Shown here one piece after another: positions 1 to 64,000 of a stretch of 64,000 nt of DNA. Within the stretch, counting starts at the first letter, position 1. Every line of letters starts with the position of its first letter. The stretch is from an uncultured Pseudomonadales bacterium (GTDB lineage Bacteria > Pseudomonadota > Gammaproteobacteria > Pseudomonadales > Azotimanducaceae): contig OY282430.1 in the NCBI GenBank assembly GCA_958296025.1, positions 3,524,477 to 3,588,476 of the forward strand, given 5' to 3'. The notes under the pieces are model-generated. The model ran no database searches and had not been told where the DNA came from. It saw nothing but the letters and a program-made list of their open reading frames with translations. A program made the translations under genes and the position numbers.

Positions 1-34
1 ATCTCGATCAACGCCCCGTCCGCCCACCAGGTCC

Positions 35-640
35 ATGCCAACCCATGCTGGCTGCCTGTTGCTGGCCGGGTGCTGCCTTGCCGGCAGCGCCGCGGCGCTT
101 GCTGCCGAAGCGGGGGCTGGGCAAGGCGCCGAAGCGGCGGTGCGCGAGGTTGTCGAGCTCTACGCCCAAGGCACCTACGAAGGAGACGCCGCAAAGCTCA
201 ATCGGTCCTTCCATCCCAAGGCGGTGATGAACGGCTACTTGAACGGCCAACCGCTGCTGGCGACGCCGGAGCCCTTCATTGAGGAAATGCGCAAGGCCCC
301 GCTGCAGGACGCCGGGGCGCCCTACCGCTGGCGGATCACCGACGTGCAGGTGGCCGGCAAAGTGGCCAGCGCGACGCTCAAGGAAACCGGCTTCCCCGAC
401 CGCAGCGGCTTCATCAACTATTTTCACTTGATCGACGACGGCGGCGGCTGGCGGATCATCAGCAAGCTGTTCGCGCAAATTTCCCCACACGACAAGTCGC
501 TGCTGGAGGCGGCTGGGCTGCCCTACTCCGACGGCCATATCAAGACGCATTTCAGCAGGGGCCACGAAGCGCGAGCTCGCTGCCAAGCCGCGGCGAGTGG
601 GCCGACTTCAACCAGGAATTCAAGGCCCTTGCCGAGATAA
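35..640 (+). CDS. NTF2-like (lumazine-binding-2 type) secreted protein
   Basis: The first 25 or so residues are a hydrophobic, Ala/Leu/Cys-rich stretch ending near AALAAEA, which reads as a signal peptide. Residues 33-150 fit the SnoaL/NTF2-like 'putative lumazine-binding' fold: an opening helix (AVREVVELYAQGTYEGD), the FHPKAVMNGY segment, and a closing strand pair (INYFHLIDDGGGWRIISKLF). Members of this family are small alpha+beta barrels with varied or unknown roles, so no reaction is assigned. The tail after about residue 170 (Arg/Ala/Ser-rich) looks non-native. A more protein-like tail (GEWADFNQEFKALAEIS...) lies in another frame and ends at 678, so a frameshift near 560-590 is possible. 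The gene starts just inside the window edge. Confidence 0.6.
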   Translation: MPTHAGCLLLAGCCLAGSAAALAAEAGAGQGAEAAVREVVELYAQGTYEGDAAKLNRSFHPKAVMNGYLNGQPLLATPEPFIEEMRKAPLQDAGAPYRWRITDVQVAGKVASATLKETGFPDRSGFINYFHLIDDGGGWRIISKLFAQISPHDKSLLEAAGLPYSDGHIKTHFSRGHEARARCQAAASGPTSTRNSRPLPR

Positions 641-749
641 GCCCCGCCTTCCGGGAATGGCTGGCGACATTGCCATAAATCCCACCGCGGGGGAGTTTGC
701 GGGTCCGCAGGGCTCCGGCTGAGGATGCGCCTCCCTTCCCGCCGTTTGC

Positions 750-1943
750 TCAGATCGGGTTGCGCACCAGGAGCTGGCGGGCGATGATGATGCGCTGCAT
801 CTCGTTGGTGCCCTCGCCGATGCACAGCAGGGGCGCATCCCGGTAAAGGCGCTCAATGGGGTACTCCTTGGAGTAGCCGTAAGCACCGTGGATGCGCATG
901 GCTTCGGCGGCGTTCTCGAAGGCGCTTTCCGAGGCGAAGTACTTGGCCATGCCGGCTTCCATGTCACAGCGCTCCCCTGCGTCGTAGGCGCGAGCGGCGT
1001 CCAGGGTCAGCAGTTCGGCAGCCCGGGTGCGGGTGGCCATCTCCCCCAGCTTCAGTTGAATGGCTTGGTGCTGGCCGATGGGTTTGCCGAACGTCCGCCG
1101 CTGCTGCGCATAGGCGGCGGCCTCCTGCAGGGCGCGACGGGCGACGCCCACGCCACGGGCGGCCACGTTGATGCGCCCCAACTCCAACCCGCCTACGGCC
1201 ATGTAGAAGCCCCGGCCGGGCACGCCGCCGATCAGGTGCCGCTTCGCGTCCAGCCGGTAGTCCTCAAAAATCAGTTCGGCGGAGTCGATGCCCTTATAGC
1301 CTAACTTCTCCAGCTTGCGGCCGGTGCGAAAGCCGGGATGGACCTGTCCGCTGTCCGGGTCCACTTTGGCGGCGATGAACATGGACATGCCCTTGCGCGG
1401 CGGCGAGGCGTCCGGGTCCGTCTTCACCAGCAAGGCGCAGGCGCCGCCTTCAATGCCGTTGGAGATCCAGGTCTTGGTGCCGTTGATGACGTAGTCATCC
1501 CCGTCGGCAGCGGCCCGGGTGCGGATGCCCTGCAGGTCGGTGCCGGCGCCCGGCTCGGTCAGCGCCAAGGCGCCGCGAATCTCCCCGGTGACGAACATCG
1601 GCAGCCAATACGCCTTCTGCTCCTCGGTGCCATACTGCTCCACCAACCGCGCCATCATCAGGTGCGAGTTAAAGATGCCCGTCAAGGACATCCAGACCTC
1701 GGAGATGAGGGCGACGATCCGGCTGTACACCGCAGCGCTTAAGCCCAGACCCCCATATTCCGGCCCCACGGTGGCGCCGAAAAGCCCCATCTCCCGCATC
1801 TGCTCCACCATTTCATGGGGATAGACATCATCATGCTCCATCTCCATGACATGGGGCCGCACGTCCCTGTCCAGCCACTTGGCGATGGCGTCCAGCATGA
1901 CCTCCTCTTCGGCATCTCCTCCGCTTTGCATGGGTGTGCTCAT
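750..1943 (-). CDS. acyl-CoA dehydrogenase
   Basis: This 397-residue protein has the full length of a short/medium-chain acyl-CoA dehydrogenase, a cytoplasmic FAD enzyme that makes the 2,3-double bond in acyl-CoA and passes electrons to ETF. The N-terminal helical domain is followed by the middle beta domain (ALTEPGAGTDLQG, then TKTWISNG) and the C-terminal helical domain with the FAD-contacting RTFGKPIGQHQAIQ. The catalytic Glu is probably the one in CIGEGTNEMQRI near residue 376. The ATG at 1943 is the natural start. It lies 22 bp upstream of the end of cobT on the same strand direction, but there is no functional link with cobST. The substrate cannot be told from sequence; an isovaleryl- or short-branched-chain substrate is possible. 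Confidence 0.92.
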   Translation of the reverse strand: MSTPMQSGGDAEEEVMLDAIAKWLDRDVRPHVMEMEHDDVYPHEMVEQMREMGLFGATVGPEYGGLGLSAAVYSRIVALISEVWMSLTGIFNSHLMMARLVEQYGTEEQKAYWLPMFVTGEIRGALALTEPGAGTDLQGIRTRAAADGDDYVINGTKTWISNGIEGGACALLVKTDPDASPPRKGMSMFIAAKVDPDSGQVHPGFRTGRKLEKLGYKGIDSAELIFEDYRLDAKRHLIGGVPGRGFYMAVGGLELGRINVAARGVGVARRALQEAAAYAQQRRTFGKPIGQHQAIQLKLGEMATRTRAAELLTLDAARAYDAGERCDMEAGMAKYFASESAFENAAEAMRIHGAYGYSKEYPIERLYRDAPLLCIGEGTNEMQRIIIARQLLVRNPI

Positions 1944-1965
1944 TGATCTCTCCCACTTAGGGTTT

Positions 1966-3831
1966 CTACGGGTTCGAATGAGGCGGGCCCCCGCTGCCGT
2001 TGGGCCACGCCGTGCGGGGTGTGTCGAGGTCGAACAAGGCGGCGAGTTGGTCGGTCATGGCGCCGCCGAGTTGTTCGGCGTCGGTGATGGTGACGGCGCG
2101 ACGGTAGTGGTGGGTGACGTCGTGGCCGATGCCGATGGCGATGAGTTGCACTTGGGAGTGCGTTTCAATCATGTCGATGGCGTATTTCAAGTGCTGCTCC
2201 AAGTAGTTGCTTGGGTTCACCAGGAGGGTGGAGTTGTCCACCGGCAGGCCGTCCGAGATCACCATGAGGATCTTGCGCTCCTCGGGGCGCACGACCAAGC
2301 GGTTGTGCGCCCAGATGAGGGCCTCGCCGTCGATGTTCTCCTTGAGCTGCTCCTCGCGCATCATCAGGCCGAGGTTGCGCCGGCTGCGGTGCCAGCTGTC
2401 GGCCGCGGCCTTGTAGATGATGTGCCGCAGGTCGTTGAGGCGGCCGGGCGCCGGAGGCTTGCCGGCGGCGATCCAGCGCTCCCGGGACTGGCCGCCGCGC
2501 CAAGCCCGGGTGGTGAAGCCGAGGATTTCCACCTGCACCCCGCAACGCTCCAGGGTGCGGCCCAGGATGTCGGCGCATGTGGCGGCGATGGTGATGGAGC
2601 GCCCGCGCATGGAGCCGGAGCTGTCGATCAGCAAGGTCACCACGGTGTCGCGGAAGTCCATCTCCTTCTCCCGCTTGTAGGCCAAGGGGTGCATGGGATC
2701 CACCACCACCTGGGCGAGGCGGGCACTGTCCAGGAGGCCCTCGTCCAGATCGAACTCCCAGGTTCGGTTGCGGCGGGCCAGCAAGCGCCGCTGCAGGCGG
2801 TTGGCCAGCCGGGAGGTGGCCTGTTGCACGTTCAAAAGCTGTTGGTCGAGCAGCGCGCGTAGGCGGTTGAGCTCTTCTTCCGGGCAAAGGTCCGCCACCG
2901 CCGCCACCTCGTCGAACTCTTCGGTGAAGGCCTTGTAATTGACATCGACGCGAATGCGCCCTGCTTCGTCCAGCATGGGCGGCGGGGCTTGCTCCGGCTC
3001 CGTTTGGGCGGCAAGCTCATCCCTATCCATGTCGGCGTCCATCTCCAACATGGCGGCTTCGCTGTCGGTGGACCCGTCGCTCAAGGTGTCATCGTCCAGC
3101 ACCATGTCTTCTGGGCTGAGGTCGCCATCGTTCTCGGCCTGTTCATCAAGGGATTCGCTATCCTCCCGGTTCTGCTTCTCATCCCCTGGGTCCTCGAACT
3201 CGGCGGCCACGCCAAGGTCGGCGATGATCGCCCGGCACTGATTGGCGAAGCGCCGCTGATCCCATAGGCAATCGCGCAGGGCCTCGATGTCCTCACCCGC
3301 GTGTTCCGCAACGAAGTCCCGCCAATGCCGGACCACGTTCTCCGCCGAAGGCGGCAGCTCCCGACCGGTCAGAAACTGGCGCACCAGCAGGCCCACCGCC
3401 ACCGACAGGGGCGCTTCGCCCACATCGACGACGCTGTCGAAGGCCGCTTGCCGGCACTGAGCCTCCAAGGAGGCGTCCAGATTGGCGGCCACCCCCTGCA
3501 AGCGCAGGGAACCGATGGAGGCGATGCGGGCATCCTCGATCCAACGGAACATTTCCTCGGCGGGACCGCCCTTGGGCGAGTAGCGCTGGTGGACGCCATC
3601 GTCGTGGTGCCTGATGCGCAGCGCCAATTCGTCACCCATGCCGCGCACCGCGTCGATCTCAGCATCATCGCAGCCCGAGGCGGGCAAGGGCAGGCGCAGC
3701 TGGTTGCCACGGGCGCTGGGCGTTCCCTGGCCGAAGGAGACCTCGATCTCGTCGTCCTCCGCCAAGGCGCGGATGGTGGCGGTGGTGGCCCGCTTGAACG
3801 GCGCCAAGGGATGATCTTCGCCGGGGGTCAT
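1966..3831 (-). CDS. cobT: cobaltochelatase subunit CobT
   Basis: This 621-residue protein fits CobT, one of two AAA/VWA-type partners that drive ATP-dependent cobalt insertion by CobN in aerobic cobalamin synthesis. The N-terminal domain is followed by a strongly acidic linker (residues 210-275, many D/E) typical of CobT and the related BchD. The C-terminal third is a von Willebrand A domain with the MIDAS motif [15 protein letters not shown] and a later DGLPVD segment. The start ATG overlaps the cobS stop by four bases (ATGA), so the two are translationally coupled. No cobN or corrin-ring gene is in the window; CobST pairs often sit apart from cobN. Confidence 0.93.
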
Positions 3832-4820
3832 GCGCCTTGCAGCCTGATCCCGGCGGTGGCGTCGCCGAGGTCCTCGCCCATGCAGCGTTGGTAGTACTCC
3901 GCCACGATGGGCCGTTCGAGTTCATCGCATTTGTTGAGGAAGGTCAGGCGGAAGGCGAAGCCCATGTCGCCGAAAATCTCGGCGTTCTGCGCCCAAGTCA
4001 GCACCGTGCGCGGCGACATGACCACGGACACGTCGCCGTTGACGAAGCCGCGCCGGGTCAGGTCCGCCACGGACACCATATTGGACACCGTGCGGCGGCC
4101 GGCGTCGCTAGCGGTGTAGGACTTGGCCTTGCCGAGGATGATCTCGGTCTCCGCATCGTGCTCCAGATAGTTCAGGGTGGTGACGACGCTCCAGCGGTCC
4201 ATCTGCCCTTGGTTGATTTGTTGGGTGCCGTGGTAGAAGCCCGTGGTGTCGCCAAGGCCGACGGTGTTGGTGGTGGAGAAAAGCCGGAAGTAGGGGTGCG
4301 GGGCGATCACCTTGCTTTGGTCCAGCAACGTCAGCTTGCCCTCCACCTCCAGCACCCGCTGAATGACGAACATCACGTCCGGGCGGCCGGCGTCGTACTC
4401 GTCAAAGCACAGCGCCACGGGATGCTGCAGCGCCCAAGGCAGGATGCCTTCCTTGAACTGGGTGATCTGCTGGCCGTCCTGAATGACGATGGCGTCCTTG
4501 CCCACGAGGTCGATGCGGCTGATGTGGCTGTCCAGGTTCACCCGCACGCAGGGCCAGTTCAGCCGGGCGGCGACCTGCTCCACATGGGTGGACTTGCCGG
4601 TGCCGTGATAGCCCTGAATCATCACCCGGCGGTTGTGGGTGAAGCCGGCCAGGATGGCCAGGGTGGTGTCCCGGTCGAAGCGGTAGTCATCGTCCATGAC
4701 GGGCACGTAGTCGGTGCGCCGCGAGAAGGCCGGAACCTCCAGGTCCTGATCGATGCCGAACGCTTCGCGCACGCAGACCTTGGCGTCAGGCGCCAGATCC
4801 GTGGACAGCCCGGATTCCAT
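3828..4820 (-). CDS. cobS: cobaltochelatase subunit CobS (MoxR-type AAA+ ATPase)
   Basis: CobS is the AAA+ ATPase partner of CobT. The 330-residue protein shows Walker [14 protein letters not shown] (about residues 71-83), a Walker B-like region [15 protein letters not shown] and the typical MoxR-clade layout. The N-terminal segment [15 protein letters not shown] is characteristic of CobS. An AGGGAG sits about 11 bases before the ATG at 4820, slightly far. On the minus strand a TACAAT box at about 4862 could be a -10 element but lacks a convincing -35. cobS is followed directly by cobT with a four-base overlap. Together they form a hexameric motor that remodels CobN. Confidence 0.94.
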
Positions 4821-4950
4821 GTTGGTGCATGCTCCCTATGCGGCAAAGGCCGCCTATTGTACGGGACGGCACCTAAGCTTTCCCATTCGTAGCGGCCATC
4901 CCGCCGCAATGACCGGGGCGATGGCCAGCGCTAGTTCAGGCGGCGCGAAC

Positions 4951-5952
4951 CTATAGGTCCGTGCGCTGCAGATGGCGCCGCTCGTCCTCGAAGCGGGCGA
5001 TGTCCAAGCCGCATTGCCGCAGCAGGACGCGCTCCAAGGACAGCCAAGGGTCGCCGAAGATGACGCCCTTGACCTGTTGGTCAATCAGGGCCAATTCGGC
5101 CAGTAAGCCGTCGATGGCGCCGACCCGACGCTTGAACGGCGCCACCAGCCTTTGGCGGTGCGGCGGCATCCAAGCACCGGCGTCGATGCGCCGCAGTTGG
5201 CTGTTCAGGGCGCCGAGCACCGCCATGATGGCCACCCCCTCCTCGCGCAGGCAATGCTGCACATGGCGCAGGCGCTTGGCGTCCCCGGCCAGCGCGGCGT
5301 CGATCAACTCGAAGGCGTCAAAATGGGAGACGTCCTCCACGGCGTCGGCGATGGCGGCGGCGTCGATGGGCTGCGGCAGGTCGAGCAGCTTAATCTTTTC
5401 GATTTCCTGAACCGCCGCCAGCAGGTTGCCCTCCACCCGTTCACTCAAGTAGGAGAACGCCTCATTGTTGAGCTTCAGGCCGGCATCGCGCAGCCGCCCC
5501 GCCAGCCATTGCGGCAGTTGCCGAGGCCCCACCGGCCACACCAAGACCACCAGACCGGCCTTGTCGATGGCCTTGAACCAAGCGCTCGAGCGCTGGCGAC
5601 CGTCCAAGCGGCCCGTACGGATCAGCAGCAGCACGTCGTCAGGCGGCGCTGCGACATAGGCCCTGAGGGCGTCCGAGGCCTTGCGGTCGAACTTGTTGGC
5701 GGCAGGGCGCAGATCGATGATGCGCCGCTCGGCGAACAAGGACAGGCTGGCCGCCTCTCCAGCCAGTTCCGCCCAATCGAAGCCGGCCTCCACATGCATC
5801 ACCCGGCGTTCGGAGTAGCCTTGGCGACGGGCGGCGCCGAGAATGGCCTCACAGGCCTCCTCCACCAGCAGGGTTTCCTCGCCAGCCACGAGATGGACGG
5901 AGGCCAGCCCTCGGTCCAGCCGTTCCCTGAGTTTTTCGGGCTTAATCTGCAT
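4951..5952 (-). CDS. holA: DNA polymerase III delta subunit
   Basis: HolA is the clamp-loader delta subunit that opens the beta sliding clamp. The 333-residue length is right. The N-terminal domain begins QIKPEKLRERLDRG and continues with the delta-type VHLVAGEETLLVEEA, where the P-loop position is degenerate as expected for delta. The middle (AYVAAPPDDVLLLIRTGRLD) and C-terminal collar (LRRIDAG... PFKRR) are also recognisable. It lies downstream of lptE on the same strand, the usual gammaproteobacterial order leuS-lptE-holA. A gap of 146 bp separates it from lptE, in which I see no gene. Confidence 0.9.
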   Translation of the reverse strand: MQIKPEKLRERLDRGLASVHLVAGEETLLVEEACEAILGAARRQGYSERRVMHVEAGFDWAELAGEAASLSLFAERRIIDLRPAANKFDRKASDALRAYVAAPPDDVLLLIRTGRLDGRQRSSAWFKAIDKAGLVVLVWPVGPRQLPQWLAGRLRDAGLKLNNEAFSYLSERVEGNLLAAVQEIEKIKLLDLPQPIDAAAIADAVEDVSHFDAFELIDAALAGDAKRLRHVQHCLREEGVAIMAVLGALNSQLRRIDAGAWMPPHRQRLVAPFKRRVGAIDGLLAELALIDQQVKGVIFGDPWLSLERVLLRQCGLDIARFEDERRHLQRTDL

Positions 5953-6098
5953 CTGCCGGCAACGGGGCTACGCCCCCAGCCGATGGGTGCTTGCCAATGG
6001 AGTGGAGCTTAACCCAATCATCATCCCGTCCACACCGCAGGAACCCTGTTTGCCCTTGCACAACTCGCACACCCCATGCGCACCGGTTTTCTGGCCCG

Positions 6099-6620
6099 TT
6101 AAGGCGAACCGGACCTCTGCCGAGCGGACGCCACGGCATTGAGGCCGCGCAGAACATTCTGCACCAAGTCCGACTCGAGCTCCTGTTCAATCAAGGCCTG
6201 CTCCTCGCTGCTGCCGGTGAGGCTGGTGCGGTCGATGCTGAACACCCGCACCGCCTCCACCCAAGTGGGCGGGATCAACTCCCGCGCGCCAGCGCGAATG
6301 GCGTACTGCGCCCTGGCTTGCAGTTCGTATTCCGCGGCCCGGGCCCCAACGGCCACGGAGGCGATGCGACGAGAGCGCCGCTCGTTGAGCAGGTGGATGA
6401 CGAAATCGGCTTCGGCAGCGGTTGCGCTGACCGGCACCCCGGCTTGGCGCAACGCCCGGCGCAGAGGCTCCGCCAAGCTGTTTCTGGCGTTGGCGCGAAC
6501 ATGCACCCGCATTTCCTGGTCCGCCCACCCCCAGGTGCGCAGATGGAAGCCGCAGCCCGCCGCCACGCAGACCGCCAAGATCAAGGCCCACCCACTCAGG
6601 TTGCCGACGAGCCGTTTCAT
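6099..6620 (-). CDS. lptE: LPS-assembly lipoprotein LptE
   Basis: LptE plugs the LptD barrel and helps place lipopolysaccharide in the outer leaflet. I chose the ATG at 6620 (MKRLVGNLSG) because it gives a normal lipoprotein signal: a basic start, a hydrophobic stretch ALILAVCVAAG, then a Cys followed by the family-typical GFHLR (CGFHLRTWGW). A longer ORF exists upstream (ATG at 6656), but it would put 12 extra residues before the signal. The mature part has the short alpha/beta fold with AEADFVIHLL and RAQYAIR segments. Its start lies 33 bp from the leuS stop, so the two are likely cotranscribed. Confidence 0.88.
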   Translation of the reverse strand: MKRLVGNLSGWALILAVCVAAGCGFHLRTWGWADQEMRVHVRANARNSLAEPLRRALRQAGVPVSATAAEADFVIHLLNERRSRRIASVAVGARAAEYELQARAQYAIRAGARELIPPTWVEAVRVFSIDRTSLTGSSEEQALIEQELESDLVQNVLRGLNAVASARQRSGSP

Positions 6621-6652
6621 CTGGACACAGGCCCCCCCTCCCCACGAATTCC

Positions 6653-9142
6653 TCAAGCAGCCACCAAGTTGACCAGCTTGTTCCGCACATAGATCACCTT
6701 GCGAATTTGCTTGCCCGCCAAATGGCGGGCGACGTTGCCTTCCCGCTCCGCCGCGGCCCGCACCCGGTTTTCCCCGGCCTCCACCGGCACCTGCACTTGG
6801 CCGCGCAACTTGCCGTTCACCTGCACGGCGATGCGCACGATGTCATCGACCAGTTTGGCCGGGTCATGACGCGGCCAGGCGGCCGACCTGAAAAGGCTTT
6901 CCCGAAAGCCCAGCCGCTCATGCAGTTCTTCTGCGATGTGCGGCGCGAAGGGGGCCACCATCACAACCAAGGGCAGCAGCTCCGCAACCCGGGCGCGGCG
7001 CCCTGCGGCACGGACCAAGTTCAGGTACTCCATCATGGCGGCGATGGCGGTGTTGAACTGAAGGTCCTCCAGCTGCTCGGTGACTTGCTTGATGGTGCGG
7101 TGCAAGGCTCGTTCGACCTCGGCCGCCGCCGGCGCCGCATCGTCCGCAACCGCGTCGGCAACGCTCTGCCACAGGCGGTTGAGAAAGCCGTAAGGCCCCT
7201 GAATGCCGGTGCCGCGGTAGTCGCCGCCCTGTTCGTATGGACCTAGGAACATGAGGTAAAGGCGCATGGCGTCCGCGCCGTACTCCTGGATGATGTCATC
7301 CGGCACGATGACGTTGCCCTTGCTCTTGGACATCTTGCGCCCCTCGCGGATCAACAGCCCGTGGGCGCGGAAGCGGCGGAAGGGTTCGTCAAAATCGATG
7401 ACGCCGAGGTCATGCAGGGCCATGCTGAGGAAGCGGGCGTACATCAGATGCAGCACGGCGTGCTCGTTGCCGCCGATGTAGGAGTCCACCGGCAGCCACT
7501 TGGCGGTGAGCGCCGGATCCATGGCCGCATCGGCCCGGCCGGCGGAGGGGTAGCGCAGAAAGTACCAACCGCTGCATAGGAAATTGTCGGTGACGTCGGT
7601 GTCCCGGTGGGCGGCCTTGCCACAGGCCGGGCAGGGGACGCGATGCCAATCCTTGGCCCGGGTCAATGGGCTTTGGCCGCTGTCGTCCGGGCGGAAGTCC
7701 TCCAAATAGGGCAGTTCGACCGGCAAATCCTCCTCCGGCACCGGCACCGGGCCGCAGTCCGCGCAGTGGATGATGGGGATGGGCGGCCCCCAATAACGCT
7801 GCCGGGATACGCACCAATCGCGCAGGCGGAAGTGGGTCTTGGGCACGGCACTGCCGGCGGCAGCCAGTTGCCGCACGATGGCCTGCTTGCCCTGTGCCAC
7901 CGGCAGCCCGTCGAAGGACCCGGAGTTTACCAACAAGCCATCGCCGGCGTAGGCTTCCGCCAAGGGCGTGGAGGCGTCCTCCCCGGCACCGGCGATCACT
8001 CGCACCACCGGCAGGCCGAAGGCGTTGGCGAACTCGAAGTCCCGTTGATCGTGGCCGGGCACCGCCATGATGGCGCCGGTGCCGTAGCTCATCAGCACAT
8101 AGTCCGCAATCCACACCGGAATGTGGGCGCCGTTGATCGGATTGACCGCATGGCCGCCGGTGAAGACGCCGGTCTTCTCCTTGTCGATCTTCTGCCGCTC
8201 CACCAGATCCCGGGTGGCGACCTCGGCACGGTAAGCCGTAACGGCGGGGCGCTGGGCGGGGGAAGTGAGCGCATCGACCAAGGGATGCTCCGGCGCCAGC
8301 ACCATGTAGGTGGCGCCGAACAGGGTGTCCGGCCTGGTGGTGAACACCCGAATGGCGGCCTTGGCGGCTTCTCCTGCGAGGGGTGCCCCCTCGCGCTCCC
8401 CGGCTGAAGGCTCCGCGATGGGGAAATCCACCTCCGCGCCCTCGCTGCGCCCAATCCAATTGGCCTGGGCCTTCTTGGTGACCTCAGACCAGTCGATGTG
8501 CGCCAAGTTGGCCAGCAGCTTTTCCGCGTACTCGGTGATCTTGAAGAACCACTGCGGCATCTGCCGCGTCTCCACCACGGATTCGCAGCGCTCGCACAGG
8601 CCGCTCAAGACCTGCTCGTTGGCCAGCACCGTCTTGCAGGAGGGGCACCAGTTGACCGGCGCCTCGCGCCGCTCCACCAAACCGCCGCGGTACAACTGCA
8701 GGAACACCCACTGAGTCCAGCGGTAATAGGACACCGCCGTGGTGTCCACCACATGGCCCCAGTCAAACATGCCGCCGAAGCGCTTGAGCATCCGAGTGAA
8801 GTTCTCGACGTTCTTCGGGATCAGGTCGTTCGGGTTGCCGCCCACCTTAAGGGCGTGGTTTTCCGAATGAATGCCGAAGGCGTCAAAGCCGATGGGCTCG
8901 AACACGTCCTTGCCGCGCAGCCGCCAAAAGCGCCCGTTCACGTCGGCGCCCGTGTAGGCGTAGAGGTTGCCGATGTGCAGCCCCTCGGCGGACGGATAGG
9001 GAAACATCATCAAGTTGTAGTAGGGGTTCTTGGCGCTCCTCAAGTCCGCATCGGTCATGCGGTTGACGCCATCCCGCTCCCAGCGCTCGCGCCACTTGCG
9101 CTCCACAGCTTCGGGGTTGTAGCGATTTGGTTGGTTGATCAT
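6653..9142 (-). CDS. leuS: leucyl-tRNA synthetase
   Basis: This class I synthetase of about 829 residues charges tRNA-Leu. The HIGH-type signature is PYPSAEGLHIGN, the second signature is GRKMSKSKGNV, and the zinc-like CPSC...CERC knuckle and CP1 editing domain (TTRPDTLFGATYMV) are present. The ATG at 9142 is preferred; the TTG two codons upstream is also possible. The text after the HIGH motif (GFDAFGIHSENHALKVGGNP) differs from the usual proteobacterial GWDAFGLPAE and reminds me of other phyla, so horizontal origin is possible. An in-frame palindromic element codes for residues near 243-257 (SAGEREGAPLAGE), between the zinc region and the start of CP1. Confidence 0.95.
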   Translation of the reverse strand: MINQPNRYNPEAVERKWRERWERDGVNRMTDADLRSAKNPYYNLMMFPYPSAEGLHIGNLYAYTGADVNGRFWRLRGKDVFEPIGFDAFGIHSENHALKVGGNPNDLIPKNVENFTRMLKRFGGMFDWGHVVDTTAVSYYRWTQWVFLQLYRGGLVERREAPVNWCPSCKTVLANEQVLSGLCERCESVVETRQMPQWFFKITEYAEKLLANLAHIDWSEVTKKAQANWIGRSEGAEVDFPIAEPSAGEREGAPLAGEAAKAAIRVFTTRPDTLFGATYMVLAPEHPLVDALTSPAQRPAVTAYRAEVATRDLVERQKIDKEKTGVFTGGHAVNPINGAHIPVWIADYVLMSYGTGAIMAVPGHDQRDFEFANAFGLPVVRVIAGAGEDASTPLAEAYAGDGLLVNSGSFDGLPVAQGKQAIVRQLAAAGSAVPKTHFRLRDWCVSRQRYWGPPIPIIHCADCGPVPVPEEDLPVELPYLEDFRPDDSGQSPLTRAKDWHRVPCPACGKAAHRDTDVTDNFLCSGWYFLRYPSAGRADAAMDPALTAKWLPVDSYIGGNEHAVLHLMYARFLSMALHDLGVIDFDEPFRRFRAHGLLIREGRKMSKSKGNVIVPDDIIQEYGADAMRLYLMFLGPYEQGGDYRGTGIQGPYGFLNRLWQSVADAVADDAAPAAAEVERALHRTIKQVTEQLEDLQFNTAIAAMMEYLNLVRAAGRRARVAELLPLVVMVAPFAPHIAEELHERLGFRESLFRSAAWPRHDPAKLVDDIVRIAVQVNGKLRGQVQVPVEAGENRVRAAAEREGNVARHLAGKQIRKVIYVRNKLVNLVAA
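8373..8414 (-). repeat. in-frame palindromic element, copy in leuS
   Basis: Read on the minus strand, this 42-bp stretch has the lead CAGCCGGGGAGC followed by the inverted repeat GCGAGGGG-gca-CCCCTCGC. It is read in frame as SAGEREGAPLAGE within leuS. Near-identical copies occur in lnt and in the HicB-like gene at 39.5 kb. Here the element has the same orientation as the gene. Confidence 0.85.
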
Positions 9143-9164
9143 GGCCAAAGCTTCCGCCTCTTAA

Positions 9165-9243
9165 GAAGCTAGTGGGGCGTTGCTTCAGGCTTGCGAGCCG
9201 GCCGGGTTCGGCTGAAGCACAACCGCAGTCCCGCAAACAGAAG
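9165..9243. repeat. direct repeat A: duplicated 3' end of lnt
   Basis: About 79 bp matching 10156-10232 with a handful of differences and a 3-base insertion. It reproduces the lnt C-terminus and stop codon (ending LCFSRTRPARKPEATPH on the minus strand). With repeat B it brackets the mntA/hepT pair. Confidence 0.88.
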
Positions 9244-9245
9244 AA

Positions 9246-9674
9246 TTAGGGTGCGCTTGCGCTGGTTGATGTATTTCCATTTTTGAGCGTGACAGGGTGA
9301 TCTGCATCCCACTTGACCAACTTGGGGACTGTTTCCTCCAGCATTGGCGCACGATATGTCAACGTCTCCCATAGCAAGTCTAAATCCCAAGACATATAGT
9401 CATGTGCAATGTAGTTTCGAAGTCTTCGAAATCCGTCCCAATCCAAATCCGCATGAGCTTTCTTGATGTCGCTGGACAGTTCGTGCAAAGCCAATCCTAT
9501 GATCCCTAGGCTTTGCAGGGCCGTCCTTGCGCACAGATTTCGCCCCTGATTCTCAATGAAGGCATCCTTGCCTTGCCATATGACTTTCCGCAGCAACGGC
9601 AACTCATCAGCGACGAACCGCAGGCGTTCTCCATCCAACCTCCGCTTGCGGAGTTTTTTGCCTAGACCACTCAC
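9246..9674 (-). CDS. hepT: HepT-like HEPN toxin RNase
   Basis: HepT proteins are HEPN-fold toxins regulated by a partner MNT nucleotidyltransferase. The product (142 residues) is mostly helical and carries RNYIAHDY near residue 95, which is the RX4HXY catalytic motif of HEPN nucleases. I chose the GTG at 9674 because it overlaps the mntA stop as GTGA; a longer ORF in this frame reaches 9974, but that part is the antisense-like shadow of mntA in another frame. The C-terminus (GNTSTSASAP) runs to the edge of direct repeat A, so its last residues may have been shaped by the insertion. Confidence 0.85.
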   Translation of the reverse strand: MSGLGKKLRKRRLDGERLRFVADELPLLRKVIWQGKDAFIENQGRNLCARTALQSLGIIGLALHELSSDIKKAHADLDWDGFRRLRNYIAHDYMSWDLDLLWETLTYRAPMLEETVPKLVKWDADHPVTLKNGNTSTSASAP

Positions 9675-9967
9675 AACGGTATGGCTTCGGCCAGCACTTC
9701 CTCTCGGATGCCGTTCATCAACATGGCTTCGGTCGCCACGTCCACCTTTTTTCCCGTCAGCTTCTCTACACGCGCCGTCATGCTGCACAGATTGAAGATG
9801 TCCCCACCGTTTGGCGATACAAGCAGATCTACGTCGCTGCGCCGCGTGTGGTCCCCACGAGCCCGGGAACCAAACAGCCTGACGTTGGTCAGTCCGTTTT
9901 CCTCCGCAATGGCCTTGATCGCCTCGCGGTGCCTGCCGACCACCGACTCCGGATGAATGTCGCGCAT
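9671..9967 (-). CDS. mntA: MntA-like minimal nucleotidyltransferase antitoxin
   Basis: This 98-residue protein has the polymerase-beta-like nucleotidyltransferase signature GSRARGDHTRRSDVDLL (GSX10DXD), which binds two metal ions through the two Asp. Proteins of this kind paired with HepT detoxify it by adding AMP to a Tyr in or near the HEPN motif. ATG 9967 is preferred, with GAGGA seven to eight bases upstream; ATGs at 10000 and 10030 are in frame but lack better signals. It is coupled to hepT by a four-base overlap. The pair lies between lnt and leuS, which are near neighbours in related genomes. Confidence 0.87.
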   Translation of the reverse strand: MRDIHPESVVGRHREAIKAIAEENGLTNVRLFGSRARGDHTRRSDVDLLVSPNGGDIFNLCSMTARVEKLTGKKVDVATEAMLMNGIREEVLAEAIPL

Positions 9968-10155
9968 TGAGCAATCCTCGTACGGGAGAATCGACACCAT
10001 CAGGATATGCCTAGACCAATGGCGCGTCAATCAGTTGTGGGGGATGGTGGTGCGGGTGCATCGCACCGCCACCCTTGTCCAAGGCGGGCGACGAATTGTG
10101 GTGGGTTAGTGCATCGGCGGGCAAAACGCCGCCCATGACCCCATCCGCCCCGGCC

Positions 10156-10232
10156 GAAGCTAGTGCGTTGCTTCAGGCTTGCGAGCCGGGCGGGTTTGGC
10201 TGAAGCACAACCGTAGTCCCGCAAACAGAAGG
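10156..10232. repeat. direct repeat B: native 3' end of lnt
   Basis: This is the original 3' end of lnt, including its stop codon (CTA at 10160-10162 on the plus strand). It is matched by repeat A at 9165-9243. The 0.9 kb between the copies holds mntA, hepT and a 125-bp leader with small hairpins (for example GGTGCG...CGCACC near 10050). Confidence 0.88.
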
Positions 10233-11914
10233 ATGGCCGCGGACAGGACAATCAGCCAAGCACTGCCGAAGCGGCTGTAGGGCGTTCGGCCCGCCATCAC
10301 TTGGAAGTTTCCGGCTAGTACCCCCTGCTCAAATTGCGGCAGGCGAGCGGTGATGCGCCCTTGGTGGTCCACGATGGCGGTGACGCCGCTGCTGGCGGCG
10401 CGCAGCAGCCAGCGGCCGTTCTCCAAGGCACGGGCCTGGGCGATCTGCAGGTGCTGCAAGGGGCCGATGCTGCGCCCGAACCAAGTGTCGTTGGTGATGG
10501 TGATGAGCAGGTCGGCCTGTGCCGCTGTGGTGCGCATGAGGTTCGGGTAAGCCACTTCGTAGCAGATGGCCAAGGCGGCGGCGTCCGCCCCGACCCGCAG
10601 CGGCGGTTGCCGCCAAGGCCCCGGTGCGCTGCGGGACATGGGCAGGTCAAAGAATTCGATCAGGCCGCGCAGCAGCCCCTCCAAGGGCACATATTCACCG
10701 AACGGCACCAAGCGGCGCTTTATGTAGCGCCCCTCGCCGTCGCCAAGCGCCAAGGCAGCATTCTGAAAGCGGTAGGGGTTCTCATGCGAGGAGTGCCGCC
10801 TTGCACTCTCCGGCTGCGCCTGCCAACGGGGAAGGCCCAACACCAAGGCGGTGCCGGATTGCTCGCCACGCCGCCCCAACCGCTCTAGCAGATCTCCAGC
10901 CTCATGCTCAAACAGGGTAATGGCGGCCTCCGGCCAGACGATGAGAGAGCCCTCAGCCGGGGAGCGCGAGGGGACACCCCCTCGCATGAAAGAGCCCTCA
11001 GCCGGGGTGCGCGAGGGGGAACCCCTCGAAGAAAAAGCCTCAGCCGGGGTGCGCGAGGGGGAACCCCGACTGCCCCAGTAGGGTTCGCTTAAGCCCAAGT
11101 AACGCTTGACGATGGGTTCCCGGCTTTCCGGCCGCCATTTGATCCCTTGATCCACATTGCCCTGCACCAAGGCGGCGGAGCGCTCCCCCGTCGGCACCAC
11201 CCACTGCACGGCGGACAACGCCAAGCCAAACAGCCAAGGTGCCGCGGCGATGGCCAAGGCTGTCGCCCGCAAGCCCCGGCCGAGGCCAGGCCGCAACGCC
11301 AGCAACAGAAAAGCGGCGCTGATGGCCACGCCGAAACTAGCCAAGCTGACGCCCCCCACCGGAATGAGATGGGCCAAAGGCGTTTGCAGATGGCCGTAGC
11401 CGGGATAGAGCCACGGAAAGCCGCTAAGAAACCAAGTGAGCAGCCACTCAAACAGCACCCAAACGGCGGCGAAAAGCCAAGCATTGAAAAACACTGCCCG
11501 CCAGCTTCCTTTGGCTGCCAACCTCTCTGACGATAAGGGCCGCCCCGAGCTGGACGGCACCCCCTGCGCCGGATCTTTCGCCCATGCCTTTTGCGCCAAC
11601 TTCAACAGCGCGTAAGCCCAGCCTTGCAGCAGCGTCAACAAAGCCAAGCCGCAAACGAACAGCAGCACCAGAAACCCAGCCAGCCAAGGCGAGGCGCCGC
11701 CGTAGAGGTGAATGCTGACATAGACCCAACTTACCCCCACACCGTACTTGCCAACGCCGTAGGCGAAGCCGAGCGCCGCCGCCCCCGCAGCGGTCGAACG
11801 ATCCAACAGCCAAAGCCAGCCGGCCACGGAGACCAAGCCCAAGGGCCACCAACCAAAGGGCGCCAAGCTCAGCGGCAGCAGCGCCCCAAAGCCGAATGCG
11901 AATAAAAGACCCAT
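10160..11914 (-). CDS. lnt: apolipoprotein N-acyltransferase
   Basis: Lnt adds the third acyl chain to lipoproteins at the inner membrane. The protein (584 residues) has several N-terminal membrane helices and a C-terminal nitrilase-type domain. The expected triad is visible: Glu in IVWPEAAI, Lys in YIKRRLVPFGEYVPL, and Cys in AICYEVAYP. The ATG at 11914 (MGLLFAFGFGALLPL) is the natural start; the ORF extends to 11947 only through a palindromic element. Three tandem element copies code for about 40 extra residues (SRGSPSRTPAE repeats) immediately before the catalytic-Glu strand. A degenerate copy (PESARRHSSHEN) lies later, and an odd hydrophilic loop (GVPSSSGRPLSSERL) near 11540 may be another. 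Confidence 0.94.
   Translation of the reverse strand: MGLLFAFGFGALLPLSLAPFGWWPLGLVSVAGWLWLLDRSTAAGAAALGFAYGVGKYGVGVSWVYVSIHLYGGASPWLAGFLVLLFVCGLALLTLLQGWAYALLKLAQKAWAKDPAQGVPSSSGRPLSSERLAAKGSWRAVFFNAWLFAAVWVLFEWLLTWFLSGFPWLYPGYGHLQTPLAHLIPVGGVSLASFGVAISAAFLLLALRPGLGRGLRATALAIAAAPWLFGLALSAVQWVVPTGERSAALVQGNVDQGIKWRPESREPIVKRYLGLSEPYWGSRGSPSRTPAEAFSSRGSPSRTPAEGSFMRGGVPSRSPAEGSLIVWPEAAITLFEHEAGDLLERLGRRGEQSGTALVLGLPRWQAQPESARRHSSHENPYRFQNAALALGDGEGRYIKRRLVPFGEYVPLEGLLRGLIEFFDLPMSRSAPGPWRQPPLRVGADAAALAICYEVAYPNLMRTTAAQADLLITITNDTWFGRSIGPLQHLQIAQARALENGRWLLRAASSGVTAIVDHQGRITARLPQFEQGVLAGNFQVMAGRTPYSRFGSAWLIVLSAAILLFAGLRLCFSQTRPARKPEATH
10780..10820 (-). repeat. degenerate palindromic element in lnt
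   Basis: On the minus strand CAGCCGGAGAGTGCAAGGCG followed by GCACTCCTCGCATGAG matches the element with several substitutions. It is in frame and codes for QPESARRHSSHEN. The arms no longer pair fully, as expected for an old insertion. Confidence 0.55.
10947..11074 (+). repeat. three tandem palindromic elements inside lnt
   Basis: Three copies at about 10947-10988, 10992-11032 and 11036-11074, each TCAGCCGGGG(A/T)GCGCGAGGGG then CCCCTCG or CCCC. They run antiparallel to lnt and keep its frame open. Copies two and three agree over most of their length, which suggests recent tandem growth. Confidence 0.9.
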
Positions 11915-11951
11915 CAGCCGGGCAGCGCGAGGGGGAGCCCCTTGCACTATA
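11908..11951 (+). repeat. palindromic element at the corC-lnt junction
   Basis: ATCAGCCGGGCAGCGCGAGG followed by GGGAGCCCCTTGCAC. It fills the 43-bp space between the corC stop and the lnt ATG and overlaps the lnt start, so it may change lnt ribosome binding. Confidence 0.8.
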
Positions 11952-11957
11952 AGACCT

Positions 11958-12803
11958 TCAGTCGGACACCCGTATCAGCCGCAAGCGACGGGACTCGGCG
12001 GCGAGCACCTCAAAGTTCAGGCCGTCGATGGCGACGGTGTCGCCGCGGCTTGGCATGCGGCCGAAGGCGTTGAGAACAATGCCCCCGATGGTGTCGAAGC
12101 CCCCGTCTGGGAAGTTGACGCCAAAGTGGGCGTTGAAGTCCTCAATGGGGGTGGTGGCCTTGACGTTGCAGGCGCCATCGTTCAAGGGGCTGATGAGGCT
12201 GTCCTCGTCCACGTCGTGCTCGTCCTCAATTTCGCCGACGATCTGCTCCAGCACATCCTCGATGGTGGCGGCGCCGCTGACGTGGCCGTATTCGTCCACC
12301 ACCACGGCCATGTGGTTGCGGGTTTGCCGAAACTCGCCCAGCAGCACGTTCAGCCGCTTGCTTTCCGGGATGATGTGCGGCGGGCGGATGCAGTCCTTGA
12401 GGTCGAAGTCCGCCTTGCCGCGTTGGTTGGCGTTGTGCAGCATGGGCAGGAGATCCTTGGCGTGCAGGATGCCCTTGACGTCGTCCGGGTCATCGCCGAC
12501 CACGGGGAAGCGGGAGTGCCTGGATTCGATGATGACCTCAAGCAATTCATCCAAGGGCTTGGCGGCCTCCAAGCAGACCAGTTGGGAGCGTGGCACCATG
12601 ATGTCCCGGGCCTGCATGTCCGCGATCTGCAGGGCGCCGAGGCTGATGTTCAGGGCCTCGTCGTCCATGAGGTTGCGCTGCGCCGCGGTGTGCAGCATCT
12701 CTTTGAGCTCGGCGCGGTCCTCCGGCTGGCCGCTGAACCGATCAAACAACCATTCGCGCAGGCCGGTGCGCGGTTCGGCCGGGGGTTGTTGGGTGACGCT
12801 CAT
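11958..12803 (-). CDS. corC: CorC/YbeX family CBS-domain protein
   Basis: This 281-residue protein matches YbeX/CorC, a cytoplasmic protein with two CBS domains and a C-terminal transporter-associated (CorC_HlyC) domain, linked to magnesium/cobalt efflux and to ribosome-related stress. CBS segments ADMQARDIMVPRSQ and VKGILHAKDLLP are clear, as is the closing AIDGLNFEVLAAESRRLR. I chose ATG 12803 (MSVTQQPPAE) because it lies six bases after the ybeY stop; the ORF itself runs further upstream inside ybeY. It is the fourth gene of the miaB-ybeZ-ybeY-corC-lnt operon. Confidence 0.92.
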   Translation of the reverse strand: MSVTQQPPAEPRTGLREWLFDRFSGQPEDRAELKEMLHTAAQRNLMDDEALNISLGALQIADMQARDIMVPRSQLVCLEAAKPLDELLEVIIESRHSRFPVVGDDPDDVKGILHAKDLLPMLHNANQRGKADFDLKDCIRPPHIIPESKRLNVLLGEFRQTRNHMAVVVDEYGHVSGAATIEDVLEQIVGEIEDEHDVDEDSLISPLNDGACNVKATTPIEDFNAHFGVNFPDGGFDTIGGIVLNAFGRMPSRGDTVAIDGLNFEVLAAESRRLRLIRVSD

Positions 12804-12808
12804 GGCGG

Positions 12809-13255
12809 CTAAGGGGCGTCTAGGCCAAGTTTGTTGAGGATGGCCGCCTCCAAACGCTGCATGGTCTCGGCCCCTTGGTCCGTTTGATGGTCGTAGCCGC
12901 GCAGGTGCAGGACGCCATGCACCACCATGTGCGCATAGTGGCCCGTCAGGCACTTGGCCTGCCGTCGGGCCTGCTCCTGCACAACCGGGGCGCATACCAC
13001 CACGTCACCCAAGGGCAAGGCACAGGCCGAACCCCCGGCATGGGCGGGGAATTCTCCTGCGGGGAAACTCAGCACATTGGTCGGTGCTTGAACCCCCCGG
13101 TACTTGCCGTTCAAAGCCTCGGATTCCTCGCCGTCCACCACACGAAGGCAAACCTCGCCGGCGGTCCCCTCCAAGGCGCACTCCGCCCAGCGCCGGAAGT
13201 CCGCCGACGGCGGCAAGTGGGCGCAGGCACACGCCAGCTGCACGTCAACCGGCAT
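12809..13255 (-). CDS. ybeY: endoribonuclease YbeY
   Basis: YbeY is a zinc-dependent single-strand endoribonuclease needed for 16S rRNA 3' processing and late 70S quality control. The metal signature HMVVHGVLHLRGYDH (three His, then the conserved GYDH) is intact, and APTNVLSFPAGE is the family's substrate-groove strand. ATG 13255 (MPVDVQLA) is preferred because GGGGGAG lies six bases upstream; the ATG at 13261 touches that Shine-Dalgarno. The length of 148 residues is normal. It lies between ybeZ and corC on the same strand. Confidence 0.94.
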   Translation of the reverse strand: MPVDVQLACACAHLPPSADFRRWAECALEGTAGEVCLRVVDGEESEALNGKYRGVQAPTNVLSFPAGEFPAHAGGSACALPLGDVVVCAPVVQEQARRQAKCLTGHYAHMVVHGVLHLRGYDHQTDQGAETMQRLEAAILNKLGLDAP

Positions 13256-13350
13256 GCCCATCTCCCCCCTGGTCGGCCAGCCTAGGGGCGGCGCCGATGG
13301 GCAGGGCGCCGGGCGAGAGTCGCCGCATTGCATTCTTGGCGGCTAACGTT

Positions 13351-14400
13351 TTAACCGGCATTCCGAGCCTCGCGCCTTTCCTGCATCCCTTGGGCCGCGT
13401 AAGCATCAACGATCTTCTTGACCAACGGATGACGCACCACATCCTTGGCGCCGAAGTGGGTGAAGGTGATGCCCTCCACCCCGCGCAGCACGTTGCGGGC
13501 GTTGACCAGCCCGGACTTATGGCCCGGCGGCAGGTCGATCTGGGTGATGTCGCCAGTGATGACCGCCGTGGAACCGAAGCCGATGCGGGTGAGGAACATC
13601 TTCATCTGGGCGATGGTGGTGTTCTGCGCCTCATCCAAGATGATGAAGGCGTTGTTGAGGGTGCGCCCGCGCATGTAGGCCAAGGGCGCCACTTCAATGC
13701 TGTTGCGCTCAATGGCCTTGTTGACCCGCTCCACGCCCATCAACTCGAACAGGGCGTCATAGAGGGGGCGCAGGTAGGGGTCGATCTTCTGCGCCAAATC
13801 GCCGGGCAGGAAGCCGAGCTTTTCCCCCGCTTCCACCGCCGGGCGCACCAACAGCACACGCTGCACCCGGTTCGTCTCCAATGCCTCTACAGCGCAGGCC
13901 ACGGCTAGATAGGTCTTGCCGGTGCCGGCGGGGCCGATGCCGAAGTTCACGTCATGGCTGCGCACCGCACGCACATAGTTGGTTTGGTTGCCGCCCCGGG
14001 GCTTGACCGCCTTGCGCCGGGTGCGAATGCCCGTGGCGTCCGCATTCGGCGGCGTTGGCGATGGGTCCGCAACCAACGCCTCCACTCCGGACTCCTGCAG
14101 GTGCAAATGCACCAATTCCGGCTCTATGGCCTTGCGCTGCGAGGTTTCGCCGTACAGCTGCGTCAGCACCGCGGCGGCGGCCTGCACAGATTGCTGCGGG
14201 CCGCGGACTTGAAACAGGTTGCCGCGGCTGTGGATCTGCACGCCCAAGCGCTTCTCAAGGTGCTCCAAGTTCTGGTTGAACGGGCCGCACAATGCCGCCA
14301 AGCGGTGGGAGTCCTCCGGTTCGAGGTTGACGTTGGCGGTGAGCTGCACCGCCCTGTGTACACAGGCCGCGGCCGCGGTCTGGGATAGGTCATCGTTCAA
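13351..14400 (-). CDS. ybeZ: PhoH-like ATPase YbeZ
   Basis: YbeZ is a PhoH-family RNA-linked ATPase that partners with YbeY. Walker A GPAGTGKTYLAVACAVEAL is near residue 158 and the Walker B region is FIILDEAQNTT. The N-terminal part resembles a KH-type RNA-binding fold (VQIHSRGNLFQVRG). The start is uncertain: the frame opens with a TTG at 14400 and has no ATG nearby, so a GTG about 17 codons inside is an alternative. Upstream is an 80-bp gap to miaB. Confidence 0.92.
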   Translation of the reverse strand: MNDDLSQTAAAACVHRAVQLTANVNLEPEDSHRLAALCGPFNQNLEHLEKRLGVQIHSRGNLFQVRGPQQSVQAAAAVLTQLYGETSQRKAIEPELVHLHLQESGVEALVADPSPTPPNADATGIRTRRKAVKPRGGNQTNYVRAVRSHDVNFGIGPAGTGKTYLAVACAVEALETNRVQRVLLVRPAVEAGEKLGFLPGDLAQKIDPYLRPLYDALFELMGVERVNKAIERNSIEVAPLAYMRGRTLNNAFIILDEAQNTTIAQMKMFLTRIGFGSTAVITGDITQIDLPPGHKSGLVNARNVLRGVEGITFTHFGAKDVVRHPLVKKIVDAYAAQGMQERREARNAG

Positions 14401-14480
14401 GTGTTGTGGTTAAGCCTCTCATACCTATCGGGACCCTTAGCATATCCGCGCCTTAGGGCCTGTCAAATGAAGAATGTGCG

Positions 14481-15872
14481 TTAGGTGAGTTCGCCGCGCA
14501 GGCAGTTGGGGAGGGCTTCGCTGATGCGCACTTCGGTGAATTGGCCGATTAGGGATGGCCGGTTGGCGGCGGGGAAGTTGACGACCCGGTTGTTTTCGGT
14601 GCGGCCTTGCAGTTCCCCGGGGTTCTTGCGGGCGGGGCCGGTGACTAGGACGTTGTAGCGTTGCCCAACCATGGCATTGGCGATGGCGGCGGCTTGGCGG
14701 CGCAGCTGGGCTTGCAGGGCGGCTAGGCGGTCTTGCTTGACGGCGAGGGGCGTGGCGTCCGGTAGGTTGGCGGCGGGGGTGCCCGGCCTTTTGCTGTAGA
14801 TAAAGGAGAAGGAGGTGTCGAAGCCGATTTCCTCCACCAAGGCCAGGCTGTCCTCAAAGTCCGCTTCGGTTTCGCCGGGGAAGCCGACGATGAAGTCCGA
14901 GGACAGGCTGATATTGGGGCGCACTTGGCGCAGGCGGCGAATCTTGGCCTTGTACTCCAAGGCTGTGTGGCCGCGCTTCATGGCGGCCAACACCCGGTCT
15001 GAACCGGACTGCACCGGCAGGTGCAGATGGTCCACCAACTGCGGCACCTCGGCATAGGCGTTGATGAGGTTGTCGTTGAACTCCACCGGGTGGGAGGTGG
15101 TGTAGCGGATGCGGTCGATGCCCTCCACCGCCGCCACATAGTGGATCAGTTCAGCCAGGTCCGCCCGGTCCCCGTCGATGGCGCCGCGGTAGGCGTTGAC
15201 GTTTTGGCCGAGTAGGTTGACCTCCCGCACCCCTTGCTGGGCCAGCTGGGCGACCTCCCGCATCACGTCCGCCACCGGGCGGCTGACCTCTTCGCCCCGG
15301 GTGTAGGGCACCACGCAGAAGGTGCAGTATTTGCTGCAGCCCTCCATCACGGACACGAAGGCGGTCGGCCCCTCTGCCTTGGGCTTGGGCAGTTGGTCGA
15401 ACTTCTCGATTGCCGGGAAGCTGACATCCACCACCGGGCCGCAACGTTTCGCCTTGGCTGCATCCGCCGGTCGGGACGGGCCCTGCTTGGCTTTGGCCGC
15501 ATCCACCAGTTGCGGCAGGCGGTGCAGGGTTTGCGGACCGAAAACGATATCGACGAAGGGTGCCCGCTGGGTGAGGGCGGCCCCCTCCTGGCTGGCCACG
15601 CAGCCGCCGACGCCGATCAGCAGGCGTGGATTGCGGGCCTTGAGCGCCCTCCAGCGGCCCAATTGGTGAAACACTTTCTCCTGGGCCTTTTCCCGAATGG
15701 AGCAGGTGTTGAGCAGGATGAGATCCGCCTCCGCCGCAGAGGCCGCTGGCCGGTAGCCGCCGTTCTCCTGAAGCAGATCCAACATCCGCGAGGAGTCGTA
15801 CTCGTTCATCTGGCAGCCTTGGGTCTTGATGAAAACCTTTGGGGCTGCGGGGGGCGGCGTCAGAGGGGACAT
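14481..15872 (-). CDS. miaB: tRNA-2-methylthio-N6-isopentenyladenosine synthase MiaB
   Basis: MiaB is a radical-SAM methylthiotransferase that modifies A37 of tRNAs reading UNN codons. The N-terminal UPF0004 domain has its three Cys ([28 protein letters not shown] and [11 protein letters not shown]). The radical-SAM cluster motif is [18 protein letters not shown], and a TRAM domain closes the protein ([12 protein letters not shown]). The ATG at 15872 is clear. Between the first two domains a DAAKAK motif occurs twice about 18 residues apart, a small duplication unusual for the family. Confidence 0.95.
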
Positions 15873-15936
15873 GGTTGGCGGGGGCGGGGCGCTTAGAGCA
15901 GATGTTGGGGATTCATGGCGGAAAGAGCGCTTTCCG

Positions 15937-15980
15937 CGAAAAAAAGCAAGCCCCCGGACGCCTTGGGCGTCCGGGGGCTT
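15937..15980 (-). terminator. Rho-independent terminator
   Basis: A perfect 15-bp stem (15948-15962 with 15966-15980, arm AAGCCCCCGGACGCC) with a TTG loop. Read on the minus strand it is followed within a few bases by TTTTTTT. It would end transcription of the 16048-17712 gene and separate it from miaB. A second 8-bp hairpin (GCGGAAAG/CTTTCCGC, 15918-15937) abuts it. Confidence 0.9.
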
Positions 15981-16047
15981 TCAGGATCCAGCCAACTTAG
16001 GCTGTGGCCGTTGAGCTCATCGACCAGAGATGGAAGCCCTGATCCTA

Positions 16048-17712
16048 CTACTTGCCAAGGATGCCGATCTGGCTAGCGGTACTGGTTCCGCTTATGCCTA
16101 CGGTTCCGCTGCCAATGACGATGGAGTTGTTCACTTGCCCTTCGCCGCTGCGGACCATGTGCTGCACCTCAAGGGCACCGTTGGACAACAGCTCACAGCT
16201 GCCGCGCCCGGTCTGCCAGCCGTCTGCAGGGGAGAAGCTGTTGGCAATGTCTTCGCTGGTGTAAACCGCCGTGGCGTTCCTTAGCATGCCCCGCAGCTCA
16301 CCGAAATAGCCATTGCCAGCTTGGTCGGTGCAGTCCGCAAAAATGAGACAGCCACGCAGGTTGGTTTTGCAGCCCACCCGAACGAAGGACCTCTCCATGG
16401 CACCAGCTCTAACGACACCGTAGGCGTATGCCTTGGTCGCAATGCCGGCGTAGCTGATCGAAGCGGAGGAAGTAACCCCGTCCACCGCACCCGATGCGGC
16501 TTTGGTGTCGGTGAAGTCCAGCGCCAGACTCGCAGTGAGCGTCATCGGACGAAGCGCACTCGTGCCGTTGGGCACGAAGCGGATCATCTCGGTGGGGTTT
16601 ATCTTGTTGATTTGCACACTGTAGCTCATCGCTCCGCTAGCCTCGGCCGTGAAGGGCTTCACACTGGTGTTGGCGCCGTAGTACACCATGTCGCCATCCT
16701 CAAACCCCCGCGAGCCGGAGGCGGAGACCGTGATCTTGATCGTGCCCCCCAAGCCGGCGTTATCCGACAGCGTACCTGAGTCATCCGCGTCGCCGACACT
16801 GAAGGAGGCGACCGCTTCATCTTGCGTCAACTGCCGCGGTGCGCCAGTCCCGTCATGCTTGATCGTCACCCCCAAACTGCCCACCAAAAGGCTCTGCTTC
16901 GCCGTGTCAGTGCTCTCGGCCTTGAATTCGTTGCCAGCGACCAAGTTAACCCGTGAGGTTAGTGGGAAGGGGGCCACAACGGAAGGTACGCCGGCCGATA
17001 GCGTCGGCGCAATGGCCGGCGCCAAGGCCAGAATCCGACCGTCGGCCATGGGGTTGATCGAGTTAGCTGGCCGGGTGCCGGTGCCCCGGATTGCGTTGGG
17101 CAGAGCATCGCCCGAGGTGCGTCCCTGCTCAATGCTCGCAGTCACCGCCGCGCCCATAGCTACGTTGGGCATGCCGGGGGCGGGGCCAGCGGGGTCGAGG
17201 TCCACCGGCGTCGCACGCAGGTTGGGCACGGTGAACACGAGCTTGTCATCGCAGGTCCCACCCCCGTTCAGCCCGTCGTCACCAACCTCTATATCGAAGG
17301 TGACAAAGCCATCGCCGGCCGCGCCGCCGGCGGTCCGGCTCACCGTGGTGTCAACAGCGGTTCCCGTTATATCAGTGGCGCAGTTGCCTCCGCTGGTCCT
17401 CACCGCTTTCAAGGAGCCGGAGCCAACTGCCGCACCCAAGGTCGCCCCTGTGAAGGTGAACGTCACCGTGGCCGTGTTGCCATCGTCAGTGGTCGCTTCG
17501 TCGGCGGTGCTACTGCCGACGGTCAGGACGACGCTTGGGTTGCGCCCGGTCATTACCACATCCCGCGACTCGCCCTGCCCGAAGTACTCGGACGCCACCG
17601 TGACCATGCCAACGGCCGACTGCGACAGCGTCGGCACCTGACCCCAAGCGAGCGGCGCAAACAATGCGGCGCCAACCAACAATAGGGCCGCCCTTTTCAT
17701 TTGCTCAAACAT
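16048..17712 (-). CDS. secreted protein of unknown function
   Basis: The product (554 residues) begins with a clean signal peptide (MFEQMKRAALLLVGAALFAPLAWG then QVPTLS). The rest is rich in Gly, Thr, Ala, Ser and Val with few helices predicted by eye, and it alternates like a beta-rich surface or porin-like protein. It contains several Cys (CATD, GTCDD, VGCKTNLRGCLIFADC) that could form disulfides. I do not recognise the family. ATG 17712 is chosen because GGAG lies seven bases before it; the ORF extends upstream but through AT-rich leader. It has its own promoter and terminator, so it is a single-gene unit and probably well expressed. Confidence 0.7.
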   Translation of the reverse strand: MFEQMKRAALLLVGAALFAPLAWGQVPTLSQSAVGMVTVASEYFGQGESRDVVMTGRNPSVVLTVGSSTADEATTDDGNTATVTFTFTGATLGAAVGSGSLKAVRTSGGNCATDITGTAVDTTVSRTAGGAAGDGFVTFDIEVGDDGLNGGGTCDDKLVFTVPNLRATPVDLDPAGPAPGMPNVAMGAAVTASIEQGRTSGDALPNAIRGTGTRPANSINPMADGRILALAPAIAPTLSAGVPSVVAPFPLTSRVNLVAGNEFKAESTDTAKQSLLVGSLGVTIKHDGTGAPRQLTQDEAVASFSVGDADDSGTLSDNAGLGGTIKITVSASGSRGFEDGDMVYYGANTSVKPFTAEASGAMSYSVQINKINPTEMIRFVPNGTSALRPMTLTASLALDFTDTKAASGAVDGVTSSASISYAGIATKAYAYGVVRAGAMERSFVRVGCKTNLRGCLIFADCTDQAGNGYFGELRGMLRNATAVYTSEDIANSFSPADGWQTGRGSCELLSNGALEVQHMVRSGEGQVNNSIVIGSGTVGISGTSTASQIGILGK

Positions 17713-17757
17713 TCGAAATCTCCATCTCTGGTTGCCCTCCACACGGAGGTTGGGCGA

Positions 17758-17785
17758 ATAATAGCCACAAAAAACGATACCGCAA
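17758..17785 (-). promoter_or_regulatory. putative sigma-70 promoter for the secreted protein
   Basis: On the minus strand TTGCGG (17785-17780), a 16-base spacer rich in T, and TATTAT (17763-17758). It ends about 45 bases before the ATG at 17712. Confidence 0.55.
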
Positions 17786-18291
17786 GGTTTTTTTGCAAAT
17801 TTTTTCGCCTTGAGGCGTCGCCCCCATTCCACCATGCCAAAAAACACAGCGACACAGGCCCAAACTGCTTAACCGAGGTGCGCTTCGCGCCCCCCAAACC
17901 AAGCATTGGGCTGACTGTATAGCCCAAAAAACATGGATGCAAGGGCGAATTTCAACTTTTTTGCAATTTTTTTGCCCCTAAAGCCCCATTTGACGCCAAT
18001 GCCGAGGAAAACCGCAGTGCGGTGGGTGGGTCCTACTTCTCTGGGCAGTTCAAGGGCTTGGCCAAGTTGTGCCCCGTGGCGCTACGCTTCGTTCCCGCGG
18101 AGACCAAAAGGCCTGCATGGGGGCGCTGCGCGGCTGCTTGGGCCGGCACGGCCGCCCGCTGGCGGCCCACTCGGACAAGCGCGACGTCCTCCATGATGCC
18201 CGAACTTAAGTGTTGCAAGCCATCGGCGTTGAACCTATGGTTGCAAAGCCGCTGCCGGCGGACCGGCGGCACAGGAGTTCAACCTGCGCGG
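17786..18291. other. non-coding, locally AT-rich stretch
   Basis: No convincing gene. Two similar T-tract motifs, TTTTTTGCAA followed by TTTTTT and GCC, occur on the plus strand near 17788-17812 and 17955-17977, in a genome that is otherwise GC-rich. From 18000 on the base composition returns to normal and the open frame to the next gene carries no recognisable protein. Confidence 0.5.
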
Positions 18292-18636
18292 ATGGCCATG
18301 AGCGACGATCAGTCCCACATTTATAAGGTGCTGTTCCACAACATGGGGCAGATCTACGAGGTCTATGCCCATAACATCTACAGCAGCGACCTGTATGGCT
18401 TCATCGAGGTGGAGGACTACATCTTCGGCAAGCGCTCCAAGGTGGTCATCGACCCGGCCGAAGACAAGCTGCGCACCGAGTTCGAGGGGGTGCAGCGCAG
18501 CTTCATCCCCATGCATGCAGTGATCCGCATCGACGAGGTGGAAAAGGAGGGCGTCGCCAAGGTCACCGAATCCGCCACCGGCAACGTCACCCCCTTCCCC
18601 ATGCCGGTGCCCGGCGGCAAGACCAGGAAGCCCTAA
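18292..18636 (+). CDS. DUF1820 family protein
   Basis: This small protein of 114 residues matches the DUF1820 family found widely in gammaproteobacteria, function unknown. Family features seen are the opening HIYKVLFHNMGQIYEVYA, the YGFIEVEDYIFG core and the closing FIPMHAVIRIDEVEKEG. It has no signal peptide or membrane segment. Starts at 18292 and 18298 are both possible; an AGGAG lies some 15 bases upstream, so neither is ideal. A much longer ORF upstream in the same frame is ignored because it carries no such motifs. It stands alone between non-coding regions. Confidence 0.85.
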   Translation: MAMSDDQSHIYKVLFHNMGQIYEVYAHNIYSSDLYGFIEVEDYIFGKRSKVVIDPAEDKLRTEFEGVQRSFIPMHAVIRIDEVEKEGVAKVTESATGNVTPFPMPVPGGKTRKP

Positions 18637-18735
18637 CCGGCCAGCCGGCCCGGCACCTCCTAAGCCCCAGTGCGCCGTCCTGCAAGTCAGTGGATTTTAA
18701 CTGCGCGGACTTTCGTTTCCCGGCAAGGCGCGAGG

Positions 18736-18771
18736 CGGCGATGGCCCGCGCTTGGCCGTTGGCATCCCCCA
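18736..18771 (-). pseudogene. fragment of the neighbouring coiled-coil gene
   Basis: About 35 bp (GGCGGCGATGGCCCGCGCTT then GGCCGTTGG) repeat part of 18969-19005 in the next gene. Read on the minus strand it codes for DANGQARAIAA, compared with IANGQAGAIAA in the intact copy. It is too short to be a gene and looks like a leftover duplication. Confidence 0.5.
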
Positions 18772-18800
18772 ATCACGGCGCCCGCCTTGGCGCAAACGCA

Positions 18801-19061
18801 TTAGGAAAACAGCTTGAGGGCCGCGAACAGCAGGCCGGCGACAGCGACATTGCCCAACAGCATGCGGTTGACCGCGTTGGCCAGCTTGGCCTCAAGGCGG
18901 CCTTCAAGAGCAGCAAGGGCTGCGTCAATATCCGCCTTGGTGACCAGATCCGCCCGCGCATCCCGAATGCCGGCGGCGATGGCCCCCGCTTGGCCGTTGG
19001 CGATGCCGGCGGCCTCAAGGTCACGAGCTAGGGTGAGCGTATTGAACGTCGTGGTCGCCAC
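18801..19061 (-). CDS. small coiled-coil membrane protein (DUF1640-like)
   Basis: The 86-residue product reads (start) ATTTFNTLTLARDLEAAG, then IANGQAGAIA, a KADIDAALAALEGRLEAKL coiled-coil helix, and a C-terminal hydrophobic segment LLGNVAVAGLLFAALKLF. This order (TFDTL-like start, helical repeat, coiled coil, one C-terminal helix) is that of the bacterial DUF1640/CCDC90-like proteins, whose role is unknown. A GTG at 19061 gives the expected N-terminus; the ORF extends 11 codons upstream to an ATG at 19094. A related gene lies at 22672-23211. Confidence 0.7.
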   Translation of the reverse strand: MATTTFNTLTLARDLEAAGIANGQAGAIAAGIRDARADLVTKADIDAALAALEGRLEAKLANAVNRMLLGNVAVAGLLFAALKLFS

Positions 19062-19267
19062 GGTTGACCGCCACACTGTGGGGGGGCTTAGCATCGCATG
19101 GGCGCCGCGGGAAATGCAAGGCGCGGTAGTTTTCCCGTTGGCAAACTGTTGACCCGAACGGCTTGAAGGCGGAAACTGCGGGCGTTCCGGCCCCGACAGT
19201 TGGGCGGGGCCGGGTTAGGCAAACAAACCGAAAGTGACGGCTGGAAGCCGTCTAGGAGGGACAAGCA

Positions 19268-19717
19268 ATGGCAATGCAAGCTGACGGCATGGAAGACTAT
19301 GTGCAGATGGACGCGGTGGATTGGGCGCCGTTCCCGGAAGGGCTATGCAGCGGCCCCATTCGTTGGAAGCTGCTGCATGTATCGCCCGAGGCGGGGGCCT
19401 GGACCGCCATCTTCGACTGCCCGGCCGGGACCTCGTTCGCCAAGCACATCCACATGGGGCCGGGCGAATACTTCCTGACCAAGGGCAGGATGCACGTGCG
19501 CGGCGGCAGCGCCGAAGGCGGGGCGACGGCGACGGCGCCGGGCTACGGCTACGAGGGGTGCAACGCCCAGCACGACCACACGGAGTTCCCGGTGGACAGC
19601 GAGTTCTACATGACGTTCCTAGGCCCGCTGAACTTCATCGACGATGACGGCAACACCATCGCCCTGGTCGGTTGGCGGCAGGTGTACGACGCCTGGAACG
19701 CCCGGGAAGCGGCCTGA
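19268..19717 (+). CDS. cupin-domain protein (acetylacetone-cleaving/ChrR-like type)
   Basis: This 149-residue protein has a single cupin barrel. The metal motif is FAKHIHMGPGEYFLTKG (two His and a Glu), and a later His (AQHDHTEF) may complete the site. Proteins of this shape include dioxygenases such as Dke1-like enzymes and anti-sigma ChrR C-terminal domains; the sequence does not allow a choice. The start ATG at 19268 has a strong AGGAGG ribosome-binding site eight to nine bases upstream. It is a lone gene with a GC-rich hairpin (GGCCGGCG-CCTTAA-CGCCGGCC, 19811-19832) about 95 bp downstream that lacks a T-run. Confidence 0.82.
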   Translation: MAMQADGMEDYVQMDAVDWAPFPEGLCSGPIRWKLLHVSPEAGAWTAIFDCPAGTSFAKHIHMGPGEYFLTKGRMHVRGGSAEGGATATAPGYGYEGCNAQHDHTEFPVDSEFYMTFLGPLNFIDDDGNTIALVGWRQVYDAWNAREAA

Positions 19718-19999
19718 AGCACAGGCCAACGGCGCACCGCCCTAAGCCGGCGGCGGGTGCCTCGCTGCCAGATGTTGGGTGGCGGCCAAGACGGGAGGTC
19801 CCCCGAAGCGGGCCGGCGCCTTAACGCCGGCCTTCGCAGCTGCGCGGCAAAACGGGCTTTCCCGAAGAGCTGCCGTGCTAGCAGGGGGCGCAGCCCATCG
19901 GGCTGGCCCATTCGGGCACGGGTTATGCCGTGCTGGCCCTGCCTTGTCGGCTGAAAAACAGCTCTCGGCAGGGCCGGCCCGGATAGCGCCAACAGACCC

Positions 20000-22264
20000 C
20001 TAGAAAAAGAAGCTCAGGCTCAAGCTCAGCAGCCGGGGCTGGCCGAGGGTGCCGATCACAATGCTGTCACCGCCGTCCAATACATGGTAGTTGGGGAAAT
20101 GCTGGACGTCGTTGTAGTAGTCCTCGTCAAGCAGGTTTTTGACGTGGGCCATCAGCTGCCAGTTCTCCCCGGCGACGCCGAGTTGGGCGTTGACCACCGT
20201 GTAGCTGGGGTTGGTGACCGGGTTCCAGGGCGACAAGCCTTCGTAGCTGCCGGTGTGCCCCACTTGGACGCCGGCGATGAAGTCCATGCCGTTTTGGATG
20301 GGCCGCCGGTAGTCGGCGGAAACGCTGAAGTTGAAGTCCGACACCACCGGCGGGGTTTCCCCGCTGAGGTCCACCCCGGCGGCCGAGGTGCCGTCCTTCC
20401 ACTGTGCATCCACCCAGCCGGCGGACAGGGCAACCTGCAGGGCGTCGGTCAAGCGCAGGGCGATGTCCGCCTCCAGGCCGAATTGCTTTGAATCGCCGAG
20501 GTTGACGATGCCCTCGATGATGCCGCCGGATTCGTCCGCCGCTTGGTACTCTATCAGCCGTGCCTTGTAGTCGATGTAAAAGGCGGCCGCGGTGGCCACC
20601 ACCCGGCCGGCGGCGTCCCCGCCCTTCCAGCCAATCTCGTAGCTGGTGGCCTTTTCGGCGTCGAATCCGAACAGTTCATTGACGCCGGGGAAGCTGGCCA
20701 GGTTGAAGCCGCCCGGCTCATAGCCCCTAGCGATGGTGGCGTACAGCATGGAGTTGTCGAACTGCCGGGAGAGCGAGGCGCGCGGCAGCACCTCGGTGGA
20801 TTGGCGCTTGCTGGCGATGCCGCTGTCCAGGTTGTCGCTTTCGTTGCGCCAACGGTCGATGCGCAGGCCGGCGGCCAGTTCCCAGCCGTCCGCCAAGGCG
20901 TAGGTGAGGTTGGCGAAGGCGGCCATATGGCTCTTGTCCCGCAGGCGCTTCTCAAAGGGGGTGCGTAAGCTGAGAAACTCCTGCTCCATGGCGCCCTCCC
21001 CGTTCCAAACGCCGGAGCAGGTAGGCTGCTCGAAGAAGCAGCCCAAGGTGCCGGTGAAGTTGCCGTCGGGAAGCGCCTGGGTGTCGAACCAGATCAGGTC
21101 CGCGTCCATTTCCTCTTCGTACAGCGAGTAGTACAGGCCGCCAAGCCACTGCAGCGGCCCGTCGCTGGTGGAGGTGAAGCGCAGCTCCTGGGTGTAAACC
21201 GTCATGTCCTCGGGGCGGATAAGGTCGAGCAGGAACTCCTCCCTGATGTCCAAGTCGGTGTAGCGCTCGCTGTCCGTGTCGGTGAAGGAGGTTACGGAAG
21301 TGACGTCGACCCCGTCCAGCGACAGCACCAACTCCAGCATCAGGCCGATGGTGTCCCGCTTGTGGCGCGGATTGCTGGAGGTGGCCACGACGTTGGGATG
21401 CTCCAGTTGGTCAGGGTCCAACTCCCGCACCCAAGTGTTGTTCGGCCCGTCGAACTCGTTGTAGCGCACCGAGGCGTAGGCGGAAAGCCGCTCCGACAGC
21501 GGGCCGGCGATGGAGGCGCGCAGGCCCCATTCGTCCATCTTGCCCACGTCTTCGTCGTTGTCCGTGCGCAGGCCGTTCACGCGGGTGCGGTTCGGATTCT
21601 TGAGGTAGCCGTCATTACCGGCGGCGAAGCCGAAGGCGCGCATGGCCCAACCGCCGCCGAGGGGCAGGTTGACGCTGGCCTCCCCGTCGAGCAGGGATTG
21701 CTCCCCGGCTTGCAGCTTGACCCTGCCGAACGTCGCGTCCGGGTCGGGGCGGGCGCTGACGAACTTGATGGCGCCGCCGATGTTGCTGCCGCCGTACAGG
21801 GTGCCTTGCGGGCCTTTGAGGACCTCGATGCGTTCCAAGTCTCCAAAGCGGGATGAGGCATCCGAGAAGACCTGCACATCATCCAAGTAGAAGCCGACGC
21901 CCTGGGTGTTGCCGAAGGAGCCTAGGCCGCGGATCGACACATTGGGGAAGCCGTCCAAGCGGGTGGCCAAGTTGAGGTTGGGCACCTTGACGCCGAGGTC
22001 CTCCAAGGTGCGCAGGTTCTCTCGGGCGATGCTGTCGCCGGTGATCGCCACCAAGGATTCCGGAATCTCCAGAAGGCTTTCCTCCCGCTTGCGGGCGGTG
22101 ACGATGATTTCCTCGATCATCAGTGAGCCGCCGGAGGCCTGATCAGCCCCTCCTTGGGCAACCGCCGCCGGCGCCGCCAACGACAAGGGCAGGCCCGCCA
22201 ACAGGGACCCTAGGACCATGCGCAAGCCACCTTGCGGCAGCCTAAACTTCAATGCTTGTTGCAT
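20000..22264 (-). CDS. TonB-dependent outer-membrane receptor
   Basis: This 754-residue receptor has a signal peptide (LAGLPLSLAAPAAVAQG), a TonB-box-like region IEEIIVTARKREESL, a plug domain (VSIRGLGSFGN, ERIEVLKGPQGTLYGG) and a C-terminal beta barrel ending in LSLSLSFFF with a terminal Phe. ATG 22264 is chosen because GGAG lies seven bases upstream (TGGAGAATTGTT); the ORF continues further but out of the signal. These receptors of the PupB/FyuA-like clade with 'VTARKREESLLEIP' take up varied ligands in marine gammaproteobacteria, not only siderophores. No transport partner or regulator is adjacent, so the ligand is unknown. Confidence 0.93.
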   Translation of the reverse strand: MQQALKFRLPQGGLRMVLGSLLAGLPLSLAAPAAVAQGGADQASGGSLMIEEIIVTARKREESLLEIPESLVAITGDSIARENLRTLEDLGVKVPNLNLATRLDGFPNVSIRGLGSFGNTQGVGFYLDDVQVFSDASSRFGDLERIEVLKGPQGTLYGGSNIGGAIKFVSARPDPDATFGRVKLQAGEQSLLDGEASVNLPLGGGWAMRAFGFAAGNDGYLKNPNRTRVNGLRTDNDEDVGKMDEWGLRASIAGPLSERLSAYASVRYNEFDGPNNTWVRELDPDQLEHPNVVATSSNPRHKRDTIGLMLELVLSLDGVDVTSVTSFTDTDSERYTDLDIREEFLLDLIRPEDMTVYTQELRFTSTSDGPLQWLGGLYYSLYEEEMDADLIWFDTQALPDGNFTGTLGCFFEQPTCSGVWNGEGAMEQEFLSLRTPFEKRLRDKSHMAAFANLTYALADGWELAAGLRIDRWRNESDNLDSGIASKRQSTEVLPRASLSRQFDNSMLYATIARGYEPGGFNLASFPGVNELFGFDAEKATSYEIGWKGGDAAGRVVATAAAFYIDYKARLIEYQAADESGGIIEGIVNLGDSKQFGLEADIALRLTDALQVALSAGWVDAQWKDGTSAAGVDLSGETPPVVSDFNFSVSADYRRPIQNGMDFIAGVQVGHTGSYEGLSPWNPVTNPSYTVVNAQLGVAGENWQLMAHVKNLLDEDYYNDVQHFPNYHVLDGGDSIVIGTLGQPRLLSLSLSFFF

Positions 22265-22671
22265 AACAATTCTCCATCCTCCCAGACATGCATCCCGATA
22301 TTTACCTATTGCACGGCAATATGCAACCACACACCACCATTTCGCCCCTTGCGGCGGATGACTCGGTGCGTTGCGTGGTTGGGCGTCCTTTGTGGGCCAG
22401 CCAACCGCATTCAAAGCGCCGCATGAGTTGCTCGTCGCCGGCCTCCAAGGGCTTCACAAGAATCTCGCCAAGCGTCGAGGCGGAGGTCAGCAACTGGTCC
22501 TGGCGCTCGATCATCCGCTCGCGCAGCGCTGCAACTCGTTCGGTGAGTTCGCCCTTGTCCTCTTCGCCCGCAAACGACTCTAAAATCGCCCTGATTTGTT
22601 CGTGACAGCGTGTTGACGCGCCAAACGCCGCTGCGCTATCCTGCCGGTCAGTCAGCGCCCTAGTGCAAGCC
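22265..22671. other. intergenic region between divergent genes
   Basis: It should hold the promoters of the receptor and of the tandem-repeat gene. A minus-strand open frame (to 22302) contains RAILESFAGEEDKGELTERV, which looks protein-like but lacks a start and a ribosome-binding site. Its first part (22562-22595) is repeated at 26117-26151, so it may be a dispersed element rather than a gene. Confidence 0.45.
22562..22595. repeat. dispersed 34-bp repeat, copy 1
   Basis: CTTCGCCCGCAAACGACTCT followed by AAAATCGCCCTGAT. It differs at about four positions from 26117-26151. Both copies are in intergenic DNA near a divergent gene start. Confidence 0.55.
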
Positions 22672-23211
22672 ATGATCATCGACACTCTCGCCGCCGCCAA
22701 AGCCCTCGAAAGGGCAGGCATGGACAACGGCCAAGCGGAGGCCGTCACCAACGTCGTTCGGGATGCAACGGCGGGCCTCGCCACTCAAGCCGATCTGAAC
22801 TCCGCCCTAGCCGGATTGGAAGGGAGGCTGAACGACAGGCTTGACGCCCATGACGCCAAACTGGACTCCGCCTTGGCCGCCCACAACGAAAGGCTTGACG
22901 CTCATGACGCCAAACTGGGCTCCGCCTTGGCCGCCCACAACGAAAGGCTTGACGCTCATGACGCCAAACTGGGCTCCGCCTTGGCCGCCCACAACGAAAG
23001 GCTTGACGCTCATGACGCCAAACTGGGCTCCGCCTTGGCCGCCCATGACGCCAAACTGGTTTCCGCCTTGGCCGCCCAAGAAGGTCGCCTCCGCGGCGAA
23101 CTCTACAAGGCGTTGTGGGTCTTTGGGCTGGGTATCATCACGGTCAACGTTGCCATCGTCAGCGCAGCAGTCGGTATTGCCCTGTGGGTGTGGCCGCCGG
23201 GGGCGGGCTGA
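22672..23211 (+). CDS. coiled-coil membrane protein with 18-residue tandem repeats
   Basis: The 179-residue product shares its N-terminus with the 18801-19061 gene (IDTLAAAKALERAG, MDNGQAEAVTNVVRDATAG). It then has an 18-residue repeat (LDAHDAKLGSALAAHNER) present four times plus a shorter version, and ends with one hydrophobic helix (FGLGIITVNVAIVSAAVGIALW). The repeat has the 3-4 spacing of a coiled coil. It is likely a membrane-anchored rod of variable length. ATG 22672 is preferred to the GTG three codons upstream. Function is unknown. The DNA repeat suggests copy number could change between strains. Confidence 0.75.
   Translation: MIIDTLAAAKALERAGMDNGQAEAVTNVVRDATAGLATQADLNSALAGLEGRLNDRLDAHDAKLDSALAAHNERLDAHDAKLGSALAAHNERLDAHDAKLGSALAAHNERLDAHDAKLGSALAAHDAKLVSALAAQEGRLRGELYKALWVFGLGIITVNVAIVSAAVGIALWVWPPGAG
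22837..23082 (+). repeat. 54-bp tandem repeat array
   Basis: Units start at 22837, 22891, 22945 and 22999; units two to four are nearly or fully identical (AGGCTTGACGCTCATGACGC and onwards). A shortened fifth unit follows. The period is 18 codons, so gain or loss of a unit keeps the frame. Confidence 0.92.
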
Positions 23212-23328
23212 TACGGTCACGAAACAAGCCACCGTCTTTATTGGGGCGGCGACCCCGTGTAGGCGATGGACAAAGACGCATGACGGTTGTAGGCTGGCCG
23301 AACAAGCCATTGCTTAGGGGGACCACTC

Positions 23329-23724
23329 ATGGCGAAAGCCATCCATAGCATGATCCGGGTGCTGGACTTGGACCGCTCCATCGACTTCTACCAAAGGGCC
23401 TTCGGCCTGCAAGTGGCGGCGCGGATGGACTTTGACGACTTCACGCTCGCCTATCTGCGCAATGAGCAGAGCGACTTCGAGATCGAACTGACCTGGAACA
23501 AGGACCAAGCGGCGCCCTACACCCACGGTGACGGCTACGGCCACCTGGCGGTCTGCGTGGAGGATTTGGAAGGGGAGCACGACCGCTTCAGTGCTGAGGG
23601 CTTAAGCCCCAACCCGGTCAAGCAGATGCAGCACGACGGGGTGCCGCTGGCGCGGTTCTTCTTCGTGCAGGACCCGGACGGTTACAAGATCGAGGTGATC
23701 GAGCAAGGCGGGCGCTACCAATAG
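23329..23724 (+). CDS. glyoxalase I-family protein (lactoylglutathione lyase-like)
   Basis: This 131-residue protein is one glyoxalase/VOC domain pair. Metal ligands are likely His in AIHSMIRVLDLD, Glu in DFEIELTWN, His in GYGHLAVCVED and Glu in YKIEVIEQ, which is the complete GloA set. It would isomerise the glutathione adduct of methylglyoxal to S-lactoylglutathione in the cytoplasm. The ATG at 23329 has GGGGGA about seven bases upstream. A GC hairpin (GCCGCCC/GGGCGGC near 23759) follows the stop. Related VOC proteins with other substrates cannot be ruled out. Confidence 0.85.
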   Translation: MAKAIHSMIRVLDLDRSIDFYQRAFGLQVAARMDFDDFTLAYLRNEQSDFEIELTWNKDQAAPYTHGDGYGHLAVCVEDLEGEHDRFSAEGLSPNPVKQMQHDGVPLARFFFVQDPDGYKIEVIEQGGRYQ

Positions 23725-23943
23725 CGCCCCCCAATCCGAACGCCCCCCAATCCGCTAGCCGCCCCCGCAGTGGGCGGCGCGGGCCGGTGGCCGGCCCCGG
23801 GCAAGCGGCCGGCAACGCCAGTGGCGCACCTGCTTGATGGTTCCCACCAATAGTGAACAATGCCGTTGCGCAGACCTATATAAAGGAAGAAACGCGCTCG
23901 CACTTGGCTACAATGCCGCTTCCTTTCGGCAGGAGGGGTTGAC

Positions 23944-25155
23944 TTGCCCGCAATCATCATCGTTGGCGGCGGCCATGCGGCTGGTCAGGCGGCCGCCAGC
24001 CTGCGTCAAGAAGGATTCGACGGAAGCATCACCCTCATTGGCGAGGAGCCGCACATTCCCTATCAGCGCCCGCCCCTGTCCAAGCAATACTTGGCGGGGC
24101 AGCAAGGGCTGGACCGGGTGCATCTTCGCCAGCACAGGTTCTATGCGGACAAGAACATCAAAGTGCGGTCCGGCGTACGCGTGGAGGCCATCGACCGCGG
24201 CGCCGGCAAGGTCACCACTTGCACGGGGGAAACCCTTACATATGACGGGCTGCTGCTGGCCACCGGCAGCCTGCCCCGCCGCCTGAACGCGCCAGGCAGC
24301 GCCCTCGACGGCATCCATTACCTGCGCACCATCGCGGATGCGGACGCCATCCGGGCGGACATGGCGCCCGGCAAGACGGCGGTGGTGGTCGGCGGCGGCT
24401 ACATCGGCCTGGAGGTGGCCGCCGTCTGCATCGCGGCCGGCATGAAGGTTCTGGTGCTGGAAATGGAGCAGCGGGTGCTGCAAAGAGTGACCACGCCGGC
24501 CATGTCCGCGTTCTACCGGGGCCTGCACGAGGGCCGGGGGGTGCAAATCCGCACCGGCACCCGGGTGACGGGCTTCCTTGGCGAGGCTGGCCGAGTGTCC
24601 GCCGTGCAGTGCGAAGACAGCGCCTTCGCTGCGGATTTGGTGGTGGTCGGCATTGGCATCCTGCCGGACACGGCCCTTGCGGAAGCGGCGGGGCTGGCCT
24701 GCGACGACGGCATCTTGGTCGATGAGCGCTGCCGCACCGCAGACCCCAACATCTACGCCGCCGGGGATTGCACCAACCATCCCAACCGGCCGCTCGACCG
24801 GCGGCTGCGGCTGGAGTCCGTGCCCAACGCCATGGAGCAGGCCCGGGTGGCGGCGGCCAACTTGTGTGGCAAGGATAGGGAATACGCCGCCGTGCCTTGG
24901 TTTTGGTCCGACCAATACGAACTGAAGCTGCAAATGGTGGGCTTCTCCGCCGACGGCGACGAGGAAGTGCTGCGCGGCGACAAGGCCGCCAACCGATTCG
25001 CTGTCTTCCACCTAAGGGATGGCCGGGTGGTGGCCGCCGACGCGGTGAACAGCCCCAAGGAATTCATGCTCTGCCGCCGCTTGGTCGGCCAGCGGATTGA
25101 CGCCACCGCCTTGGCCAACCCGGAAACGGACTTGAAGTCCTTGCTTGACGGCTAG
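23944..25155 (+). CDS. FAD-dependent ferredoxin/rubredoxin reductase-like oxidoreductase
   Basis: The 403-residue flavoprotein has the FAD motif IIIVGGGHAAGQAAASLRQ at the N-terminus, the PYQRPPLSKQYL segment, the NAD motif VVVGGGYIGLEVAAVC near residue 145 and the second FAD motif IYAAGDCTNHPN. This is the layout of ferredoxin reductases of Rieske oxygenases, rubredoxin reductases and AIFM-like proteins. It would move electrons from NAD(P)H to a small iron-sulfur partner, but no such partner or oxygenase lies next to it. The start is a TTG at 23944 with AGGAGGGG directly upstream; there is no ATG in a better place. Confidence 0.9.
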   Translation: MPAIIIVGGGHAAGQAAASLRQEGFDGSITLIGEEPHIPYQRPPLSKQYLAGQQGLDRVHLRQHRFYADKNIKVRSGVRVEAIDRGAGKVTTCTGETLTYDGLLLATGSLPRRLNAPGSALDGIHYLRTIADADAIRADMAPGKTAVVVGGGYIGLEVAAVCIAAGMKVLVLEMEQRVLQRVTTPAMSAFYRGLHEGRGVQIRTGTRVTGFLGEAGRVSAVQCEDSAFAADLVVVGIGILPDTALAEAAGLACDDGILVDERCRTADPNIYAAGDCTNHPNRPLDRRLRLESVPNAMEQARVAAANLCGKDREYAAVPWFWSDQYELKLQMVGFSADGDEEVLRGDKAANRFAVFHLRDGRVVAADAVNSPKEFMLCRRLVGQRIDATALANPETDLKSLLDG

Positions 25156-25204
25156 CCCGCCAATACCGACGACCATCCGCACCCCTGCCGATGCCTCGCC
25201 AGCT

Positions 25205-25280
25205 TGGTGGCCAGGGGCAGAATCGAACTGCCGACACGAGGATTTTCAGTCCACTGCTCTACCGACTGAGCTACCTGGCC
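25205..25280 (-). tRNA. tRNA-Phe (GAA)
   Basis: Read on the minus strand this 76-base sequence folds as a full cloverleaf: acceptor arm GGCCAGG paired with CCTGGCC, D-arm AGCTCAGTCGGTAGAGCA, anticodon loop CTGAAAA with anticodon GAA, T-arm with GTTCGATTC, and an encoded CCA end. It lies downstream of yggX, as in Pseudomonas. Confidence 0.97.
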
Positions 25281-25313
25281 AAAAGGGCGGGCGTTGGGGG
25301 GATTAGGCGGCGC

Positions 25314-25595
25314 TTAGACACGCTCTGAGTCGGCTTCAATCGTCGTATCGGTGGATTCCGTCACGGTCACCAAGTTGGTGCCCTGTGCTATAAGCGCCCC
25401 TTCGATGCGGGCCAATCGCCGGTCCAGTCCTCGGTGGTCTCGGTCCAAGCCGTCCAACTTCTCGCTCAATCCTTGCACTAGCGTATGCATGTCGCTGCGC
25501 AGCGTACGCATGTCGCTGCGCAGCCAGCCGAACAGCCCGATGACTACGCCAATGATCGATACCGTGGGCACCGTAACTGCAATCGCGATTTCCAC
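25314..25595 (-). CDS. small membrane-anchored coiled-coil protein
   Basis: The 93-residue product starts with one hydrophobic helix (VPTVSIIGVVIGLFGWL), then a heptad-like stretch with a small internal duplication (RSDMRTLRSDMHTL), and LDRDHRGLDRRLARIEGALI. It is an inner-membrane anchored coiled coil of unknown function. A GTG at 25595 is chosen because GGAG lies eight bases upstream; the ORF itself opens earlier. It sits between yggX and tRNA-Phe, which are adjacent in related genomes, so it may be an insertion. It is similar in style, though not in sequence, to the two coiled-coil proteins at 19 and 22.7 kb. Confidence 0.6.
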   Translation of the reverse strand: MEIAIAVTVPTVSIIGVVIGLFGWLRSDMRTLRSDMHTLVQGLSEKLDGLDRDHRGLDRRLARIEGALIAQGTNLVTVTESTDTTIEADSERV

Positions 25596-25651
25596 TTCAC
25601 CATCTCCGCCTAGCAATTCAGGTGGGCCATAGCCTATCACCAATCTTGGTT

Positions 25652-25924
25652 TCAGTCATCCGGCGGGCGGTAGCCTTCGATGCGGTCGATGGGTTCATTG
25701 TTGAGGAACTTCTCCATCTGGGCGGACAGGTATTGTCGGGCCTGTGGGTCGATGAGGCGCAGGTTCCTTTCGTTGATGATCATGGTTTGCAGGGCTTGCC
25801 ACTCCTCCCAAGCCTTGCGGGAGACGGCCGCAAAAATCAGCTCCCCCCTGGCGCCGGGCAGCGGCGGCTGCGGCAGCCCTTCGAGTTCCTGCTTGTACTT
25901 GCGGCAAAAGACGGTGCGGGGCAT
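25652..25924 (-). CDS. yggX: probable Fe(2+)-trafficking protein YggX
   Basis: YggX is a small cytoplasmic protein that protects iron-sulfur clusters from oxidants. The 90-residue length, the start PRTVFCRKYKQELEGL with its single conserved Cys, and the ending YLSAQMEKFLNNE are those of the family. In many gammaproteobacteria yggX follows mutY directly; here 3.1 kb with two unrelated genes lies between them. Confidence 0.96.
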   Translation of the reverse strand: MPRTVFCRKYKQELEGLPQPPLPGARGELIFAAVSRKAWEEWQALQTMIINERNLRLIDPQARQYLSAQMEKFLNNEPIDRIEGYRPPDD

Positions 25925-26234
25925 GGCGGCAGTTTAGCCGGAAAAACCAGCGCGTTCATCCAAAAAAACGGGCGGCGCCCCGCAGCCCCCCGCGCCCGAA
26001 AAACGCCAAGCGGGCCCGAACACGTCCAGCCAAGCGGAAAACGACCCTTCCGCCCCTCCCGGAATCCGCCCTCCCCCGACTTCCCGCGTCCCAAAACGCG
26101 GGACCGAGTGGAACAGCTTCGCCAGCAAACGACCTTAAAATCGCCCTGGATCCCGTACACCTGCTCAAGAACATTCACCGGATTTGGTAAGCTATTCCGT
26201 ACGCGTATACTTTGGTGGCAATACAACAGGGTCT
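25925..26234. other. intergenic region with hairpin and repeat
   Basis: No gene. The C-rich part near 25970-26080 has no structure I trust. A short inverted repeat (CCCGCG...CGCGGG, about 26086-26105) is followed by the dispersed repeat at 26117-26151. Divergent promoters for yggX and the sulfotransferase gene should be here. Confidence 0.45.
26117..26151. repeat. dispersed 34-bp repeat, copy 2
   Basis: CTTCGCCAGCAAACGACCTT followed by AAAATCGCCCTGGAT, matching 22562-22595. Confidence 0.55.
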
Positions 26235-28043
26235 ATGCCAGAGGCAGTCATCATCACTGGGGTGCCTCGCTCCGGCACCACCTTGGTCTGCTCCCTGCTC
26301 AACCGCTTGCCGGATGTGGTTGTCCTGAATGAGACCATGGATGTCGCTGCGTTGTCGGCGATGGATGGCAATGTCGTCCGCGTTGAAGCGGTGACGCGGT
26401 ATTTGGCGGATGTGCGCCAAGCCATTGTGGAGCGGGCCGAGAAACCCACACGGCGGTTGCGTGGCGAGGGGGACAACATGTTTCTCCCGGCGACGGGTGG
26501 CGAACGCCGTTGGGCGGGGGCGGAAGTGGAGTTCGTTCCGGTGGGGAAACCCTTGCGCCCGGATTTCACCCTCGCGCTGAAGCACCCCAATGCCTTCGCC
26601 GCTCTGCTGCCGGACTTGCGCCAACGCTTCGACTGCTGGGCGTTTGTGCGCAATCCCTTGGCGGTGCTTGCCTCTTGGCATAGTCTTGACCACCCCATTC
26701 GGCAGGGCCATGCGCCCATGGCGGAGGCGCTGGACCGCGCCTTGGCACAGCAGCTAGCCACCATTGAGGATGGCGGACCACGCCGATTGGCCCTGCTAGA
26801 CTGGTATTTTCGGCGCTTCCTAGAGGTGCTGGAGCCGGAGTGCATCCTGCGCTATGAAGACATCATCGCCAGCAACGGCACCTGCTTAGCGGAGCTGGCA
26901 CCGCAAGCCGGGCAACTGCTCAAACTTTTGGATGCGCCCCTTGAGAGCCGCAACGACAATGCTCTCTATGGCACCGCCGCGGCTGCGCTGCTGGACGCAG
27001 AAGCCCTGCTGGCCCTACCGAACCACGCCTGCTGGTGCTTCTACGACCGCGCCGATGTTGTGGCGCTGCGCGACGCGCTGCACAGCGAAAACACCCCGCC
27101 TGTTGCGCCGACGCCCCACGAACCGCCAGCACATGTCAGGGCGTCGGACTCCCGGGATCCGCCCGCTTTGCACAAGCCGCCGAATTCTCTACCGCTTGCT
27201 CCCTCTTCCGAACCGCCTGCTTCCGCTGCCTATCAGCCAAAGTTGAGTTTTGTGATCGTCGGCGCCCAAAAATGCGGTACCACGGCCTTGGCCGAATACC
27301 TGCGGGAGCATCCGCAAATTGGCATGCCCTTGGAGGAAGGCCATGTGTTCGACGCACCGGATTTTTCGCCGGACTGGTCCCCCCAAGAGATCGACGAACG
27401 CTATGCGTCCCGCTTCGAGCATTGCCGGCAGGCCGCGATCCTTGGCGAATTGACGCCCATTTATTTGTTTTTTCCCGAGGTGGCGGCGGCACTTCAGCGG
27501 TACAACCCAGATCTTAAGGTGATTGTGCTGTTGCGGGACCGAGTGGCAAGGGCCATTTCCCACTACTACATGCAGAAAAGCCGCGGCAAGGAGAACGCGC
27601 CCCTATGGCTGGCGCTGTTGGCGCAACCTTTCCGGGTCAGACGATGCTCCGACCCCCGATCTTGGCAATCTCCGCAGCGCGTCAGCTCCTACCGCAGCAG
27701 GGGACTATATAGCTGGCAGTTAAGCAACCTCTACAGACACTTTCCCCGTCGGCAAGTACACATAATCCACAATAGCGATCTGTTAGCCAACCACCAAATA
27801 GTGTTGCGGCAAGTGTTCGCCTTCCTCGGCGTTGCCGAAGACGTCATGCCGCGGCCGCTGGTTGCATTTCCCCGTCCCCACGGCGCCGGCGGTGCCTTAG
27901 TGATCCGGGAGGATGGGGACACGAAGCTGGCTCCCTCCTTGTCAAACGACCTATCTAAGCGCCGCCATCCAGTGGTCTCCTGGCTGTTGCACTTAAGCTA
28001 TCTGCGCGAAGAACAGCGGGCGAAAGCCCTGCAATTCAACTAA
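26235..28043 (+). CDS. two-domain sulfotransferase
   Basis: The 602-residue protein seems to hold two PAPS-dependent sulfotransferase domains. The first begins at once with IITGVPRSGTTLVCSLL (PAPS 5'-phosphosulfate loop). A Pro/Ser/Ala-rich linker (about residues 285-345) leads to the second, FVIVGAQKCGTTALAEYL with the 3'-phosphate motif VIVLLRDRVARAISHYY. The second domain resembles heparan/carbohydrate N- or O-sulfotransferases. ATG 26235 is preferred over the TTG at 26184. It ends four bases inside the convergent oxygenase gene. A role in sulfating a surface glycan or metabolite is inferred. It splits the usual mutY-yggX pair. Confidence 0.87.
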   Translation: MPEAVIITGVPRSGTTLVCSLLNRLPDVVVLNETMDVAALSAMDGNVVRVEAVTRYLADVRQAIVERAEKPTRRLRGEGDNMFLPATGGERRWAGAEVEFVPVGKPLRPDFTLALKHPNAFAALLPDLRQRFDCWAFVRNPLAVLASWHSLDHPIRQGHAPMAEALDRALAQQLATIEDGGPRRLALLDWYFRRFLEVLEPECILRYEDIIASNGTCLAELAPQAGQLLKLLDAPLESRNDNALYGTAAAALLDAEALLALPNHACWCFYDRADVVALRDALHSENTPPVAPTPHEPPAHVRASDSRDPPALHKPPNSLPLAPSSEPPASAAYQPKLSFVIVGAQKCGTTALAEYLREHPQIGMPLEEGHVFDAPDFSPDWSPQEIDERYASRFEHCRQAAILGELTPIYLFFPEVAAALQRYNPDLKVIVLLRDRVARAISHYYMQKSRGKENAPLWLALLAQPFRVRRCSDPRSWQSPQRVSSYRSRGLYSWQLSNLYRHFPRRQVHIIHNSDLLANHQIVLRQVFAFLGVAEDVMPRPLVAFPRPHGAGGALVIREDGDTKLAPSLSNDLSKRRHPVVSWLLHLSYLREEQRAKALQFN

Positions 28044-28804
28044 CTAGCTGCGGCTCCGCCGCTCACATCCCGCCAATTGGTTTGTCGATCATAGCGATGA
28101 TGTGGGGTCGGTTTAGCCGTATAGTAATAAAGGGCGATGGATTTTCTGGTGATGTGCTCTGGAGTGTTCAGTGGCGATGGGTGTCCGTGAAACGAAGATT
28201 TATCCGTGTTGAAAATGACTATTCTGTTGAAAACAGGCGCTATGCGCTTCTTGCACCCTCTGACCTCGGCGTCCCAAAACTCCAGGGCCCCTCCATATTC
28301 CGGCAGCCAGTTTTTGTTCAAGTACAAAAAGACGTTGACGCGGCGAAAAAGATCGAGTGTCGATAGTTCGTTGAAGTCCGTATGTACGTCCAGCTTCCCG
28401 CCGCTAAGAATCTGGTGAATCCCGCCACCATGAAAGTAGGGATCGGGCAGTAGCTTGCCAATTCCAGTGAGCTTTTCGAGGAAATGCAGGAATGGATACG
28501 AATTGAACGCACCGAGTATGTTTTGCAGCCAAGGCGACACGCCGCTCAACCGCTTAGCGTGACCGATGCCCTGCTTTTTAGGCTGATGCTGCCTATCCCG
28601 ATCCCGCCAATCGAACCAAACCGGCGAGTCCGGGCCGGGAAAAACTTCCAACAACATATTGGCCGTCTTGCTATCCAGAAAATCATCCACTACAACATGC
28701 GGAAAGGGTACGGCCTTTCGGTATTCCGACCGCAGATCTTCCGCCAAGGATTGCAGCGGCCCGACCTGGAATACGAAAGGCTTCTGTTGCCAAAACTTCA
28801 ACAT
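28040..28804 (-). CDS. 2OG-Fe(II) oxygenase (prolyl 4-hydroxylase-like)
   Basis: The 254-residue protein has the double-stranded beta-helix iron site: HxD in LDVHTDFNEL and a distal His in SFHGHPSPLN, with an Arg (ITRKSIALYYY) for 2-oxoglutarate. The leading VPFPHVVVDDFLD is common in the P4Hc-like oxygenases found beside glycan and sulfotransferase genes. ATG 28804 has AAGGAG six bases upstream, which settles the start. Base composition is clearly more AT-rich than the flanks, so transfer is likely. It converges on the sulfotransferase gene with a four-base overlap, and the two may have arrived together. Confidence 0.87.
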   Translation of the reverse strand: MLKFWQQKPFVFQVGPLQSLAEDLRSEYRKAVPFPHVVVDDFLDSKTANMLLEVFPGPDSPVWFDWRDRDRQHQPKKQGIGHAKRLSGVSPWLQNILGAFNSYPFLHFLEKLTGIGKLLPDPYFHGGGIHQILSGGKLDVHTDFNELSTLDLFRRVNVFLYLNKNWLPEYGGALEFWDAEVRGCKKRIAPVFNRIVIFNTDKSSFHGHPSPLNTPEHITRKSIALYYYTAKPTPHHRYDRQTNWRDVSGGAAAS

Positions 28805-29114
28805 CCAAAACTCCTTAAAGTGAAGGATGGAAGATGAACCCGTGGTCCAACAGCGCCACGGCTTCGGATCAGCGCCCCGGCCCGCGGGTGTTTGTAAACA
28901 GCGATTTTGCGGTGGTGCCCACCGCCTCCGGCGGAGTGTGGACATCGACCCGTACGGCCCGGCATACCACCTTCGGCAAGAACATCTGCCGCATGTTTAG
29001 ACTTCTTCAGTTTTTGGTTGAACCGAAAGAATACCTGAACCCATTGCCATACCACAAACTTCATGCGAGTTTCAGGGCGAGTTGGGGTGGGCGGGCGGTA
29101 GCCCTCAGGGCGCA
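28805..29114. other. intergenic region upstream of the oxygenase
   Basis: A minus-strand frame begins MKFVVWQWVQVFFRFNQ at 29064 but has no ribosome-binding site and overlaps the oxygenase start; I do not call it. No terminator was found after mutY. Confidence 0.4.
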
Positions 29115-30200
29115 CTAGGCGAAAACCTCCTTCAAGGAGGCGAGCAAAGCTCCAGCGGGGACGGAAAGCCCGACGGGTTGCGGGCGGTCGAGGTTGTACC
29201 AAATGAACCGGTCGCCATCGCCGATGGCCGTTGGTTGCTCGGCAAGACGCAGGTAGTGGGGCTCAATGTCTAAATGAAAGTGGGTGAAGCTGTGGCGAAA
29301 CGCCGGCGCGGTGCGCCGTTCAGCGACGGTGGCGGCGCGGATGCCGAATTCCGCGCAGACCGCCTCCCACGAACAATCCGCATTCCGCTGCGGCGGCGAC
29401 CACAATCCGCCCCACACGCCAAAATTGGGCCGCCGCTCCAAAAGGCAGGCGCCGGGCGGTGCGCTGATGACGTACATTCGGGCTTTGCGCACCGGCTTTG
29501 CGCCGCGTTGCGGACGCGACGGAATCTCCGCCACCCGGTTCGCGGCCAGAGCCATGCAGCGTTCAGCCAGCGGACATGCCGAACAACCGGGGCCACGGCG
29601 GGTGCAAAGGGTGGCGCCGAGGTCCATGATCGCCTGCGTGTAGGCTGCGGCGCGGGTTTGCGGCGTGTGCGCCTCGGCGTGTGCCCAGAGCGTGCGCAAC
29701 GTCGCTGCTGCGTTGGACGGGCCGTCAACGCCGTGAAACCGCGCCAACACCCGCTTGGCGTTGCCGTCCAAAATGGCGGTGGGCTGGTCCATCGCCAACG
29801 CCAGAATGGCCCCCGCCGTGGAGCGGCCAACGCCGGGCAGGGCCTCAAGCCCGGCTTGGCTGGTGGGGAAGGCGCCGCCGGCGGCGGCGATCAGTTTCGC
29901 CGTCCTGTGCAGGTTGCGGGCGCGGGCGTAGTAGCCGAGGCCGGACCACAGATGCAGCACCTCATCGAGCTGCGCCGCGGCCAACGCTTGGACGTCGGGG
30001 AAGCGGGCCATGAACCGCTCAAAGTAAGGAATGACGGCCTGCACCTGGGTCTGCTGCAGCATGATCTCCGACACCCACACGCGGTAGGCGTTGGGGTTGC
30101 GCTGCCAAGGCAGGCCCTTGCGTCCGTGACGGTCAAACCAAGCCAGCAACTTGCCGGCGAACCAATCCGGCGAGTTGACGGCTGCCGTCCTTATACCCAT
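29115..30200 (-). CDS. mutY: A/G-specific adenine glycosylase MutY
   Basis: MutY removes adenine mispaired with 8-oxoguanine. The 361-residue protein has the helix-hairpin-helix (LEALPGVGRSTAGAIL) with the catalytic Asp in TAILDGNAKRVLARF, the [4Fe-4S] loop C-TRRGPG-C-SA-C-PLAER-C, and the C-terminal NUDIX-like domain (FGVWGGLWSPPQ) that reads 8-oxoG. Catalytic Glu is in WVSEIMLQQTQV. It is 80 bp downstream of asmA on the same strand, as in Pseudomonas. Confidence 0.96.
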   Translation of the reverse strand: MGIRTAAVNSPDWFAGKLLAWFDRHGRKGLPWQRNPNAYRVWVSEIMLQQTQVQAVIPYFERFMARFPDVQALAAAQLDEVLHLWSGLGYYARARNLHRTAKLIAAAGGAFPTSQAGLEALPGVGRSTAGAILALAMDQPTAILDGNAKRVLARFHGVDGPSNAAATLRTLWAHAEAHTPQTRAAAYTQAIMDLGATLCTRRGPGCSACPLAERCMALAANRVAEIPSRPQRGAKPVRKARMYVISAPPGACLLERRPNFGVWGGLWSPPQRNADCSWEAVCAEFGIRAATVAERRTAPAFRHSFTHFHLDIEPHYLRLAEQPTAIGDGDRFIWYNLDRPQPVGLSVPAGALLASLKEVFA

Positions 30201-30280
30201 GTCGGCGTTCGCTGAGCGGGCCGGCGGCTTAGGCCGCGTTGCGCCAGCCGCGTCCCGCCGGCAAAGCCATGTCCTGTCGG

Positions 30281-31522
30281 CTACCAGCCGTCTTCCTCAT
30301 GGTTTTCCGCCAGCAGTTTGAGTAGCGAAGCCACCGCTTTGCGATACTTGGGCGGCGCAATCCCGTCAATGATGGCCTCCACCTGCCGCGCTTCCCGGGA
30401 GCCTTCCTCGGCCCGAGCCAAGTCGGCAAGTTGGGCCGCCAAGGCGCCCACATCCAAGCCGCAGCGCGGCGACTGAATGGACCCCCGGCAGCGCACGGGC
30501 ACCGGCAAGCCAAGCAGCGCGGCACTGACCCCTCGACCGCTCCAATGCGATGCCTCGGCGGGCGGTTTCTCAATGACCAGCTGCACCAAGAGATCGAGGT
30601 TGTCCGCAAGATAGTCGTACTCCCCTTGCGCCCTGACGGCAAGATTGTCGAGATCGGCTTGGATGCGCTGCTTGGTTCCGGAAATGCGCCAAGTCCCCGT
30701 CAGCTCCCGGTAATCCAAGGCCAGGCCGGCGACGTCTCGAAAGTCCCCGGCCAACCGAGCGGCGGCGGCGAATAGGCCATCGACAGCCGGTGAATCGATG
30801 CGGCCTTCGCCGCCCACCAGCCGACATTCACCACTGACGCCGGACGCAAGGATGGCCCCAACATCGCCGTCACCGAGGCGTTGCCGCAAGTCAATCCACG
30901 GCTGGCCGGCGGCTGTGGCGCTCGCGCCTTGGGCCGCCCCAACCTCGGCGGCAAGTTGCGAGCCGCCACCGCCCAAACGCAGTTGACAGCCGAAGTCAAA
31001 CGCCCCCGCCCATCTCATTCGCGGACCGAGCCAAGAAGCCAGCGCTGCGCCCTGAAGCCCCTGGGTCTGGAAATCCAAGGTCCACGTCGAGGGTTGGGTC
31101 CCTGCCCCCAAGGCGATGTCGGCCTGCCCCATACCGCCCAAAACCTCCCCCGCCTGCAAGCCGATGCGCAGCCCCCCATCACCAGCCGCAACGGTGGCGT
31201 GCAAATCCTTGATGGCCAAATCCCGGAAGGCCAACGCCGCAAATTCCAGCCCCTGCAACGCGATGCGGCCGTCCATCACCCGCAAACTGGCCTGCCGCAC
31301 CCGCCATGACTGGTCAGCCGCCGCCAAGGAAGTGGCGGTGAGCAGCGGCACAGGCAGGAGACGCCAGCCAAGATCGCCCCGGATCTCGACAGCCATGCCG
31401 ACCCGGGCGCTCAAGTAAGCCTCGGCTTGCGGCCGAATGCGGTTCATATCCGCAAGCAGCCAAGCGACAGCGACGGCACCAAGCAAGGCAATCAGGGCAA
31501 TGGCGATGAGAACTTTGCGCAT
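30281..31522 (-). CDS. asmA: AsmA-family protein
   Basis: The 413-residue protein starts with one membrane helix (VLIAIALIALLGAVAVAWLL) and continues as a long, beta-rich periplasmic part starting YLSARVGMAVEIRGDLGW, the AsmA N-terminal signature. AsmA-like proteins are bridge-like lipid transporters or outer-membrane biogenesis factors. ATG 31522 (MRKVLIAIA) is chosen over the upstream ATG at 31570 because it gives a standard N-in anchor. The protein is short compared with E. coli AsmA (about 617), missing part of the middle. It precedes mutY on the same strand. Confidence 0.85.
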   Translation of the reverse strand: MRKVLIAIALIALLGAVAVAWLLADMNRIRPQAEAYLSARVGMAVEIRGDLGWRLLPVPLLTATSLAAADQSWRVRQASLRVMDGRIALQGLEFAALAFRDLAIKDLHATVAAGDGGLRIGLQAGEVLGGMGQADIALGAGTQPSTWTLDFQTQGLQGAALASWLGPRMRWAGAFDFGCQLRLGGGGSQLAAEVGAAQGASATAAGQPWIDLRQRLGDGDVGAILASGVSGECRLVGGEGRIDSPAVDGLFAAAARLAGDFRDVAGLALDYRELTGTWRISGTKQRIQADLDNLAVRAQGEYDYLADNLDLLVQLVIEKPPAEASHWSGRGVSAALLGLPVPVRCRGSIQSPRCGLDVGALAAQLADLARAEEGSREARQVEAIIDGIAPPKYRKAVASLLKLLAENHEEDGW

Positions 31523-31580
31523 GGGCGATGGTTTCCGGCGCGAATAGGCACTTGGAAGCGCCCCCTGCAAGCAGATTAAA

Positions 31581-32024
31581 ATGGCCTACGATCAGGCTTT
31601 GCCAGGATGGTACACAAGGAGGTCCGTTTTGTCCGTTGGCGCTTGGGACCCAGCGAATCAGATCACGAGGCTGGATGCGTCCCTTTTGGGGGAACTGACC
31701 GAGGCGGCGAAGCGTCAAGACGCCGATAGCTTCGGCTTGTCCGCCGCCGCCATCGGCCGTTTGGCGGCGACCGTGCGTTTGCCGCCGAAGGCTTGGCAGG
31801 CGGCGGAAAGGCTGGCCGATGCAGACCTGATCGCCCTCGTGCGCTTCTACACCTTGGCGGAGGGGCGTTTCCCGGACTGGAAGGCGGGGGCCAAATCCCC
31901 GGTGATCGCGCTGCACCGCATCCTGCGCCGTCGCGATGCTTGGCCGGCGGACCTGACCGCCTGGATCAAGGCGCATAGCGACAACAGGTTTCTGCCCCAC
32001 GGCAGCTTGATCGACCGCCTTTAA
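31581..32024 (+). CDS. conserved hypothetical protein
   Basis: The product has 147 residues and is mostly helical, with LGELTEAAKRQDADSFGLS, LADADLIALVRFYTLAEG and a C-terminal NRFLPHGSLIDRL. The ending FLPxGSLxDRL reminds me of a conserved gammaproteobacterial protein encoded between asmA and hisB in related genomes, but I cannot name a domain. There is no signal peptide. It is divergent from asmA (58 bp between starts) and 146 bp upstream of hisB. The true start could be a TTG about 16 codons inside (LSVGAWDPAN). Confidence 0.7.
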   Translation: MAYDQALPGWYTRRSVLSVGAWDPANQITRLDASLLGELTEAAKRQDADSFGLSAAAIGRLAATVRLPPKAWQAAERLADADLIALVRFYTLAEGRFPDWKAGAKSPVIALHRILRRRDAWPADLTAWIKAHSDNRFLPHGSLIDRL

Positions 32025-32170
32025 CGGCAGCGCACAAAGACCGCTGGCCACTGCCAAGCGCTATCCAAAACGCTGGGTTGGCGGCCTTGCAACGGAAACC
32101 ATCGGCGGCCTGCCCGCAAAGACGCCCGTTGACCTTATAATGAGCCGCCATTCAGTCAGCCCAAGCCTCC

Positions 32171-32767
32171 ATGAACGCCCCGCGCAACGCCGAAGTCGTC
32201 CGCAACACCAAGGAAACTTGCATCCAACTGGCCCTGAACTTGGACGGGCAGGGGCAAGCCAACCTCGACACCGGGCTGCCGTTCTTTGAGCACATGCTGA
32301 CGCAGATCGCCCAACACGGGCTGATCGACCTCAGCATTCAGGCGCAAGGGGATCTGGAGGTGGACGCCCACCACACCGTGGAGGACCTGGGCATCGTCTT
32401 CGGCCAAGCCTTCAACAAGGCCATCGGCGGCAAGCAAGGGGTGGTGCGCTACGGCCATGCCTACGTTCCCTTGGACGAAGCCTTGTCCCGTGCAGTGGTG
32501 GACCTTTCCGGGCGACCGGGGCTGACCTATCAATGCATCTTCGTGCGTCCCCGCATCGGTGATTTCGACGTGGACCTGCTGCGCGAGTTCTTTCAGGGCT
32601 TCGTCAACCACGCCCAAGTGACGGTGCATCTGGACAACCTGCGCGGGACCAACGCCCACCACCAAGCGGAGACGCTGTTCAAGGCCTTCGGACGGGCGTT
32701 GCGCATGGCGGTGACATTGGACCCCCGCCGCGGCGGGAAAGCGCCTTCCAGCAAGGGTGTGCTGTAA
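32171..32767 (+). CDS. hisB: imidazoleglycerol-phosphate dehydratase
   Basis: This is the monofunctional dehydratase (198 residues), step six of histidine synthesis. The duplicated metal motifs are [10 protein letters not shown] and [18 protein letters not shown], with the opening [13 protein letters not shown]. There is no N-terminal phosphatase domain, unlike E. coli HisB. The next gene, 134 bp downstream, is hisA rather than the usual hisH. Confidence 0.97.
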
Positions 32768-32901
32768 TGGTCTTAGCAGCGGGCCAATCGAACCCCGCAC
32801 CTTGGTTAGTTGCGCCAAGCGGTAGGTTGCGTGACGCTAGTGCTGCCGCTAGAATGCCGCCAAACCTTGGAGTTGGCGAGAATGGCGCCTAGGAAACCCG
32901 T

Positions 32902-33639
32902 ATGCTGCTGATCCCAGCCATCGATCTTAAGGAAGGGCGGTGCGTGCGCCTAAAGCAGGGGCGCATGGCGGACGCCACCCTGTACTCCGACGACCCGGCG
33001 GCCATGGCCGAACGCTGGCTGGAAGCCGGTTGCCGGCGGCTGCATGTGGTCGATTTGGACGCCGCATTCGCCGGAGCGTTGCGCAACCATCGCTCGGTTG
33101 CGGCCATCGTCAAACGCGCCCAAGGCGTCCCGGTGCAGGTCGGCGGCGGCATCCGTTCTCTGGCGAACGCCGCCATGTATCTCGACGCCGGGGTGGATGC
33201 GGTCATCGTCGGCACCGCGGCGGTGCGGAATTTCGACTTTCTGGAACAACTGACGGCGTACTTCCCCAACCGCATCCTGTTCGGGCTGGATGCCCGCCAA
33301 GGCCGGGCGGCCATCGACGGTTGGGACGTCACCACGGACAAGACTGCAACGGCGTTGGCGCTGGCAGCCCACGCCCTGCCCTTGGCCGGCATCGTCCACA
33401 CCGACATCGAGCGGGACGGCATGTTGAGCGGCATCAACATCGCCGCCACCTTGGCGCTCGCCGAGGCGGTATCGACGCCGGTCATCGCCTCCGGCGGGGT
33501 GCATAACCTGAGCGACTTGGCCGCCCTGAAAGCCGCCGACGACCAAGCTGGCCGCCTCTTGTTGGGTACCATCACCGGGCGCGCCATCTACGCCGGCACC
33601 CTGGACTTCCGCCAAGGCCAAAGCCTGCTGGACGCCTAG
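32902..33639 (+). CDS. hisA: ProFAR isomerase (HisA)
   Basis: HisA is a (beta/alpha)8 barrel that isomerises the histidine intermediate ProFAR. Catalytic Asp residues are in IPAIDLKEGRCVRL (Asp 8) and ILFGLDARQGR, and the two phosphate loops QVGGGIRS and ASGGVHN are intact. It is 245 residues with an AGGAAA five bases before the ATG. hisF, which normally follows, is absent; the next gene is on the opposite strand. Confidence 0.96.
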   Translation: MLLIPAIDLKEGRCVRLKQGRMADATLYSDDPAAMAERWLEAGCRRLHVVDLDAAFAGALRNHRSVAAIVKRAQGVPVQVGGGIRSLANAAMYLDAGVDAVIVGTAAVRNFDFLEQLTAYFPNRILFGLDARQGRAAIDGWDVTTDKTATALALAAHALPLAGIVHTDIERDGMLSGINIAATLALAEAVSTPVIASGGVHNLSDLAALKAADDQAGRLLLGTITGRAIYAGTLDFRQGQSLLDA

Positions 33640-33662
33640 GGGCCTGCCCTCCCGGCGCAACT

Positions 33663-34571
33663 CTAGGTTGCCGCGGCCTGCCCCGGGAACAGAAACTTTC
33701 CCACCGCCTGGAGGCGACCATAGCGTTCGCCCAAGTCGGCTAGGCATGGATACGCAGGCGGGGCGTAGGGCCGCCCCGTTAAGCGGGCATACTCATCCAG
33801 GCTTGCGCTGAAGTAGCCGTCATGAGAGGTGGCCGCCCCGTTGTGGACTTGGTGGAAGGTGGCTTCCCCAAGCAGAAGCACATTCAGCGCATCCTGCCGG
33901 CACACTAGGCGGCTGAACAACTCCAGGTTGCACAGCCCGCCCCCCGGCCTTGCAAACCCCTCGCGGTAGCCGCCCGCCGCCAGCCAAGTGCGCCGCGTCA
34001 TGGCGAAGGCGTTGCTCTCATTTTGCTGGAAGGGATTGCCGTCCCTATGGGCGCCGGCCCAGACGCTGATGGGGTAGAGCTGGTCCAAGTCCGTTCGCCA
34101 AGACACCGAGGCAAGCAATTCGTCCTCCGCCGCCTGATCGTATCCCGCCCGCACGGACTGCATTTGCGGTTTTCGGCCGAGGTGGCGGCTGCCGACGAAG
34201 GTGAAGGCTTGGGGATGGCGTTCCAGCACATCAAGGGTTCGGCGGACCAAGTACGAACTGGCCAAGCGGGCGCCGTCGATGCAGATCATCAGGAAATCTC
34301 CGGCAGCCCGATCGCGCACCGCTTGGTTGATGGCGCTAACCGGCGACGCCTTGGCGTCCTGTGGCGCTATGCGAACGCAGTGAACGGGACGCGGCGCACT
34401 AGCGATGGCGTCGCCGAGATTCAAGGGTTGCGGCGAGCCGTTGTCCACCACGAGGAGTTCGTACTCCGCCTCTTCAACGCCTCTTTGCAAAGGCGGCAGA
34501 AAGGACAGCAGGGTTCTGGGTGCCTCCCGCTGCATGTTGTAGGCGCAGATGACGATGGACAGCTTGGTCAT
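33663..34571 (-). CDS. family 2 glycosyltransferase
   Basis: The 302-residue protein has a GT-A fold start, LSIVICAYNMQREAPRTL, and the nucleotide region YELLVVDNGSPQ. At the place of the usual DXD it reads MICIDGARLAS, so the metal motif is altered. It ends LYPISVWAGAH, GYREGFARPGGG and an alpha-helical C-terminus with no membrane helix. Acceptor and sugar are unknown. It lies 29 bp downstream of hisC on the same strand, occupying the place where hisF would be expected. Confidence 0.85.
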   Translation of the reverse strand: MTKLSIVICAYNMQREAPRTLLSFLPPLQRGVEEAEYELLVVDNGSPQPLNLGDAIASAPRPVHCVRIAPQDAKASPVSAINQAVRDRAAGDFLMICIDGARLASSYLVRRTLDVLERHPQAFTFVGSRHLGRKPQMQSVRAGYDQAAEDELLASVSWRTDLDQLYPISVWAGAHRDGNPFQQNESNAFAMTRRTWLAAGGYREGFARPGGGLCNLELFSRLVCRQDALNVLLLGEATFHQVHNGAATSHDGYFSASLDEYARLTGRPYAPPAYPCLADLGERYGRLQAVGKFLFPGQAAAT

Positions 34572-34600
34572 GGGGCTCCTTGGAAAGCGTCGTTGCTGCC

Positions 34601-35692
34601 TTAGACGGCCAGATAATCCGCCAACGCCCGCAAGACCGCTTCATTTTCGTGCGCCCTTCCCACCGTGATGCGCAGCATTTGGTCGGAGGCGGCCGGCCGT
34701 GGAATGATGCCGCGCCTCATCAAAAAGGCTGCCGCCCCGGCACCGTCCTTGCCGCCGCCGTCGGGAAAGCGGATCAGGTAGAAGTTGGCGACGCTGGGGA
34801 TCATCCGCAAGCCCAACTCCGCCAAGCGGGTTGCAATGCGTTCCAACCATTCGGCGTTGTGCCGTCGCACCCTTTGCACATGGCCCGCGTCCCGCACCGC
34901 GGCGGCGGCGGCGGCCATCGCCGGCCCATTGGCGTTGAACGGAGTGCGGATGCGCTGCACGGCGTCCACCACCGGCGGCGGACCGTAGGCCCAGCCGATG
35001 CGCAGCCCCGCCAAGCCGTGGATCTTGGAGAAGGTGCGCGTCATCACTGCGTTGTCGCCTGCCGCCACGAGAGCCGCGCCGCTGTCGTAGTCCGCTCTTT
35101 CCACGTATTCGGCGTAGGCGCCGTCGATCACCAGCAGACAGTTGCCGGGCAAGCCGGCACGCAGCCGCTGCAATTCCTGGGCGGTGACATAGGTGCCGGT
35201 CGGGTTGTTGGGGTTGGCGATCACGCACAGCCTGGACTTTGCCGTGGCCCGCGCCAACAGGGCGTCCACATCCACCCGATCATTCCGCTCCGCGGCGAAG
35301 ATGGGTCTTCCGCCTTGCGCGAGGCAGTGGATCCGGCACATCTCAAAGCCGTTTTCGCTGAGCAGCGCCTCATCGCCCGGCCGCAAATAAGTGCGCATCA
35401 GCAGCAGGATTAGTTCGTCGGAACCGTTGCCGCAGATGATTTGGTCGGGGTTCAGCCCATGCACTTCGGCGATGGCGCGGCGCAACGCCGTCTGCTCGCC
35501 GTCCGGATAGCGGTTCAGCTGCTCCGCCGCCCCCCGGTAGGCGCGCACGGCGGCCGGGCTCGGCCCCAAGGAGGATTCGTTGGAGGACAGCTTGATCGGA
35601 GCAACCACCCCCGGGATGTCACTTTTCCCCTGTTCATAGGGCGCCAGCTTCGCTACGCCCGGCACGGGGGCCGGCGCAACCGGCGCTTTCAT
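34601..35692 (-). CDS. hisC: histidinol-phosphate aminotransferase
   Basis: HisC is a PLP enzyme that aminates imidazole acetol-phosphate. The 363-residue protein has the family start IKLSSNESSLGPSP, the NPNNPTGTYV cofactor segment, and the PLP Lys in TRTFSKIHGLAGLRIGWAYG. Related enzymes accept aromatic keto acids, so a dual role with phenylalanine/tyrosine is possible. It starts 280 bp from the divergent ATPase gene. Confidence 0.94.
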   Translation of the reverse strand: MKAPVAPAPVPGVAKLAPYEQGKSDIPGVVAPIKLSSNESSLGPSPAAVRAYRGAAEQLNRYPDGEQTALRRAIAEVHGLNPDQIICGNGSDELILLLMRTYLRPGDEALLSENGFEMCRIHCLAQGGRPIFAAERNDRVDVDALLARATAKSRLCVIANPNNPTGTYVTAQELQRLRAGLPGNCLLVIDGAYAEYVERADYDSGAALVAAGDNAVMTRTFSKIHGLAGLRIGWAYGPPPVVDAVQRIRTPFNANGPAMAAAAAAVRDAGHVQRVRRHNAEWLERIATRLAELGLRMIPSVANFYLIRFPDGGGKDGAGAAAFLMRRGIIPRPAASDQMLRITVGRAHENEAVLRALADYLAV

Positions 35693-35824
35693 GAGCGATC
35701 AACCATGTGGATGCTGCCTCCTCGGCTGACCGGACATGCTACACAGAATCAACGTCGATGCGGGCTCCGCTTCTTCGGGACATCCCCTTGCGGCAGGGAC
35801 GCCTTTCGGGACTCCGCAGGCGGC

Positions 35825-35853
35825 GTGACAAAGGATTTTGACAGGGACCCTCC
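35825..35853 (+). repeat. imperfect direct repeat left of the AAA ATPase gene
   Basis: GTGACAAAGGATTTTGACAG followed by GGACCCTCC; 22 of 29 positions match 37311-37339. Confidence 0.55.
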
Positions 35854-35865
35854 AAGGGCTAGAAT
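35838..35865 (+). promoter_or_regulatory. sigma-70 promoter for the AAA ATPase gene
   Basis: TTGACA (35838-35843), 16-base spacer, TAGAAT (35860-35865). The -35 is a consensus match. It lies about 108 bp before the ATG at 35974 and overlaps the direct repeat at 35825-35853. Confidence 0.65.
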
Positions 35866-35973
35866 GCTCAACGCAGAGGGCTTTTCAAGCAAGAGAGGGA
35901 CTTGCGCTGCTCTGCAAGCCGTCCTCCGCAGCGATGATGCTGCACGGGCGCCCCTAGGTTTCGATGATCTGAC

Positions 35974-37218
35974 ATGGACAATCCCTTCAATCCGGGTTCC
36001 GGCACCGCACCCCCGCATTTCGGCGGGCGGAACGGCGACTTGCATGTGTTCGACAGATGCGTCAGCAAGGCTAAAAAGGGGATCATGGAAGGCCCGATGG
36101 TGCTTGTCGCCCCTAGGGGGCAAGGCAAAACGGTCCTGCTCCGGCGCATGGTCGAGAAAGTGATGAGCGACGGCGGCACCGTGCTGGAACTGGTGCCTTC
36201 GGAAATCCCCACGCCGTCCGCCCTAGCCGTGAAGCTGGCTCATGCCGTGCGCAGCGGCGAGGGTTTGCCCATCCGCAGGGAACGTCGCAAAAAGGCCAAG
36301 GGGGGCGTACCTCTCTTAGGCGGGGAAATGGGCGACGTGACGCACATGGAGATGGACATGGGGAGCGTGGCCGAGTCCTTGGGGAAAATAGGTGCGGGTG
36401 GGATGGCGCTGCTTGCCGTGGACGAAGCGCACGAACTGCCGCTGGACGTAGGTTGGTGCTTGCTGCAGGGCGAGCAAAAGGCGCGTGTGCAGGGCACCCG
36501 TTTGCAGACGGTGTTTGCGGGGACACCGGACCTAGAGCCGCACTTCCAAAAAATGCGCGTCACTTTTTGGTCCCGTCTGCACGACCGGGAGCGGCGCCTG
36601 CAGTTGCTTGAGGGCGATGATGCGGTGGCGGCGGTGGCATGCCCGCTGAAGGACGAGCGCGGGCTGGATGTTGACGACGCATTGCGTCAACGCATTATGT
36701 CCATGACATCAGGGTATCCGTACTTCCTGCAGGTGCTGGGCGCGTCCTTATGGGATGCGGCCCCAATGGATGCTACGGCGTTCGCGCCGGACGCGGTGGC
36801 GCTGGCGGCCAAACAATTCCAGGTGACAAAGGAATTTTACTACCAGAAGCGCGTGGACGAACTGGGGGATAAGGGACTGTTGGGCGCGGCGTTCGCTGTC
36901 GCTGCGGCGTGCGAGACGAAGGGCGGTGCGCTCCTAAGGCAGCAGGCGCAATTGGCTTGCCAAGCCGGGAAAAGGCTGGGTGTTGACGATGCGCAGCCCC
37001 TTTCGCCCACGTCGGCGCAGATGGTGGACGGTTTAACCCAACAAGGGTTCGTTTGGCACGGGCATCCCACCAACCCCCGCCATCTAGTGCCAGGCATCCC
37101 GTCGCTGATGCACTATGTGCGCCAATATGTCGCTGAATCTCTGGATGATACGGCGGATGATGCGCTGTGCAGGGACGAGGACTTCAGCCGCGCCTGCCGG
37201 ACAAGCCGCTCCCCCTAG
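35974..37218 (+). CDS. AAA/STAND-like ATPase of unknown role
   Basis: The 414-residue protein starts with FGGRNGDLHVFDRC, then Walker A LVAPRGQGKTVLLRRMVEK (near residue 45), Walker B MALLAVDEAHELP and an ArgFinger-like VTFWSRLHDRERR. This is an ORC/Cdc6- or STAND-like P-loop ATPase, similar in outline to those used in transposition (TniB-like) or conflict systems. No transposase or effector is beside it. C-terminal residues 330-400 could form a winged helix (AQMVDGLTQQGFVWHGH). It has its own good promoter but no clear Shine-Dalgarno. Its gene lies between imperfect direct repeats, so it may be a recent insert between hisC and the ThDP gene. Confidence 0.72.
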   Translation: MDNPFNPGSGTAPPHFGGRNGDLHVFDRCVSKAKKGIMEGPMVLVAPRGQGKTVLLRRMVEKVMSDGGTVLELVPSEIPTPSALAVKLAHAVRSGEGLPIRRERRKKAKGGVPLLGGEMGDVTHMEMDMGSVAESLGKIGAGGMALLAVDEAHELPLDVGWCLLQGEQKARVQGTRLQTVFAGTPDLEPHFQKMRVTFWSRLHDRERRLQLLEGDDAVAAVACPLKDERGLDVDDALRQRIMSMTSGYPYFLQVLGASLWDAAPMDATAFAPDAVALAAKQFQVTKEFYYQKRVDELGDKGLLGAAFAVAAACETKGGALLRQQAQLACQAGKRLGVDDAQPLSPTSAQMVDGLTQQGFVWHGHPTNPRHLVPGIPSLMHYVRQYVAESLDDTADDALCRDEDFSRACRTSRSP

Positions 37219-37310
37219 CGGCCCGCCCTAACCTGTGCAGTCCAATGTGTGCGCACACCGCTTCACTTGGCGAAAGGCTCGGCCAATGCTTACAGCGCAA
37301 GTGCCTTGGT

Positions 37311-37339
37311 GCGACAAAAGATTTTGGTAGAAACCCTCG
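37311..37339 (+). repeat. imperfect direct repeat right of the AAA ATPase gene
   Basis: GCGACAAAAGATTTTGGTAG followed by AAACCCTCG; partner of 35825-35853. It ends 23 bases before the start of the ThDP gene. Confidence 0.55.
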
Positions 37340-37362
37340 TCTCCCAAACGGAACAAAACCAC

Positions 37363-38991
37363 ATGCGTGAAATGAGCGGTGCGGATGCCCTGTTGGCGCA
37401 GTTGTTGGCCAATGGGGTGGACACCGTCTTCGGCCTGCCCGGCGGCCAGCTAGACCACTTTTTTGACGCCATGCACCGTGCCGGCCAGCGCGTGCGGTTC
37501 ATCGGCAGCCGCCACGAACAGGGCGCCGCCTACATGGCCTTCGGCTACGCCCGCTCCACCGGCCGTCCGGGGGTTTATTGCGTGGTGCCCGGACCAGGTG
37601 TGCTGAACACCGCCGCCGCCCTGTGCTCCGCCTACGCCACCAACGCGCCGCTGTTCTGTCTGACCGGTCAGATCCCCAGCGAGGGGTTGGGAAAGGGCAT
37701 CGGCTACCTGCACGAGCTGCCCGATCAGCTGACCACGTTGCGCAGCCTGACCGGTTGGTCGGGCCGCGTCATGGCGCCGGAGGATGCGCCGGCCGCGGTC
37801 AACGAGGCGTTTCAACACATGCTCGGTGGGCGGCAGCGGCCAGTGTCCTTGGAGATGCCGATGGACGTCATGGGCCGCCGCGGTCGCGTAGCGTTGCTGC
37901 CGGCGGCGACGCCGCCCAAGGCGGCGGATGTGGATCAAGACGCGGCGCTGGCCGCCGCCAAGCTGATGGCCAAGTCCCGGCAGCCCGTCATCATCGCTGG
38001 AGGCGGCGCATTATCCGCCCGTGCCGAAGTCGGCGAACTGGCCGAGCGCCTGCAGGCGCCGGTGGTGACCTTCCGCAACGGCCGGGGCTTGCTGTCGGAC
38101 CGCAGCTATCTGTCGCAGAACATCGCCGCCGGCTACGAGCTCTGGCGCACCGTCGATCTGGTCATCGGCATCGGCAGCCGCATGGAGTGGCAATACCTGC
38201 ATTGGGGCATGCCAACCGGCGTCCCGGTCGTGCGCATCGACATCGACGGCGACGAAATCGCCCGCCACGGCCCGCCCACCGTGGCCTTGAACTGCGATGG
38301 CGCAGCCGCCGTCACAGCAGTTCTCAGCGGCCTGGATGCGGTCTTGGGCAAACGCGCCTCAAGGGAGGGGGAATTGACCGCGCTCAAGGCGGCGGTGCGC
38401 AAGCGCATCGAGTCGGTGCAGCCTCAGGTGGCCTTTCTGGACGCCATCCGCGCCGCCCTGCCCGACGACGGCTTCCTGGTGGATGAGATCACCCAGGTCG
38501 GCTACGCCGCCTGGTACGCCTTCCCCGTCTATGCGCCGCGCCGCCTAGTAACCAGCGGCTACCAAGGCACACTCGGCTACGGCTACGCCACCGCCTTGGG
38601 CGTAAAAGCAGCCAACCCCGATGCGCCAGTGGTCAGCATCAGCGGCGACGGCGGCTTCCTGTACACCTCCAACGAGATGGCCGCCGCCGTGCAATACGGC
38701 ATCGGCCTGGTGGCCGTGGTGTTCAACAACAACAAGTTCCAAAACGTCCAGCGCCAGCAAAAGGAGTGGTTCGGAGGACGGCTGATCGGCTCCGATCTGC
38801 ACAACCCGGACTTCGTGCGCCTAGGGGAGAGCTTCGGGCTGCGCAGCGCCCGGGCGGAGACGCCGGACGCCCTGCGCAAGGCGCTTGGGCGGTGCCTAGA
38901 GCGCGACGAACCGGCGCTGATCGAGGTGCCCGTGGGCGACATGGCCTCTCCGTGGCCTTTCATCATGCGCGATCGGCTGTTTCCGCCTTAG
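37363..38991 (+). CDS. thiamine-diphosphate enzyme (acetolactate synthase-like)
   Basis: The 542-residue protein has the three ThDP domains: FGLPGGQLDHFFDAM with the catalytic-Glu segment SRHEQGAAYMAFGYAR, a central domain (QPVIIAGGGALS), and the ThDP-binding motif starting SGDGGFLYTSNEM and ending VVFNNN. It resembles large-subunit acetolactate synthases, glyoxylate carboligases and benzoylformate decarboxylases; the lack of a small subunit gene nearby argues against a plain biosynthetic acetolactate synthase. ATG 37363 is chosen because it matches the family N-terminus (ADALLAQLLANGVD). The substrate cannot be fixed from sequence. Confidence 0.85.
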   Translation: MREMSGADALLAQLLANGVDTVFGLPGGQLDHFFDAMHRAGQRVRFIGSRHEQGAAYMAFGYARSTGRPGVYCVVPGPGVLNTAAALCSAYATNAPLFCLTGQIPSEGLGKGIGYLHELPDQLTTLRSLTGWSGRVMAPEDAPAAVNEAFQHMLGGRQRPVSLEMPMDVMGRRGRVALLPAATPPKAADVDQDAALAAAKLMAKSRQPVIIAGGGALSARAEVGELAERLQAPVVTFRNGRGLLSDRSYLSQNIAAGYELWRTVDLVIGIGSRMEWQYLHWGMPTGVPVVRIDIDGDEIARHGPPTVALNCDGAAAVTAVLSGLDAVLGKRASREGELTALKAAVRKRIESVQPQVAFLDAIRAALPDDGFLVDEITQVGYAAWYAFPVYAPRRLVTSGYQGTLGYGYATALGVKAANPDAPVVSISGDGGFLYTSNEMAAAVQYGIGLVAVVFNNNKFQNVQRQQKEWFGGRLIGSDLHNPDFVRLGESFGLRSARAETPDALRKALGRCLERDEPALIEVPVGDMASPWPFIMRDRLFPP

Positions 38992-39279
38992 AGTCTGCGC
39001 CGCAGAAAGATAGTTCAAGACGAGCGAGGGGAAGGATGAGTCGGATTCGACGCGGCCGTTGGATACGTTCTTGGCGCGGTGTTCCTGCAAGATGAAGCGG
39101 ATCAGCGCGAACGGCGCGTCGACATTCTCGGCAATACGCGCGATGGTGCGTTTCTCGTTCCCTACGAAAAGAGGCTTTTCTGTTCCTTCCGAAACTTCGC
39201 CTCGCGTCCAAGCGTTTGTGTGGCAGAATACGTTAAGGTGAGTTTGTGCTGCGCACCTGGGTGGCGCAATGGAGGCAAG

Positions 39280-39597
39280 GTGGCCACTGGATGCATCCTT
39301 AGCGACTACTTGGAAAGCGCGATGTCCTTGGCGACGTTCGACAAGCTCGGCGATGGCAGCTTCGCGGGCAAGGTTCCTCCCTGCCAGGGCGTAGTCGCCC
39401 TCGGCGACACGTTGATGGAATGCCAGAGTTTGCTGCGGTCCACGCTGGAGGACTGGCTCCTGGTTGGCCTGAGAATGGGGCACCGGATGCCCGTGCTTTC
39501 TGGGCTGAATCTCAATGGAGAGCCCGCAGCCGGGGAGCGCGAGGGGCTTACCCCTCGCGAGAACGGTCCCGCAAGTGAGCCGTTGGACGCCGTGTAA
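39280..39597 (+). CDS. orphan HicB-like antitoxin-fold protein
   Basis: Residues about 8-75 of this 105-residue product match the HicB-like fold: DYLESAMSLATFDKLGDGSF, then CQGVVALGDTLMECQSLL and LEDWLLVGLRMGHRMPVL. No HicA-type toxin gene is directly beside it. A GTG at 39280 is chosen because GGAGG lies four bases upstream and the fold starts soon after; the ORF opens earlier at 39079. The last 30 residues (EPAAGEREGLTPREN) come from a palindromic element, so the native C-terminus has been replaced or extended. Confidence 0.65.
   Translation: MATGCILSDYLESAMSLATFDKLGDGSFAGKVPPCQGVVALGDTLMECQSLLRSTLEDWLLVGLRMGHRMPVLSGLNLNGEPAAGEREGLTPRENGPASEPLDAV
39528..39563 (+). repeat. palindromic element in the HicB-like gene
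   Basis: GAGAGCCCGCAGCCGGGGAG, then GCGAGGGG-ctta-CCCCTCGC. The arms are perfect 8-bp inverted repeats. Same orientation as the gene, in frame, and read as PAAGEREGLTPRE. Confidence 0.88.
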
Positions 39598-39755
39598 GCG
39601 CAACGTCTTCCTCCGTCGATTGCGCCGATTGGGGAGAGGACAGCGGCGACATTCTTCAGGTGGCGCTGGGGCGCGGGGCGCTAGCGAGCTCAGCGCTAGG
39701 AGATCATGGCCCACCAAATTCGTCTGCCTTGACTATTCGTTCCCGAAGGTACGAA

Positions 39756-39767
39756 ACTGTGTACAGT
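39756..39767 (+). promoter_or_regulatory. putative operator over the hicA start
   Basis: ACTGT-GT-ACAGT, a perfect 5-bp dyad covering the hicA GTG. A TTGACT (39729-39734) upstream could be a -35. HicB with its HTH domain would be the natural binder. Confidence 0.45.
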
Positions 39768-39972
39768 GAACGGGACGGAATTCATCCGAAGGGCGAGAAA
39801 ATACGCAAAGCAGGTCAACAAAACGGTCCGCTTCGACCCGCGCCGCGGGAAGGGTAGCCATGGTGTGCTCTATGTCGGCAGTCGCCGGACGATCATAAAA
39901 CGCGGTGAACTTAAACCGGCAACGTTCCGGAACATGTTGAAGCAACCGGACATCCCCAAGGAGGAATTCTGA
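39766..39972 (+). CDS. hicA: HicA mRNA interferase toxin
   Basis: This 68-residue protein has the double-stranded RNA-binding-like HicA fold with the catalytic His in GKGSHGVLYVGSRRTIIK and the usual ending FRNMLKQPDIPKEEF. It cuts mRNA and is neutralised by HicB. The start is a GTG at 39766. Its stop overlaps the hicB start by one base (TGATG), as usual for the pair. Confidence 0.92.
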   Translation: MNGTEFIRRARKYAKQVNKTVRFDPRRGKGSHGVLYVGSRRTIIKRGELKPATFRNMLKQPDIPKEEF

Positions 39973-40400
39973 TGCTATACGTTTATCCTTGCGCACTCGC
40001 GCCCGAGGAAGATGGCGGCTTCTCCGTCACTTTTCCCGATGTGCCCGAAGCACTCACCTGCGGCAATGATCGGGCCGATGCCCTGGCGATGGCGGAAGAC
40101 GCGCTCGCGGTCGCGTTGGGCGCATACATGGAATGCAGGGAAGACATCCCGGTTCCCAGTCCCGCCGCCGTTGATCAGGTGCTCGTTGCCGTTCCACCCA
40201 TTGTGGCGGCCAAGTTGGCGCTCTATACGGCGATGCGCCATCAGGGACTTACGAAGGTCGCGCTGGCCGCACGCATGGGTCTAAGCGAGGGCGCTGTGCG
40301 CAAGCTGCTGAACCCCGATCATCGTTCGCATATCGGCCAGATCGAGAAGGCTCTACGCGTTGTCGGGCGTGGCTTGATGATCGGGGACCGGGCGGCGTAA
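39972..40400 (+). CDS. hicB: HicB antitoxin with helix-turn-helix
   Basis: The 142-residue protein begins with the HicB RNase-H-like domain (LAPEEDGGFSVTFPDVPEAL, GNDRADALAMAEDALAVAL) and ends with a Cro/CI-type HTH (HQGLTKVALAARMGLSEGAV, RKLLNPDHRS). It would bind HicA and repress the operon. AGGAGG lies about seven bases before its ATG inside hicA. Confidence 0.93.
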   Translation: MLYVYPCALAPEEDGGFSVTFPDVPEALTCGNDRADALAMAEDALAVALGAYMECREDIPVPSPAAVDQVLVAVPPIVAAKLALYTAMRHQGLTKVALAARMGLSEGAVRKLLNPDHRSHIGQIEKALRVVGRGLMIGDRAA

Positions 40401-40604
40401 CCGCTTGTTAGGGCGGAACGGAGTTGAGGTGATTCCATCCCGACTGGGGGTCAGCCGGCGGACGGGTCGAGATCGAGGGGAATCGAGTCGATTGTGGTTA
40501 AAGGATCTCGCGAAAATGTCAAGCAGAGTATGTCGTAAGATATTGATTTTAATACTTTTTACGGCTTATACCCGCAAATTCCAAACATCTATTGATTTTT
40601 GGCT

Positions 40605-41030
40605 ATGGGTAAAGAAGTGGAAACGAATCAAGAGAACATTACTGACGTGCTCGCGAATCGGCAGCGAGAAACAAGTGTGAATTACATGAAAGCCGTCCTC
40701 AAAGAGCTAGTTGGGCACAGGAGGCAAATCCAATCGGGCAAAGACCTCTTCCCCAACTACGAGATTGCGCGCTTCTGGACGGTTGTGGTGGGTGCTTCTT
40801 CCCTTCTTGAGCAGAGCCTCATGCTGTTGGTGAGCGTACACAAGCAAGGCTACCTGAATGGCACGGGAGAACAAAGGTGGAACCGCAAGGGACGACTCGC
40901 ACAAGCTGTCCGAGGTGTTCGGCAGGCTCAAGGATGAGGACAAGAATCTGCTGGAAGAGCATTACGGGGAATACGCGTCTGGAGAAGCCCTGCGGAGGGT
41001 CCCGGGCGCTGCCGCATGGACAAGGCCGGA
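40605..41030 (+). pseudogene. frameshifted gene of unknown function
   Basis: The first frame (from ATG 40605) codes for MGKEVETNQENITDVLANRQ, KAVLKELVGHRRQIQSGKDL and EIARFWTVVVGASSLLEQSL, then loses protein character at about 40860. Another frame takes over with RDDSHKLSEVFGRLKDEDKN and LEEHYGEYASGEALRR to about 41010. A single one-base shift near 40858-40866 joins them. The 3' part runs into the opposite-strand gene, so it also appears truncated. All-helical; I do not recognise the family. The upstream DNA (40500-40700) is AT-rich for this window, which suggests transfer. Confidence 0.55.
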
Positions 41031-41035
41031 ACGAC

Positions 41036-41323
41036 CTACCAAGGTTTGTTCAGGCCGATGCGTTCGCGCCGCTCCCGCCAAGCCTGGTCATCCGCCTCCT
41101 GCCGGCCGGCGCGCAATAGGGCGAAGGGCAGGCGCAGCAGAAACCCCCAAGCGGCTGCGCTCGTGGCGAGGCGCAGCAGAGTTGCCAAGGCCTCCCGCGG
41201 GCCAATGACGATCCTGCTGGCTAGGGTGCTGTCCGCAGCGCTGTCGATGACGAGTTCATCGCCGCGGCGGGAAATGGCCCCGACCTGGAAATCAATGTCG
41301 GCCAACTCGCTGATCACTCTCAT
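41036..41323 (-). CDS. small conserved hypothetical protein
   Basis: The product has 95 residues: ADIDFQVGAISRRGDELVID, the STLASRIVIGPREALATLLRL segment split over a short helix, and a hydrophobic AAAWGFLLRLPFALLRAG that may lie on the membrane. AGGAG eight bases before the ATG at 41323 supports it. It is on the same strand as the nitrilase gene, 253 bp downstream of its stop, and may be its last operon member. Function unknown. Confidence 0.62.
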   Translation of the reverse strand: MRVISELADIDFQVGAISRRGDELVIDSAADSTLASRIVIGPREALATLLRLATSAAAWGFLLRLPFALLRAGRQEADDQAWRERRERIGLNKPW

Positions 41324-41576
41324 GGAACCGCTCCTCTTGTCATTTGCCTGTTGATGAGTTTAGACGCACGAACGCAAGCGGCGGGTCGCCCGGCAGCAAC
41401 GGTTCGGGAACAGAGGCCGACACCGCCGTTCAGAAAACGATTGCGTCCCCCCAAAGCCGTTCCAGGAACCGCTGCCAAGGAAGCACCCAAATTCCGTCAA
41501 GGATGGAGCTTGGGCGCCCGAGTGATGAGGGCGCGGGAGCGGCGGCGGCTGAACGGCCCTTGGTGCGCTATCCCGA

Positions 41577-42740
41577 CTAGTCGTCCTTCTTCAAAGCGCC
41601 GATGGCCTGGGCGGCGCTGATGCGTTGCAGATGGCGTTTCGGCATGTCCTCGGCGGTCAGGCCCGCCGGGGGCATGAACTGGCCACGGCCGTACAGGTTG
41701 GCGAAGACTTCCTGCACTGGCCCCATCTTGTCGGCCAAGGTGCGCGGCGGCCGGCCGCTGGGAAACCGGTTGGGCGGGTAGATGGGCTTGTCGTAGATCT
41801 GGCGGAAGCCCTCGGTGCGCATATCCACCCAACAGTTGTGGTTGCAGCGGGAGCGATGCTCGCGCAGCGCCTCAATGTCTATGGGTGCGCCGATGACCTG
41901 CTCCTCGGGATAGGGCGCCGTGCGCACCATCATGCCGATGTAGTCGATAATGAAGGAGTGCCCGGAGCAGAACGCCCGGGGATAGTAATCGTAATCGACC
42001 GTGCCCCAGTTGGAGCCGAGCAGGTAGCACATGTTGTCGTGGGCGCGGGTGCGGCGCGTGAAGGTCCAGAAATCCCAAGGTTCGGAGACGCCCTCCACCT
42101 CTTGCAGCGCCGTTGGATGGCAGATCACTTCGCAGCCGTTGTAGCCGAGCGCCCGGGACACTTCCGGCGTGCAGCCGTCGTGGCAGGTCATGGTGCCCAG
42201 CTTGCCGATGGGCGTGTCGATTACCGGGAACAGGTCGGCGATGTCGGCGCCGAACACCTCCCGATACTCGTCGAGCAGGTCATGGGGGCTGGTGCCAAGA
42301 CCGATGGAGGCGGGTATGTGCCATTTGTGGTAGCGCAGTTCGACTGCGCCGGAGGGGCCGATGATGAAGGCGGTGTTGAACCAGCGGTCGGGGAACTCCG
42401 CGACCTGCTCCACGACGCCGCCGCCGGCGATGTACAGGTTGTACTCCTTCGCCTTTTCGCCCAATGCCGCCATCTCCGGCCCGTCCAAGGCGATGGCCTT
42501 GCGCATGAAGCCTTCGATGCCGTGCTCCCCCTTGCCTGGCGTGGTGACGCCCTGCAGGAAGTATTCCGGCAGCACCACCAGCCTGGCCGGCAGCTCCCAA
42601 AAGTAGCCGACGCCGAAGTCGATCAGCTTGAGCACTCGGTCCAGGTTGCGCTGGATGTCCGTGCGGTCCTCCGCGACCCGCACATGGGGCTGAACCACCA
42701 GCGCGGTGTACTTGTCGATGGGCGAATGGCTCATGTTCAT
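41577..42740 (-). CDS. nitrilase-superfamily amidohydrolase
   Basis: The 387-residue protein has the carbon-nitrogen hydrolase triad: Glu in LVVLPEYFLQG, Lys in RYHKWHIPASIG and Cys in LGTMTCHDGCTPEV. Such enzymes hydrolyse amides, nitriles or carbamoyl groups in the cytoplasm. The length and C-terminal extension (YDKPIYPPNRFPSGRPP) resemble amidases of the formamidase/AmiE type more than true nitrilases. Its ATG overlaps the stop of the FAD gene (ATGA), so the two are translationally coupled and probably act in one pathway. Confidence 0.85.
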   Translation of the reverse strand: MNMSHSPIDKYTALVVQPHVRVAEDRTDIQRNLDRVLKLIDFGVGYFWELPARLVVLPEYFLQGVTTPGKGEHGIEGFMRKAIALDGPEMAALGEKAKEYNLYIAGGGVVEQVAEFPDRWFNTAFIIGPSGAVELRYHKWHIPASIGLGTSPHDLLDEYREVFGADIADLFPVIDTPIGKLGTMTCHDGCTPEVSRALGYNGCEVICHPTALQEVEGVSEPWDFWTFTRRTRAHDNMCYLLGSNWGTVDYDYYPRAFCSGHSFIIDYIGMMVRTAPYPEEQVIGAPIDIEALREHRSRCNHNCWVDMRTEGFRQIYDKPIYPPNRFPSGRPPRTLADKMGPVQEVFANLYGRGQFMPPAGLTAEDMPKRHLQRISAAQAIGALKKDD

Positions 42741-44326
42741 CCTCCTTTTTGCCAGAAGCGCGCCGGCTTGATTCCCATGTCGTCCAGCATGACGTTGGCG
42801 GTGATGGTGCCCATCGCCGAAATGCCGCCGCCCGGATGGCAGTGGGGGCCGGTCATGTACAGGCCGCGCACGGGAGAGCGGTAGTGCGCGTAGCCGGGAA
42901 AGGGACGGAAGCAGCCAAGCTGGGACTCGACCCGCTCGCCGCCGTTGGTGGTGCCTTCCACGAAGCAGGGATTGGCCGCCTCCAAGCTATCGCCGGTATG
43001 CACGGCGCTGGCGAGGATGTTCCGCTCGTCCACATTGGGCGCGTAGCGCCGCAGCTTGCCCAACAGAACGCGCCGGGCGTAGTCCTCGCCGATGTCCGCC
43101 CAGGTCTCTCCGGAGGCCAGCCAGTTGGAGACGAAGGTGTCGCAGATCAGCGTGTGCTTGCCGGTTGGCGCCCGGGTCGGGTCCAGCAGCGTCCAACAGG
43201 CGCTCCACAGGAAGGGATCCGAGGGCGGAACTCCCCGCGCCAGTTCCATGTAGTAGCGGTTCATCTGGGCCATGGAATCGACGATGCGATGAAAGGCGCA
43301 GCGACTCATCTGTGCGCCGTTCAGATAGCGGGGCGGATCCTTAAGAGCCAGATGGATGCGGCAGACGGAGATCTTGCCGAAGGAATAGCCGCGCACCATG
43401 CGCAGAAAATCCTCATCCAGATCGCTCTCGTCCAGCAGCTTGAGGAAGGTCTGGCGCGGCTCCAAGGCGGAAACCAAGGCCCGTCGGGCGCCGATGCATC
43501 CGTGCGTCGCGGTCCGCACGCCGCTGGCGCGGCCATTTTCGACGAGAATCTTTTCCGCCGCACAGTCCGTGAGCACCCGCCCGTCCCGGGCCTCGATGTA
43601 GCGGACCATGGCATTGGGCAGCATCTGACTGCCCCCCTCCGGGATGGCTTGGCCGTACAGATGGATGGCCGGAATCATGATGTAGAAGGACTGCCCGGCG
43701 CCGCCCTGGTCCGGCAGAATCTGCGGCGCCAGCGCCCAGTTCAGCAGCACGGCGCGCACGAAGTCGTGCTCGAAGTAGGTCTCCACCCAAGCCCGGGCGG
43801 ACATGGAGAAGTCCCGCAGGCGGCGCAGGCCGGCGACGCTGGTCTCCAAGGCTTTGGGCAGGGCGCTTGGCGGGCCGGGGGGCGAGAAGAAACCCTTGAT
43901 GAAGCCCTCCCGAATGGTTTCAAACTCATCAAACACGGCGCGGTAACGGCGGGCGTCCTGGGTGGAGTAGGCGGCGATGGAGTCGCAGGTGCGGTCGATG
44001 TCCTTGTGGATGACGATGCCCGGCCCGCCGTTGCCATCCGGGTGGCCGGTGATCTGCTCCGAGGGTTCCATGTACCTGAGCCCGTAGCGCTCCAATTCCG
44101 GACGAATCGCCTGAAAGTCCGCATTGCAGTGGATCCACACATGGGAGGAGCCGTACAGGTCATGCTTGAAGCCCGGCAGGGTGACTTCCCGGGTCACCGC
44201 ACCGCCCCCCACCCAGCGGTTCCGCTCCAGGACGCAGACGCGCAGGCCCTCACGGGCCAGCAGGGCGGCGCAGGCCAGCCCGTTGACGCCGGCGCCGATG
44301 ACGACGACGTCGAACTCCGAAGTCAA
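42737..44326 (-). CDS. FAD-dependent oxidoreductase (phytoene desaturase/PYROXD2-like)
   Basis: The 529-residue flavoprotein starts with the Rossmann FAD motif VVVIGAGVNGLACAALLARE and ends with the matching C-terminal motif HPGGGISAMGTITANVML. These are the CrtI-like amine-oxidase clan features. No carotenoid genes are near, so a CrtI role is unlikely; PYROXD2-like oxidation of a catabolic substrate is a better guess. It is coupled to the nitrilase-family gene downstream and lies 79 bp after the TonB receptor on the same strand. Confidence 0.88.
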   Translation of the reverse strand: MTSEFDVVVIGAGVNGLACAALLAREGLRVCVLERNRWVGGGAVTREVTLPGFKHDLYGSSHVWIHCNADFQAIRPELERYGLRYMEPSEQITGHPDGNGGPGIVIHKDIDRTCDSIAAYSTQDARRYRAVFDEFETIREGFIKGFFSPPGPPSALPKALETSVAGLRRLRDFSMSARAWVETYFEHDFVRAVLLNWALAPQILPDQGGAGQSFYIMIPAIHLYGQAIPEGGSQMLPNAMVRYIEARDGRVLTDCAAEKILVENGRASGVRTATHGCIGARRALVSALEPRQTFLKLLDESDLDEDFLRMVRGYSFGKISVCRIHLALKDPPRYLNGAQMSRCAFHRIVDSMAQMNRYYMELARGVPPSDPFLWSACWTLLDPTRAPTGKHTLICDTFVSNWLASGETWADIGEDYARRVLLGKLRRYAPNVDERNILASAVHTGDSLEAANPCFVEGTTNGGERVESQLGCFRPFPGYAHYRSPVRGLYMTGPHCHPGGGISAMGTITANVMLDDMGIKPARFWQKGG

Positions 44327-44405
44327 CGGCGGCGCCTTAGCCCAAGCACTTCATCGGCCGACGCGAAAAGCCGCGGCACGGACTGGAAACCGCCAGCCGC
44401 CGGTT

Positions 44406-46928
44406 TTACGGGCCAAAGCTGGTCGTCCAACTCAGCCGCACAAAGGCCGGATGGGGCTGCACGACGGTGCCTGTTTGGGAGAAGTCCTCAGCGCCCAAGG
44501 TGTAGTCCTCGTCCAGCAGGTTATCGACGCTCAGGTTCAGGTTGTGGTTGCTCCAATCGAAGCCGGCCTGCAGATTCACCAACCAAACATCGTCGGCCAC
44601 ATAGGGAAATTCCGGACGATCCATGTGGTTGAACTGCGTGGTGAAGCTATCCCGATACAGGGCTTCAGCCCGCAGGTACGCCTGGGCGGGGCCAAGCTGC
44701 CAATCGACTTGGCCGTTGATTCCCGCGGTCCACAGCGGCGCGTTCGGCAGCCTTTGCCCGGTGATGTCGCCGAAGGCTGAGTTTTTGAAATCCGTGAACT
44801 CGCTGTCGGTGTAGCCGACGAAGCCGCCAATCTGCAAGTTCTCGCCAACCAAGGACTGCACCGAGAACTCCGCGCCCTTGACTTCCGCCTCGTTGGCGTT
44901 GTTGACACGGCTGTCCGGCTGCGGGCCGCCTACGCAGTTCACCGCCTCGGGGCTGTCGAACAGCACTAGTTCGCCACTGGCCAGCGGACAGATGAAGCGG
45001 TCCAAGCGCACCTGCATGTCCTCCCAAATCGTGTAGAAGGCGGCGAATTCGGCGTAGGTGCGATCCTGGTTGAAGCTGCCCTTCCAACCCAATTCGAAGT
45101 TGCTGACTTGCTCCTTGGAGAAAAACGAACGGGTGTCCAAGGCCAGGGTTTCGCCCAATTGGGCGCTAGGGCCAAGCGAACCCGAATCCGGCGCGTTGCG
45201 CACCCCGCCCGCCCGATAGCCTTGGGAATAGGAGAAGTACAGGTTGTGGCCCTCCCAGCCGGCCCAACTCAGGGCCACCCGGGGCGAAAAGTCGGTGCTG
45301 CCGTTCTTGCCGTCGGTGAACAGGGCCTGCTGGAAGCGGCCGCCGCTGACGAACTGATTGCCGTCCCGGTTCCGATAGATGGGCAGGGGTGCGGTCTGGT
45401 CGGGCCGAAGGGCGCAAGCGGGGGCCAGCGATCCCTCAACGCCGTCCACCACCTCCCTAGTGCCGCAGTCGAAGGAGCCGAAGACGTTGCGCCAATACTG
45501 CTCGTCGTTGTCGTCGGAGTACCTACCGCTCACGGAAAGCGTCAGATTCTCAACGACCTCAAAGGACAGATCGAAGAACAGCGCCCAGCCGTCGCGCTCC
45601 ACGTTCTGCTCGTTCTCGTTGGGACGATCGCCGGGCACGGTGAGGAACCCGACGAAACCCGGCACCACGTCCGCGCCGGCGATGATTCGGTTATCGACAT
45701 CGAATTCATCGTTATAAATCAGTGCGCCAAGAGTCCAGTTCAGGGGCCGGCCGGAAAAGTTCCAATCGTCCCCAGAGGAATTGAGGCGAACTTCCTGGCT
45801 GAAGGAGTTGGCCGAGTAGTCGTTGAAGCGGTTGAAGATGTCCCAGCCGGAGTTGTCCAAGTCTTCAAACTGCTCGAAGTCGGTGGCGAGGTTGCCGGTG
45901 ATTGAAGTGAGGGAGAAGCGCTCCCCCGCGTACTCCGCGCGCAGCATGATCAAGCGGTTGTCGATCTTTTGGAAGGTGTCCTGATCCTCGCAGTTGTACT
46001 TGTCGTTGCCGTTCTGCATGAAGAGGTCCGCACCCCGGCCGCAGGTGCTGACCGCATCCTCCGTCCCGCTGGCGCCCGGGCCGGCGCCGAGAAATCCGGC
46101 CGGGCGGGCGCCAGTGGGAATCTTGCCCAAGTTGCCTTGGTCCTCGCGGAGCAATTGCCCAGACAGATCGATGGTCCAGTTCTCCGGCTGCCAGCGGATG
46201 GCCAGCCGGGCGTTCAGATCATCGTAGTCCGCATCGTTGCCGGTGGGGCTTAGGTTTTCGACCGCGCCATCGCTCTGCTCCCAAGCGATGCCGCCGCGCA
46301 CGAACAGGTTGTCTTGCACGGGCACGTTGCCCAAGGCGCCGACGCTGATGGTCTCGAAGCTGCCATAGCCCACCCGCACCTTGGCCATGGGGTTCGCATC
46401 CGGCTTGCGGGTCACCACGTTGACGGCGCCGCCGGTGGCGTTGCGGCCAAAGTAGGTGCCTTGCGGCCCGCGCAGTATCTCGATGCGTTCGATGTCGTCC
46501 AGCGGCGGATTGGCCGAACCGCTGGCCACTGAACTGACGCTGAACTCATCGACGTTGAAGCCGATTGCCGGGCGTGACTGAATGATGCGCTCGTTGCCGC
46601 CGGAGGTCAGGTCGCTGAGGCCGCGAATGGAGATGTCCCCGTTCTTCGTGCCCTGTTGATCGCTTTCCGTGAAGGTCACGTTGGCGGACCTCTGCACGAA
46701 ATCCCGCGCCCCGCGCATGCCGGACCGCTCGATCTGCTGGTTGCTGATCACCGTGATGCTGATGGGCACTTCCTGCAGGCTCTCCGCCCGCCGCTGCGCG
46801 GTGACGACGACTTCCTCGATGACCGCCGCCTGGCCGCCCTGCCCCAAGGCAACGGGCGCCCAAAGCAACTGCAAAAGACCCCCCATCAAGACGGTGAAGG
46901 GCGCCAGGGCACTACGATGGTTCTGCAT
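44406..46928 (-). CDS. TonB-dependent outer-membrane receptor
   Basis: The 840-residue receptor has a signal peptide (TVLMGGLLQLLWAPVALGQG), a TonB-box region VIEEVVVTAQRRAESLQEVP, plug motifs (ISIRGLSDLTSGG, ERIEILRGPQGTYFGRNATG), and a barrel ending FVRLSWTTSFGP. It is of the same large 'VTAQRR' clade as many marine receptors. ATG 46928 is set by GGGAGAG just upstream. A perfect LacI-type palindrome lies 42 bp before the ATG, so it is likely controlled by the neighbouring regulator. Ligand is unknown; the operon suggests an organic nutrient containing nitrogen. Confidence 0.93.
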   Translation of the reverse strand: MQNHRSALAPFTVLMGGLLQLLWAPVALGQGGQAAVIEEVVVTAQRRAESLQEVPISITVISNQQIERSGMRGARDFVQRSANVTFTESDQQGTKNGDISIRGLSDLTSGGNERIIQSRPAIGFNVDEFSVSSVASGSANPPLDDIERIEILRGPQGTYFGRNATGGAVNVVTRKPDANPMAKVRVGYGSFETISVGALGNVPVQDNLFVRGGIAWEQSDGAVENLSPTGNDADYDDLNARLAIRWQPENWTIDLSGQLLREDQGNLGKIPTGARPAGFLGAGPGASGTEDAVSTCGRGADLFMQNGNDKYNCEDQDTFQKIDNRLIMLRAEYAGERFSLTSITGNLATDFEQFEDLDNSGWDIFNRFNDYSANSFSQEVRLNSSGDDWNFSGRPLNWTLGALIYNDEFDVDNRIIAGADVVPGFVGFLTVPGDRPNENEQNVERDGWALFFDLSFEVVENLTLSVSGRYSDDNDEQYWRNVFGSFDCGTREVVDGVEGSLAPACALRPDQTAPLPIYRNRDGNQFVSGGRFQQALFTDGKNGSTDFSPRVALSWAGWEGHNLYFSYSQGYRAGGVRNAPDSGSLGPSAQLGETLALDTRSFFSKEQVSNFELGWKGSFNQDRTYAEFAAFYTIWEDMQVRLDRFICPLASGELVLFDSPEAVNCVGGPQPDSRVNNANEAEVKGAEFSVQSLVGENLQIGGFVGYTDSEFTDFKNSAFGDITGQRLPNAPLWTAGINGQVDWQLGPAQAYLRAEALYRDSFTTQFNHMDRPEFPYVADDVWLVNLQAGFDWSNHNLNLSVDNLLDEDYTLGAEDFSQTGTVVQPHPAFVRLSWTTSFGP

Positions 46929-46969
46929 GATTCTCTCCCGATGGCTGTGGAAACCCACGCAACGCTGCA

Positions 46970-46983
46970 TGTAAGCGCTTACA
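46970..46983 (-). promoter_or_regulatory. LacI-family operator
   Basis: The perfect 14-bp palindrome TGTAAGCGCTTACA matches the general LacI/GalR-type operator (central CG). It lies between the LacI-type regulator gene and the receptor gene. Confidence 0.8.
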
Positions 46984-47073
46984 CTACACCTTGGCCAAAA
47001 GCTGCGCAACCCTAACGGAAAACCGGATTTGGCGTCCGCCCCAAGCCGTTTGCCGGCTGGATGCAGGGGACGG

Positions 47074-48165
47074 CTAGCCCTCCTTGGGTGCGCTCGGCGG
47101 CGGCCCGGTGCTGCCGCGCAGGACGAATTCGGGGCTCAGTTCCCGGCGGTAAACCGACGGGCCGCGGGCGCTCAGGATGTCCACCACGCATTCGGCGGTG
47201 ACCTCGCCCATTTCCCAATCCGGTGTCCGCATGGTGGTCAGGGGCGGCGTCACCAAGGCGGAAAGCTCAATGTTGTCGAAGCCGACGATGGAGACGTCCT
47301 GCGGAACCCGAAGCCCCATGGCCGCCGCCTCGAAGATCCCACCCACCGCCAGCTGATCGTTCATGCAGACCAAGGCGGTGGGGCGGGGCTCGGTGGACAT
47401 GATCTTGCGGAAACCGGCCCGGCCCTTGCCGATGCTGAAATAGGTGTTGGTCAGGTGGCGGGACGCGATGGCGATGCCCGCTTCACGCAGGGTGTCGATG
47501 ACTCCCGCATGGGCGCCGCGCACTCTCGGGTCCGGATTGAGCGTGCCGCGCCGCTCGACTTGCGGGGAGGCGATCATCATCAGCCCAAAGCGCCGGTGGC
47601 CCAAGTCAATCAGGTGTTGGGTCAGGCGCTTGAACGCCTTGTAACCGTCGTAACCCACGGTGGTGTAGCCGTCGATGGCCTCCGAGGCGCGGGTCACGAT
47701 CGTCGGCACCTGCAACGCCTCCACCAGAGCCCAGACATCCTTGCCGTGGGCGCTGCTGTGGTGCAGCACCAGTGCATCGACGCCGCGTTCCAGCAGGCGC
47801 TTGGCCTGTTCGATCTCATTGCTTTCGTCCAACCCGCTGCAGGCGAGCAGCAGAACGTAGCCGGCGTCCATCAGCCGGCGCTGCAGCGCCTCCAACTCCG
47901 TAGCGACGTTGGCGTTGCCCAAGGTGGCGGTGATGGCGCCGATGGTGTGCGTTCGCCGGCTAGCCAGCGCCCTGGCGGCACCGGATGGCACCCATTTGAG
48001 TTCGGCGACCGTTTGCAGCACCCGGTTGCGCGTGGCGTCGGAGACCTTGTCCGGCGCGTTCATCGCCCGGGACACGCTGGCGGTGGATACGCCGGCTTGG
48101 GCGGCGATGTCCGCCAAGGTCAACACATTGCCTTTCCGTCTGGCTTTGCGGGTTTGGCCGCTCAC
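47074..48165 (-). CDS. LacI-family transcriptional regulator
   Basis: The 363-residue protein has an N-terminal LacI HTH (LTLADIAAQAGVSTASVSRA) with the hinge ALASRRTHTIGAI, and a periplasmic-binding-like effector domain (VCMNDQLAVGGI, SIVGFDNIELS). It would bind the 14-bp palindrome upstream of the TonB receptor and respond to the substrate of this cluster or its breakdown product. It sits between the TRAP transporter (88 bp upstream) and the receptor, all on one strand. Confidence 0.94.
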   Translation of the reverse strand: MSGQTRKARRKGNVLTLADIAAQAGVSTASVSRAMNAPDKVSDATRNRVLQTVAELKWVPSGAARALASRRTHTIGAITATLGNANVATELEALQRRLMDAGYVLLLACSGLDESNEIEQAKRLLERGVDALVLHHSSAHGKDVWALVEALQVPTIVTRASEAIDGYTTVGYDGYKAFKRLTQHLIDLGHRRFGLMMIASPQVERRGTLNPDPRVRGAHAGVIDTLREAGIAIASRHLTNTYFSIGKGRAGFRKIMSTEPRPTALVCMNDQLAVGGIFEAAAMGLRVPQDVSIVGFDNIELSALVTPPLTTMRTPDWEMGEVTAECVVDILSARGPSVYRRELSPEFVLRGSTGPPPSAPKEG

Positions 48166-48253
48166 TTCACTTCTCCCTGCGCAGACTTCCCAAGCCTCAA
48201 GACAAGCACCAAGGGGCGACTATACCGCAGTGCCGCCGGCGGCCAGCGCCACT

Positions 48254-49543
48254 CTAACGCATCAGCTCCGGCAGCAGCAGGACGACGCCCGGAAACAGGA
48301 CGATGACCAACAGCCGCACAAGATCGGCGAGGCCGAAGGGGATGAGGCCGACGAAGATTCTTTGCAGAGGGATGTCCGCAACCAACGATTTGACAACGAA
48401 GACGTTCATGCCGATGGGCGGCGTGATGAGGCCGATTTCGGCGACAATCAGAACGAACACACCCAGCCAAACCGGGTCGAAGCCGAGGCCGGTGAGCGCC
48501 GGGAAGAAGATGGGCAAGGTCAGCAGCAGCAGGGAACTGCTTTCCAGAATGCAGCCCAAGGCGACGTAGATGAGCACCGCGGCGGCGAGCACGCTCATCG
48601 GCCCCAACCCCGACCCGGCAATCCAGGCTTCGATGGCGCTCGGCAGACCGGCCAAGGTGACGAAGTTGGCGAACAGGAGAGCGCCGACGAACACGACAAA
48701 CAGATTCGCCGTGGTCTTGACGGTCTCAACCACGATGGAGCGCAGCGCGGCGCCATCCAAGGACCTGCGCAGCAGGGCGATGGCGATGGCCCCGAAGGCG
48801 CCGACGCCGGCCGCCTCCATGGCGGTACACAGGCCGGCATAGATGCCGCCCAACACCAAGCAGAACAGGAAGCCGACCGGCCAAACCGGCGCCAAGGCGC
48901 GCAGCCGTCGCCGCCAAGGGGTGTAGGCGCTTGGCGGACCATAGTGCGGCTTGGCCAGCATGGCGCCGCGGATGGCGATCAGGTATAGGAACACGCTGAG
49001 CAGGCCGGGCAACAGGCCGGCAACCATCAGCTGCGCCAACGACACCCCGGTGATCAGCGAATAAAACACCATGCCGATGCTGGGCGGAATCAACACGCCA
49101 AGGGTGCCGCCGGCGGCCACGGAAGCGGCCGCGAAGCCGGGATCGTAGCGGCGTTCGCGCATCGCCGGAACCGAGATGTTGGTCAGGGTTGCGGCGCAGG
49201 CGTAGCTCGACCCAGCCACGGCGGCAAAGCCGCCGCTGGCGGCGATGGTCGCCATCGCCAATCCGCCAGGGCGATGGCCGAGGAACGCATGGGCCGCCGC
49301 ATAGAGATCCGCCGCCATGCGAGTGCGGCCAATGACGTTCCCCATCAGAACGAAGAGCGGCAGCACCGAGAAGTTGTAGTTCAGCGCAGCATCGATCCCA
49401 ACCTGCCCGATCATGATGACGGCGGGGTCCCAGCCGCGCAACGCCACCACGCCAAGCACCCCGACCAACGCCATGCTGAAGCCAATGGGCACCCCCGCCA
49501 CCAACAAGAGGAGTAACGCCAAAACACCGGCTGCGAACAGCAT
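48254..49543 (-). CDS. dctM: TRAP transporter large permease DctM
   Basis: The 429-residue protein has about twelve membrane helices with the DctM-type repeats (AAVAGSSYACAATLTNISVP, GTLGVLIPPSIGMVFYSLIT, ILESSSLLLLTLPIFFP). It carries the sodium-coupled substrate path of a tripartite ATP-independent periplasmic transporter. ATG 49543 overlaps the dctQ stop by one base (TGATG). Confidence 0.94.
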   Translation of the reverse strand: MLFAAGVLALLLLLVAGVPIGFSMALVGVLGVVALRGWDPAVIMIGQVGIDAALNYNFSVLPLFVLMGNVIGRTRMAADLYAAAHAFLGHRPGGLAMATIAASGGFAAVAGSSYACAATLTNISVPAMRERRYDPGFAAASVAAGGTLGVLIPPSIGMVFYSLITGVSLAQLMVAGLLPGLLSVFLYLIAIRGAMLAKPHYGPPSAYTPWRRRLRALAPVWPVGFLFCLVLGGIYAGLCTAMEAAGVGAFGAIAIALLRRSLDGAALRSIVVETVKTTANLFVVFVGALLFANFVTLAGLPSAIEAWIAGSGLGPMSVLAAAVLIYVALGCILESSSLLLLTLPIFFPALTGLGFDPVWLGVFVLIVAEIGLITPPIGMNVFVVKSLVADIPLQRIFVGLIPFGLADLVRLLVIVLFPGVVLLLPELMR

Positions 49544-50031
49544 CAGGAATCCCTCCGGTCCGGCGGCAGGAACTGCGCCGCCACCGTCAACAGCGCCGCA
49601 AGGAGACACAGCCCGCCGCCCAGGGTGCCGAAAAACGCCAAGGGAATCTCCAGCATCTCGAGGGTTTCCCCCTGACGTCGGTAGTAAGCGCCCTGCCAAA
49701 GGAACTGCAGGCCAAACGCTGTTAGGGCCGCCGCGGTGACGCCATCGATCAGCCGTTGGCGCATACGCTCAAGGCGGGGCGGCAGCGCCGCGCCGAGCCA
49801 TTCGACCTTCATGTAGCCCCGCAACAGGGAAAGCAACGGCAAGCCCAAGAACACCAGCACGAACACCAGGGCTTGCACCGCTGCGTGCCCGCTGACAAGG
49901 GGCTTGCCGAGCGCGTAGCGGCCAAGGACGTCAACCACGGTCACCAGCATCATGGCCAGCAGCGGCACACCGGCCAGCCAAGCCAGCAGGCGGGAGGCGG
50001 CGCGGCTCAAATGCGCGATCTTGCGCAACAT
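49543..50031 (-). CDS. dctQ: TRAP transporter small permease DctQ
   Basis: The 162-residue protein has four membrane helices, with the DctQ hallmark MMLVTVVDVLGRYALGKPL between the first and second. It couples to DctM. A gap of 30 bp separates it from dctP upstream. Confidence 0.92.
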   Translation of the reverse strand: MLRKIAHLSRAASRLLAWLAGVPLLAMMLVTVVDVLGRYALGKPLVSGHAAVQALVFVLVFLGLPLLSLLRGYMKVEWLGAALPPRLERMRQRLIDGVTAAALTAFGLQFLWQGAYYRRQGETLEMLEIPLAFFGTLGGGLCLLAALLTVAAQFLPPDRRDS

Positions 50032-50061
50032 TCCGCTACTGCAAGCTGGGTGGCCGCGCGC

Positions 50062-51123
50062 TCATCGCCGCCCTTGGTGAAACATGCGGCCGAGGCCTGC
50101 GGCCTGCCGCCGCACTTCCCGACGGAATGATTGCAGCGCCGCAGCGCCGTCGATGCCTTGGGCGTTGGCATGGGCCACCCAGGCCTCGTCGATGAATGCA
50201 GCGGCTTTCCTGAAGCGACGGTCGAAGTCCGCGCTCGGCTTGATGCGGGTGATGCCCGCCTCTTGCAGCTCCCGCTCCGCTTCCGCGGTCTTGGCGATGA
50301 ACACCCGCGCCGCCCGCCGTGCGAAGGCTTCCCCGCAGAGCGCAAGGATGCGTTTGCGGTCCGCGGCGGCAATGCGTCGCCAGCTCGCTTTGTTGATCAC
50401 TAGGTAAAAGCCGCCAAAACTTAAACCGGCACCTCCGGCTATGAGGGTTTGGAAGCGCAGATAGGGGTGCAGGTGCAGGCGAGCCGCCCCGGTGGGACCC
50501 ATGCTGATGCCGTCGATGATGCCCCGCGACAGCGCATCGTGCAGTTCCGGCGCAGTGAGGAAGACCGGCGTTGCCCCCATGCGGGATAGCAGCTCGGCGC
50601 CGAGGCTGCTGGGCGCGGCGATCTTCAGGCCGCGCAGCTCAGCCATTTCCCGAACCGCCTTGCGGGTGGTGTACAGATGCTGCAGGCTGCTGACATGCAG
50701 CGCCAGCAGTTGTGTGCCGGCGAATTCTCCGGCCGGGGCCAGATGGCGGCTGTAAGTGCGCCACAGGGCAACGGAAATGGACTCTGGATCGCTGGTGCCC
50801 AGAAAAGGGGATTCGTTGATCATGGCCAGCTTGAAACGCCCGGGGTTGGAGCTTTGGTTGCCGCCGGCGAGGTCCACCAGCCCCGACCAAGCCATGTCGA
50901 AATTGCGCCGGTAGCTTCCCAAGGACGCGGTGCTGAAGCGGACCCGCACCCGCTCGCCAGTGACGCGGGCCACTTCCCGGGCCCAGGGTTCAAGGACGTC
51001 GGCATGGTAGAAGTGGGTGCGCGGCGCCACTTGGTTGATGAGCAGTTCGTGGTGCGCCGCATCGCCCAACGCCAAGCCGGATAAGAGCGCCAGCAGCGCG
51101 GCGGCTAGGCGCAAGGCGTTCAC
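50062..51123 (-). CDS. dctP: TRAP transporter substrate-binding protein DctP
   Basis: The 353-residue periplasmic protein starts with a signal peptide (LRLAAALLALLSGLALGDA), followed by the P-type SBP features FYHADVLEPWAREV, the AELRGLKIAAPSSLGAELL helix-strand and the ISMGPTGA ligand loop. The conserved Arg (GLKIAAP region) and Asn/Asp of carboxylate binders are not certain. A GTG at 51123 overlaps the MDR stop (GTGA); an ATG six codons upstream is in frame. The ligand is probably a small organic anion. Confidence 0.9.
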   Translation of the reverse strand: MNALRLAAALLALLSGLALGDAAHHELLINQVAPRTHFYHADVLEPWAREVARVTGERVRVRFSTASLGSYRRNFDMAWSGLVDLAGGNQSSNPGRFKLAMINESPFLGTSDPESISVALWRTYSRHLAPAGEFAGTQLLALHVSSLQHLYTTRKAVREMAELRGLKIAAPSSLGAELLSRMGATPVFLTAPELHDALSRGIIDGISMGPTGAARLHLHPYLRFQTLIAGGAGLSFGGFYLVINKASWRRIAAADRKRILALCGEAFARRAARVFIAKTAEAERELQEAGITRIKPSADFDRRFRKAAAFIDEAWVAHANAQGIDGAAALQSFRREVRRQAAGLGRMFHQGRR

Positions 51124-52118
51124 CAGTCGGCTTGCGACCAATCGAACAGCACGCCCATCGTTTCCGCCCGGTTTTCCTCCGCCAAGGCGTAGGCTTCGGC
51201 GCAGTCTTCGGGGGAAAATTCGTGGGTGATCAGCCCGTTCAAGTCGAAGCGCCCGGAAAGCACCGAGGCGAAAAACAGTTCATCCACCCTGCGCTGCGTC
51301 CAACCGTCCCGGTCGTGACTGTCGTGGGTGGCTTGGATGGTGAGGCCCTTGGTCATGACGTCGGATGTGAGATGCTGGCGGTCGGGAAAGCCCGTGTCGC
51401 CCAACAGGATCACCTTGCCGTAGCGGGCCGCCGCGGCCAACGCGCTGGGGAATACCGGCGGGCTGCCGGTGGCCTCCACGACCACATCCGGACCGGCCCC
51501 GCCGTTCATTTCACCGATTGCGGCCAATTGCTCCGCCACGTCGCCGCACAGCAGTTGGGTGGCGCCCCCTTTGGCCGCATGGGCCAAGCGCTGGTCCGAC
51601 AGATCGGACACCGCCAGCAAGCCGACATTGGCGCTGCGCGCCCAGCGCACGGCCATCTGCCCCACCGGCCCCGCACCGATTACCAGCAGGTGCAGGCCGA
51701 AACGGAAGGGCGCCGCCCAAGCGGCGCGGAAGGCGGTCTTGGCCAGGCCGCACCAGCAGGCGGCCTTGGCGGCCACGGCATCCGGCACCGGCGACAGCGC
51801 CGCTTCCGGCAACACCTGATGAGAGCCGTGGGCCATGCGCATGTAAACCCGGTCGCCCACCGCAAAGTCCCGAACCGCCTTCCCGACGGCCTCCACCTCG
51901 GCGACGGCCTGCACGCCCGTCTTCAATTGTGGGAACGAGAAGATGCGGTCGTAGTGGCTGCCGGGAGCGTAACGCCGGTGCAGAATGGCGGTCTCGGTGC
52001 CGGTGCTCATCAGGCTGTGCAGCGCACGCACCCGGACCGAGCCGGTGCTCAGTGGCGGAAGCTCGAACGCATGCAGAACGGCTTGGCCCCGTTTCGGGAA
52101 GATGATTCGTTGCGGCAT
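51120..52118 (-). CDS. medium-chain dehydrogenase/reductase (zinc-type ADH family)
   Basis: The 332-residue protein has the MDR fold: HSLMSTGTETAIL in place of the usual catalytic-Cys loop, the coenzyme motif LLVIGAGPVGQMAVRWARS, and the VVVEATGSPPVFPSAL strand. The region of the structural zinc lacks the four-Cys lobe, and the catalytic Cys is replaced by Ser/Thr-Gly, as in some sugar or bacteriochlorophyll-type MDRs. It would oxidise a hydroxyl of the imported substrate. It is the first gene of the minus-strand cluster that runs to 41.6 kb, and its start faces the SDR gene. Confidence 0.87.
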   Translation of the reverse strand: MPQRIIFPKRGQAVLHAFELPPLSTGSVRVRALHSLMSTGTETAILHRRYAPGSHYDRIFSFPQLKTGVQAVAEVEAVGKAVRDFAVGDRVYMRMAHGSHQVLPEAALSPVPDAVAAKAACWCGLAKTAFRAAWAAPFRFGLHLLVIGAGPVGQMAVRWARSANVGLLAVSDLSDQRLAHAAKGGATQLLCGDVAEQLAAIGEMNGGAGPDVVVEATGSPPVFPSALAAAARYGKVILLGDTGFPDRQHLTSDVMTKGLTIQATHDSHDRDGWTQRRVDELFFASVLSGRFDLNGLITHEFSPEDCAEAYALAEENRAETMGVLFDWSQADW

Positions 52119-52307
52119 GGGTTTCCGCTCATTCGCTTAGCGGCGCGTATGCCCTTACTATAGCGAAAAGAACCAGCTTAGTGAGACGGGCGGCTTTGCC
52201 CAAGCGAGGGACAATCTTGCGGCCCACTGGCCTCTGCCCTTGTGGTGTCGGGGCGTTCCATCGAGTTGCAGGGAGCTTGGTGAAATGTGCGAACTAGGGA
52301 AGCCGCA

Positions 52308-53189
52308 GTGACAGTCGTGTTGATCACAGGATGCAGCTGCGGTTTTGGCCTGGAGGCTGCGCTGGCGTTCGCCCGCAGCGGTGCGCACGTGGTGGCCTCC
52401 ATGCGCGACCTTGGGCGTGGCGCGGCCCTCGCCGGGGCGGCTCAGGCGGAGGCATTGGAAATCCACATCGCCGCCTTGGACTTGGCCAAGCCCCACACCT
52501 TCGCCGGCGTCGTCGCAGACGTGATCGGGCGGCACGGGCGTTTGGACGTGCTGGTGAACAACGCCGGCATCAATCGGGTGGGGGCCTTTGAGGACACTAC
52601 CGAGGCGACCTTACGGGAGGTGATGGAGGTCAATCTGTTCGGGCCGTTGCTGTTGGCCAAGGCGGTGCTGCCGCAGATGCGGCGGCAGTGCGGTGGCTGC
52701 ATCATCAACCTCAGTTCCCTCTCCGGCGTTGCCGGCCTGCCGGGGGACGTCTCCTACACCGCGAGCAAGTTCGCCCTTGAAGGCGCCACCGAGGCGCTGC
52801 GCCATGAGGTGGACCGTTGGGGCATTCGGGTGGCCTTGGTGGAGGCGGGCCTGCACGCCACCAACATCTTTGCGGACGCTTTGTCCGGCCCCCTGCCAAT
52901 TCCAGACGAATCGCCCTACCGCCCACTCATTGAGGAACGCATGGCCAAGCTGGCCGCCCGTCTGCCGGAAGCCTTCCACCCGCGCAGCGTGGGGGAGTTG
53001 CTGGTGCGCATCGCCCAAGCAAAGGATGGGCCGCTGCGCTGGCCGGCGGACGCGGTGGCGAAGCGCGTGCTGGGCAAGCTGTTCGCCTTGGATGACGCCG
53101 GTCGGGACGCCTTTCTGCGTGAAGTTGCCGGCTGCGACTGGTGGAGCCAGGGCGAATCCCAGCCGGAAAACGGCGAGGCGGCGCCTTGA
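52308..53189 (+). CDS. short-chain dehydrogenase/reductase
   Basis: The 293-residue SDR has the coenzyme motif VVLITGCSCGFGLEAALAFA, NNAG (LDVLVNNAGINR), Ser (INLSSLSGVAG) and the YTASK catalytic motif. GTG 52308 is preferred because it gives the family start (TVVLITG); a GTG at 52287 is in frame. An ATG at 52285 with GGGAG opens an 8-codon reading frame whose stop overlaps the 52308 GTG, so translation may be coupled to it. The downstream DUF819 gene overlaps its stop. Confidence 0.9.
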   Translation: MTVVLITGCSCGFGLEAALAFARSGAHVVASMRDLGRGAALAGAAQAEALEIHIAALDLAKPHTFAGVVADVIGRHGRLDVLVNNAGINRVGAFEDTTEATLREVMEVNLFGPLLLAKAVLPQMRRQCGGCIINLSSLSGVAGLPGDVSYTASKFALEGATEALRHEVDRWGIRVALVEAGLHATNIFADALSGPLPIPDESPYRPLIEERMAKLAARLPEAFHPRSVGELLVRIAQAKDGPLRWPADAVAKRVLGKLFALDDAGRDAFLREVAGCDWWSQGESQPENGEAAP

Positions 53190-54316
53190 GCCTGCTCGGC
53201 CCGGAAGACGTCTTCCCGCTGTGCGCGGTGCTGGTTGGCCTCGCCTGGTTCGGTTTTTGGGCGGACGGCAACCGTTTGGGCAAGACCACCTCGGGCGTCC
53301 TTTGGGTAATCGTCGGCGGCGTGGCCCTCTCCAACTTCCGGGTGGTGCCCTTTGAGTCGCCGGTGTACGACTTCATCGGCGGCCATCTGGTGCCCCTGGC
53401 CATCCCGCTTTTGCTGTACAAGGCGGATTTCCGCCGCATTCTGCGGGAGAGCGGCCCGGTGATCCTCACCTTCGGCATCGCCTGCGCCGGCACCGTCACC
53501 GGCGCCATCATTGGCTTTTATCTGATCGATCTTGGCGAGATCGGGGCAAAGGCCGCCGGCGCCTACACCGGGGGTTGGACCGGCGGCGCGGTCAACTTCG
53601 TGGCGGTCGCCAAGGCGGTGGAGATGACCCCGGATGAGGTGTCCGTCGCCATCAGCGCCAACAGCGTCGTCAGCATCATGGCCCTGATGGCGTTGATAGC
53701 GCTGCCCTCCATCGCCCTCGTCAGGCGGTTCGTTCCATCGCGCATCATGGGGGAAGCGGCGCGGCAAGCGGCGGACGTCGCCGGGAACGAGCCGGATGCG
53801 CTGCGTCCGAGCCATCTGGCCGGGGCCTTGGCGCTGAGCTTCGCCATCTGCGCCCTCTCCTACGCCTTTGCGGACTGGGCCGGGCTTGGCAACTACGCCA
53901 TTCTATTCGTCACGGTATTGGCGCTCGTGGCCGCTAACGCCTTTCCGAAGGCGTTGACCCGGCTGCAAGGAGACTTCGGCCTAGGCATGATCATCATGTA
54001 CCTGTTCTTTGCCGCAGTGGGTTGCGGCACCGATGCGGTGGCGTTCCTGGATTCGGCACTGAACCTGTTCTTCTACTCGGTGGCCATTCTGGCCATCCAT
54101 TTATTGGTGGTGCTGGCCGCCGCCCGGCTGCTAAAAATCGATTTGGCCGAAGCGGTGGTGGCTGCCGGGGCCGCGTTGGTCGGCCCGGCGCCCACCGCCG
54201 CCATCGCCGCCACCCGGGGCTGGAAGGCTCTGGTCACCCCCGGGATCATGTGCGGCATATTGGGCTACGCCATCGGCACCTTCATCGGCGTCGCCGTAGC
54301 CAAGCTGCTCAACTAG
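53186..54316 (+). CDS. DUF819 family membrane protein
   Basis: The 376-residue protein has about ten membrane helices and the DUF819 (YjcL-like) motifs AYTGGWTGGAVNFVAVAKAV and AAGAALVGPAPTAAIAA. DUF819 proteins are predicted transporters with inverted repeats; the substrate is unknown. The TTG start at 53186 overlaps the SDR stop (TTGA), so the two genes form one operon, divergent from the MDR-TRAP cluster and perhaps part of the same pathway. Confidence 0.86.
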   Translation: MSLLGPEDVFPLCAVLVGLAWFGFWADGNRLGKTTSGVLWVIVGGVALSNFRVVPFESPVYDFIGGHLVPLAIPLLLYKADFRRILRESGPVILTFGIACAGTVTGAIIGFYLIDLGEIGAKAAGAYTGGWTGGAVNFVAVAKAVEMTPDEVSVAISANSVVSIMALMALIALPSIALVRRFVPSRIMGEAARQAADVAGNEPDALRPSHLAGALALSFAICALSYAFADWAGLGNYAILFVTVLALVAANAFPKALTRLQGDFGLGMIIMYLFFAAVGCGTDAVAFLDSALNLFFYSVAILAIHLLVVLAAARLLKIDLAEAVVAAGAALVGPAPTAAIAATRGWKALVTPGIMCGILGYAIGTFIGVAVAKLLN

Positions 54317-54325
54317 CGAAGCGCA

Positions 54326-54427
54326 CTAGGGTCCGCTAGCACCATCAACATCCACAGCGTGACCATTCTCGAATCGAAAGATCACCCGCCAATTGCCGGA
54401 AACCGATACCGTGTAAAAGCCTTTGCG
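54326..54427 (-). pseudogene. HigB-like toxin C-terminal remnant
   Basis: Directly after the fic stop codon and in the same frame, the minus strand reads RKGFYTVSVSGNWRVIFRFE and then NGHAVDVDGASGP before a stop. The YTV..SGNWRVIFRFENGHAVDVD pattern is the C-terminal half of HigB/RelE-family toxins. No start and no N-terminal half exist, and no higA follows. It is a fossil of a toxin-antitoxin locus fused onto the end of fic. Confidence 0.7.
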
Positions 54428-55840
54428 CTATCCCCAGGCCGTCCGCCAAGCCTCGAATTCCCGCGGCGACAGCTGCGCCCTTGCGATGTTGCCTTCGTGC
54501 AGGTTGAGCAAGTCCGTTTCGACAATTTCGATAAATTTGCGCCTATCCGTCTCCGGCAAGGCTGCCGTCGCCCGCTGGCGGATGTATGCCGCCGCAGCCA
54601 GCTTATTCATCCGCGCTTGCACCGCCTCGCGGATGGTCTGGGCGATGACGGCGCGGTGCCGCTGCCGGAACGGGTCCGGCTCGCCGAGGGACTGCCGCAC
54701 CGCGGAGTAGCGGGCGCAGGAGCGTTCGTAGGCCCAGCAGAAGACGTCGCGCAGCAGTTCCACCCGGTTGCGTTCGTAGATGCCGAGCAGGCCGTCCACA
54801 TAGGCTCGGGTCGGCACATCCACGAACGACAGGGGGCACAGGTTGTTGCGGATCAACGGCAAGTTGGCGGCCAAGCGCGACACCCGCTTGTTGACGTCCA
54901 GGAACGGCTGCAGGTACGAGAAATGCACCAGAGCGAAGAACGCCTGCTCGAAGGGGTCCGGGATGGCCGTCGCCTTGTCCAGCACTTGCCCGAAGCACTC
55001 GTCGATGAGTTGGGGAATTTCCAGCGGATGGTAGGACGATCCGCTGATTTGGACCCCGGCCCAACGCAGGCGGCCCCAAGCTCCGGAATCGGGCAGCAGG
55101 TTATCGGCCAGCAGGGCGTGCAGGTTCAAGATCGTGTAGCGGTTGAATCCGACATGCTCAGCCTCGTCCACTAGCAGATCGATCGCCGCCTTGTGGTTGA
55201 GGATCATCTGCGCTTCCGAGGCGTCCTTGCCGGCGGCGGATTCGCCCGCCTCCAGCAAACGCGCCGTTTCCAGCAAGGAGTAGGTGTTGCCCTCAAGCCG
55301 GCTGGAGTTCCAGGACAGGTCGATCAGCAAGCGCTGGTGGATTTTGCGGGCGTAAGTGTCGGCCATGCTTTCGCGGTCCGGCGAGTTCCCCAGTTCCAAA
55401 AGGTGGCTGCGGACTTCCTCAGGCAAGTACCAAGTCAAGCCGGGAACGTAGTCCTCCAGGAACGCCCGGTTGTAGCTCACCGGCGGGCGCTGCTGAATGG
55501 GGGCGCGTACCAACCGCCCAACCGCCTCCCCCTGCGCGGACATTGGAATGGAATAATGAAAAACCGCCCTGTCACCGCGACTGACATTTGACCCGAACCT
55601 CCAGACGAGGGGGTGCGGCGCGGATGGCGCGGGAGGAGTGCGGTATAGCACACCCTGCCCGCGCCCCTCCCTCACCAAGCGCCCTTGGGCCACCAATGCA
55701 ACGAGGCGGCGCTGCAAAGTACGCCGAGGCACAACTTCCCCAAGCGCCTCGCCAATGCGGCTTACCGACCCGCCATTAGGCAGCCGGGCCACGGCGTTGA
55801 CGACAGCCTCGAACTCCGCTTCTGGAACCTGCTTGGGCAT
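54428..55840 (-). CDS. Fic-domain protein with altered catalytic motif
   Basis: The 470-residue protein has an N-terminal winged-helix-like region (LGEVVPRRTLQRRLVALVAQ), the inhibitory-helix type motif WNSSRLEGNTYSL (SxxxEGN) and a Fic core. The usual HPFxDGNGRxxR reads QPFLDVNKRVSRL here, so the catalytic His is Gln and the GNGR loop is VNKR. AMP transfer is therefore doubtful; another nucleotide activity or binding role is possible. The ATG at 55840 has GGGAAG directly next to it. A palindrome-bearing repeat lies just upstream. The stop codon is immediately followed in frame by a higB remnant, so the C-terminus may be truncated. Confidence 0.83.
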   Translation of the reverse strand: MPKQVPEAEFEAVVNAVARLPNGGSVSRIGEALGEVVPRRTLQRRLVALVAQGRLVREGRGQGVLYRTPPAPSAPHPLVWRFGSNVSRGDRAVFHYSIPMSAQGEAVGRLVRAPIQQRPPVSYNRAFLEDYVPGLTWYLPEEVRSHLLELGNSPDRESMADTYARKIHQRLLIDLSWNSSRLEGNTYSLLETARLLEAGESAAGKDASEAQMILNHKAAIDLLVDEAEHVGFNRYTILNLHALLADNLLPDSGAWGRLRWAGVQISGSSYHPLEIPQLIDECFGQVLDKATAIPDPFEQAFFALVHFSYLQPFLDVNKRVSRLAANLPLIRNNLCPLSFVDVPTRAYVDGLLGIYERNRVELLRDVFCWAYERSCARYSAVRQSLGEPDPFRQRHRAVIAQTIREAVQARMNKLAAAAYIRQRATAALPETDRRKFIEIVETDLLNLHEGNIARAQLSPREFEAWRTAWG

Positions 55841-55847
55841 CTTCCCG

Positions 55848-55906
55848 ATTTATCTGGCGCGATAGGGGCGTATCGTGCCACATAAAGGCATGGATGTGGC
55901 GCGAAG
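55848..55906 (+). repeat. shared 60-bp element with palindrome, left copy
   Basis: TTTATCTGGCGCGAT, then GCGTATCGTGCCAC, AAAGGCATGGATGTGGCGCG. It contains the dyad TGGCGCGATA-N6-TATCGTGCCA (55854-55879; 9 of 10 pair). A close copy lies at 63679-63736, also just upstream (minus strand) of a gene. Confidence 0.75.
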
Positions 55907-56092
55907 GAGGCTGGTTCGCCTCGAATCCAAGGACTAAAGGTGCCTTCTGAGCGCCGGGCGCCACGCATAAGTCGCCGGTTCCACGCTCCCCAGCCACTTT
56001 GACGAGGCCTGGCATTCGGCAAAAATAGGTCTGAGGTTGGCCCGTAAATAGGCTGGGCACCTTCACTTGCCGCTTGGGGATACAATGAACGC

Positions 56093-56637
56093 ATGGCTTC
56101 CACAGACTCGGCTAACCGTCTTGCCGCACTGTCCTTGCTCCACGCCGCGGTTGGTGATCCTGGCGCAACTTCCGCCCCGACTATCAGCGGCTCCGCAACG
56201 TCGTGCGCCGCGTTCCCCGCGGCACGCCGGTCCTAGCGACGACGGCCACCGCCAACGACCGCGTTGTGCAAGATGTCAGCAAGCAGCTTGGCGACGTGCG
56301 CCTGCAGCGTGGCCGGCTGATGCTTTTTCTAGCCAACGCCTTGGACGACCCGTATGCGGAAACGTGCGGCAAGTGTGCCTCATGCCTAGGCTATCCGGTT
56401 GTGGGGAAGATTCGGCAGAACGAACCCCAGAAGCACCAACAAAACCGGTACCATCAGTGCTCCAATCTCGACGGAGTGTTCGCAGTTATTGAAGAAGTGC
56501 GAACTGGCCCGGTGCTGCTGTTGGATGACGTAGTGGATTCTGGCTGGACCTTAGCCGTTATAGCTGCATTGCTTAGGGAGGCCGGCTGCAGCACAGTGTA
56601 TCCCGCTGCCTTGGCAAGCTCGGCACCGGGAAACTAA
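56093..56637 (+). pseudogene. decayed PsyrT/RqlH-type RecQ-like helicase with PRTase domain
   Basis: Several fragments of one large gene remain in order. From ATG 56093: ANRLAALSLLHAAVGDP, an RqlH-like N-terminus. Then, in another frame from about 56163: WRNFRPDYQRLRNVVRRVPR and VLATTATANDRVVQDVSKQL, the RecQ helicase motif IV area. Then RLMLFLANALDDPYAETCGK and CASCLG, the RecQ zinc-binding region. Last, GPVLLLDDVVDSGWTLAVIA and LLREAG, the phosphoribosyltransferase-like end. At least two large internal deletions and one frameshift are needed, so no active helicase is made. The 3' end is four bases from the DprA-like gene, the normal partner. Confidence 0.78.
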
Positions 56638-56641
56638 AGCA

Positions 56642-57673
56642 ATGAACGAACAAGCACAAAGCGTGGTGTTGCTGACCGCCGTGCTGGGCAAGCATGCACC
56701 GCACGGCCCAAAGCCGCTGTCCATCGGTGAATGGGCCGAATTTGCACGGATGCTGCATGGCCGCGGCCTGAACCCCGCGCAACTGCTCCGAGGCGACATT
56801 GATGCGCTGATGGCCGATTGGCAGCATCCAGCCATCACGGCTGACCGCATCCAGCGCCTTTTGGACCGGGGAACTGCCCTTGGTTTGTGCCAAGAGCGAT
56901 GGGAGCGGGCTGGTCTGTGGCTGCTCGTTCGCTCGGACCCAGACTATCCGCGAAAACTCAAGCGGCATTTGGAATGGAAGTCGCCGCCCTTGCTGTTCGG
57001 TTGTGGAAACCGAAAACTACTGGGCCAACGAGGGTTGGCAGTGGTTGGTTCCCGCAATGCCTCAGAAGCCGACCTTGCCGCTGCCGCCCAGTTAGGAAGA
57101 GAGGCGGCAACAGCGGACTGCTCCGTCATTTCAGGTGGCGCGCGCGGCGTGGACGAAGCCGCTATGTTAGCGGGTCTGCGAACGGAAGGAACAGCTATCG
57201 GGGTTCTGGCTAATGGTCTGCAACGCGCTGCCACCTCCCGCATGTATCGGCAAGCGCTGCAACGTGGCGACTTGGCGCTGATTTCGCCCTTCGCGCCGGA
57301 GGCCGGTTTTCATGCCGGCAACGCCATGGCCCGCAATCGCTACATATACTGCCTTGCGGCCAGCGCCGTGGTTGTGGCCAGCAAAAAGAACGGAGGGGGG
57401 ACATGGCGGGGAGCGGTCGAGAACCTTGAACATGGCTGGGTGCCGATGTGGGTCCATAAAAGCGGCGCGTCGCACACCGGAAACAGTGCTCTCGTGGAGA
57501 GCGGCGCAAAGTGGTTGCCCATCGGAGACAGGTCCATGCTGTTCTCGGGCGATAAGGGACATGACGCGAGGGTGACAGTGGCCGGTGCGCCATCAACGAG
57601 CGTGGGTCGGGGGGCGCAGACTGAACCGCCAACCCACGAGTGGGCTGATAGGCAACTTCCGCTCCAGATCTAA
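56642..57673 (+). CDS. DprA-like antitoxin partner (PsyrA/RqlI type)
   Basis: The 343-residue protein has a DprA/Smf-like Rossmann core: LAVVGSRNASEADLAAAAQL, SVISGGARGVDEAAMLAG, IGVLANGLQ and AGNAMARNRYIYCLAASAVV. Together with its position after the helicase-PRTase remnant, this points to PsyrA/RqlI, which restrains the RecQ-like toxin in the PsyrTA/RqlHI system of E. coli and others. It is complete although its partner is ruined. A housekeeping DprA is less likely because the N-terminus (QAQSVVLLTAVLGKHAPHGP) and the context differ. The tail after residue 310 is low-complexity. Confidence 0.82.
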   Translation: MNEQAQSVVLLTAVLGKHAPHGPKPLSIGEWAEFARMLHGRGLNPAQLLRGDIDALMADWQHPAITADRIQRLLDRGTALGLCQERWERAGLWLLVRSDPDYPRKLKRHLEWKSPPLLFGCGNRKLLGQRGLAVVGSRNASEADLAAAAQLGREAATADCSVISGGARGVDEAAMLAGLRTEGTAIGVLANGLQRAATSRMYRQALQRGDLALISPFAPEAGFHAGNAMARNRYIYCLAASAVVVASKKNGGGTWRGAVENLEHGWVPMWVHKSGASHTGNSALVESGAKWLPIGDRSMLFSGDKGHDARVTVAGAPSTSVGRGAQTEPPTHEWADRQLPLQI

Positions 57674-57709
57674 AACGAGACGGCGGAAGTCGTTCACTTG
57701 GTCATCGCC

Positions 57710-60700
57710 ATGACGAACAATAAACTGACAACCGCGGTTGAAGCCTATTTCGCGGATTTGCGGCGGGTGCGGTCCAGCGGTGGCGGCACCGACGAGCGCT
57801 CCAGCTACGGGCCGTTGACGAACCTGCTGAACGCCGTGGGCGCGACTCTGCAGCCGAAGGTGTTCTGCGTGGCGGAGCTGGCCGACCAAGGCGCCGGCCA
57901 TCCCGACTTCGGTCTTTACACCGCAAAGCAAGTGCAGAAGGGCCGGCCGCGTCACGGGCAGGCGCCGGAGCGCGGCGTAGTGGAGGTCAAGCCGCCGCAG
58001 GAGGACGCCCAAGATCTGATCGCCGGCGAGCAGGTGGGCCGTTATCTGGCCCACTACGGCTTGGTGTTGGCGACCAATCTGCGGGAGTTCGCCTTGGTTG
58101 GGCCGGGGCCGGGCGGCGCTCCGTTGGAGACCTTCCACTTGGCGGACAGCGCCGAGGACTTCGACCAGCGGCTGCAAAAGCCTAGGGCCTTCGCCCTTGC
58201 GGTTGGCGCTGGTTTGGGCGAATACCTGAGCCGGGCATTGTCCCACCGTGCGCAGATCGTTGAGCCGAAGGACTTGGCTTGGCTGCTCGCCTCCTATGCG
58301 CGGGACGGCCTTGCGCGGGTGCAGTCGAGCGGCGATTCGCCGGCGCTGGCGGCGCTGCGGACTGCATTGGAGGAGGCCCTGGGGGTGCGCTTTGAAGGTG
58401 AGCGCGGCGCCCGCTTCTTCCAATCCACCCTCGTGCAGACCTTGTTCTACGGGGTCTTCTCCGCTTGGGTGCTTTGGTCCCGGCAAAACCCCGCGCCAAC
58501 CGGCCCCTTCAACTGGCGCGAGGCTGTCTGGCACCTGCGGGCGCCGGTGCTGCGGGCGCTGTTCCAGCAGCTTTCCGACCCGGGCCGCCTGCAGCCCCTC
58601 AATCTAGTCGAAGTGCTGGACTGGACGGCCGCCGCGTTGGACCGCGTCAACCGCAACGCCTTCTTCGCCCGCTTTGACGAGGGCGAGGCGGTGCCCTACT
58701 TTTACGAGCCGTTCCTTGAAGCCTTCGACCCCGGCCTGCGCAAGCAGTTGGGCGTTTGGTACACGCCTAGGGAAGTGGTGCGCTACATGGTGGCCCGTGT
58801 GGACTTAGCGCTGCAGCAGGACTTGGGCATCGCCGACGGGCTGGCGGCGGACAACGTTTATGTGCTGGACCCCTGCTGCGGCACCGGTGCCTATCTGGCC
58901 GAGGTGCTGCGCCGCATCGCCGCCAACTTGGAGGGCAAGGGGCTGGGCGCCTTGGCCGGGGCGCGGGTCAAGCAGGCGGCGCTGCGACGGGTGTTCGGCT
59001 TCGAGATCATGCCAGCGCCCTTCGCCGTGGCGCACCTGCAAGTGGGCCTGACCTTGCAGGCGCTGGATGCGCCCTTGGCGGATGGGGGACCAGGCGGGGC
59101 CGGGGAGGAGCGGCCCGGCGTTTTCCTCACCAACGCGCTGACTGGCTGGGAGCCGAGAGCGAACAAGCCGTTGCCGTTCCCGGAGCTGGAGGAGGAGCGC
59201 GATCGCGCCGAGCGGGTGAAGCGGGAGGCACCCATCCTCGTAATTCTCGGCAACCCGCCCTACAACGGCTTCGCCGGCATGGCGGTGGACGAGGAGCGGG
59301 AGCTGTCAGACGCCTACCGCACCACCAGGCAGGCGCGTCGCCCGGAGGGGCAGGGCCTGAACGATCTCTACGTCCGTTTCTTCCGCATGGCGGAACGACG
59401 CATCGCCGAGAAGACCGGGCAGGGGGTGGTTTGCTTCATCTCCAATTATTCCTGGCTGGACGGGCTGTCCTTCACCGGGATGCGGGAGCGGTACTTGGAG
59501 GCGTTTGACAGAGTGCGCATCGACTGCCTGAACGGCGACAAGTACAAGACCGGCAAGGTTGCACCAGATGGCTCGCCGGACCCCAGCATCTTCTCCACGG
59601 AAGGCGACCCGGTTGGCATCCAAGTGGGCACGGCCATCGCCACCTTAGTGCGGAGGGCCGACCACAGGCCGGTTGCGACCGTTGGGTTTCGGCATCTGTG
59701 GGGGCAGACAAAGCGCGAGGGACTGCTGGAAACGGCGGAAGCGGAGCCGGACAGGATCTATGAACGCTTTGCTCCGAACCTGCCCCTTGGCCTTCCGTTT
59801 GCGCCAACGGCGGTGAGCAAAGACTGGTTCGATTGGCCGGCGCTGCCGGACTTGTTCCCGGTTTCGTTCCCCGGCGTCAAGACCAGCCGGGACGGCTTTC
59901 TGGTGGACATCGATCTTGACCGCCTCAAAGCGCGGGTGGCCGACTACTTCAACCCCAACTTAAGCCATGAGGAGATCGCCCGGCGTTACCCCAGCGCCAT
60001 GCGCAGCACCGCCCGGTTCAACGCCCACGCCGTGCGCGAGACCCTGCTGGCCCGCGGCGGGCCAAACGAAGATGGCTTCGTCCGCTACGCCTACAGGCCG
60101 TTTGACAACAGGTGGCTCTATTGGGAGGCGGACACCAAGCTGCTGGACGAAAAGCGCACCGACTATCGGCCGCATGTATTCGAGGGAAATTTGTGGCTCG
60201 AAGCGCGTGAGCGAGAAGCGAAGGAGCACTTTGTTCGCGGCACATTGGTTCGGAATTTCGCGGACAACTTCGGCAACGGCCTGTCGAGCTTCTTTCCAAT
60301 CTGGCTACGGTTGAGAGATGGCACCATCGCACTTGAGGAAAACGCCGCACAACCGCAACCCAATCCAAAAGCCGAGAGCGACCAAGCACCACGGCCCGAT
60401 GAAAGTGGGCAAGGTCGTCCCTCGCAACGTCAACCCAAGCAAGCAGCCGAGAGCCGCCAAGAATCATGGGTGCATGGAAGCGCGGACAGCGCTGCCCACC
60501 GCCAAGCCAACCTGAATGCGGGAAGCCCCCAAGAACAACGGCTGCATCAAGGCGACGACAACGGCATACCGAAGCAGCCCAATCTGTCGGGCGCCGCCCG
60601 GCAATACCTCGAGCGCCTCGGCATGACCGTCGAGGACTTGTTCCACCACGTTCTCGCCACCCTCCACGACCCCGCCTATCGTCAAGCCAACGCCGGGGCG

Positions 60701-61492
60701 CTGCGCATGGAGTGGCCGCGCATCCCCCTCCCCGGCTGGCCCGACGACAATGGTGACGATGGAATCCAAGCGCCCACAGCGTCACCAGCTTCCTCCATTG
60801 ACCCACCTAGTGCCGCTAGCGCGGATGCCGCATCCGTTGACCCGTCTGGTGCGGCCAACGCCGGTGCCGCTGCACTATCCCAAGCCACAACTTCTTCCCA
60901 GCCTCCGCAGCGCGTGGACATCGCCGATGCAGCCGCTGCATTGGCCCGGTCAGCGGCGCGGGGCCGCCAACTGGCCGCCTTGCTGGACCCCGACACGCCC
61001 GTTCCCGGCGTCACCCAAGCCCCGCTGCGCCCAGAGCTCGCCGCCATCGCCGTTCCCGCCACCAAGGACGGCCGCAACATGACCGGAGAGGACTTCGCCC
61101 TCACCGCCGGCTGGGGCCACTTCGGAACGGGCCGCGCCGTCATGCCCGGCCAAGGCCGCGCTCAAGAACGGCCCTATGCCGCCGAAGAACACGCTGCCTT
61201 GGACAATGCGGCGACCGCATTTGGCGAGCCCACCTTCGACATCCACCTAAACGACCGCGCCTACTGGCGCAACGTCCCCGCCGCCGTCTGGAGCTACAAG
61301 CTGGGCGGCTACCAAGTCCTCAAGAAATGGCTTTCCTACCGCGAGCGCAGCATCCTGCAACGCCCTCTCCTGCCCGAAGAAGTCCACCACTTCACCGACA
61401 CCGCCCGGAGAATCTGCGCTATACTGATTAGCCGAAGCAAAGGTTATTCTAACGAGTTGGCGTCGCCCAGAAGGTCGGCCATGCCGCTTTAG
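57710..61492 (+). CDS. single-chain restriction-methylation enzyme (type IIG / ISP-like)
   Basis: The 1260-residue protein combines a nuclease-like N-terminus (GHPDFGLY...RGVVEVKPP, a PD-(D/E)xK pattern), a helical connector, an N6-adenine methyltransferase (motif I DPCCGTGAYLAEVL near residue 385, motif IV ILGNPPYNGF near 520) and the type-ISP-like specificity C-terminus (AYWRNVPAAVWSYKLGGYQV, KKWLSYRERSIL). There is no helicase, so it is closer to type IIG than to LlaBIII-type ISP. Residues about 885-960 are a hydrophilic insert coded by 75-bp repeats. The normal AAIL ending is followed by a short foreign tail. ATG 57710 is preferred to the TTG at 57698. Confidence 0.88.
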   Translation: MTNNKLTTAVEAYFADLRRVRSSGGGTDERSSYGPLTNLLNAVGATLQPKVFCVAELADQGAGHPDFGLYTAKQVQKGRPRHGQAPERGVVEVKPPQEDAQDLIAGEQVGRYLAHYGLVLATNLREFALVGPGPGGAPLETFHLADSAEDFDQRLQKPRAFALAVGAGLGEYLSRALSHRAQIVEPKDLAWLLASYARDGLARVQSSGDSPALAALRTALEEALGVRFEGERGARFFQSTLVQTLFYGVFSAWVLWSRQNPAPTGPFNWREAVWHLRAPVLRALFQQLSDPGRLQPLNLVEVLDWTAAALDRVNRNAFFARFDEGEAVPYFYEPFLEAFDPGLRKQLGVWYTPREVVRYMVARVDLALQQDLGIADGLAADNVYVLDPCCGTGAYLAEVLRRIAANLEGKGLGALAGARVKQAALRRVFGFEIMPAPFAVAHLQVGLTLQALDAPLADGGPGGAGEERPGVFLTNALTGWEPRANKPLPFPELEEERDRAERVKREAPILVILGNPPYNGFAGMAVDEERELSDAYRTTRQARRPEGQGLNDLYVRFFRMAERRIAEKTGQGVVCFISNYSWLDGLSFTGMRERYLEAFDRVRIDCLNGDKYKTGKVAPDGSPDPSIFSTEGDPVGIQVGTAIATLVRRADHRPVATVGFRHLWGQTKREGLLETAEAEPDRIYERFAPNLPLGLPFAPTAVSKDWFDWPALPDLFPVSFPGVKTSRDGFLVDIDLDRLKARVADYFNPNLSHEEIARRYPSAMRSTARFNAHAVRETLLARGGPNEDGFVRYAYRPFDNRWLYWEADTKLLDEKRTDYRPHVFEGNLWLEAREREAKEHFVRGTLVRNFADNFGNGLSSFFPIWLRLRDGTIALEENAAQPQPNPKAESDQAPRPDESGQGRPSQRQPKQAAESRQESWVHGSADSAAHRQANLNAGSPQEQRLHQGDDNGIPKQPNLSGAARQYLERLGMTVEDLFHHVLATLHDPAYRQANAGALRMEWPRIPLPGWPDDNGDDGIQAPTASPASSIDPPSAASADAASVDPSGAANAGAAALSQATTSSQPPQRVDIADAAAALARSAARGRQLAALLDPDTPVPGVTQAPLRPELAAIAVPATKDGRNMTGEDFALTAGWGHFGTGRAVMPGQGRAQERPYAAEEHAALDNAATAFGEPTFDIHLNDRAYWRNVPAAVWSYKLGGYQVLKKWLSYRERSILQRPLLPEEVHHFTDTARRICAILISRSKGYSNELASPRRSAMPL
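60364..60545 (+). repeat. imperfect 72-75-bp tandem repeats in the restriction gene
   Basis: Two and a half diverged copies with GCCGAGAGC(G/C)(A/C)CCAAG at 60371 and 60446 and a third CCCCCAAGAA at 60526. Spacings of 75 and 72 keep the frame. They code for a Gln/Ser/Ala/Pro-rich linker within the specificity half. Confidence 0.6.
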
Positions 61493-61537
61493 GCGCTATT
61501 CAACACTCCAAACAAAGCTTGAAGAGACCTGCAAATC

Positions 61538-62002
61538 ATGCAAAAGAGGGAACGCATCATAGCCACGATATTCATTCTGGCAGGAGTTGGGACGTCGTTG
61601 TCTTTTGGCTACATTTCAACTGAGCGTTCTTTAACCGGCCTAGAAGGGGTGGTCTTTCAGATTATGATACTTCTATTTGGCCTTTTTGGTTCGTATTGGT
61701 TTGGAAAGCAGTCTGTAACAGATGGCGCAAGGGAGTTGATTAGGCCCCATGCAAGATCGTCTTTTCGGCGTCTTCTTTCCTTGTATCGCAGCCTTAGCAG
61801 GCAAATGAACATCATGGCGAATTGCAATACACCCGACGAATATCCAACGGCATTTGCCTCGCTTAAGGCAATCGTTCACGAGCAGATCGACACGGCGGAT
61901 GATGCGCTGGAGGATTGGGAGGATCTTGTGCCCGATGAGGTGAAGGAGCTACGTAGCGGAATTTCAGCCAAACAGCTAGAGGAGATTGAAGGTGGCTACT
62001 GA
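61538..62002 (+). CDS. two-helix membrane protein of an unrecognised module
   Basis: The 154-residue protein has two membrane helices close together (IIATIFILAGVGTSLSFGYI and VVFQIMILLFGLFGSYWFG) and a soluble helical tail (FRRLLSLYRSLSRQ, then IVHEQIDTADDALEDWEDLV). Its DNA is clearly more AT-rich than the flanking restriction gene. I do not recognise the family. The next gene starts inside its 3' end, so the two are a transcription unit. The position between a restriction enzyme and a DUF4143 ATPase suggests a conflict-related role, but this is inference. Confidence 0.68.
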   Translation: MQKRERIIATIFILAGVGTSLSFGYISTERSLTGLEGVVFQIMILLFGLFGSYWFGKQSVTDGARELIRPHARSSFRRLLSLYRSLSRQMNIMANCNTPDEYPTAFASLKAIVHEQIDTADDALEDWEDLVPDEVKELRSGISAKQLEEIEGGY

Positions 62003-62420
62003 TATTCGAGGAAAAGTCGCTAGAGTTCTCAACTCTCGCGAGATTGCAATCAACGTGGGCACCAAAGACGGAGTAATGGCGGGCATGTACTTCGACGTAT
62101 TGGCTCCCAACCGTGAGGATATATTGGACCCTGACACAAATGAAGTTTTGGGATCTGTAGAGAGGCCAAAGGTAAGGGTGAAAGTAGTTCATGTTCAGGA
62201 CAATCTTTCTGTTGCGTCCACCTATAGGAAGAGCCACGTTAACATTGGGGGCAAAGAGCTCCTTGGTGGATATCTCGGTAAAATGCTTGCGACCCCGCCG
62301 AAATGGGTAGAAAAATACGAGACCCTAAAAACAGATGAAGCCACTTGGGAAGACCTTAATGAGTATCATAGTTATGTAAAGATTGGCGATCCTGTTGTTC
62401 AGGTCAATGAGGATATTTAG
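61992..62420 (+). CDS. FlgT-C-like beta-domain protein, partner of the membrane protein
   Basis: The 142-residue product contains RGKVARVLNSREIAINVGTK, DGVMAGMYFDVL, ILDPDTNEVLGSVERPKVRV and VVHVQDNLSVASTYR. The pattern (G-x-V...NxG..DGV..G..F.V, then DPDTxEVLG) is that of the small beta-barrel found at the C-terminus of FlgT and in other stand-alone proteins. A GTG at 61992 is set by GGAG seven bases upstream; a TTG two codons earlier is possible. There is no signal peptide, so it is cytoplasmic. The C-terminal third (YETLKTDEATWEDLNEYHSY) is unlike FlgT. Confidence 0.66.
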   Translation: MATDIRGKVARVLNSREIAINVGTKDGVMAGMYFDVLAPNREDILDPDTNEVLGSVERPKVRVKVVHVQDNLSVASTYRKSHVNIGGKELLGGYLGKMLATPPKWVEKYETLKTDEATWEDLNEYHSYVKIGDPVVQVNEDI

Positions 62421-62431
62421 TTGACTTTACC

Positions 62432-63595
62432 TCAAGTTGGCCGCAAGGCCAAGTCCGTATGCAAACGCTCGGCCGCTACCGTGCGCACGCGGTGGGCAAG
62501 GCGGTGCGAATCCTTGCCGGCGTGGACGATGATTAGCTCCGAGAGGTCCAGATCATCAAGTGCTATGCGCATTGACCGCGTGACCTTCGGCGCCGTGGTG
62601 CGCTTGATCTCCACGCCGATGAGCTTGGTGCCCCGGGGGATGACGAGATCGAGTTCCGCGCCGCCGTGGGTGGCCCAAAAGTGGGCTTGATCGTCCTGCA
62701 GGCCCAGGATGTCGATGATCGCTTCCAACACGAACCCCTCCCAGGACGCGCCGGATTTGGGGTGCGAGTTGAGTGAGCGCAGGTCATCGATGCCGAGCAG
62801 GATGTGCAGCAAGCCGGTGTCGCGCAGATAGACTTTCGGCGCCTTAACTTGGCGCTTGGCGATGTTCGCATACCAAGGTTGCAGTTGGCGGACCACCAAG
62901 GCGCCCGTCAGGATGTCTAGATAGCGCCGCACCGTGGTGTCCGCCACGCCGAAGGAGCGGGCAAATTCGGACGACCGCCAGACCTGCCCATGCCAATGGC
63001 CCAACATGGTCCAGAAACGTCGCATGGCCGGCGCGGGAACGCGCACCCCCAATTGGGGAAGGTCCCGCTCCAGAAACGTCCTCACGAAGCTCTCCAGCCA
63101 CAGAAAGGCGGCGGCGTTGGAACGAGCCAGCCAAGCCTCCGGGAAGCCACCCCGCAGCCAGCGCTGGTTGAGTTGGCGGCCCACCTCATCCAGCCCCAGC
63201 CCGCCTAGGCTGTAGTAGTTTATGCGCCCCGCCAACGACTCCGAAGACTGCCGGATCAAATCCGGCGAAGCGCTGCCGAGCAATAAAAACCTCGCCGGAC
63301 GGGGGCGACGGTCCGCCAACACGCGCAGCACGGGGAAAAGGTCTGGACGGCGCTGCACTTCGTCAAGGACCACTAGGCCGCGCAATTCATCCAAAACGAG
63401 GACCGGATCCTCCATCAGCCTGTTGAGGTCCGCGGGGTTCTCCAAATCCAGTCGATGCACCACCCCTTTGTACCCCTTGGCCACTTGCCGCGCCAAGGTC
63501 GTCTTGCCGATCTGCCGCGGGCCCAATATGCCGACCACGGGAAAGGCGCGCAGCCGCTGCAGGATGGTTCGGATATGCCCAGTGCGCTGAATCAT
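62432..63595 (-). CDS. AAA ATPase with DUF4143 domain
   Basis: The 387-residue protein begins with an AAA_14 ATPase (Walker A VVGILGPRQIGKTTLARQV, Walker B GLVVLDEVQRRPDLFP, sensor RFLLLGSASPDLIRQ) and ends with the DUF4143 part, which carries a nuclease-like pattern (GAELDLVIPRG then IGVEIKRTTAP). These proteins are common in islands and mobile DNA but their role is unknown. It converges on the FlgT-C-like gene with 11 bp between stops. The shared palindrome element lies about 90 bp upstream of its ATG. Confidence 0.9.
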   Translation of the reverse strand: MIQRTGHIRTILQRLRAFPVVGILGPRQIGKTTLARQVAKGYKGVVHRLDLENPADLNRLMEDPVLVLDELRGLVVLDEVQRRPDLFPVLRVLADRRPRPARFLLLGSASPDLIRQSSESLAGRINYYSLGGLGLDEVGRQLNQRWLRGGFPEAWLARSNAAAFLWLESFVRTFLERDLPQLGVRVPAPAMRRFWTMLGHWHGQVWRSSEFARSFGVADTTVRRYLDILTGALVVRQLQPWYANIAKRQVKAPKVYLRDTGLLHILLGIDDLRSLNSHPKSGASWEGFVLEAIIDILGLQDDQAHFWATHGGAELDLVIPRGTKLIGVEIKRTTAPKVTRSMRIALDDLDLSELIIVHAGKDSHRLAHRVRTVAAERLHTDLALRPT

Positions 63596-63678
63596 GGGGG
63601 GAGATTACCATGAAAATTCGGCGGTTGCCGCAGAGATTTCATGGTTTTCTTCCTGCCCGATGCGAATCCGGTCGCTGT

Positions 63679-63736
63679 TTTATTTGGCGCGATCCGTCGT
63701 ATCACGCCACCAAACGACAGGATTGTGGCGCAAAGG
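63679..63736 (+). repeat. shared 60-bp element with palindrome, right copy
   Basis: TTTATTTGGCGCGAT, then CGTATCACGCCAC and GGATTGTGGCGCAAAGG. The dyad is TGGCGCGAT-N7-ATCACGCCA (63685-63709). Same orientation as the copy at 55848-55906. Confidence 0.75.
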
Positions 63737-63739
63737 CAT

Positions 63740-64000
63740 TTAGGCGAGCAAACTCAGCGCATTCTCCTTGGTGACCAACGCCACATCCTCTTGACGTTCG
63801 AGAAATGGCTCCACATCCGCAGCAACCTGCCCCCAATTCAAGGCATCAAGGCGTTCTCTAAGCACTGCCCGCCACGAGTCGAACGCCAGTTCAGTTCCAG
63901 CCCACCCGCTTTGGCGCAGGGCCGCGTTCAGCAGCGGTAGGTTGGGGGCCGGCCAGTCAGGAGCGCTCAAGTACCAGATGAGGTCGTAGAGGTCCCGGCC
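63740..64000 (-). CDS. AbiEii-like nucleotidyltransferase toxin, C-terminal end
   Basis: The frame runs off the window at 64000. The visible end reads GRDLYDLIWYLSAPDWP, then FDSWRAVLRERLDALNWGQV and ADVEPFLERQEDV. The GRDxYDLxWYL and VxxDVxPFL features are those of the C-terminal part of AbiEii/DUF1814 nucleotidyltransferases, toxins of type IV toxin-antitoxin and abortive-infection systems. The antitoxin gene (AbiEi) would lie beyond the edge. Catalytic motifs are outside the window. Confidence 0.75.
   Translation of the reverse strand, partial: GRDLYDLIWYLSAPDWPAPNLPLLNAALRQSGWAGTELAFDSWRAVLRERLDALNWGQVAADVEPFLERQEDVALVTKENALSLLA

Follow-up and report, generated by a model that had tools for sequence, protein, structure and literature searches.

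A short hairpin repeat carried in frame by conserved protein genes in the gammaproteobacterial family Azotimanducaceae

The window, the whole 64,000-nt stretch of DNA analysed here, comes from the genome (G000) of an uncultured Pseudomonadales bacterium and carries copies of a short hairpin repeat in leuS, lnt and a HicB-like gene. The leuS gene (6653..9148, minus strand) encodes a leucyl-tRNA synthetase (LeuRS) of 831 aa with Pfam domain PF13603 at residues 230-428. Its repeat copy (8369..8413, minus strand) is matched by the covariance model R1 at 70.6 bits (E 2.3e-14), is read in the sense frame as EPSAGEREGAPLAGE, and falls within an editing-domain loop that is variable by alignment with relatives. 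The lnt gene (10160..11947, minus strand; Pfam LNT_N and CN_hydrolase), for an apolipoprotein N-acyltransferase of 595 aa, contains an array of plus-strand units: unit 1 at 10947..10991 (R1, 59.9 bits), unit 2 at 10992..11036 (64.3 bits), and unit 3 at about 11034..11076, which has a truncated 3' arm and is identified by a pattern match at 11040-11052 and its sequence rather than by R1. A degenerate, older copy on the minus strand of the same gene (10779..10821) is a weak R1 match (21.3 bits, E 0.008); among the genus genomes aligned it is common to G005 and missing in G001, G004, G006, G007 and G008. A further plus-strand copy (11908..11952; 39.5 bits) lies at the beginning of the lnt reading frame, with the start of the called ORF inside it, and the Lnt ORF of G005 likewise begins within repeat copies. 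The third host is a HicB/UPF0150-like ORF (39079..39597, plus strand; UPF0150 at residues 76-138), whose last codons are occupied by a plus-strand copy (39520..39565; 59 bits), leaving the C-terminal tail partly repeat-encoded.

Neither the leuS copy nor either of the two internal lnt sites interrupts the open reading frame. In the structural models, the longest segment with pLDDT below 50 coincides with the repeat insert in LeuRS (residues 248-262) and with the array in Lnt (residues 295-331), although such low values may partly stem from the few aligned relatives in the insert columns. The first-pass annotation had picked out these copies from the sequence alone; five are R1 matches, the degenerate lnt copy is a weak one, and the third lnt unit is seen by pattern only. 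It had also described copies in both orientations relative to the gene, and this is borne out by the use of both sense and antisense frames. The shared lead TCAGCCGGGGWGC occurs six times in the window at up to one mismatch, against a mean of 0.51 in shuffled sequences, none of which (0/100) reached six.

The repeat is a defined unit with sharp ends. It measures ∼45 nt and consists of R-GAGCCYTCAGCCGGGGAGC, a hairpin GCGAGGGG-(variable loop)-CCCCTCGC and a terminal ATGAAAA, and it is found alone or in head-to-tail arrays of up to 8 units. Across 101 distinct first-unit 5' ends from five genomes, the onset of conservation at R-GAGCC is abrupt. The 5' tail is a conserved 19 nt; tail and stem are mostly 95-100% conserved save for a small number of variable positions, and the loop is free to vary, in a profile built from the best 150 of 196 matches and biased to that extent toward conserved copies. 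The usual unit corresponds to 15 codons, and four of the six reading frames of the consensus have no stop. Covariation in the stem is slight and double changes do not exceed those of slid controls, and this line of support for the hairpin was set aside as unconvincing. Neither a GTAG tetranucleotide at the hairpin foot nor a CGTC tag at the unit end appears in the consensus of 27 copies or the 101 5' ends, and the consensus has no terminal inverted repeat. A search of the window against Rfam returned no family at gathering score at the repeat copies, the only hit being a tRNA elsewhere.

The hairpin family is real and genome-wide, bearing out the earlier suggestion of a dispersed family in unrelated genes. 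A pattern search allowing up to three mismatches found 72 places in G000 and 27 for the reversed-pattern control; because GGGGAGCGCGAGGGG reads identically backwards, this control is inflated, and the covariance model was therefore relied upon. With 150 of 3726 candidates scored, R1 detects at least 62 copies in G000 at E ≤ 0.01. As to strand bias relative to replication, the listed model matches in this genome appear, by eye, evenly divided between the two orientations. At E ≤ 0.001, G005 has 29 copies and G014 has 62. Model matches extend to 29 of 150 genomes of the family, in 4 of its 37 genera, and in a sample of 293 genomes from the order the only two with matches belong to the same family as the window. 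Within one genus (g7) the reported copy number ranges from 2 to 47. Top scores are equal across genera whose MurD proteins are only ∼45% identical, and carrier assemblies span 2.8-5.7 Mb, with 3.9 Mb for the genome of the window.

The position of the repeat relative to genes was tallied for 102 arrays in five genomes, a count that leaves out seven overlapping loci (L192, L193, L195, L199, L201, L205 and L207), certain additional regions and some model matches of G005 and G014. An ORF clearly encloses 21 arrays and doubtfully another 13; 29 touch the end of a gene (as in G005, where an array directly follows the leuS stop codon), 38 are intergenic and one is at a contig edge. Among the in-gene hosts are leuS and lnt in the window's genome and, in relatives, murD and coaBC. 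Units are spaced by a multiple of 3 in 14/14 clearly internal cases, 9/10 doubtful ones (one such array having a 44-nt spacing), 15/18 terminal and 26/43 intergenic ones. The difference between internal and intergenic spacings is significant (Fisher p 0.003), and counted per array it is 9/9 versus 13/22 (p 0.025). Spacings within one array are not independent, and the spacing and frame counts of the internal class are partly circular, since membership in it requires an open ORF. A test using the flanks only gives further evidence: same-strand coding flank pairs are in the same frame in 15 of 19 cases (p 6e-5 against an expectation of 1/3) and out of frame in four, and 13/17 remain in frame (p 3e-4) once one shared and one paralogous site are removed. 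The 34 in-gene arrays use the sense frames 6, 7 and 6 times and the antisense frames 0, 4 and 11 times, so that five of six frames are in use and the remaining one, not seen in use, carries a stop within the core. The proposal that copies always keep the frame has to be limited, given the intergenic and gene-end arrays.

Comparison with orthologues reveals the repeat as an insert. The Lnt array accounts for a net +120 nt in the window's genome and +135 nt in G005; it is missing in six of seven orthologues (G001, G003, G004, G006, G007 and G008), and the seventh, that of G005, has it with different units. Residues ∼147-234 of G014 MurD and ∼295-357 of G003 CoaBC have no counterpart in 11/11 other genomes each, and at the DNA level the G003 coaBC gene is 183-198 nt longer than in seven relatives. 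Elsewhere, G008 has a single unit where the site in G003 is empty (net +45), and a shared site holds 4 units in G003 and 2 in G008. At three places in G014, repeat copies sit within an IS630-like MITE, while a related MITE of G000 lacks them. The leuS site was not accepted as a clean example of an empty site: the loop differs in length between relatives, and in several of them it is just as long but has a different sequence. The best filled/empty pair is only ∼86% identical, a level at which no target-site duplication can be resolved. From these genome comparisons we infer that the repeat has moved; the earlier idea of a mobile element tolerated in proteins is favoured by the many sites and the empty sites in relatives.

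The RAYT/TnpA-REP transposase that the first-pass annotation suggested looking for is not found in the window's genome. No Y1_Tnp (RAYT) match was obtained in G000 or in five of the eight other carriers tested (G003, G004, G005, G007 and G014), all of which have many copies, and RAYT/Y1 was rejected as the mobilizer on this absence from 6/9 carriers. RAYT-like ORFs are present in carriers G001, G006 and G008, and the repeat-free G002 also has Y1_Tnp matches. The two of these three ORFs that were inspected both adjoin another repeat, which shows up as IEGGTPS-like peptides in neighbouring frames. An IS91/Helitron-like Y2 transposase was rejected likewise, as Y2_Tnp occurs in 2/20 carriers and 6/16 non-carriers, with no association with carriage. 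The exact 20-mer is absent from viral contigs, and a three-unit array had no match in plasmids or phages at E ≤ 1e-5. The hairpin core without the CAGCC tail is present in 13 viral stretches, nine of which were searched against Rfam with no result. A 43-nt consensus found matches in 31 plasmid records at E ≤ 1, the lowest E among the 20 listed being 4e-3, and in two phage records; of eight plasmid regions inspected, four have an integrase or transposase gene and a large partner just downstream, three do not and one is unannotated. These matches are taken to reflect chance, or convergence on a G+C-rich hairpin, more probably than homology.

The repeat is very probably a non-autonomous, REP-like palindromic mobile element whose in-frame inserts survive in protein loops, and it is taken here for tolerated selfish DNA. 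The ∼45-nt element, with its fixed 5' tail, 8-bp hairpin with a free loop and short A-rich 3' end, would be copied to other sites by a factor provided in trans. Arrays would then grow and shrink through tandem duplication in place, as suggested by the differing unit numbers at shared sites. A 15-codon unit with four stop-free frames would allow frame-keeping insertions in protein loops to survive, the others being removed by selection. The surviving inserts would be translated as a 15-residue peptide per unit, probably disordered, to judge from the conserved frame and the predicted structures; no sign of a function at the protein level was seen. A bolder version, which we consider rather unlikely, is a tagless, REP-sized mobile hairpin that has no known HUH transposase and is moved by an undescribed mechanism (a recombinase or hairpin-templated copying). 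Such an element would steadily supply 15-codon modules, amplify in tandem within essential enzymes and stay near-unchanged in four genera of one family, perhaps with a new loop each time it moves.

Other explanations fit parts of the evidence. It is possible, if doubtful, that selection maintains the repeats as functional hairpins in RNA or DNA, acting as 3' end stabilisers, terminators or protein-binding sites, with in-gene copies as by-products. The conserved stem and tail around a free loop and the 29 arrays touching a gene end would suit such a role, but the sites vary among relatives, as do copy numbers within genus g7, many copies lie within genes in either orientation, and the window copies match no Rfam family at gathering score. 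A strict RAYT-mobilised REP family, with hairpins moved by a tyrosine (Y1/HUH) transposase whose copy in the window's genome is lost or diverged, is improbable. The size, hairpin, dispersal and grouping are REP-like, and three carriers do have RAYT-like ORFs; however, the GTAG/CGTC tag is missing at the hairpin foot, Y1_Tnp is absent from six many-copy genomes yet matched in repeat-free G002, and both inspected RAYT-like ORFs adjoin a different repeat. The missing RAYT alone is not final, because REPtrons can be lost in some species according to PMC3733652.

At the protein level, selection of the in-frame peptides as functional repeats, serving as linkers or binding motifs, is very improbable. 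Conserved enzymes do keep arrays of up to 4 units in frame, and two species have the lnt array in common, but five frames in unrelated proteins yield five different peptides, the inserts are predicted to be disordered, and sister genomes are without them. Scarcely credible is the removal or skipping of the repeats in expression (translational bypass or RNA splicing), which would leave the proteins without them. Hairpins within genes, some in enzyme domains, might invite this reading. The in-frame flank pairs, the 14/14 in-gene spacings and the disuse of the frame with the core stop (partly circular) count against it, because neither frame nor stops would matter if the repeats were removed.

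The tolerated, in-frame mobile element favoured above bears on a wider question. The best-known protein-coding palindromes are those of obligate intracellular alphaproteobacteria, which have small genomes, and weak selection is a common explanation there. Here the same behaviour is seen in gammaproteobacteria with assemblies of 2.8-5.7 Mb, among which copy number differs greatly, and it affects LeuRS, Lnt, MurD and CoaBC, enzymes essential in well-studied bacteria. Insertion, the growth of arrays in tandem and selection on frame become measurable, because the units are near-identical, many sites are empty and shared sites differ in unit number. For annotators and structural biologists, such proteins may carry 15 to nearly 90 extra residues that appear to derive wholly or mostly from mobile DNA.

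No description of this repeat was found in the open-licence PMC literature. The kind, by contrast with the first-pass suggestion that none was known for a gammaproteobacterium like this one, has precedents there: excerpts of PMC3733652 describe intragenic REPs, and PMC2229807, seen in part, reports in-frame repeat fusions in Yersinia. Rickettsia palindromic elements (RPE) and Wolbachia palindromic elements (WPE) are palindromic selfish DNA found in frame in unrelated, often conserved genes, where they are translated, and also between genes (excerpts of PMC10969869 and PMC2229807); WPE-like inserts are described in a section of PMC4224334. The present repeat resembles RPE and WPE in being palindromic, dispersed and multi-copy and in forming in-frame inserts in conserved genes whose relatives lack them (here Lnt, MurD and CoaBC). 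Compared by description rather than sequence, RPE are ∼105-150 nt long in those excerpts of PMC10969869 and PMC2229807, versus ∼45 nt here. Unlike RPE and WPE, the repeat is G+C-rich, forms head-to-tail arrays of up to 8, uses five frames and resides in a gammaproteobacterial host with a 3.9 Mb genome.

The gammaproteobacterial MITE-type repeats ERIC, YPAL/RU-2 and Coxiella QMITE1 are likewise dispersed, non-autonomous repeats sometimes fused in frame to genes (excerpts of PMC10969869 and PMC2229807), but those of this type measure ∼100-400 bp and many have terminal inverted repeats or duplications, in the same part of PMC2229807; the overlaps of QMITE1 with functional genes listed in the excerpt of PMC5896051 are C-terminal. 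PARCEL elements are also tandem palindromic coding repeats, with 75-nt units and a conserved amphipathic protein motif, and their authors link them to membrane proteins and genes without an assigned function (excerpt of PMC2996958), whereas the present repeat lies in conserved enzymes. The GTAG/CGTC REPs of, for example, O. terrae, R. conorii and Thioalkalivibrio are also short hairpins, and according to PMC3733652 they bear an unpaired tail, occur alone or in groups and lie partly inside ORFs, including tRNA synthetase and repair genes. Its intragenic examples are Thioalkalivibrio uvrA, X. oryzae tRNA synthetases and S. maltophilia pseudouridine synthase genes; it notes that CGTC REPs have no dedicated transposase and warns that many copies at ORF starts may be non-coding. 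The repeat here differs from these REPs in having a 19-nt conserved 5' tail and neither tag, in its head-to-tail grouping (the closest opposite pair in the tally is 123 nt apart) and, from RAYT-mobilised REPs, in lacking Y1_Tnp in 6/9 tested carriers. Our verdict is that this hairpin family is new and gene-tolerant, and that its kind is already known.

The palindromic family proposed in the first-pass annotation is real, genome-wide and REP-like. Across the single 3,915,453-bp contig of the source genome (G000), on which the window spans 3524477-3588476, a pattern search located it 72 times when up to 3 mismatches were allowed and 57 times when up to 2 were, and the covariance model of the element (R1) returned at least 62 matches at E≤0.01. 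The consensus unit, built on 27 aligned copies and 101 distinct 5' ends of first units from five genomes, opens with R-GAGCCYTCAGCCGGGGAGC, continues with the hairpin GCGAGGGG-loop-CCCCTCGC and ends in ATGAAAA. Conservation is lost sharply 5' of the R and decays gradually 3' of the A-rich tail. In a set biased toward conserved copies, the 150 best of 196 matches, most stem and tail positions are 95-100% conserved, a few variable ones excepted, and the loop varies in both length and sequence.

Units are grouped in arrays, in which head-to-tail order is part of the definition: 52 of 102 arrays are single, 31 double and 19 contain 3 to 8 units. Start-to-start spacing is 42-46 nt in all but two of 27 cases. 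The closest copies in opposite orientation, found in the window, are 123 nt apart, the next closest 323 nt. Lacking the CAGCC tail, the hairpin core GGGGWGCGCGAGGGG-loop-CCCCTCGC also recurs in 13 viral stretches (L285-L297), and in some alphaproteobacterial plasmids (L298, L299, L301, L305) integrase/transposase genes have a related hairpin upstream of them.

The pattern with up to 2 mismatches occurs in 8 of 28 relatives, namely seven of eight from the genus plus G014 from the wider family, and is missing from 20. R1 matched 29 times in the relative G005 and 62 times in G014 at E≤0.001. In a survey of the family at E≤1e-6, 29 of 150 genomes (G000 included) were positive, spread over 4 of 37 genera. 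Copy counts inside one of these genera, g7, range from at least 2 (G056) to at least 47 (G078), these being lower bounds from 41 scored candidates per genome. An order-wide survey at E≤1e-7, with strict filters and 21 candidates scored per genome, matched 2 of 293 genomes, G000 and G014. The best R1 score is identical (74 bits) in G000, G014 and the relative G003, although MurD of G014 is only ∼45% identical to that of G000; either one conserved machinery keeps the repeat, or the repeat has moved between lineages. One scan of genome contigs placed the closest leuS on OY282455.1, from an uncultured Pseudomonadales MAG (86% identical), with Candidatus Azophilus lithoversatilis (Candidatus Azotimanducaceae) among the relatives at 78%. 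These MAGs are presumably sponge symbionts.

Loci were retrieved as 33 stretches of G000, 20 of G003, 20 of the relative G008 and 30 of G005 and G014. A codon-usage ORF caller assigned the 102 arrays to gene interiors (21), doubtful interiors (13), gene ends (29), intergenic regions (38) and a contig edge (1), a crude division that scored the copy at window position 39520 as intergenic though its ORF has a UPF0150 domain, and a MurD array of G014 as merely doubtful. Pfam found a family in all but 6 of 40 ORFs. The G000 genes with internal or doubtful copies include those for LeuRS, Lnt, an AlkZ-like protein, a type ISP methylase and two AAA-ATPase/PDDEXK paralogues. Those of G014 include a Mur ligase with a MurD-like N-terminal domain, a second one termed MurC-like from its size and place (its insert contains a run of N) and a PF00144 protein. 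Further examples are a flavoprotein/DFP protein (identified as CoaBC from its domains), an enoyl-CoA hydratase family protein, a TonB-dependent receptor and an HflX-like GTPase in G003, an amine oxidase family protein and a Rieske protein in G008, and an APH-family protein in G005. The paralogues (L133, L142) carry the element at matching positions, with two units versus one, and the insertion may predate the gene duplication.

Comparison with orthologues, the check proposed at the outset, revealed sites lacking the insert. Compared with G001, G006 and G007, the Lnt array adds 120 nt in G000 and 135 nt in G005; G003, G004 and G008 lack the array too, making six relatives without it. It directly precedes the LIVWPEAAI strand, whose glutamate is presumably catalytic. 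A degenerate Lnt copy common to G000 and G005 adds 27 nt relative to five other aligned genomes, and the predicted Lnt ORF start falls inside element copies in both. Residues ∼147-234 of G014 MurD and ∼295-357 of G003 CoaBC have no counterpart in any of 11 other genomes; the MurD insert is composite, as one part recurs elsewhere in G014, and the CoaBC gene exceeds those of seven relatives by 183-198 nt, every difference being a multiple of 3. A doubtful in-gene site (G008 L241 versus G003 L212) shows a net gain of 45. In leuS the element is missing from all nine aligned relatives, but the variable length of the loop among them keeps the locus from counting as a clean empty site. At three places in G014 (L180:1387-1800, L182, L200) the element lies within a MITE, which we take to be IS630-like, with ends CTAGTGTTCCGTCAA...TTGACGGAGCACTAG; a related G000 copy (L131:4763-4864) lacks it.

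Other repeats and possible mobile features were also noted. Between leuS and lnt, direct repeats of 70 nt (window 9177-9246 and 10165-10234, 94% identical) flank a HepT-like/nucleotidyltransferase gene pair; this pair looks inserted, because the matching parts of leuS and lnt are only ∼220 bp apart in G005. A 54-nt tandem repeat at 22777-23100 was recovered as five overlapping 108-nt copies spaced 54 nt, with a marginal EPTP-domain match in the region. A stretch shared by G000 (L152:2507-3713) and G005 (L185:1-1207) is ∼98% identical, versus ∼86% for other matched flanks, and is perhaps a recently moved element.

Unit spacing is a multiple of 3 in 14/14 internal, 9/10 doubtful, 15/18 terminal and 26/43 intergenic cases (internal versus intergenic, Fisher p 0.003; by array, 9/9 versus 13/22, p 0.025). 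As an array counts as internal only where the ORF is open, a test using only the flanks was added: 15 of 19 arrays with same-strand coding flanks are in frame and 4 are not (p 6e-5 against one third), or 13 of 17 (p 3e-4) when the lnt site that G005 shares and one member of a paralogous pair are left out. Among the 34 internal or doubtful arrays, the three sense frames occur 6, 7 and 6 times, and the three antisense frames 0, 4 and 11 times. The consensus has stops in two of the six frames: an antisense one, in the core, whose frame is not used by any of these 34 arrays, and a sense one, in the variable ATGA, which another codon replaces in the element copies of leuS and of G005 L181. Judged from sequence, these results on spacing, frames and stops fit translation under purifying selection and speak against both bypass and splicing. 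In AlphaFold2 models, the LeuRS element falls within the longest stretch below pLDDT 50 (248-262; model mean 80.1), between two editing-domain strands, as does the Lnt array in its own (295-331; mean 83.2); both models contain other low-confidence segments, and their input alignments (24 and 15 sequences) include few relatives covering the inserts.

The suggested RAYT mobilizer did not hold for the source genome, in which the Y1_Tnp domain (RAYT/IS200) was not found. Among nine other genomes, the domain was found in G001, G006, G008 and the element-free G002, and not in G003, G004, G005, G007 or G014. The IS91-type Y2_Tnp domain occurs in 2 of 20 carriers versus 6 of 16 non-carriers. RAYT-like ORFs of G006 (L176:1204-1812) and G008 (L174:157-762) adjoin another dispersed repeat, read as IEGGTPS-like in neighbouring frames, which is perhaps their own REP family.

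The element was probably active in the recent past and is unusually tolerated inside conserved genes. By their defining tests, it is neither a GTAG nor a CGTC REP, and no description of an untagged, tandem, mostly 15-codon family was found among the papers returned by searches of the open-licence PMC literature. In behaviour it resembles the Rickettsia and Wolbachia palindromic elements described in PMC10969869, PMC2229807 and PMC4224334, and several gammaproteobacteria have intragenic tagged REPs, according to PMC3733652. Together, these precedents indicate that an element of this kind is already known.
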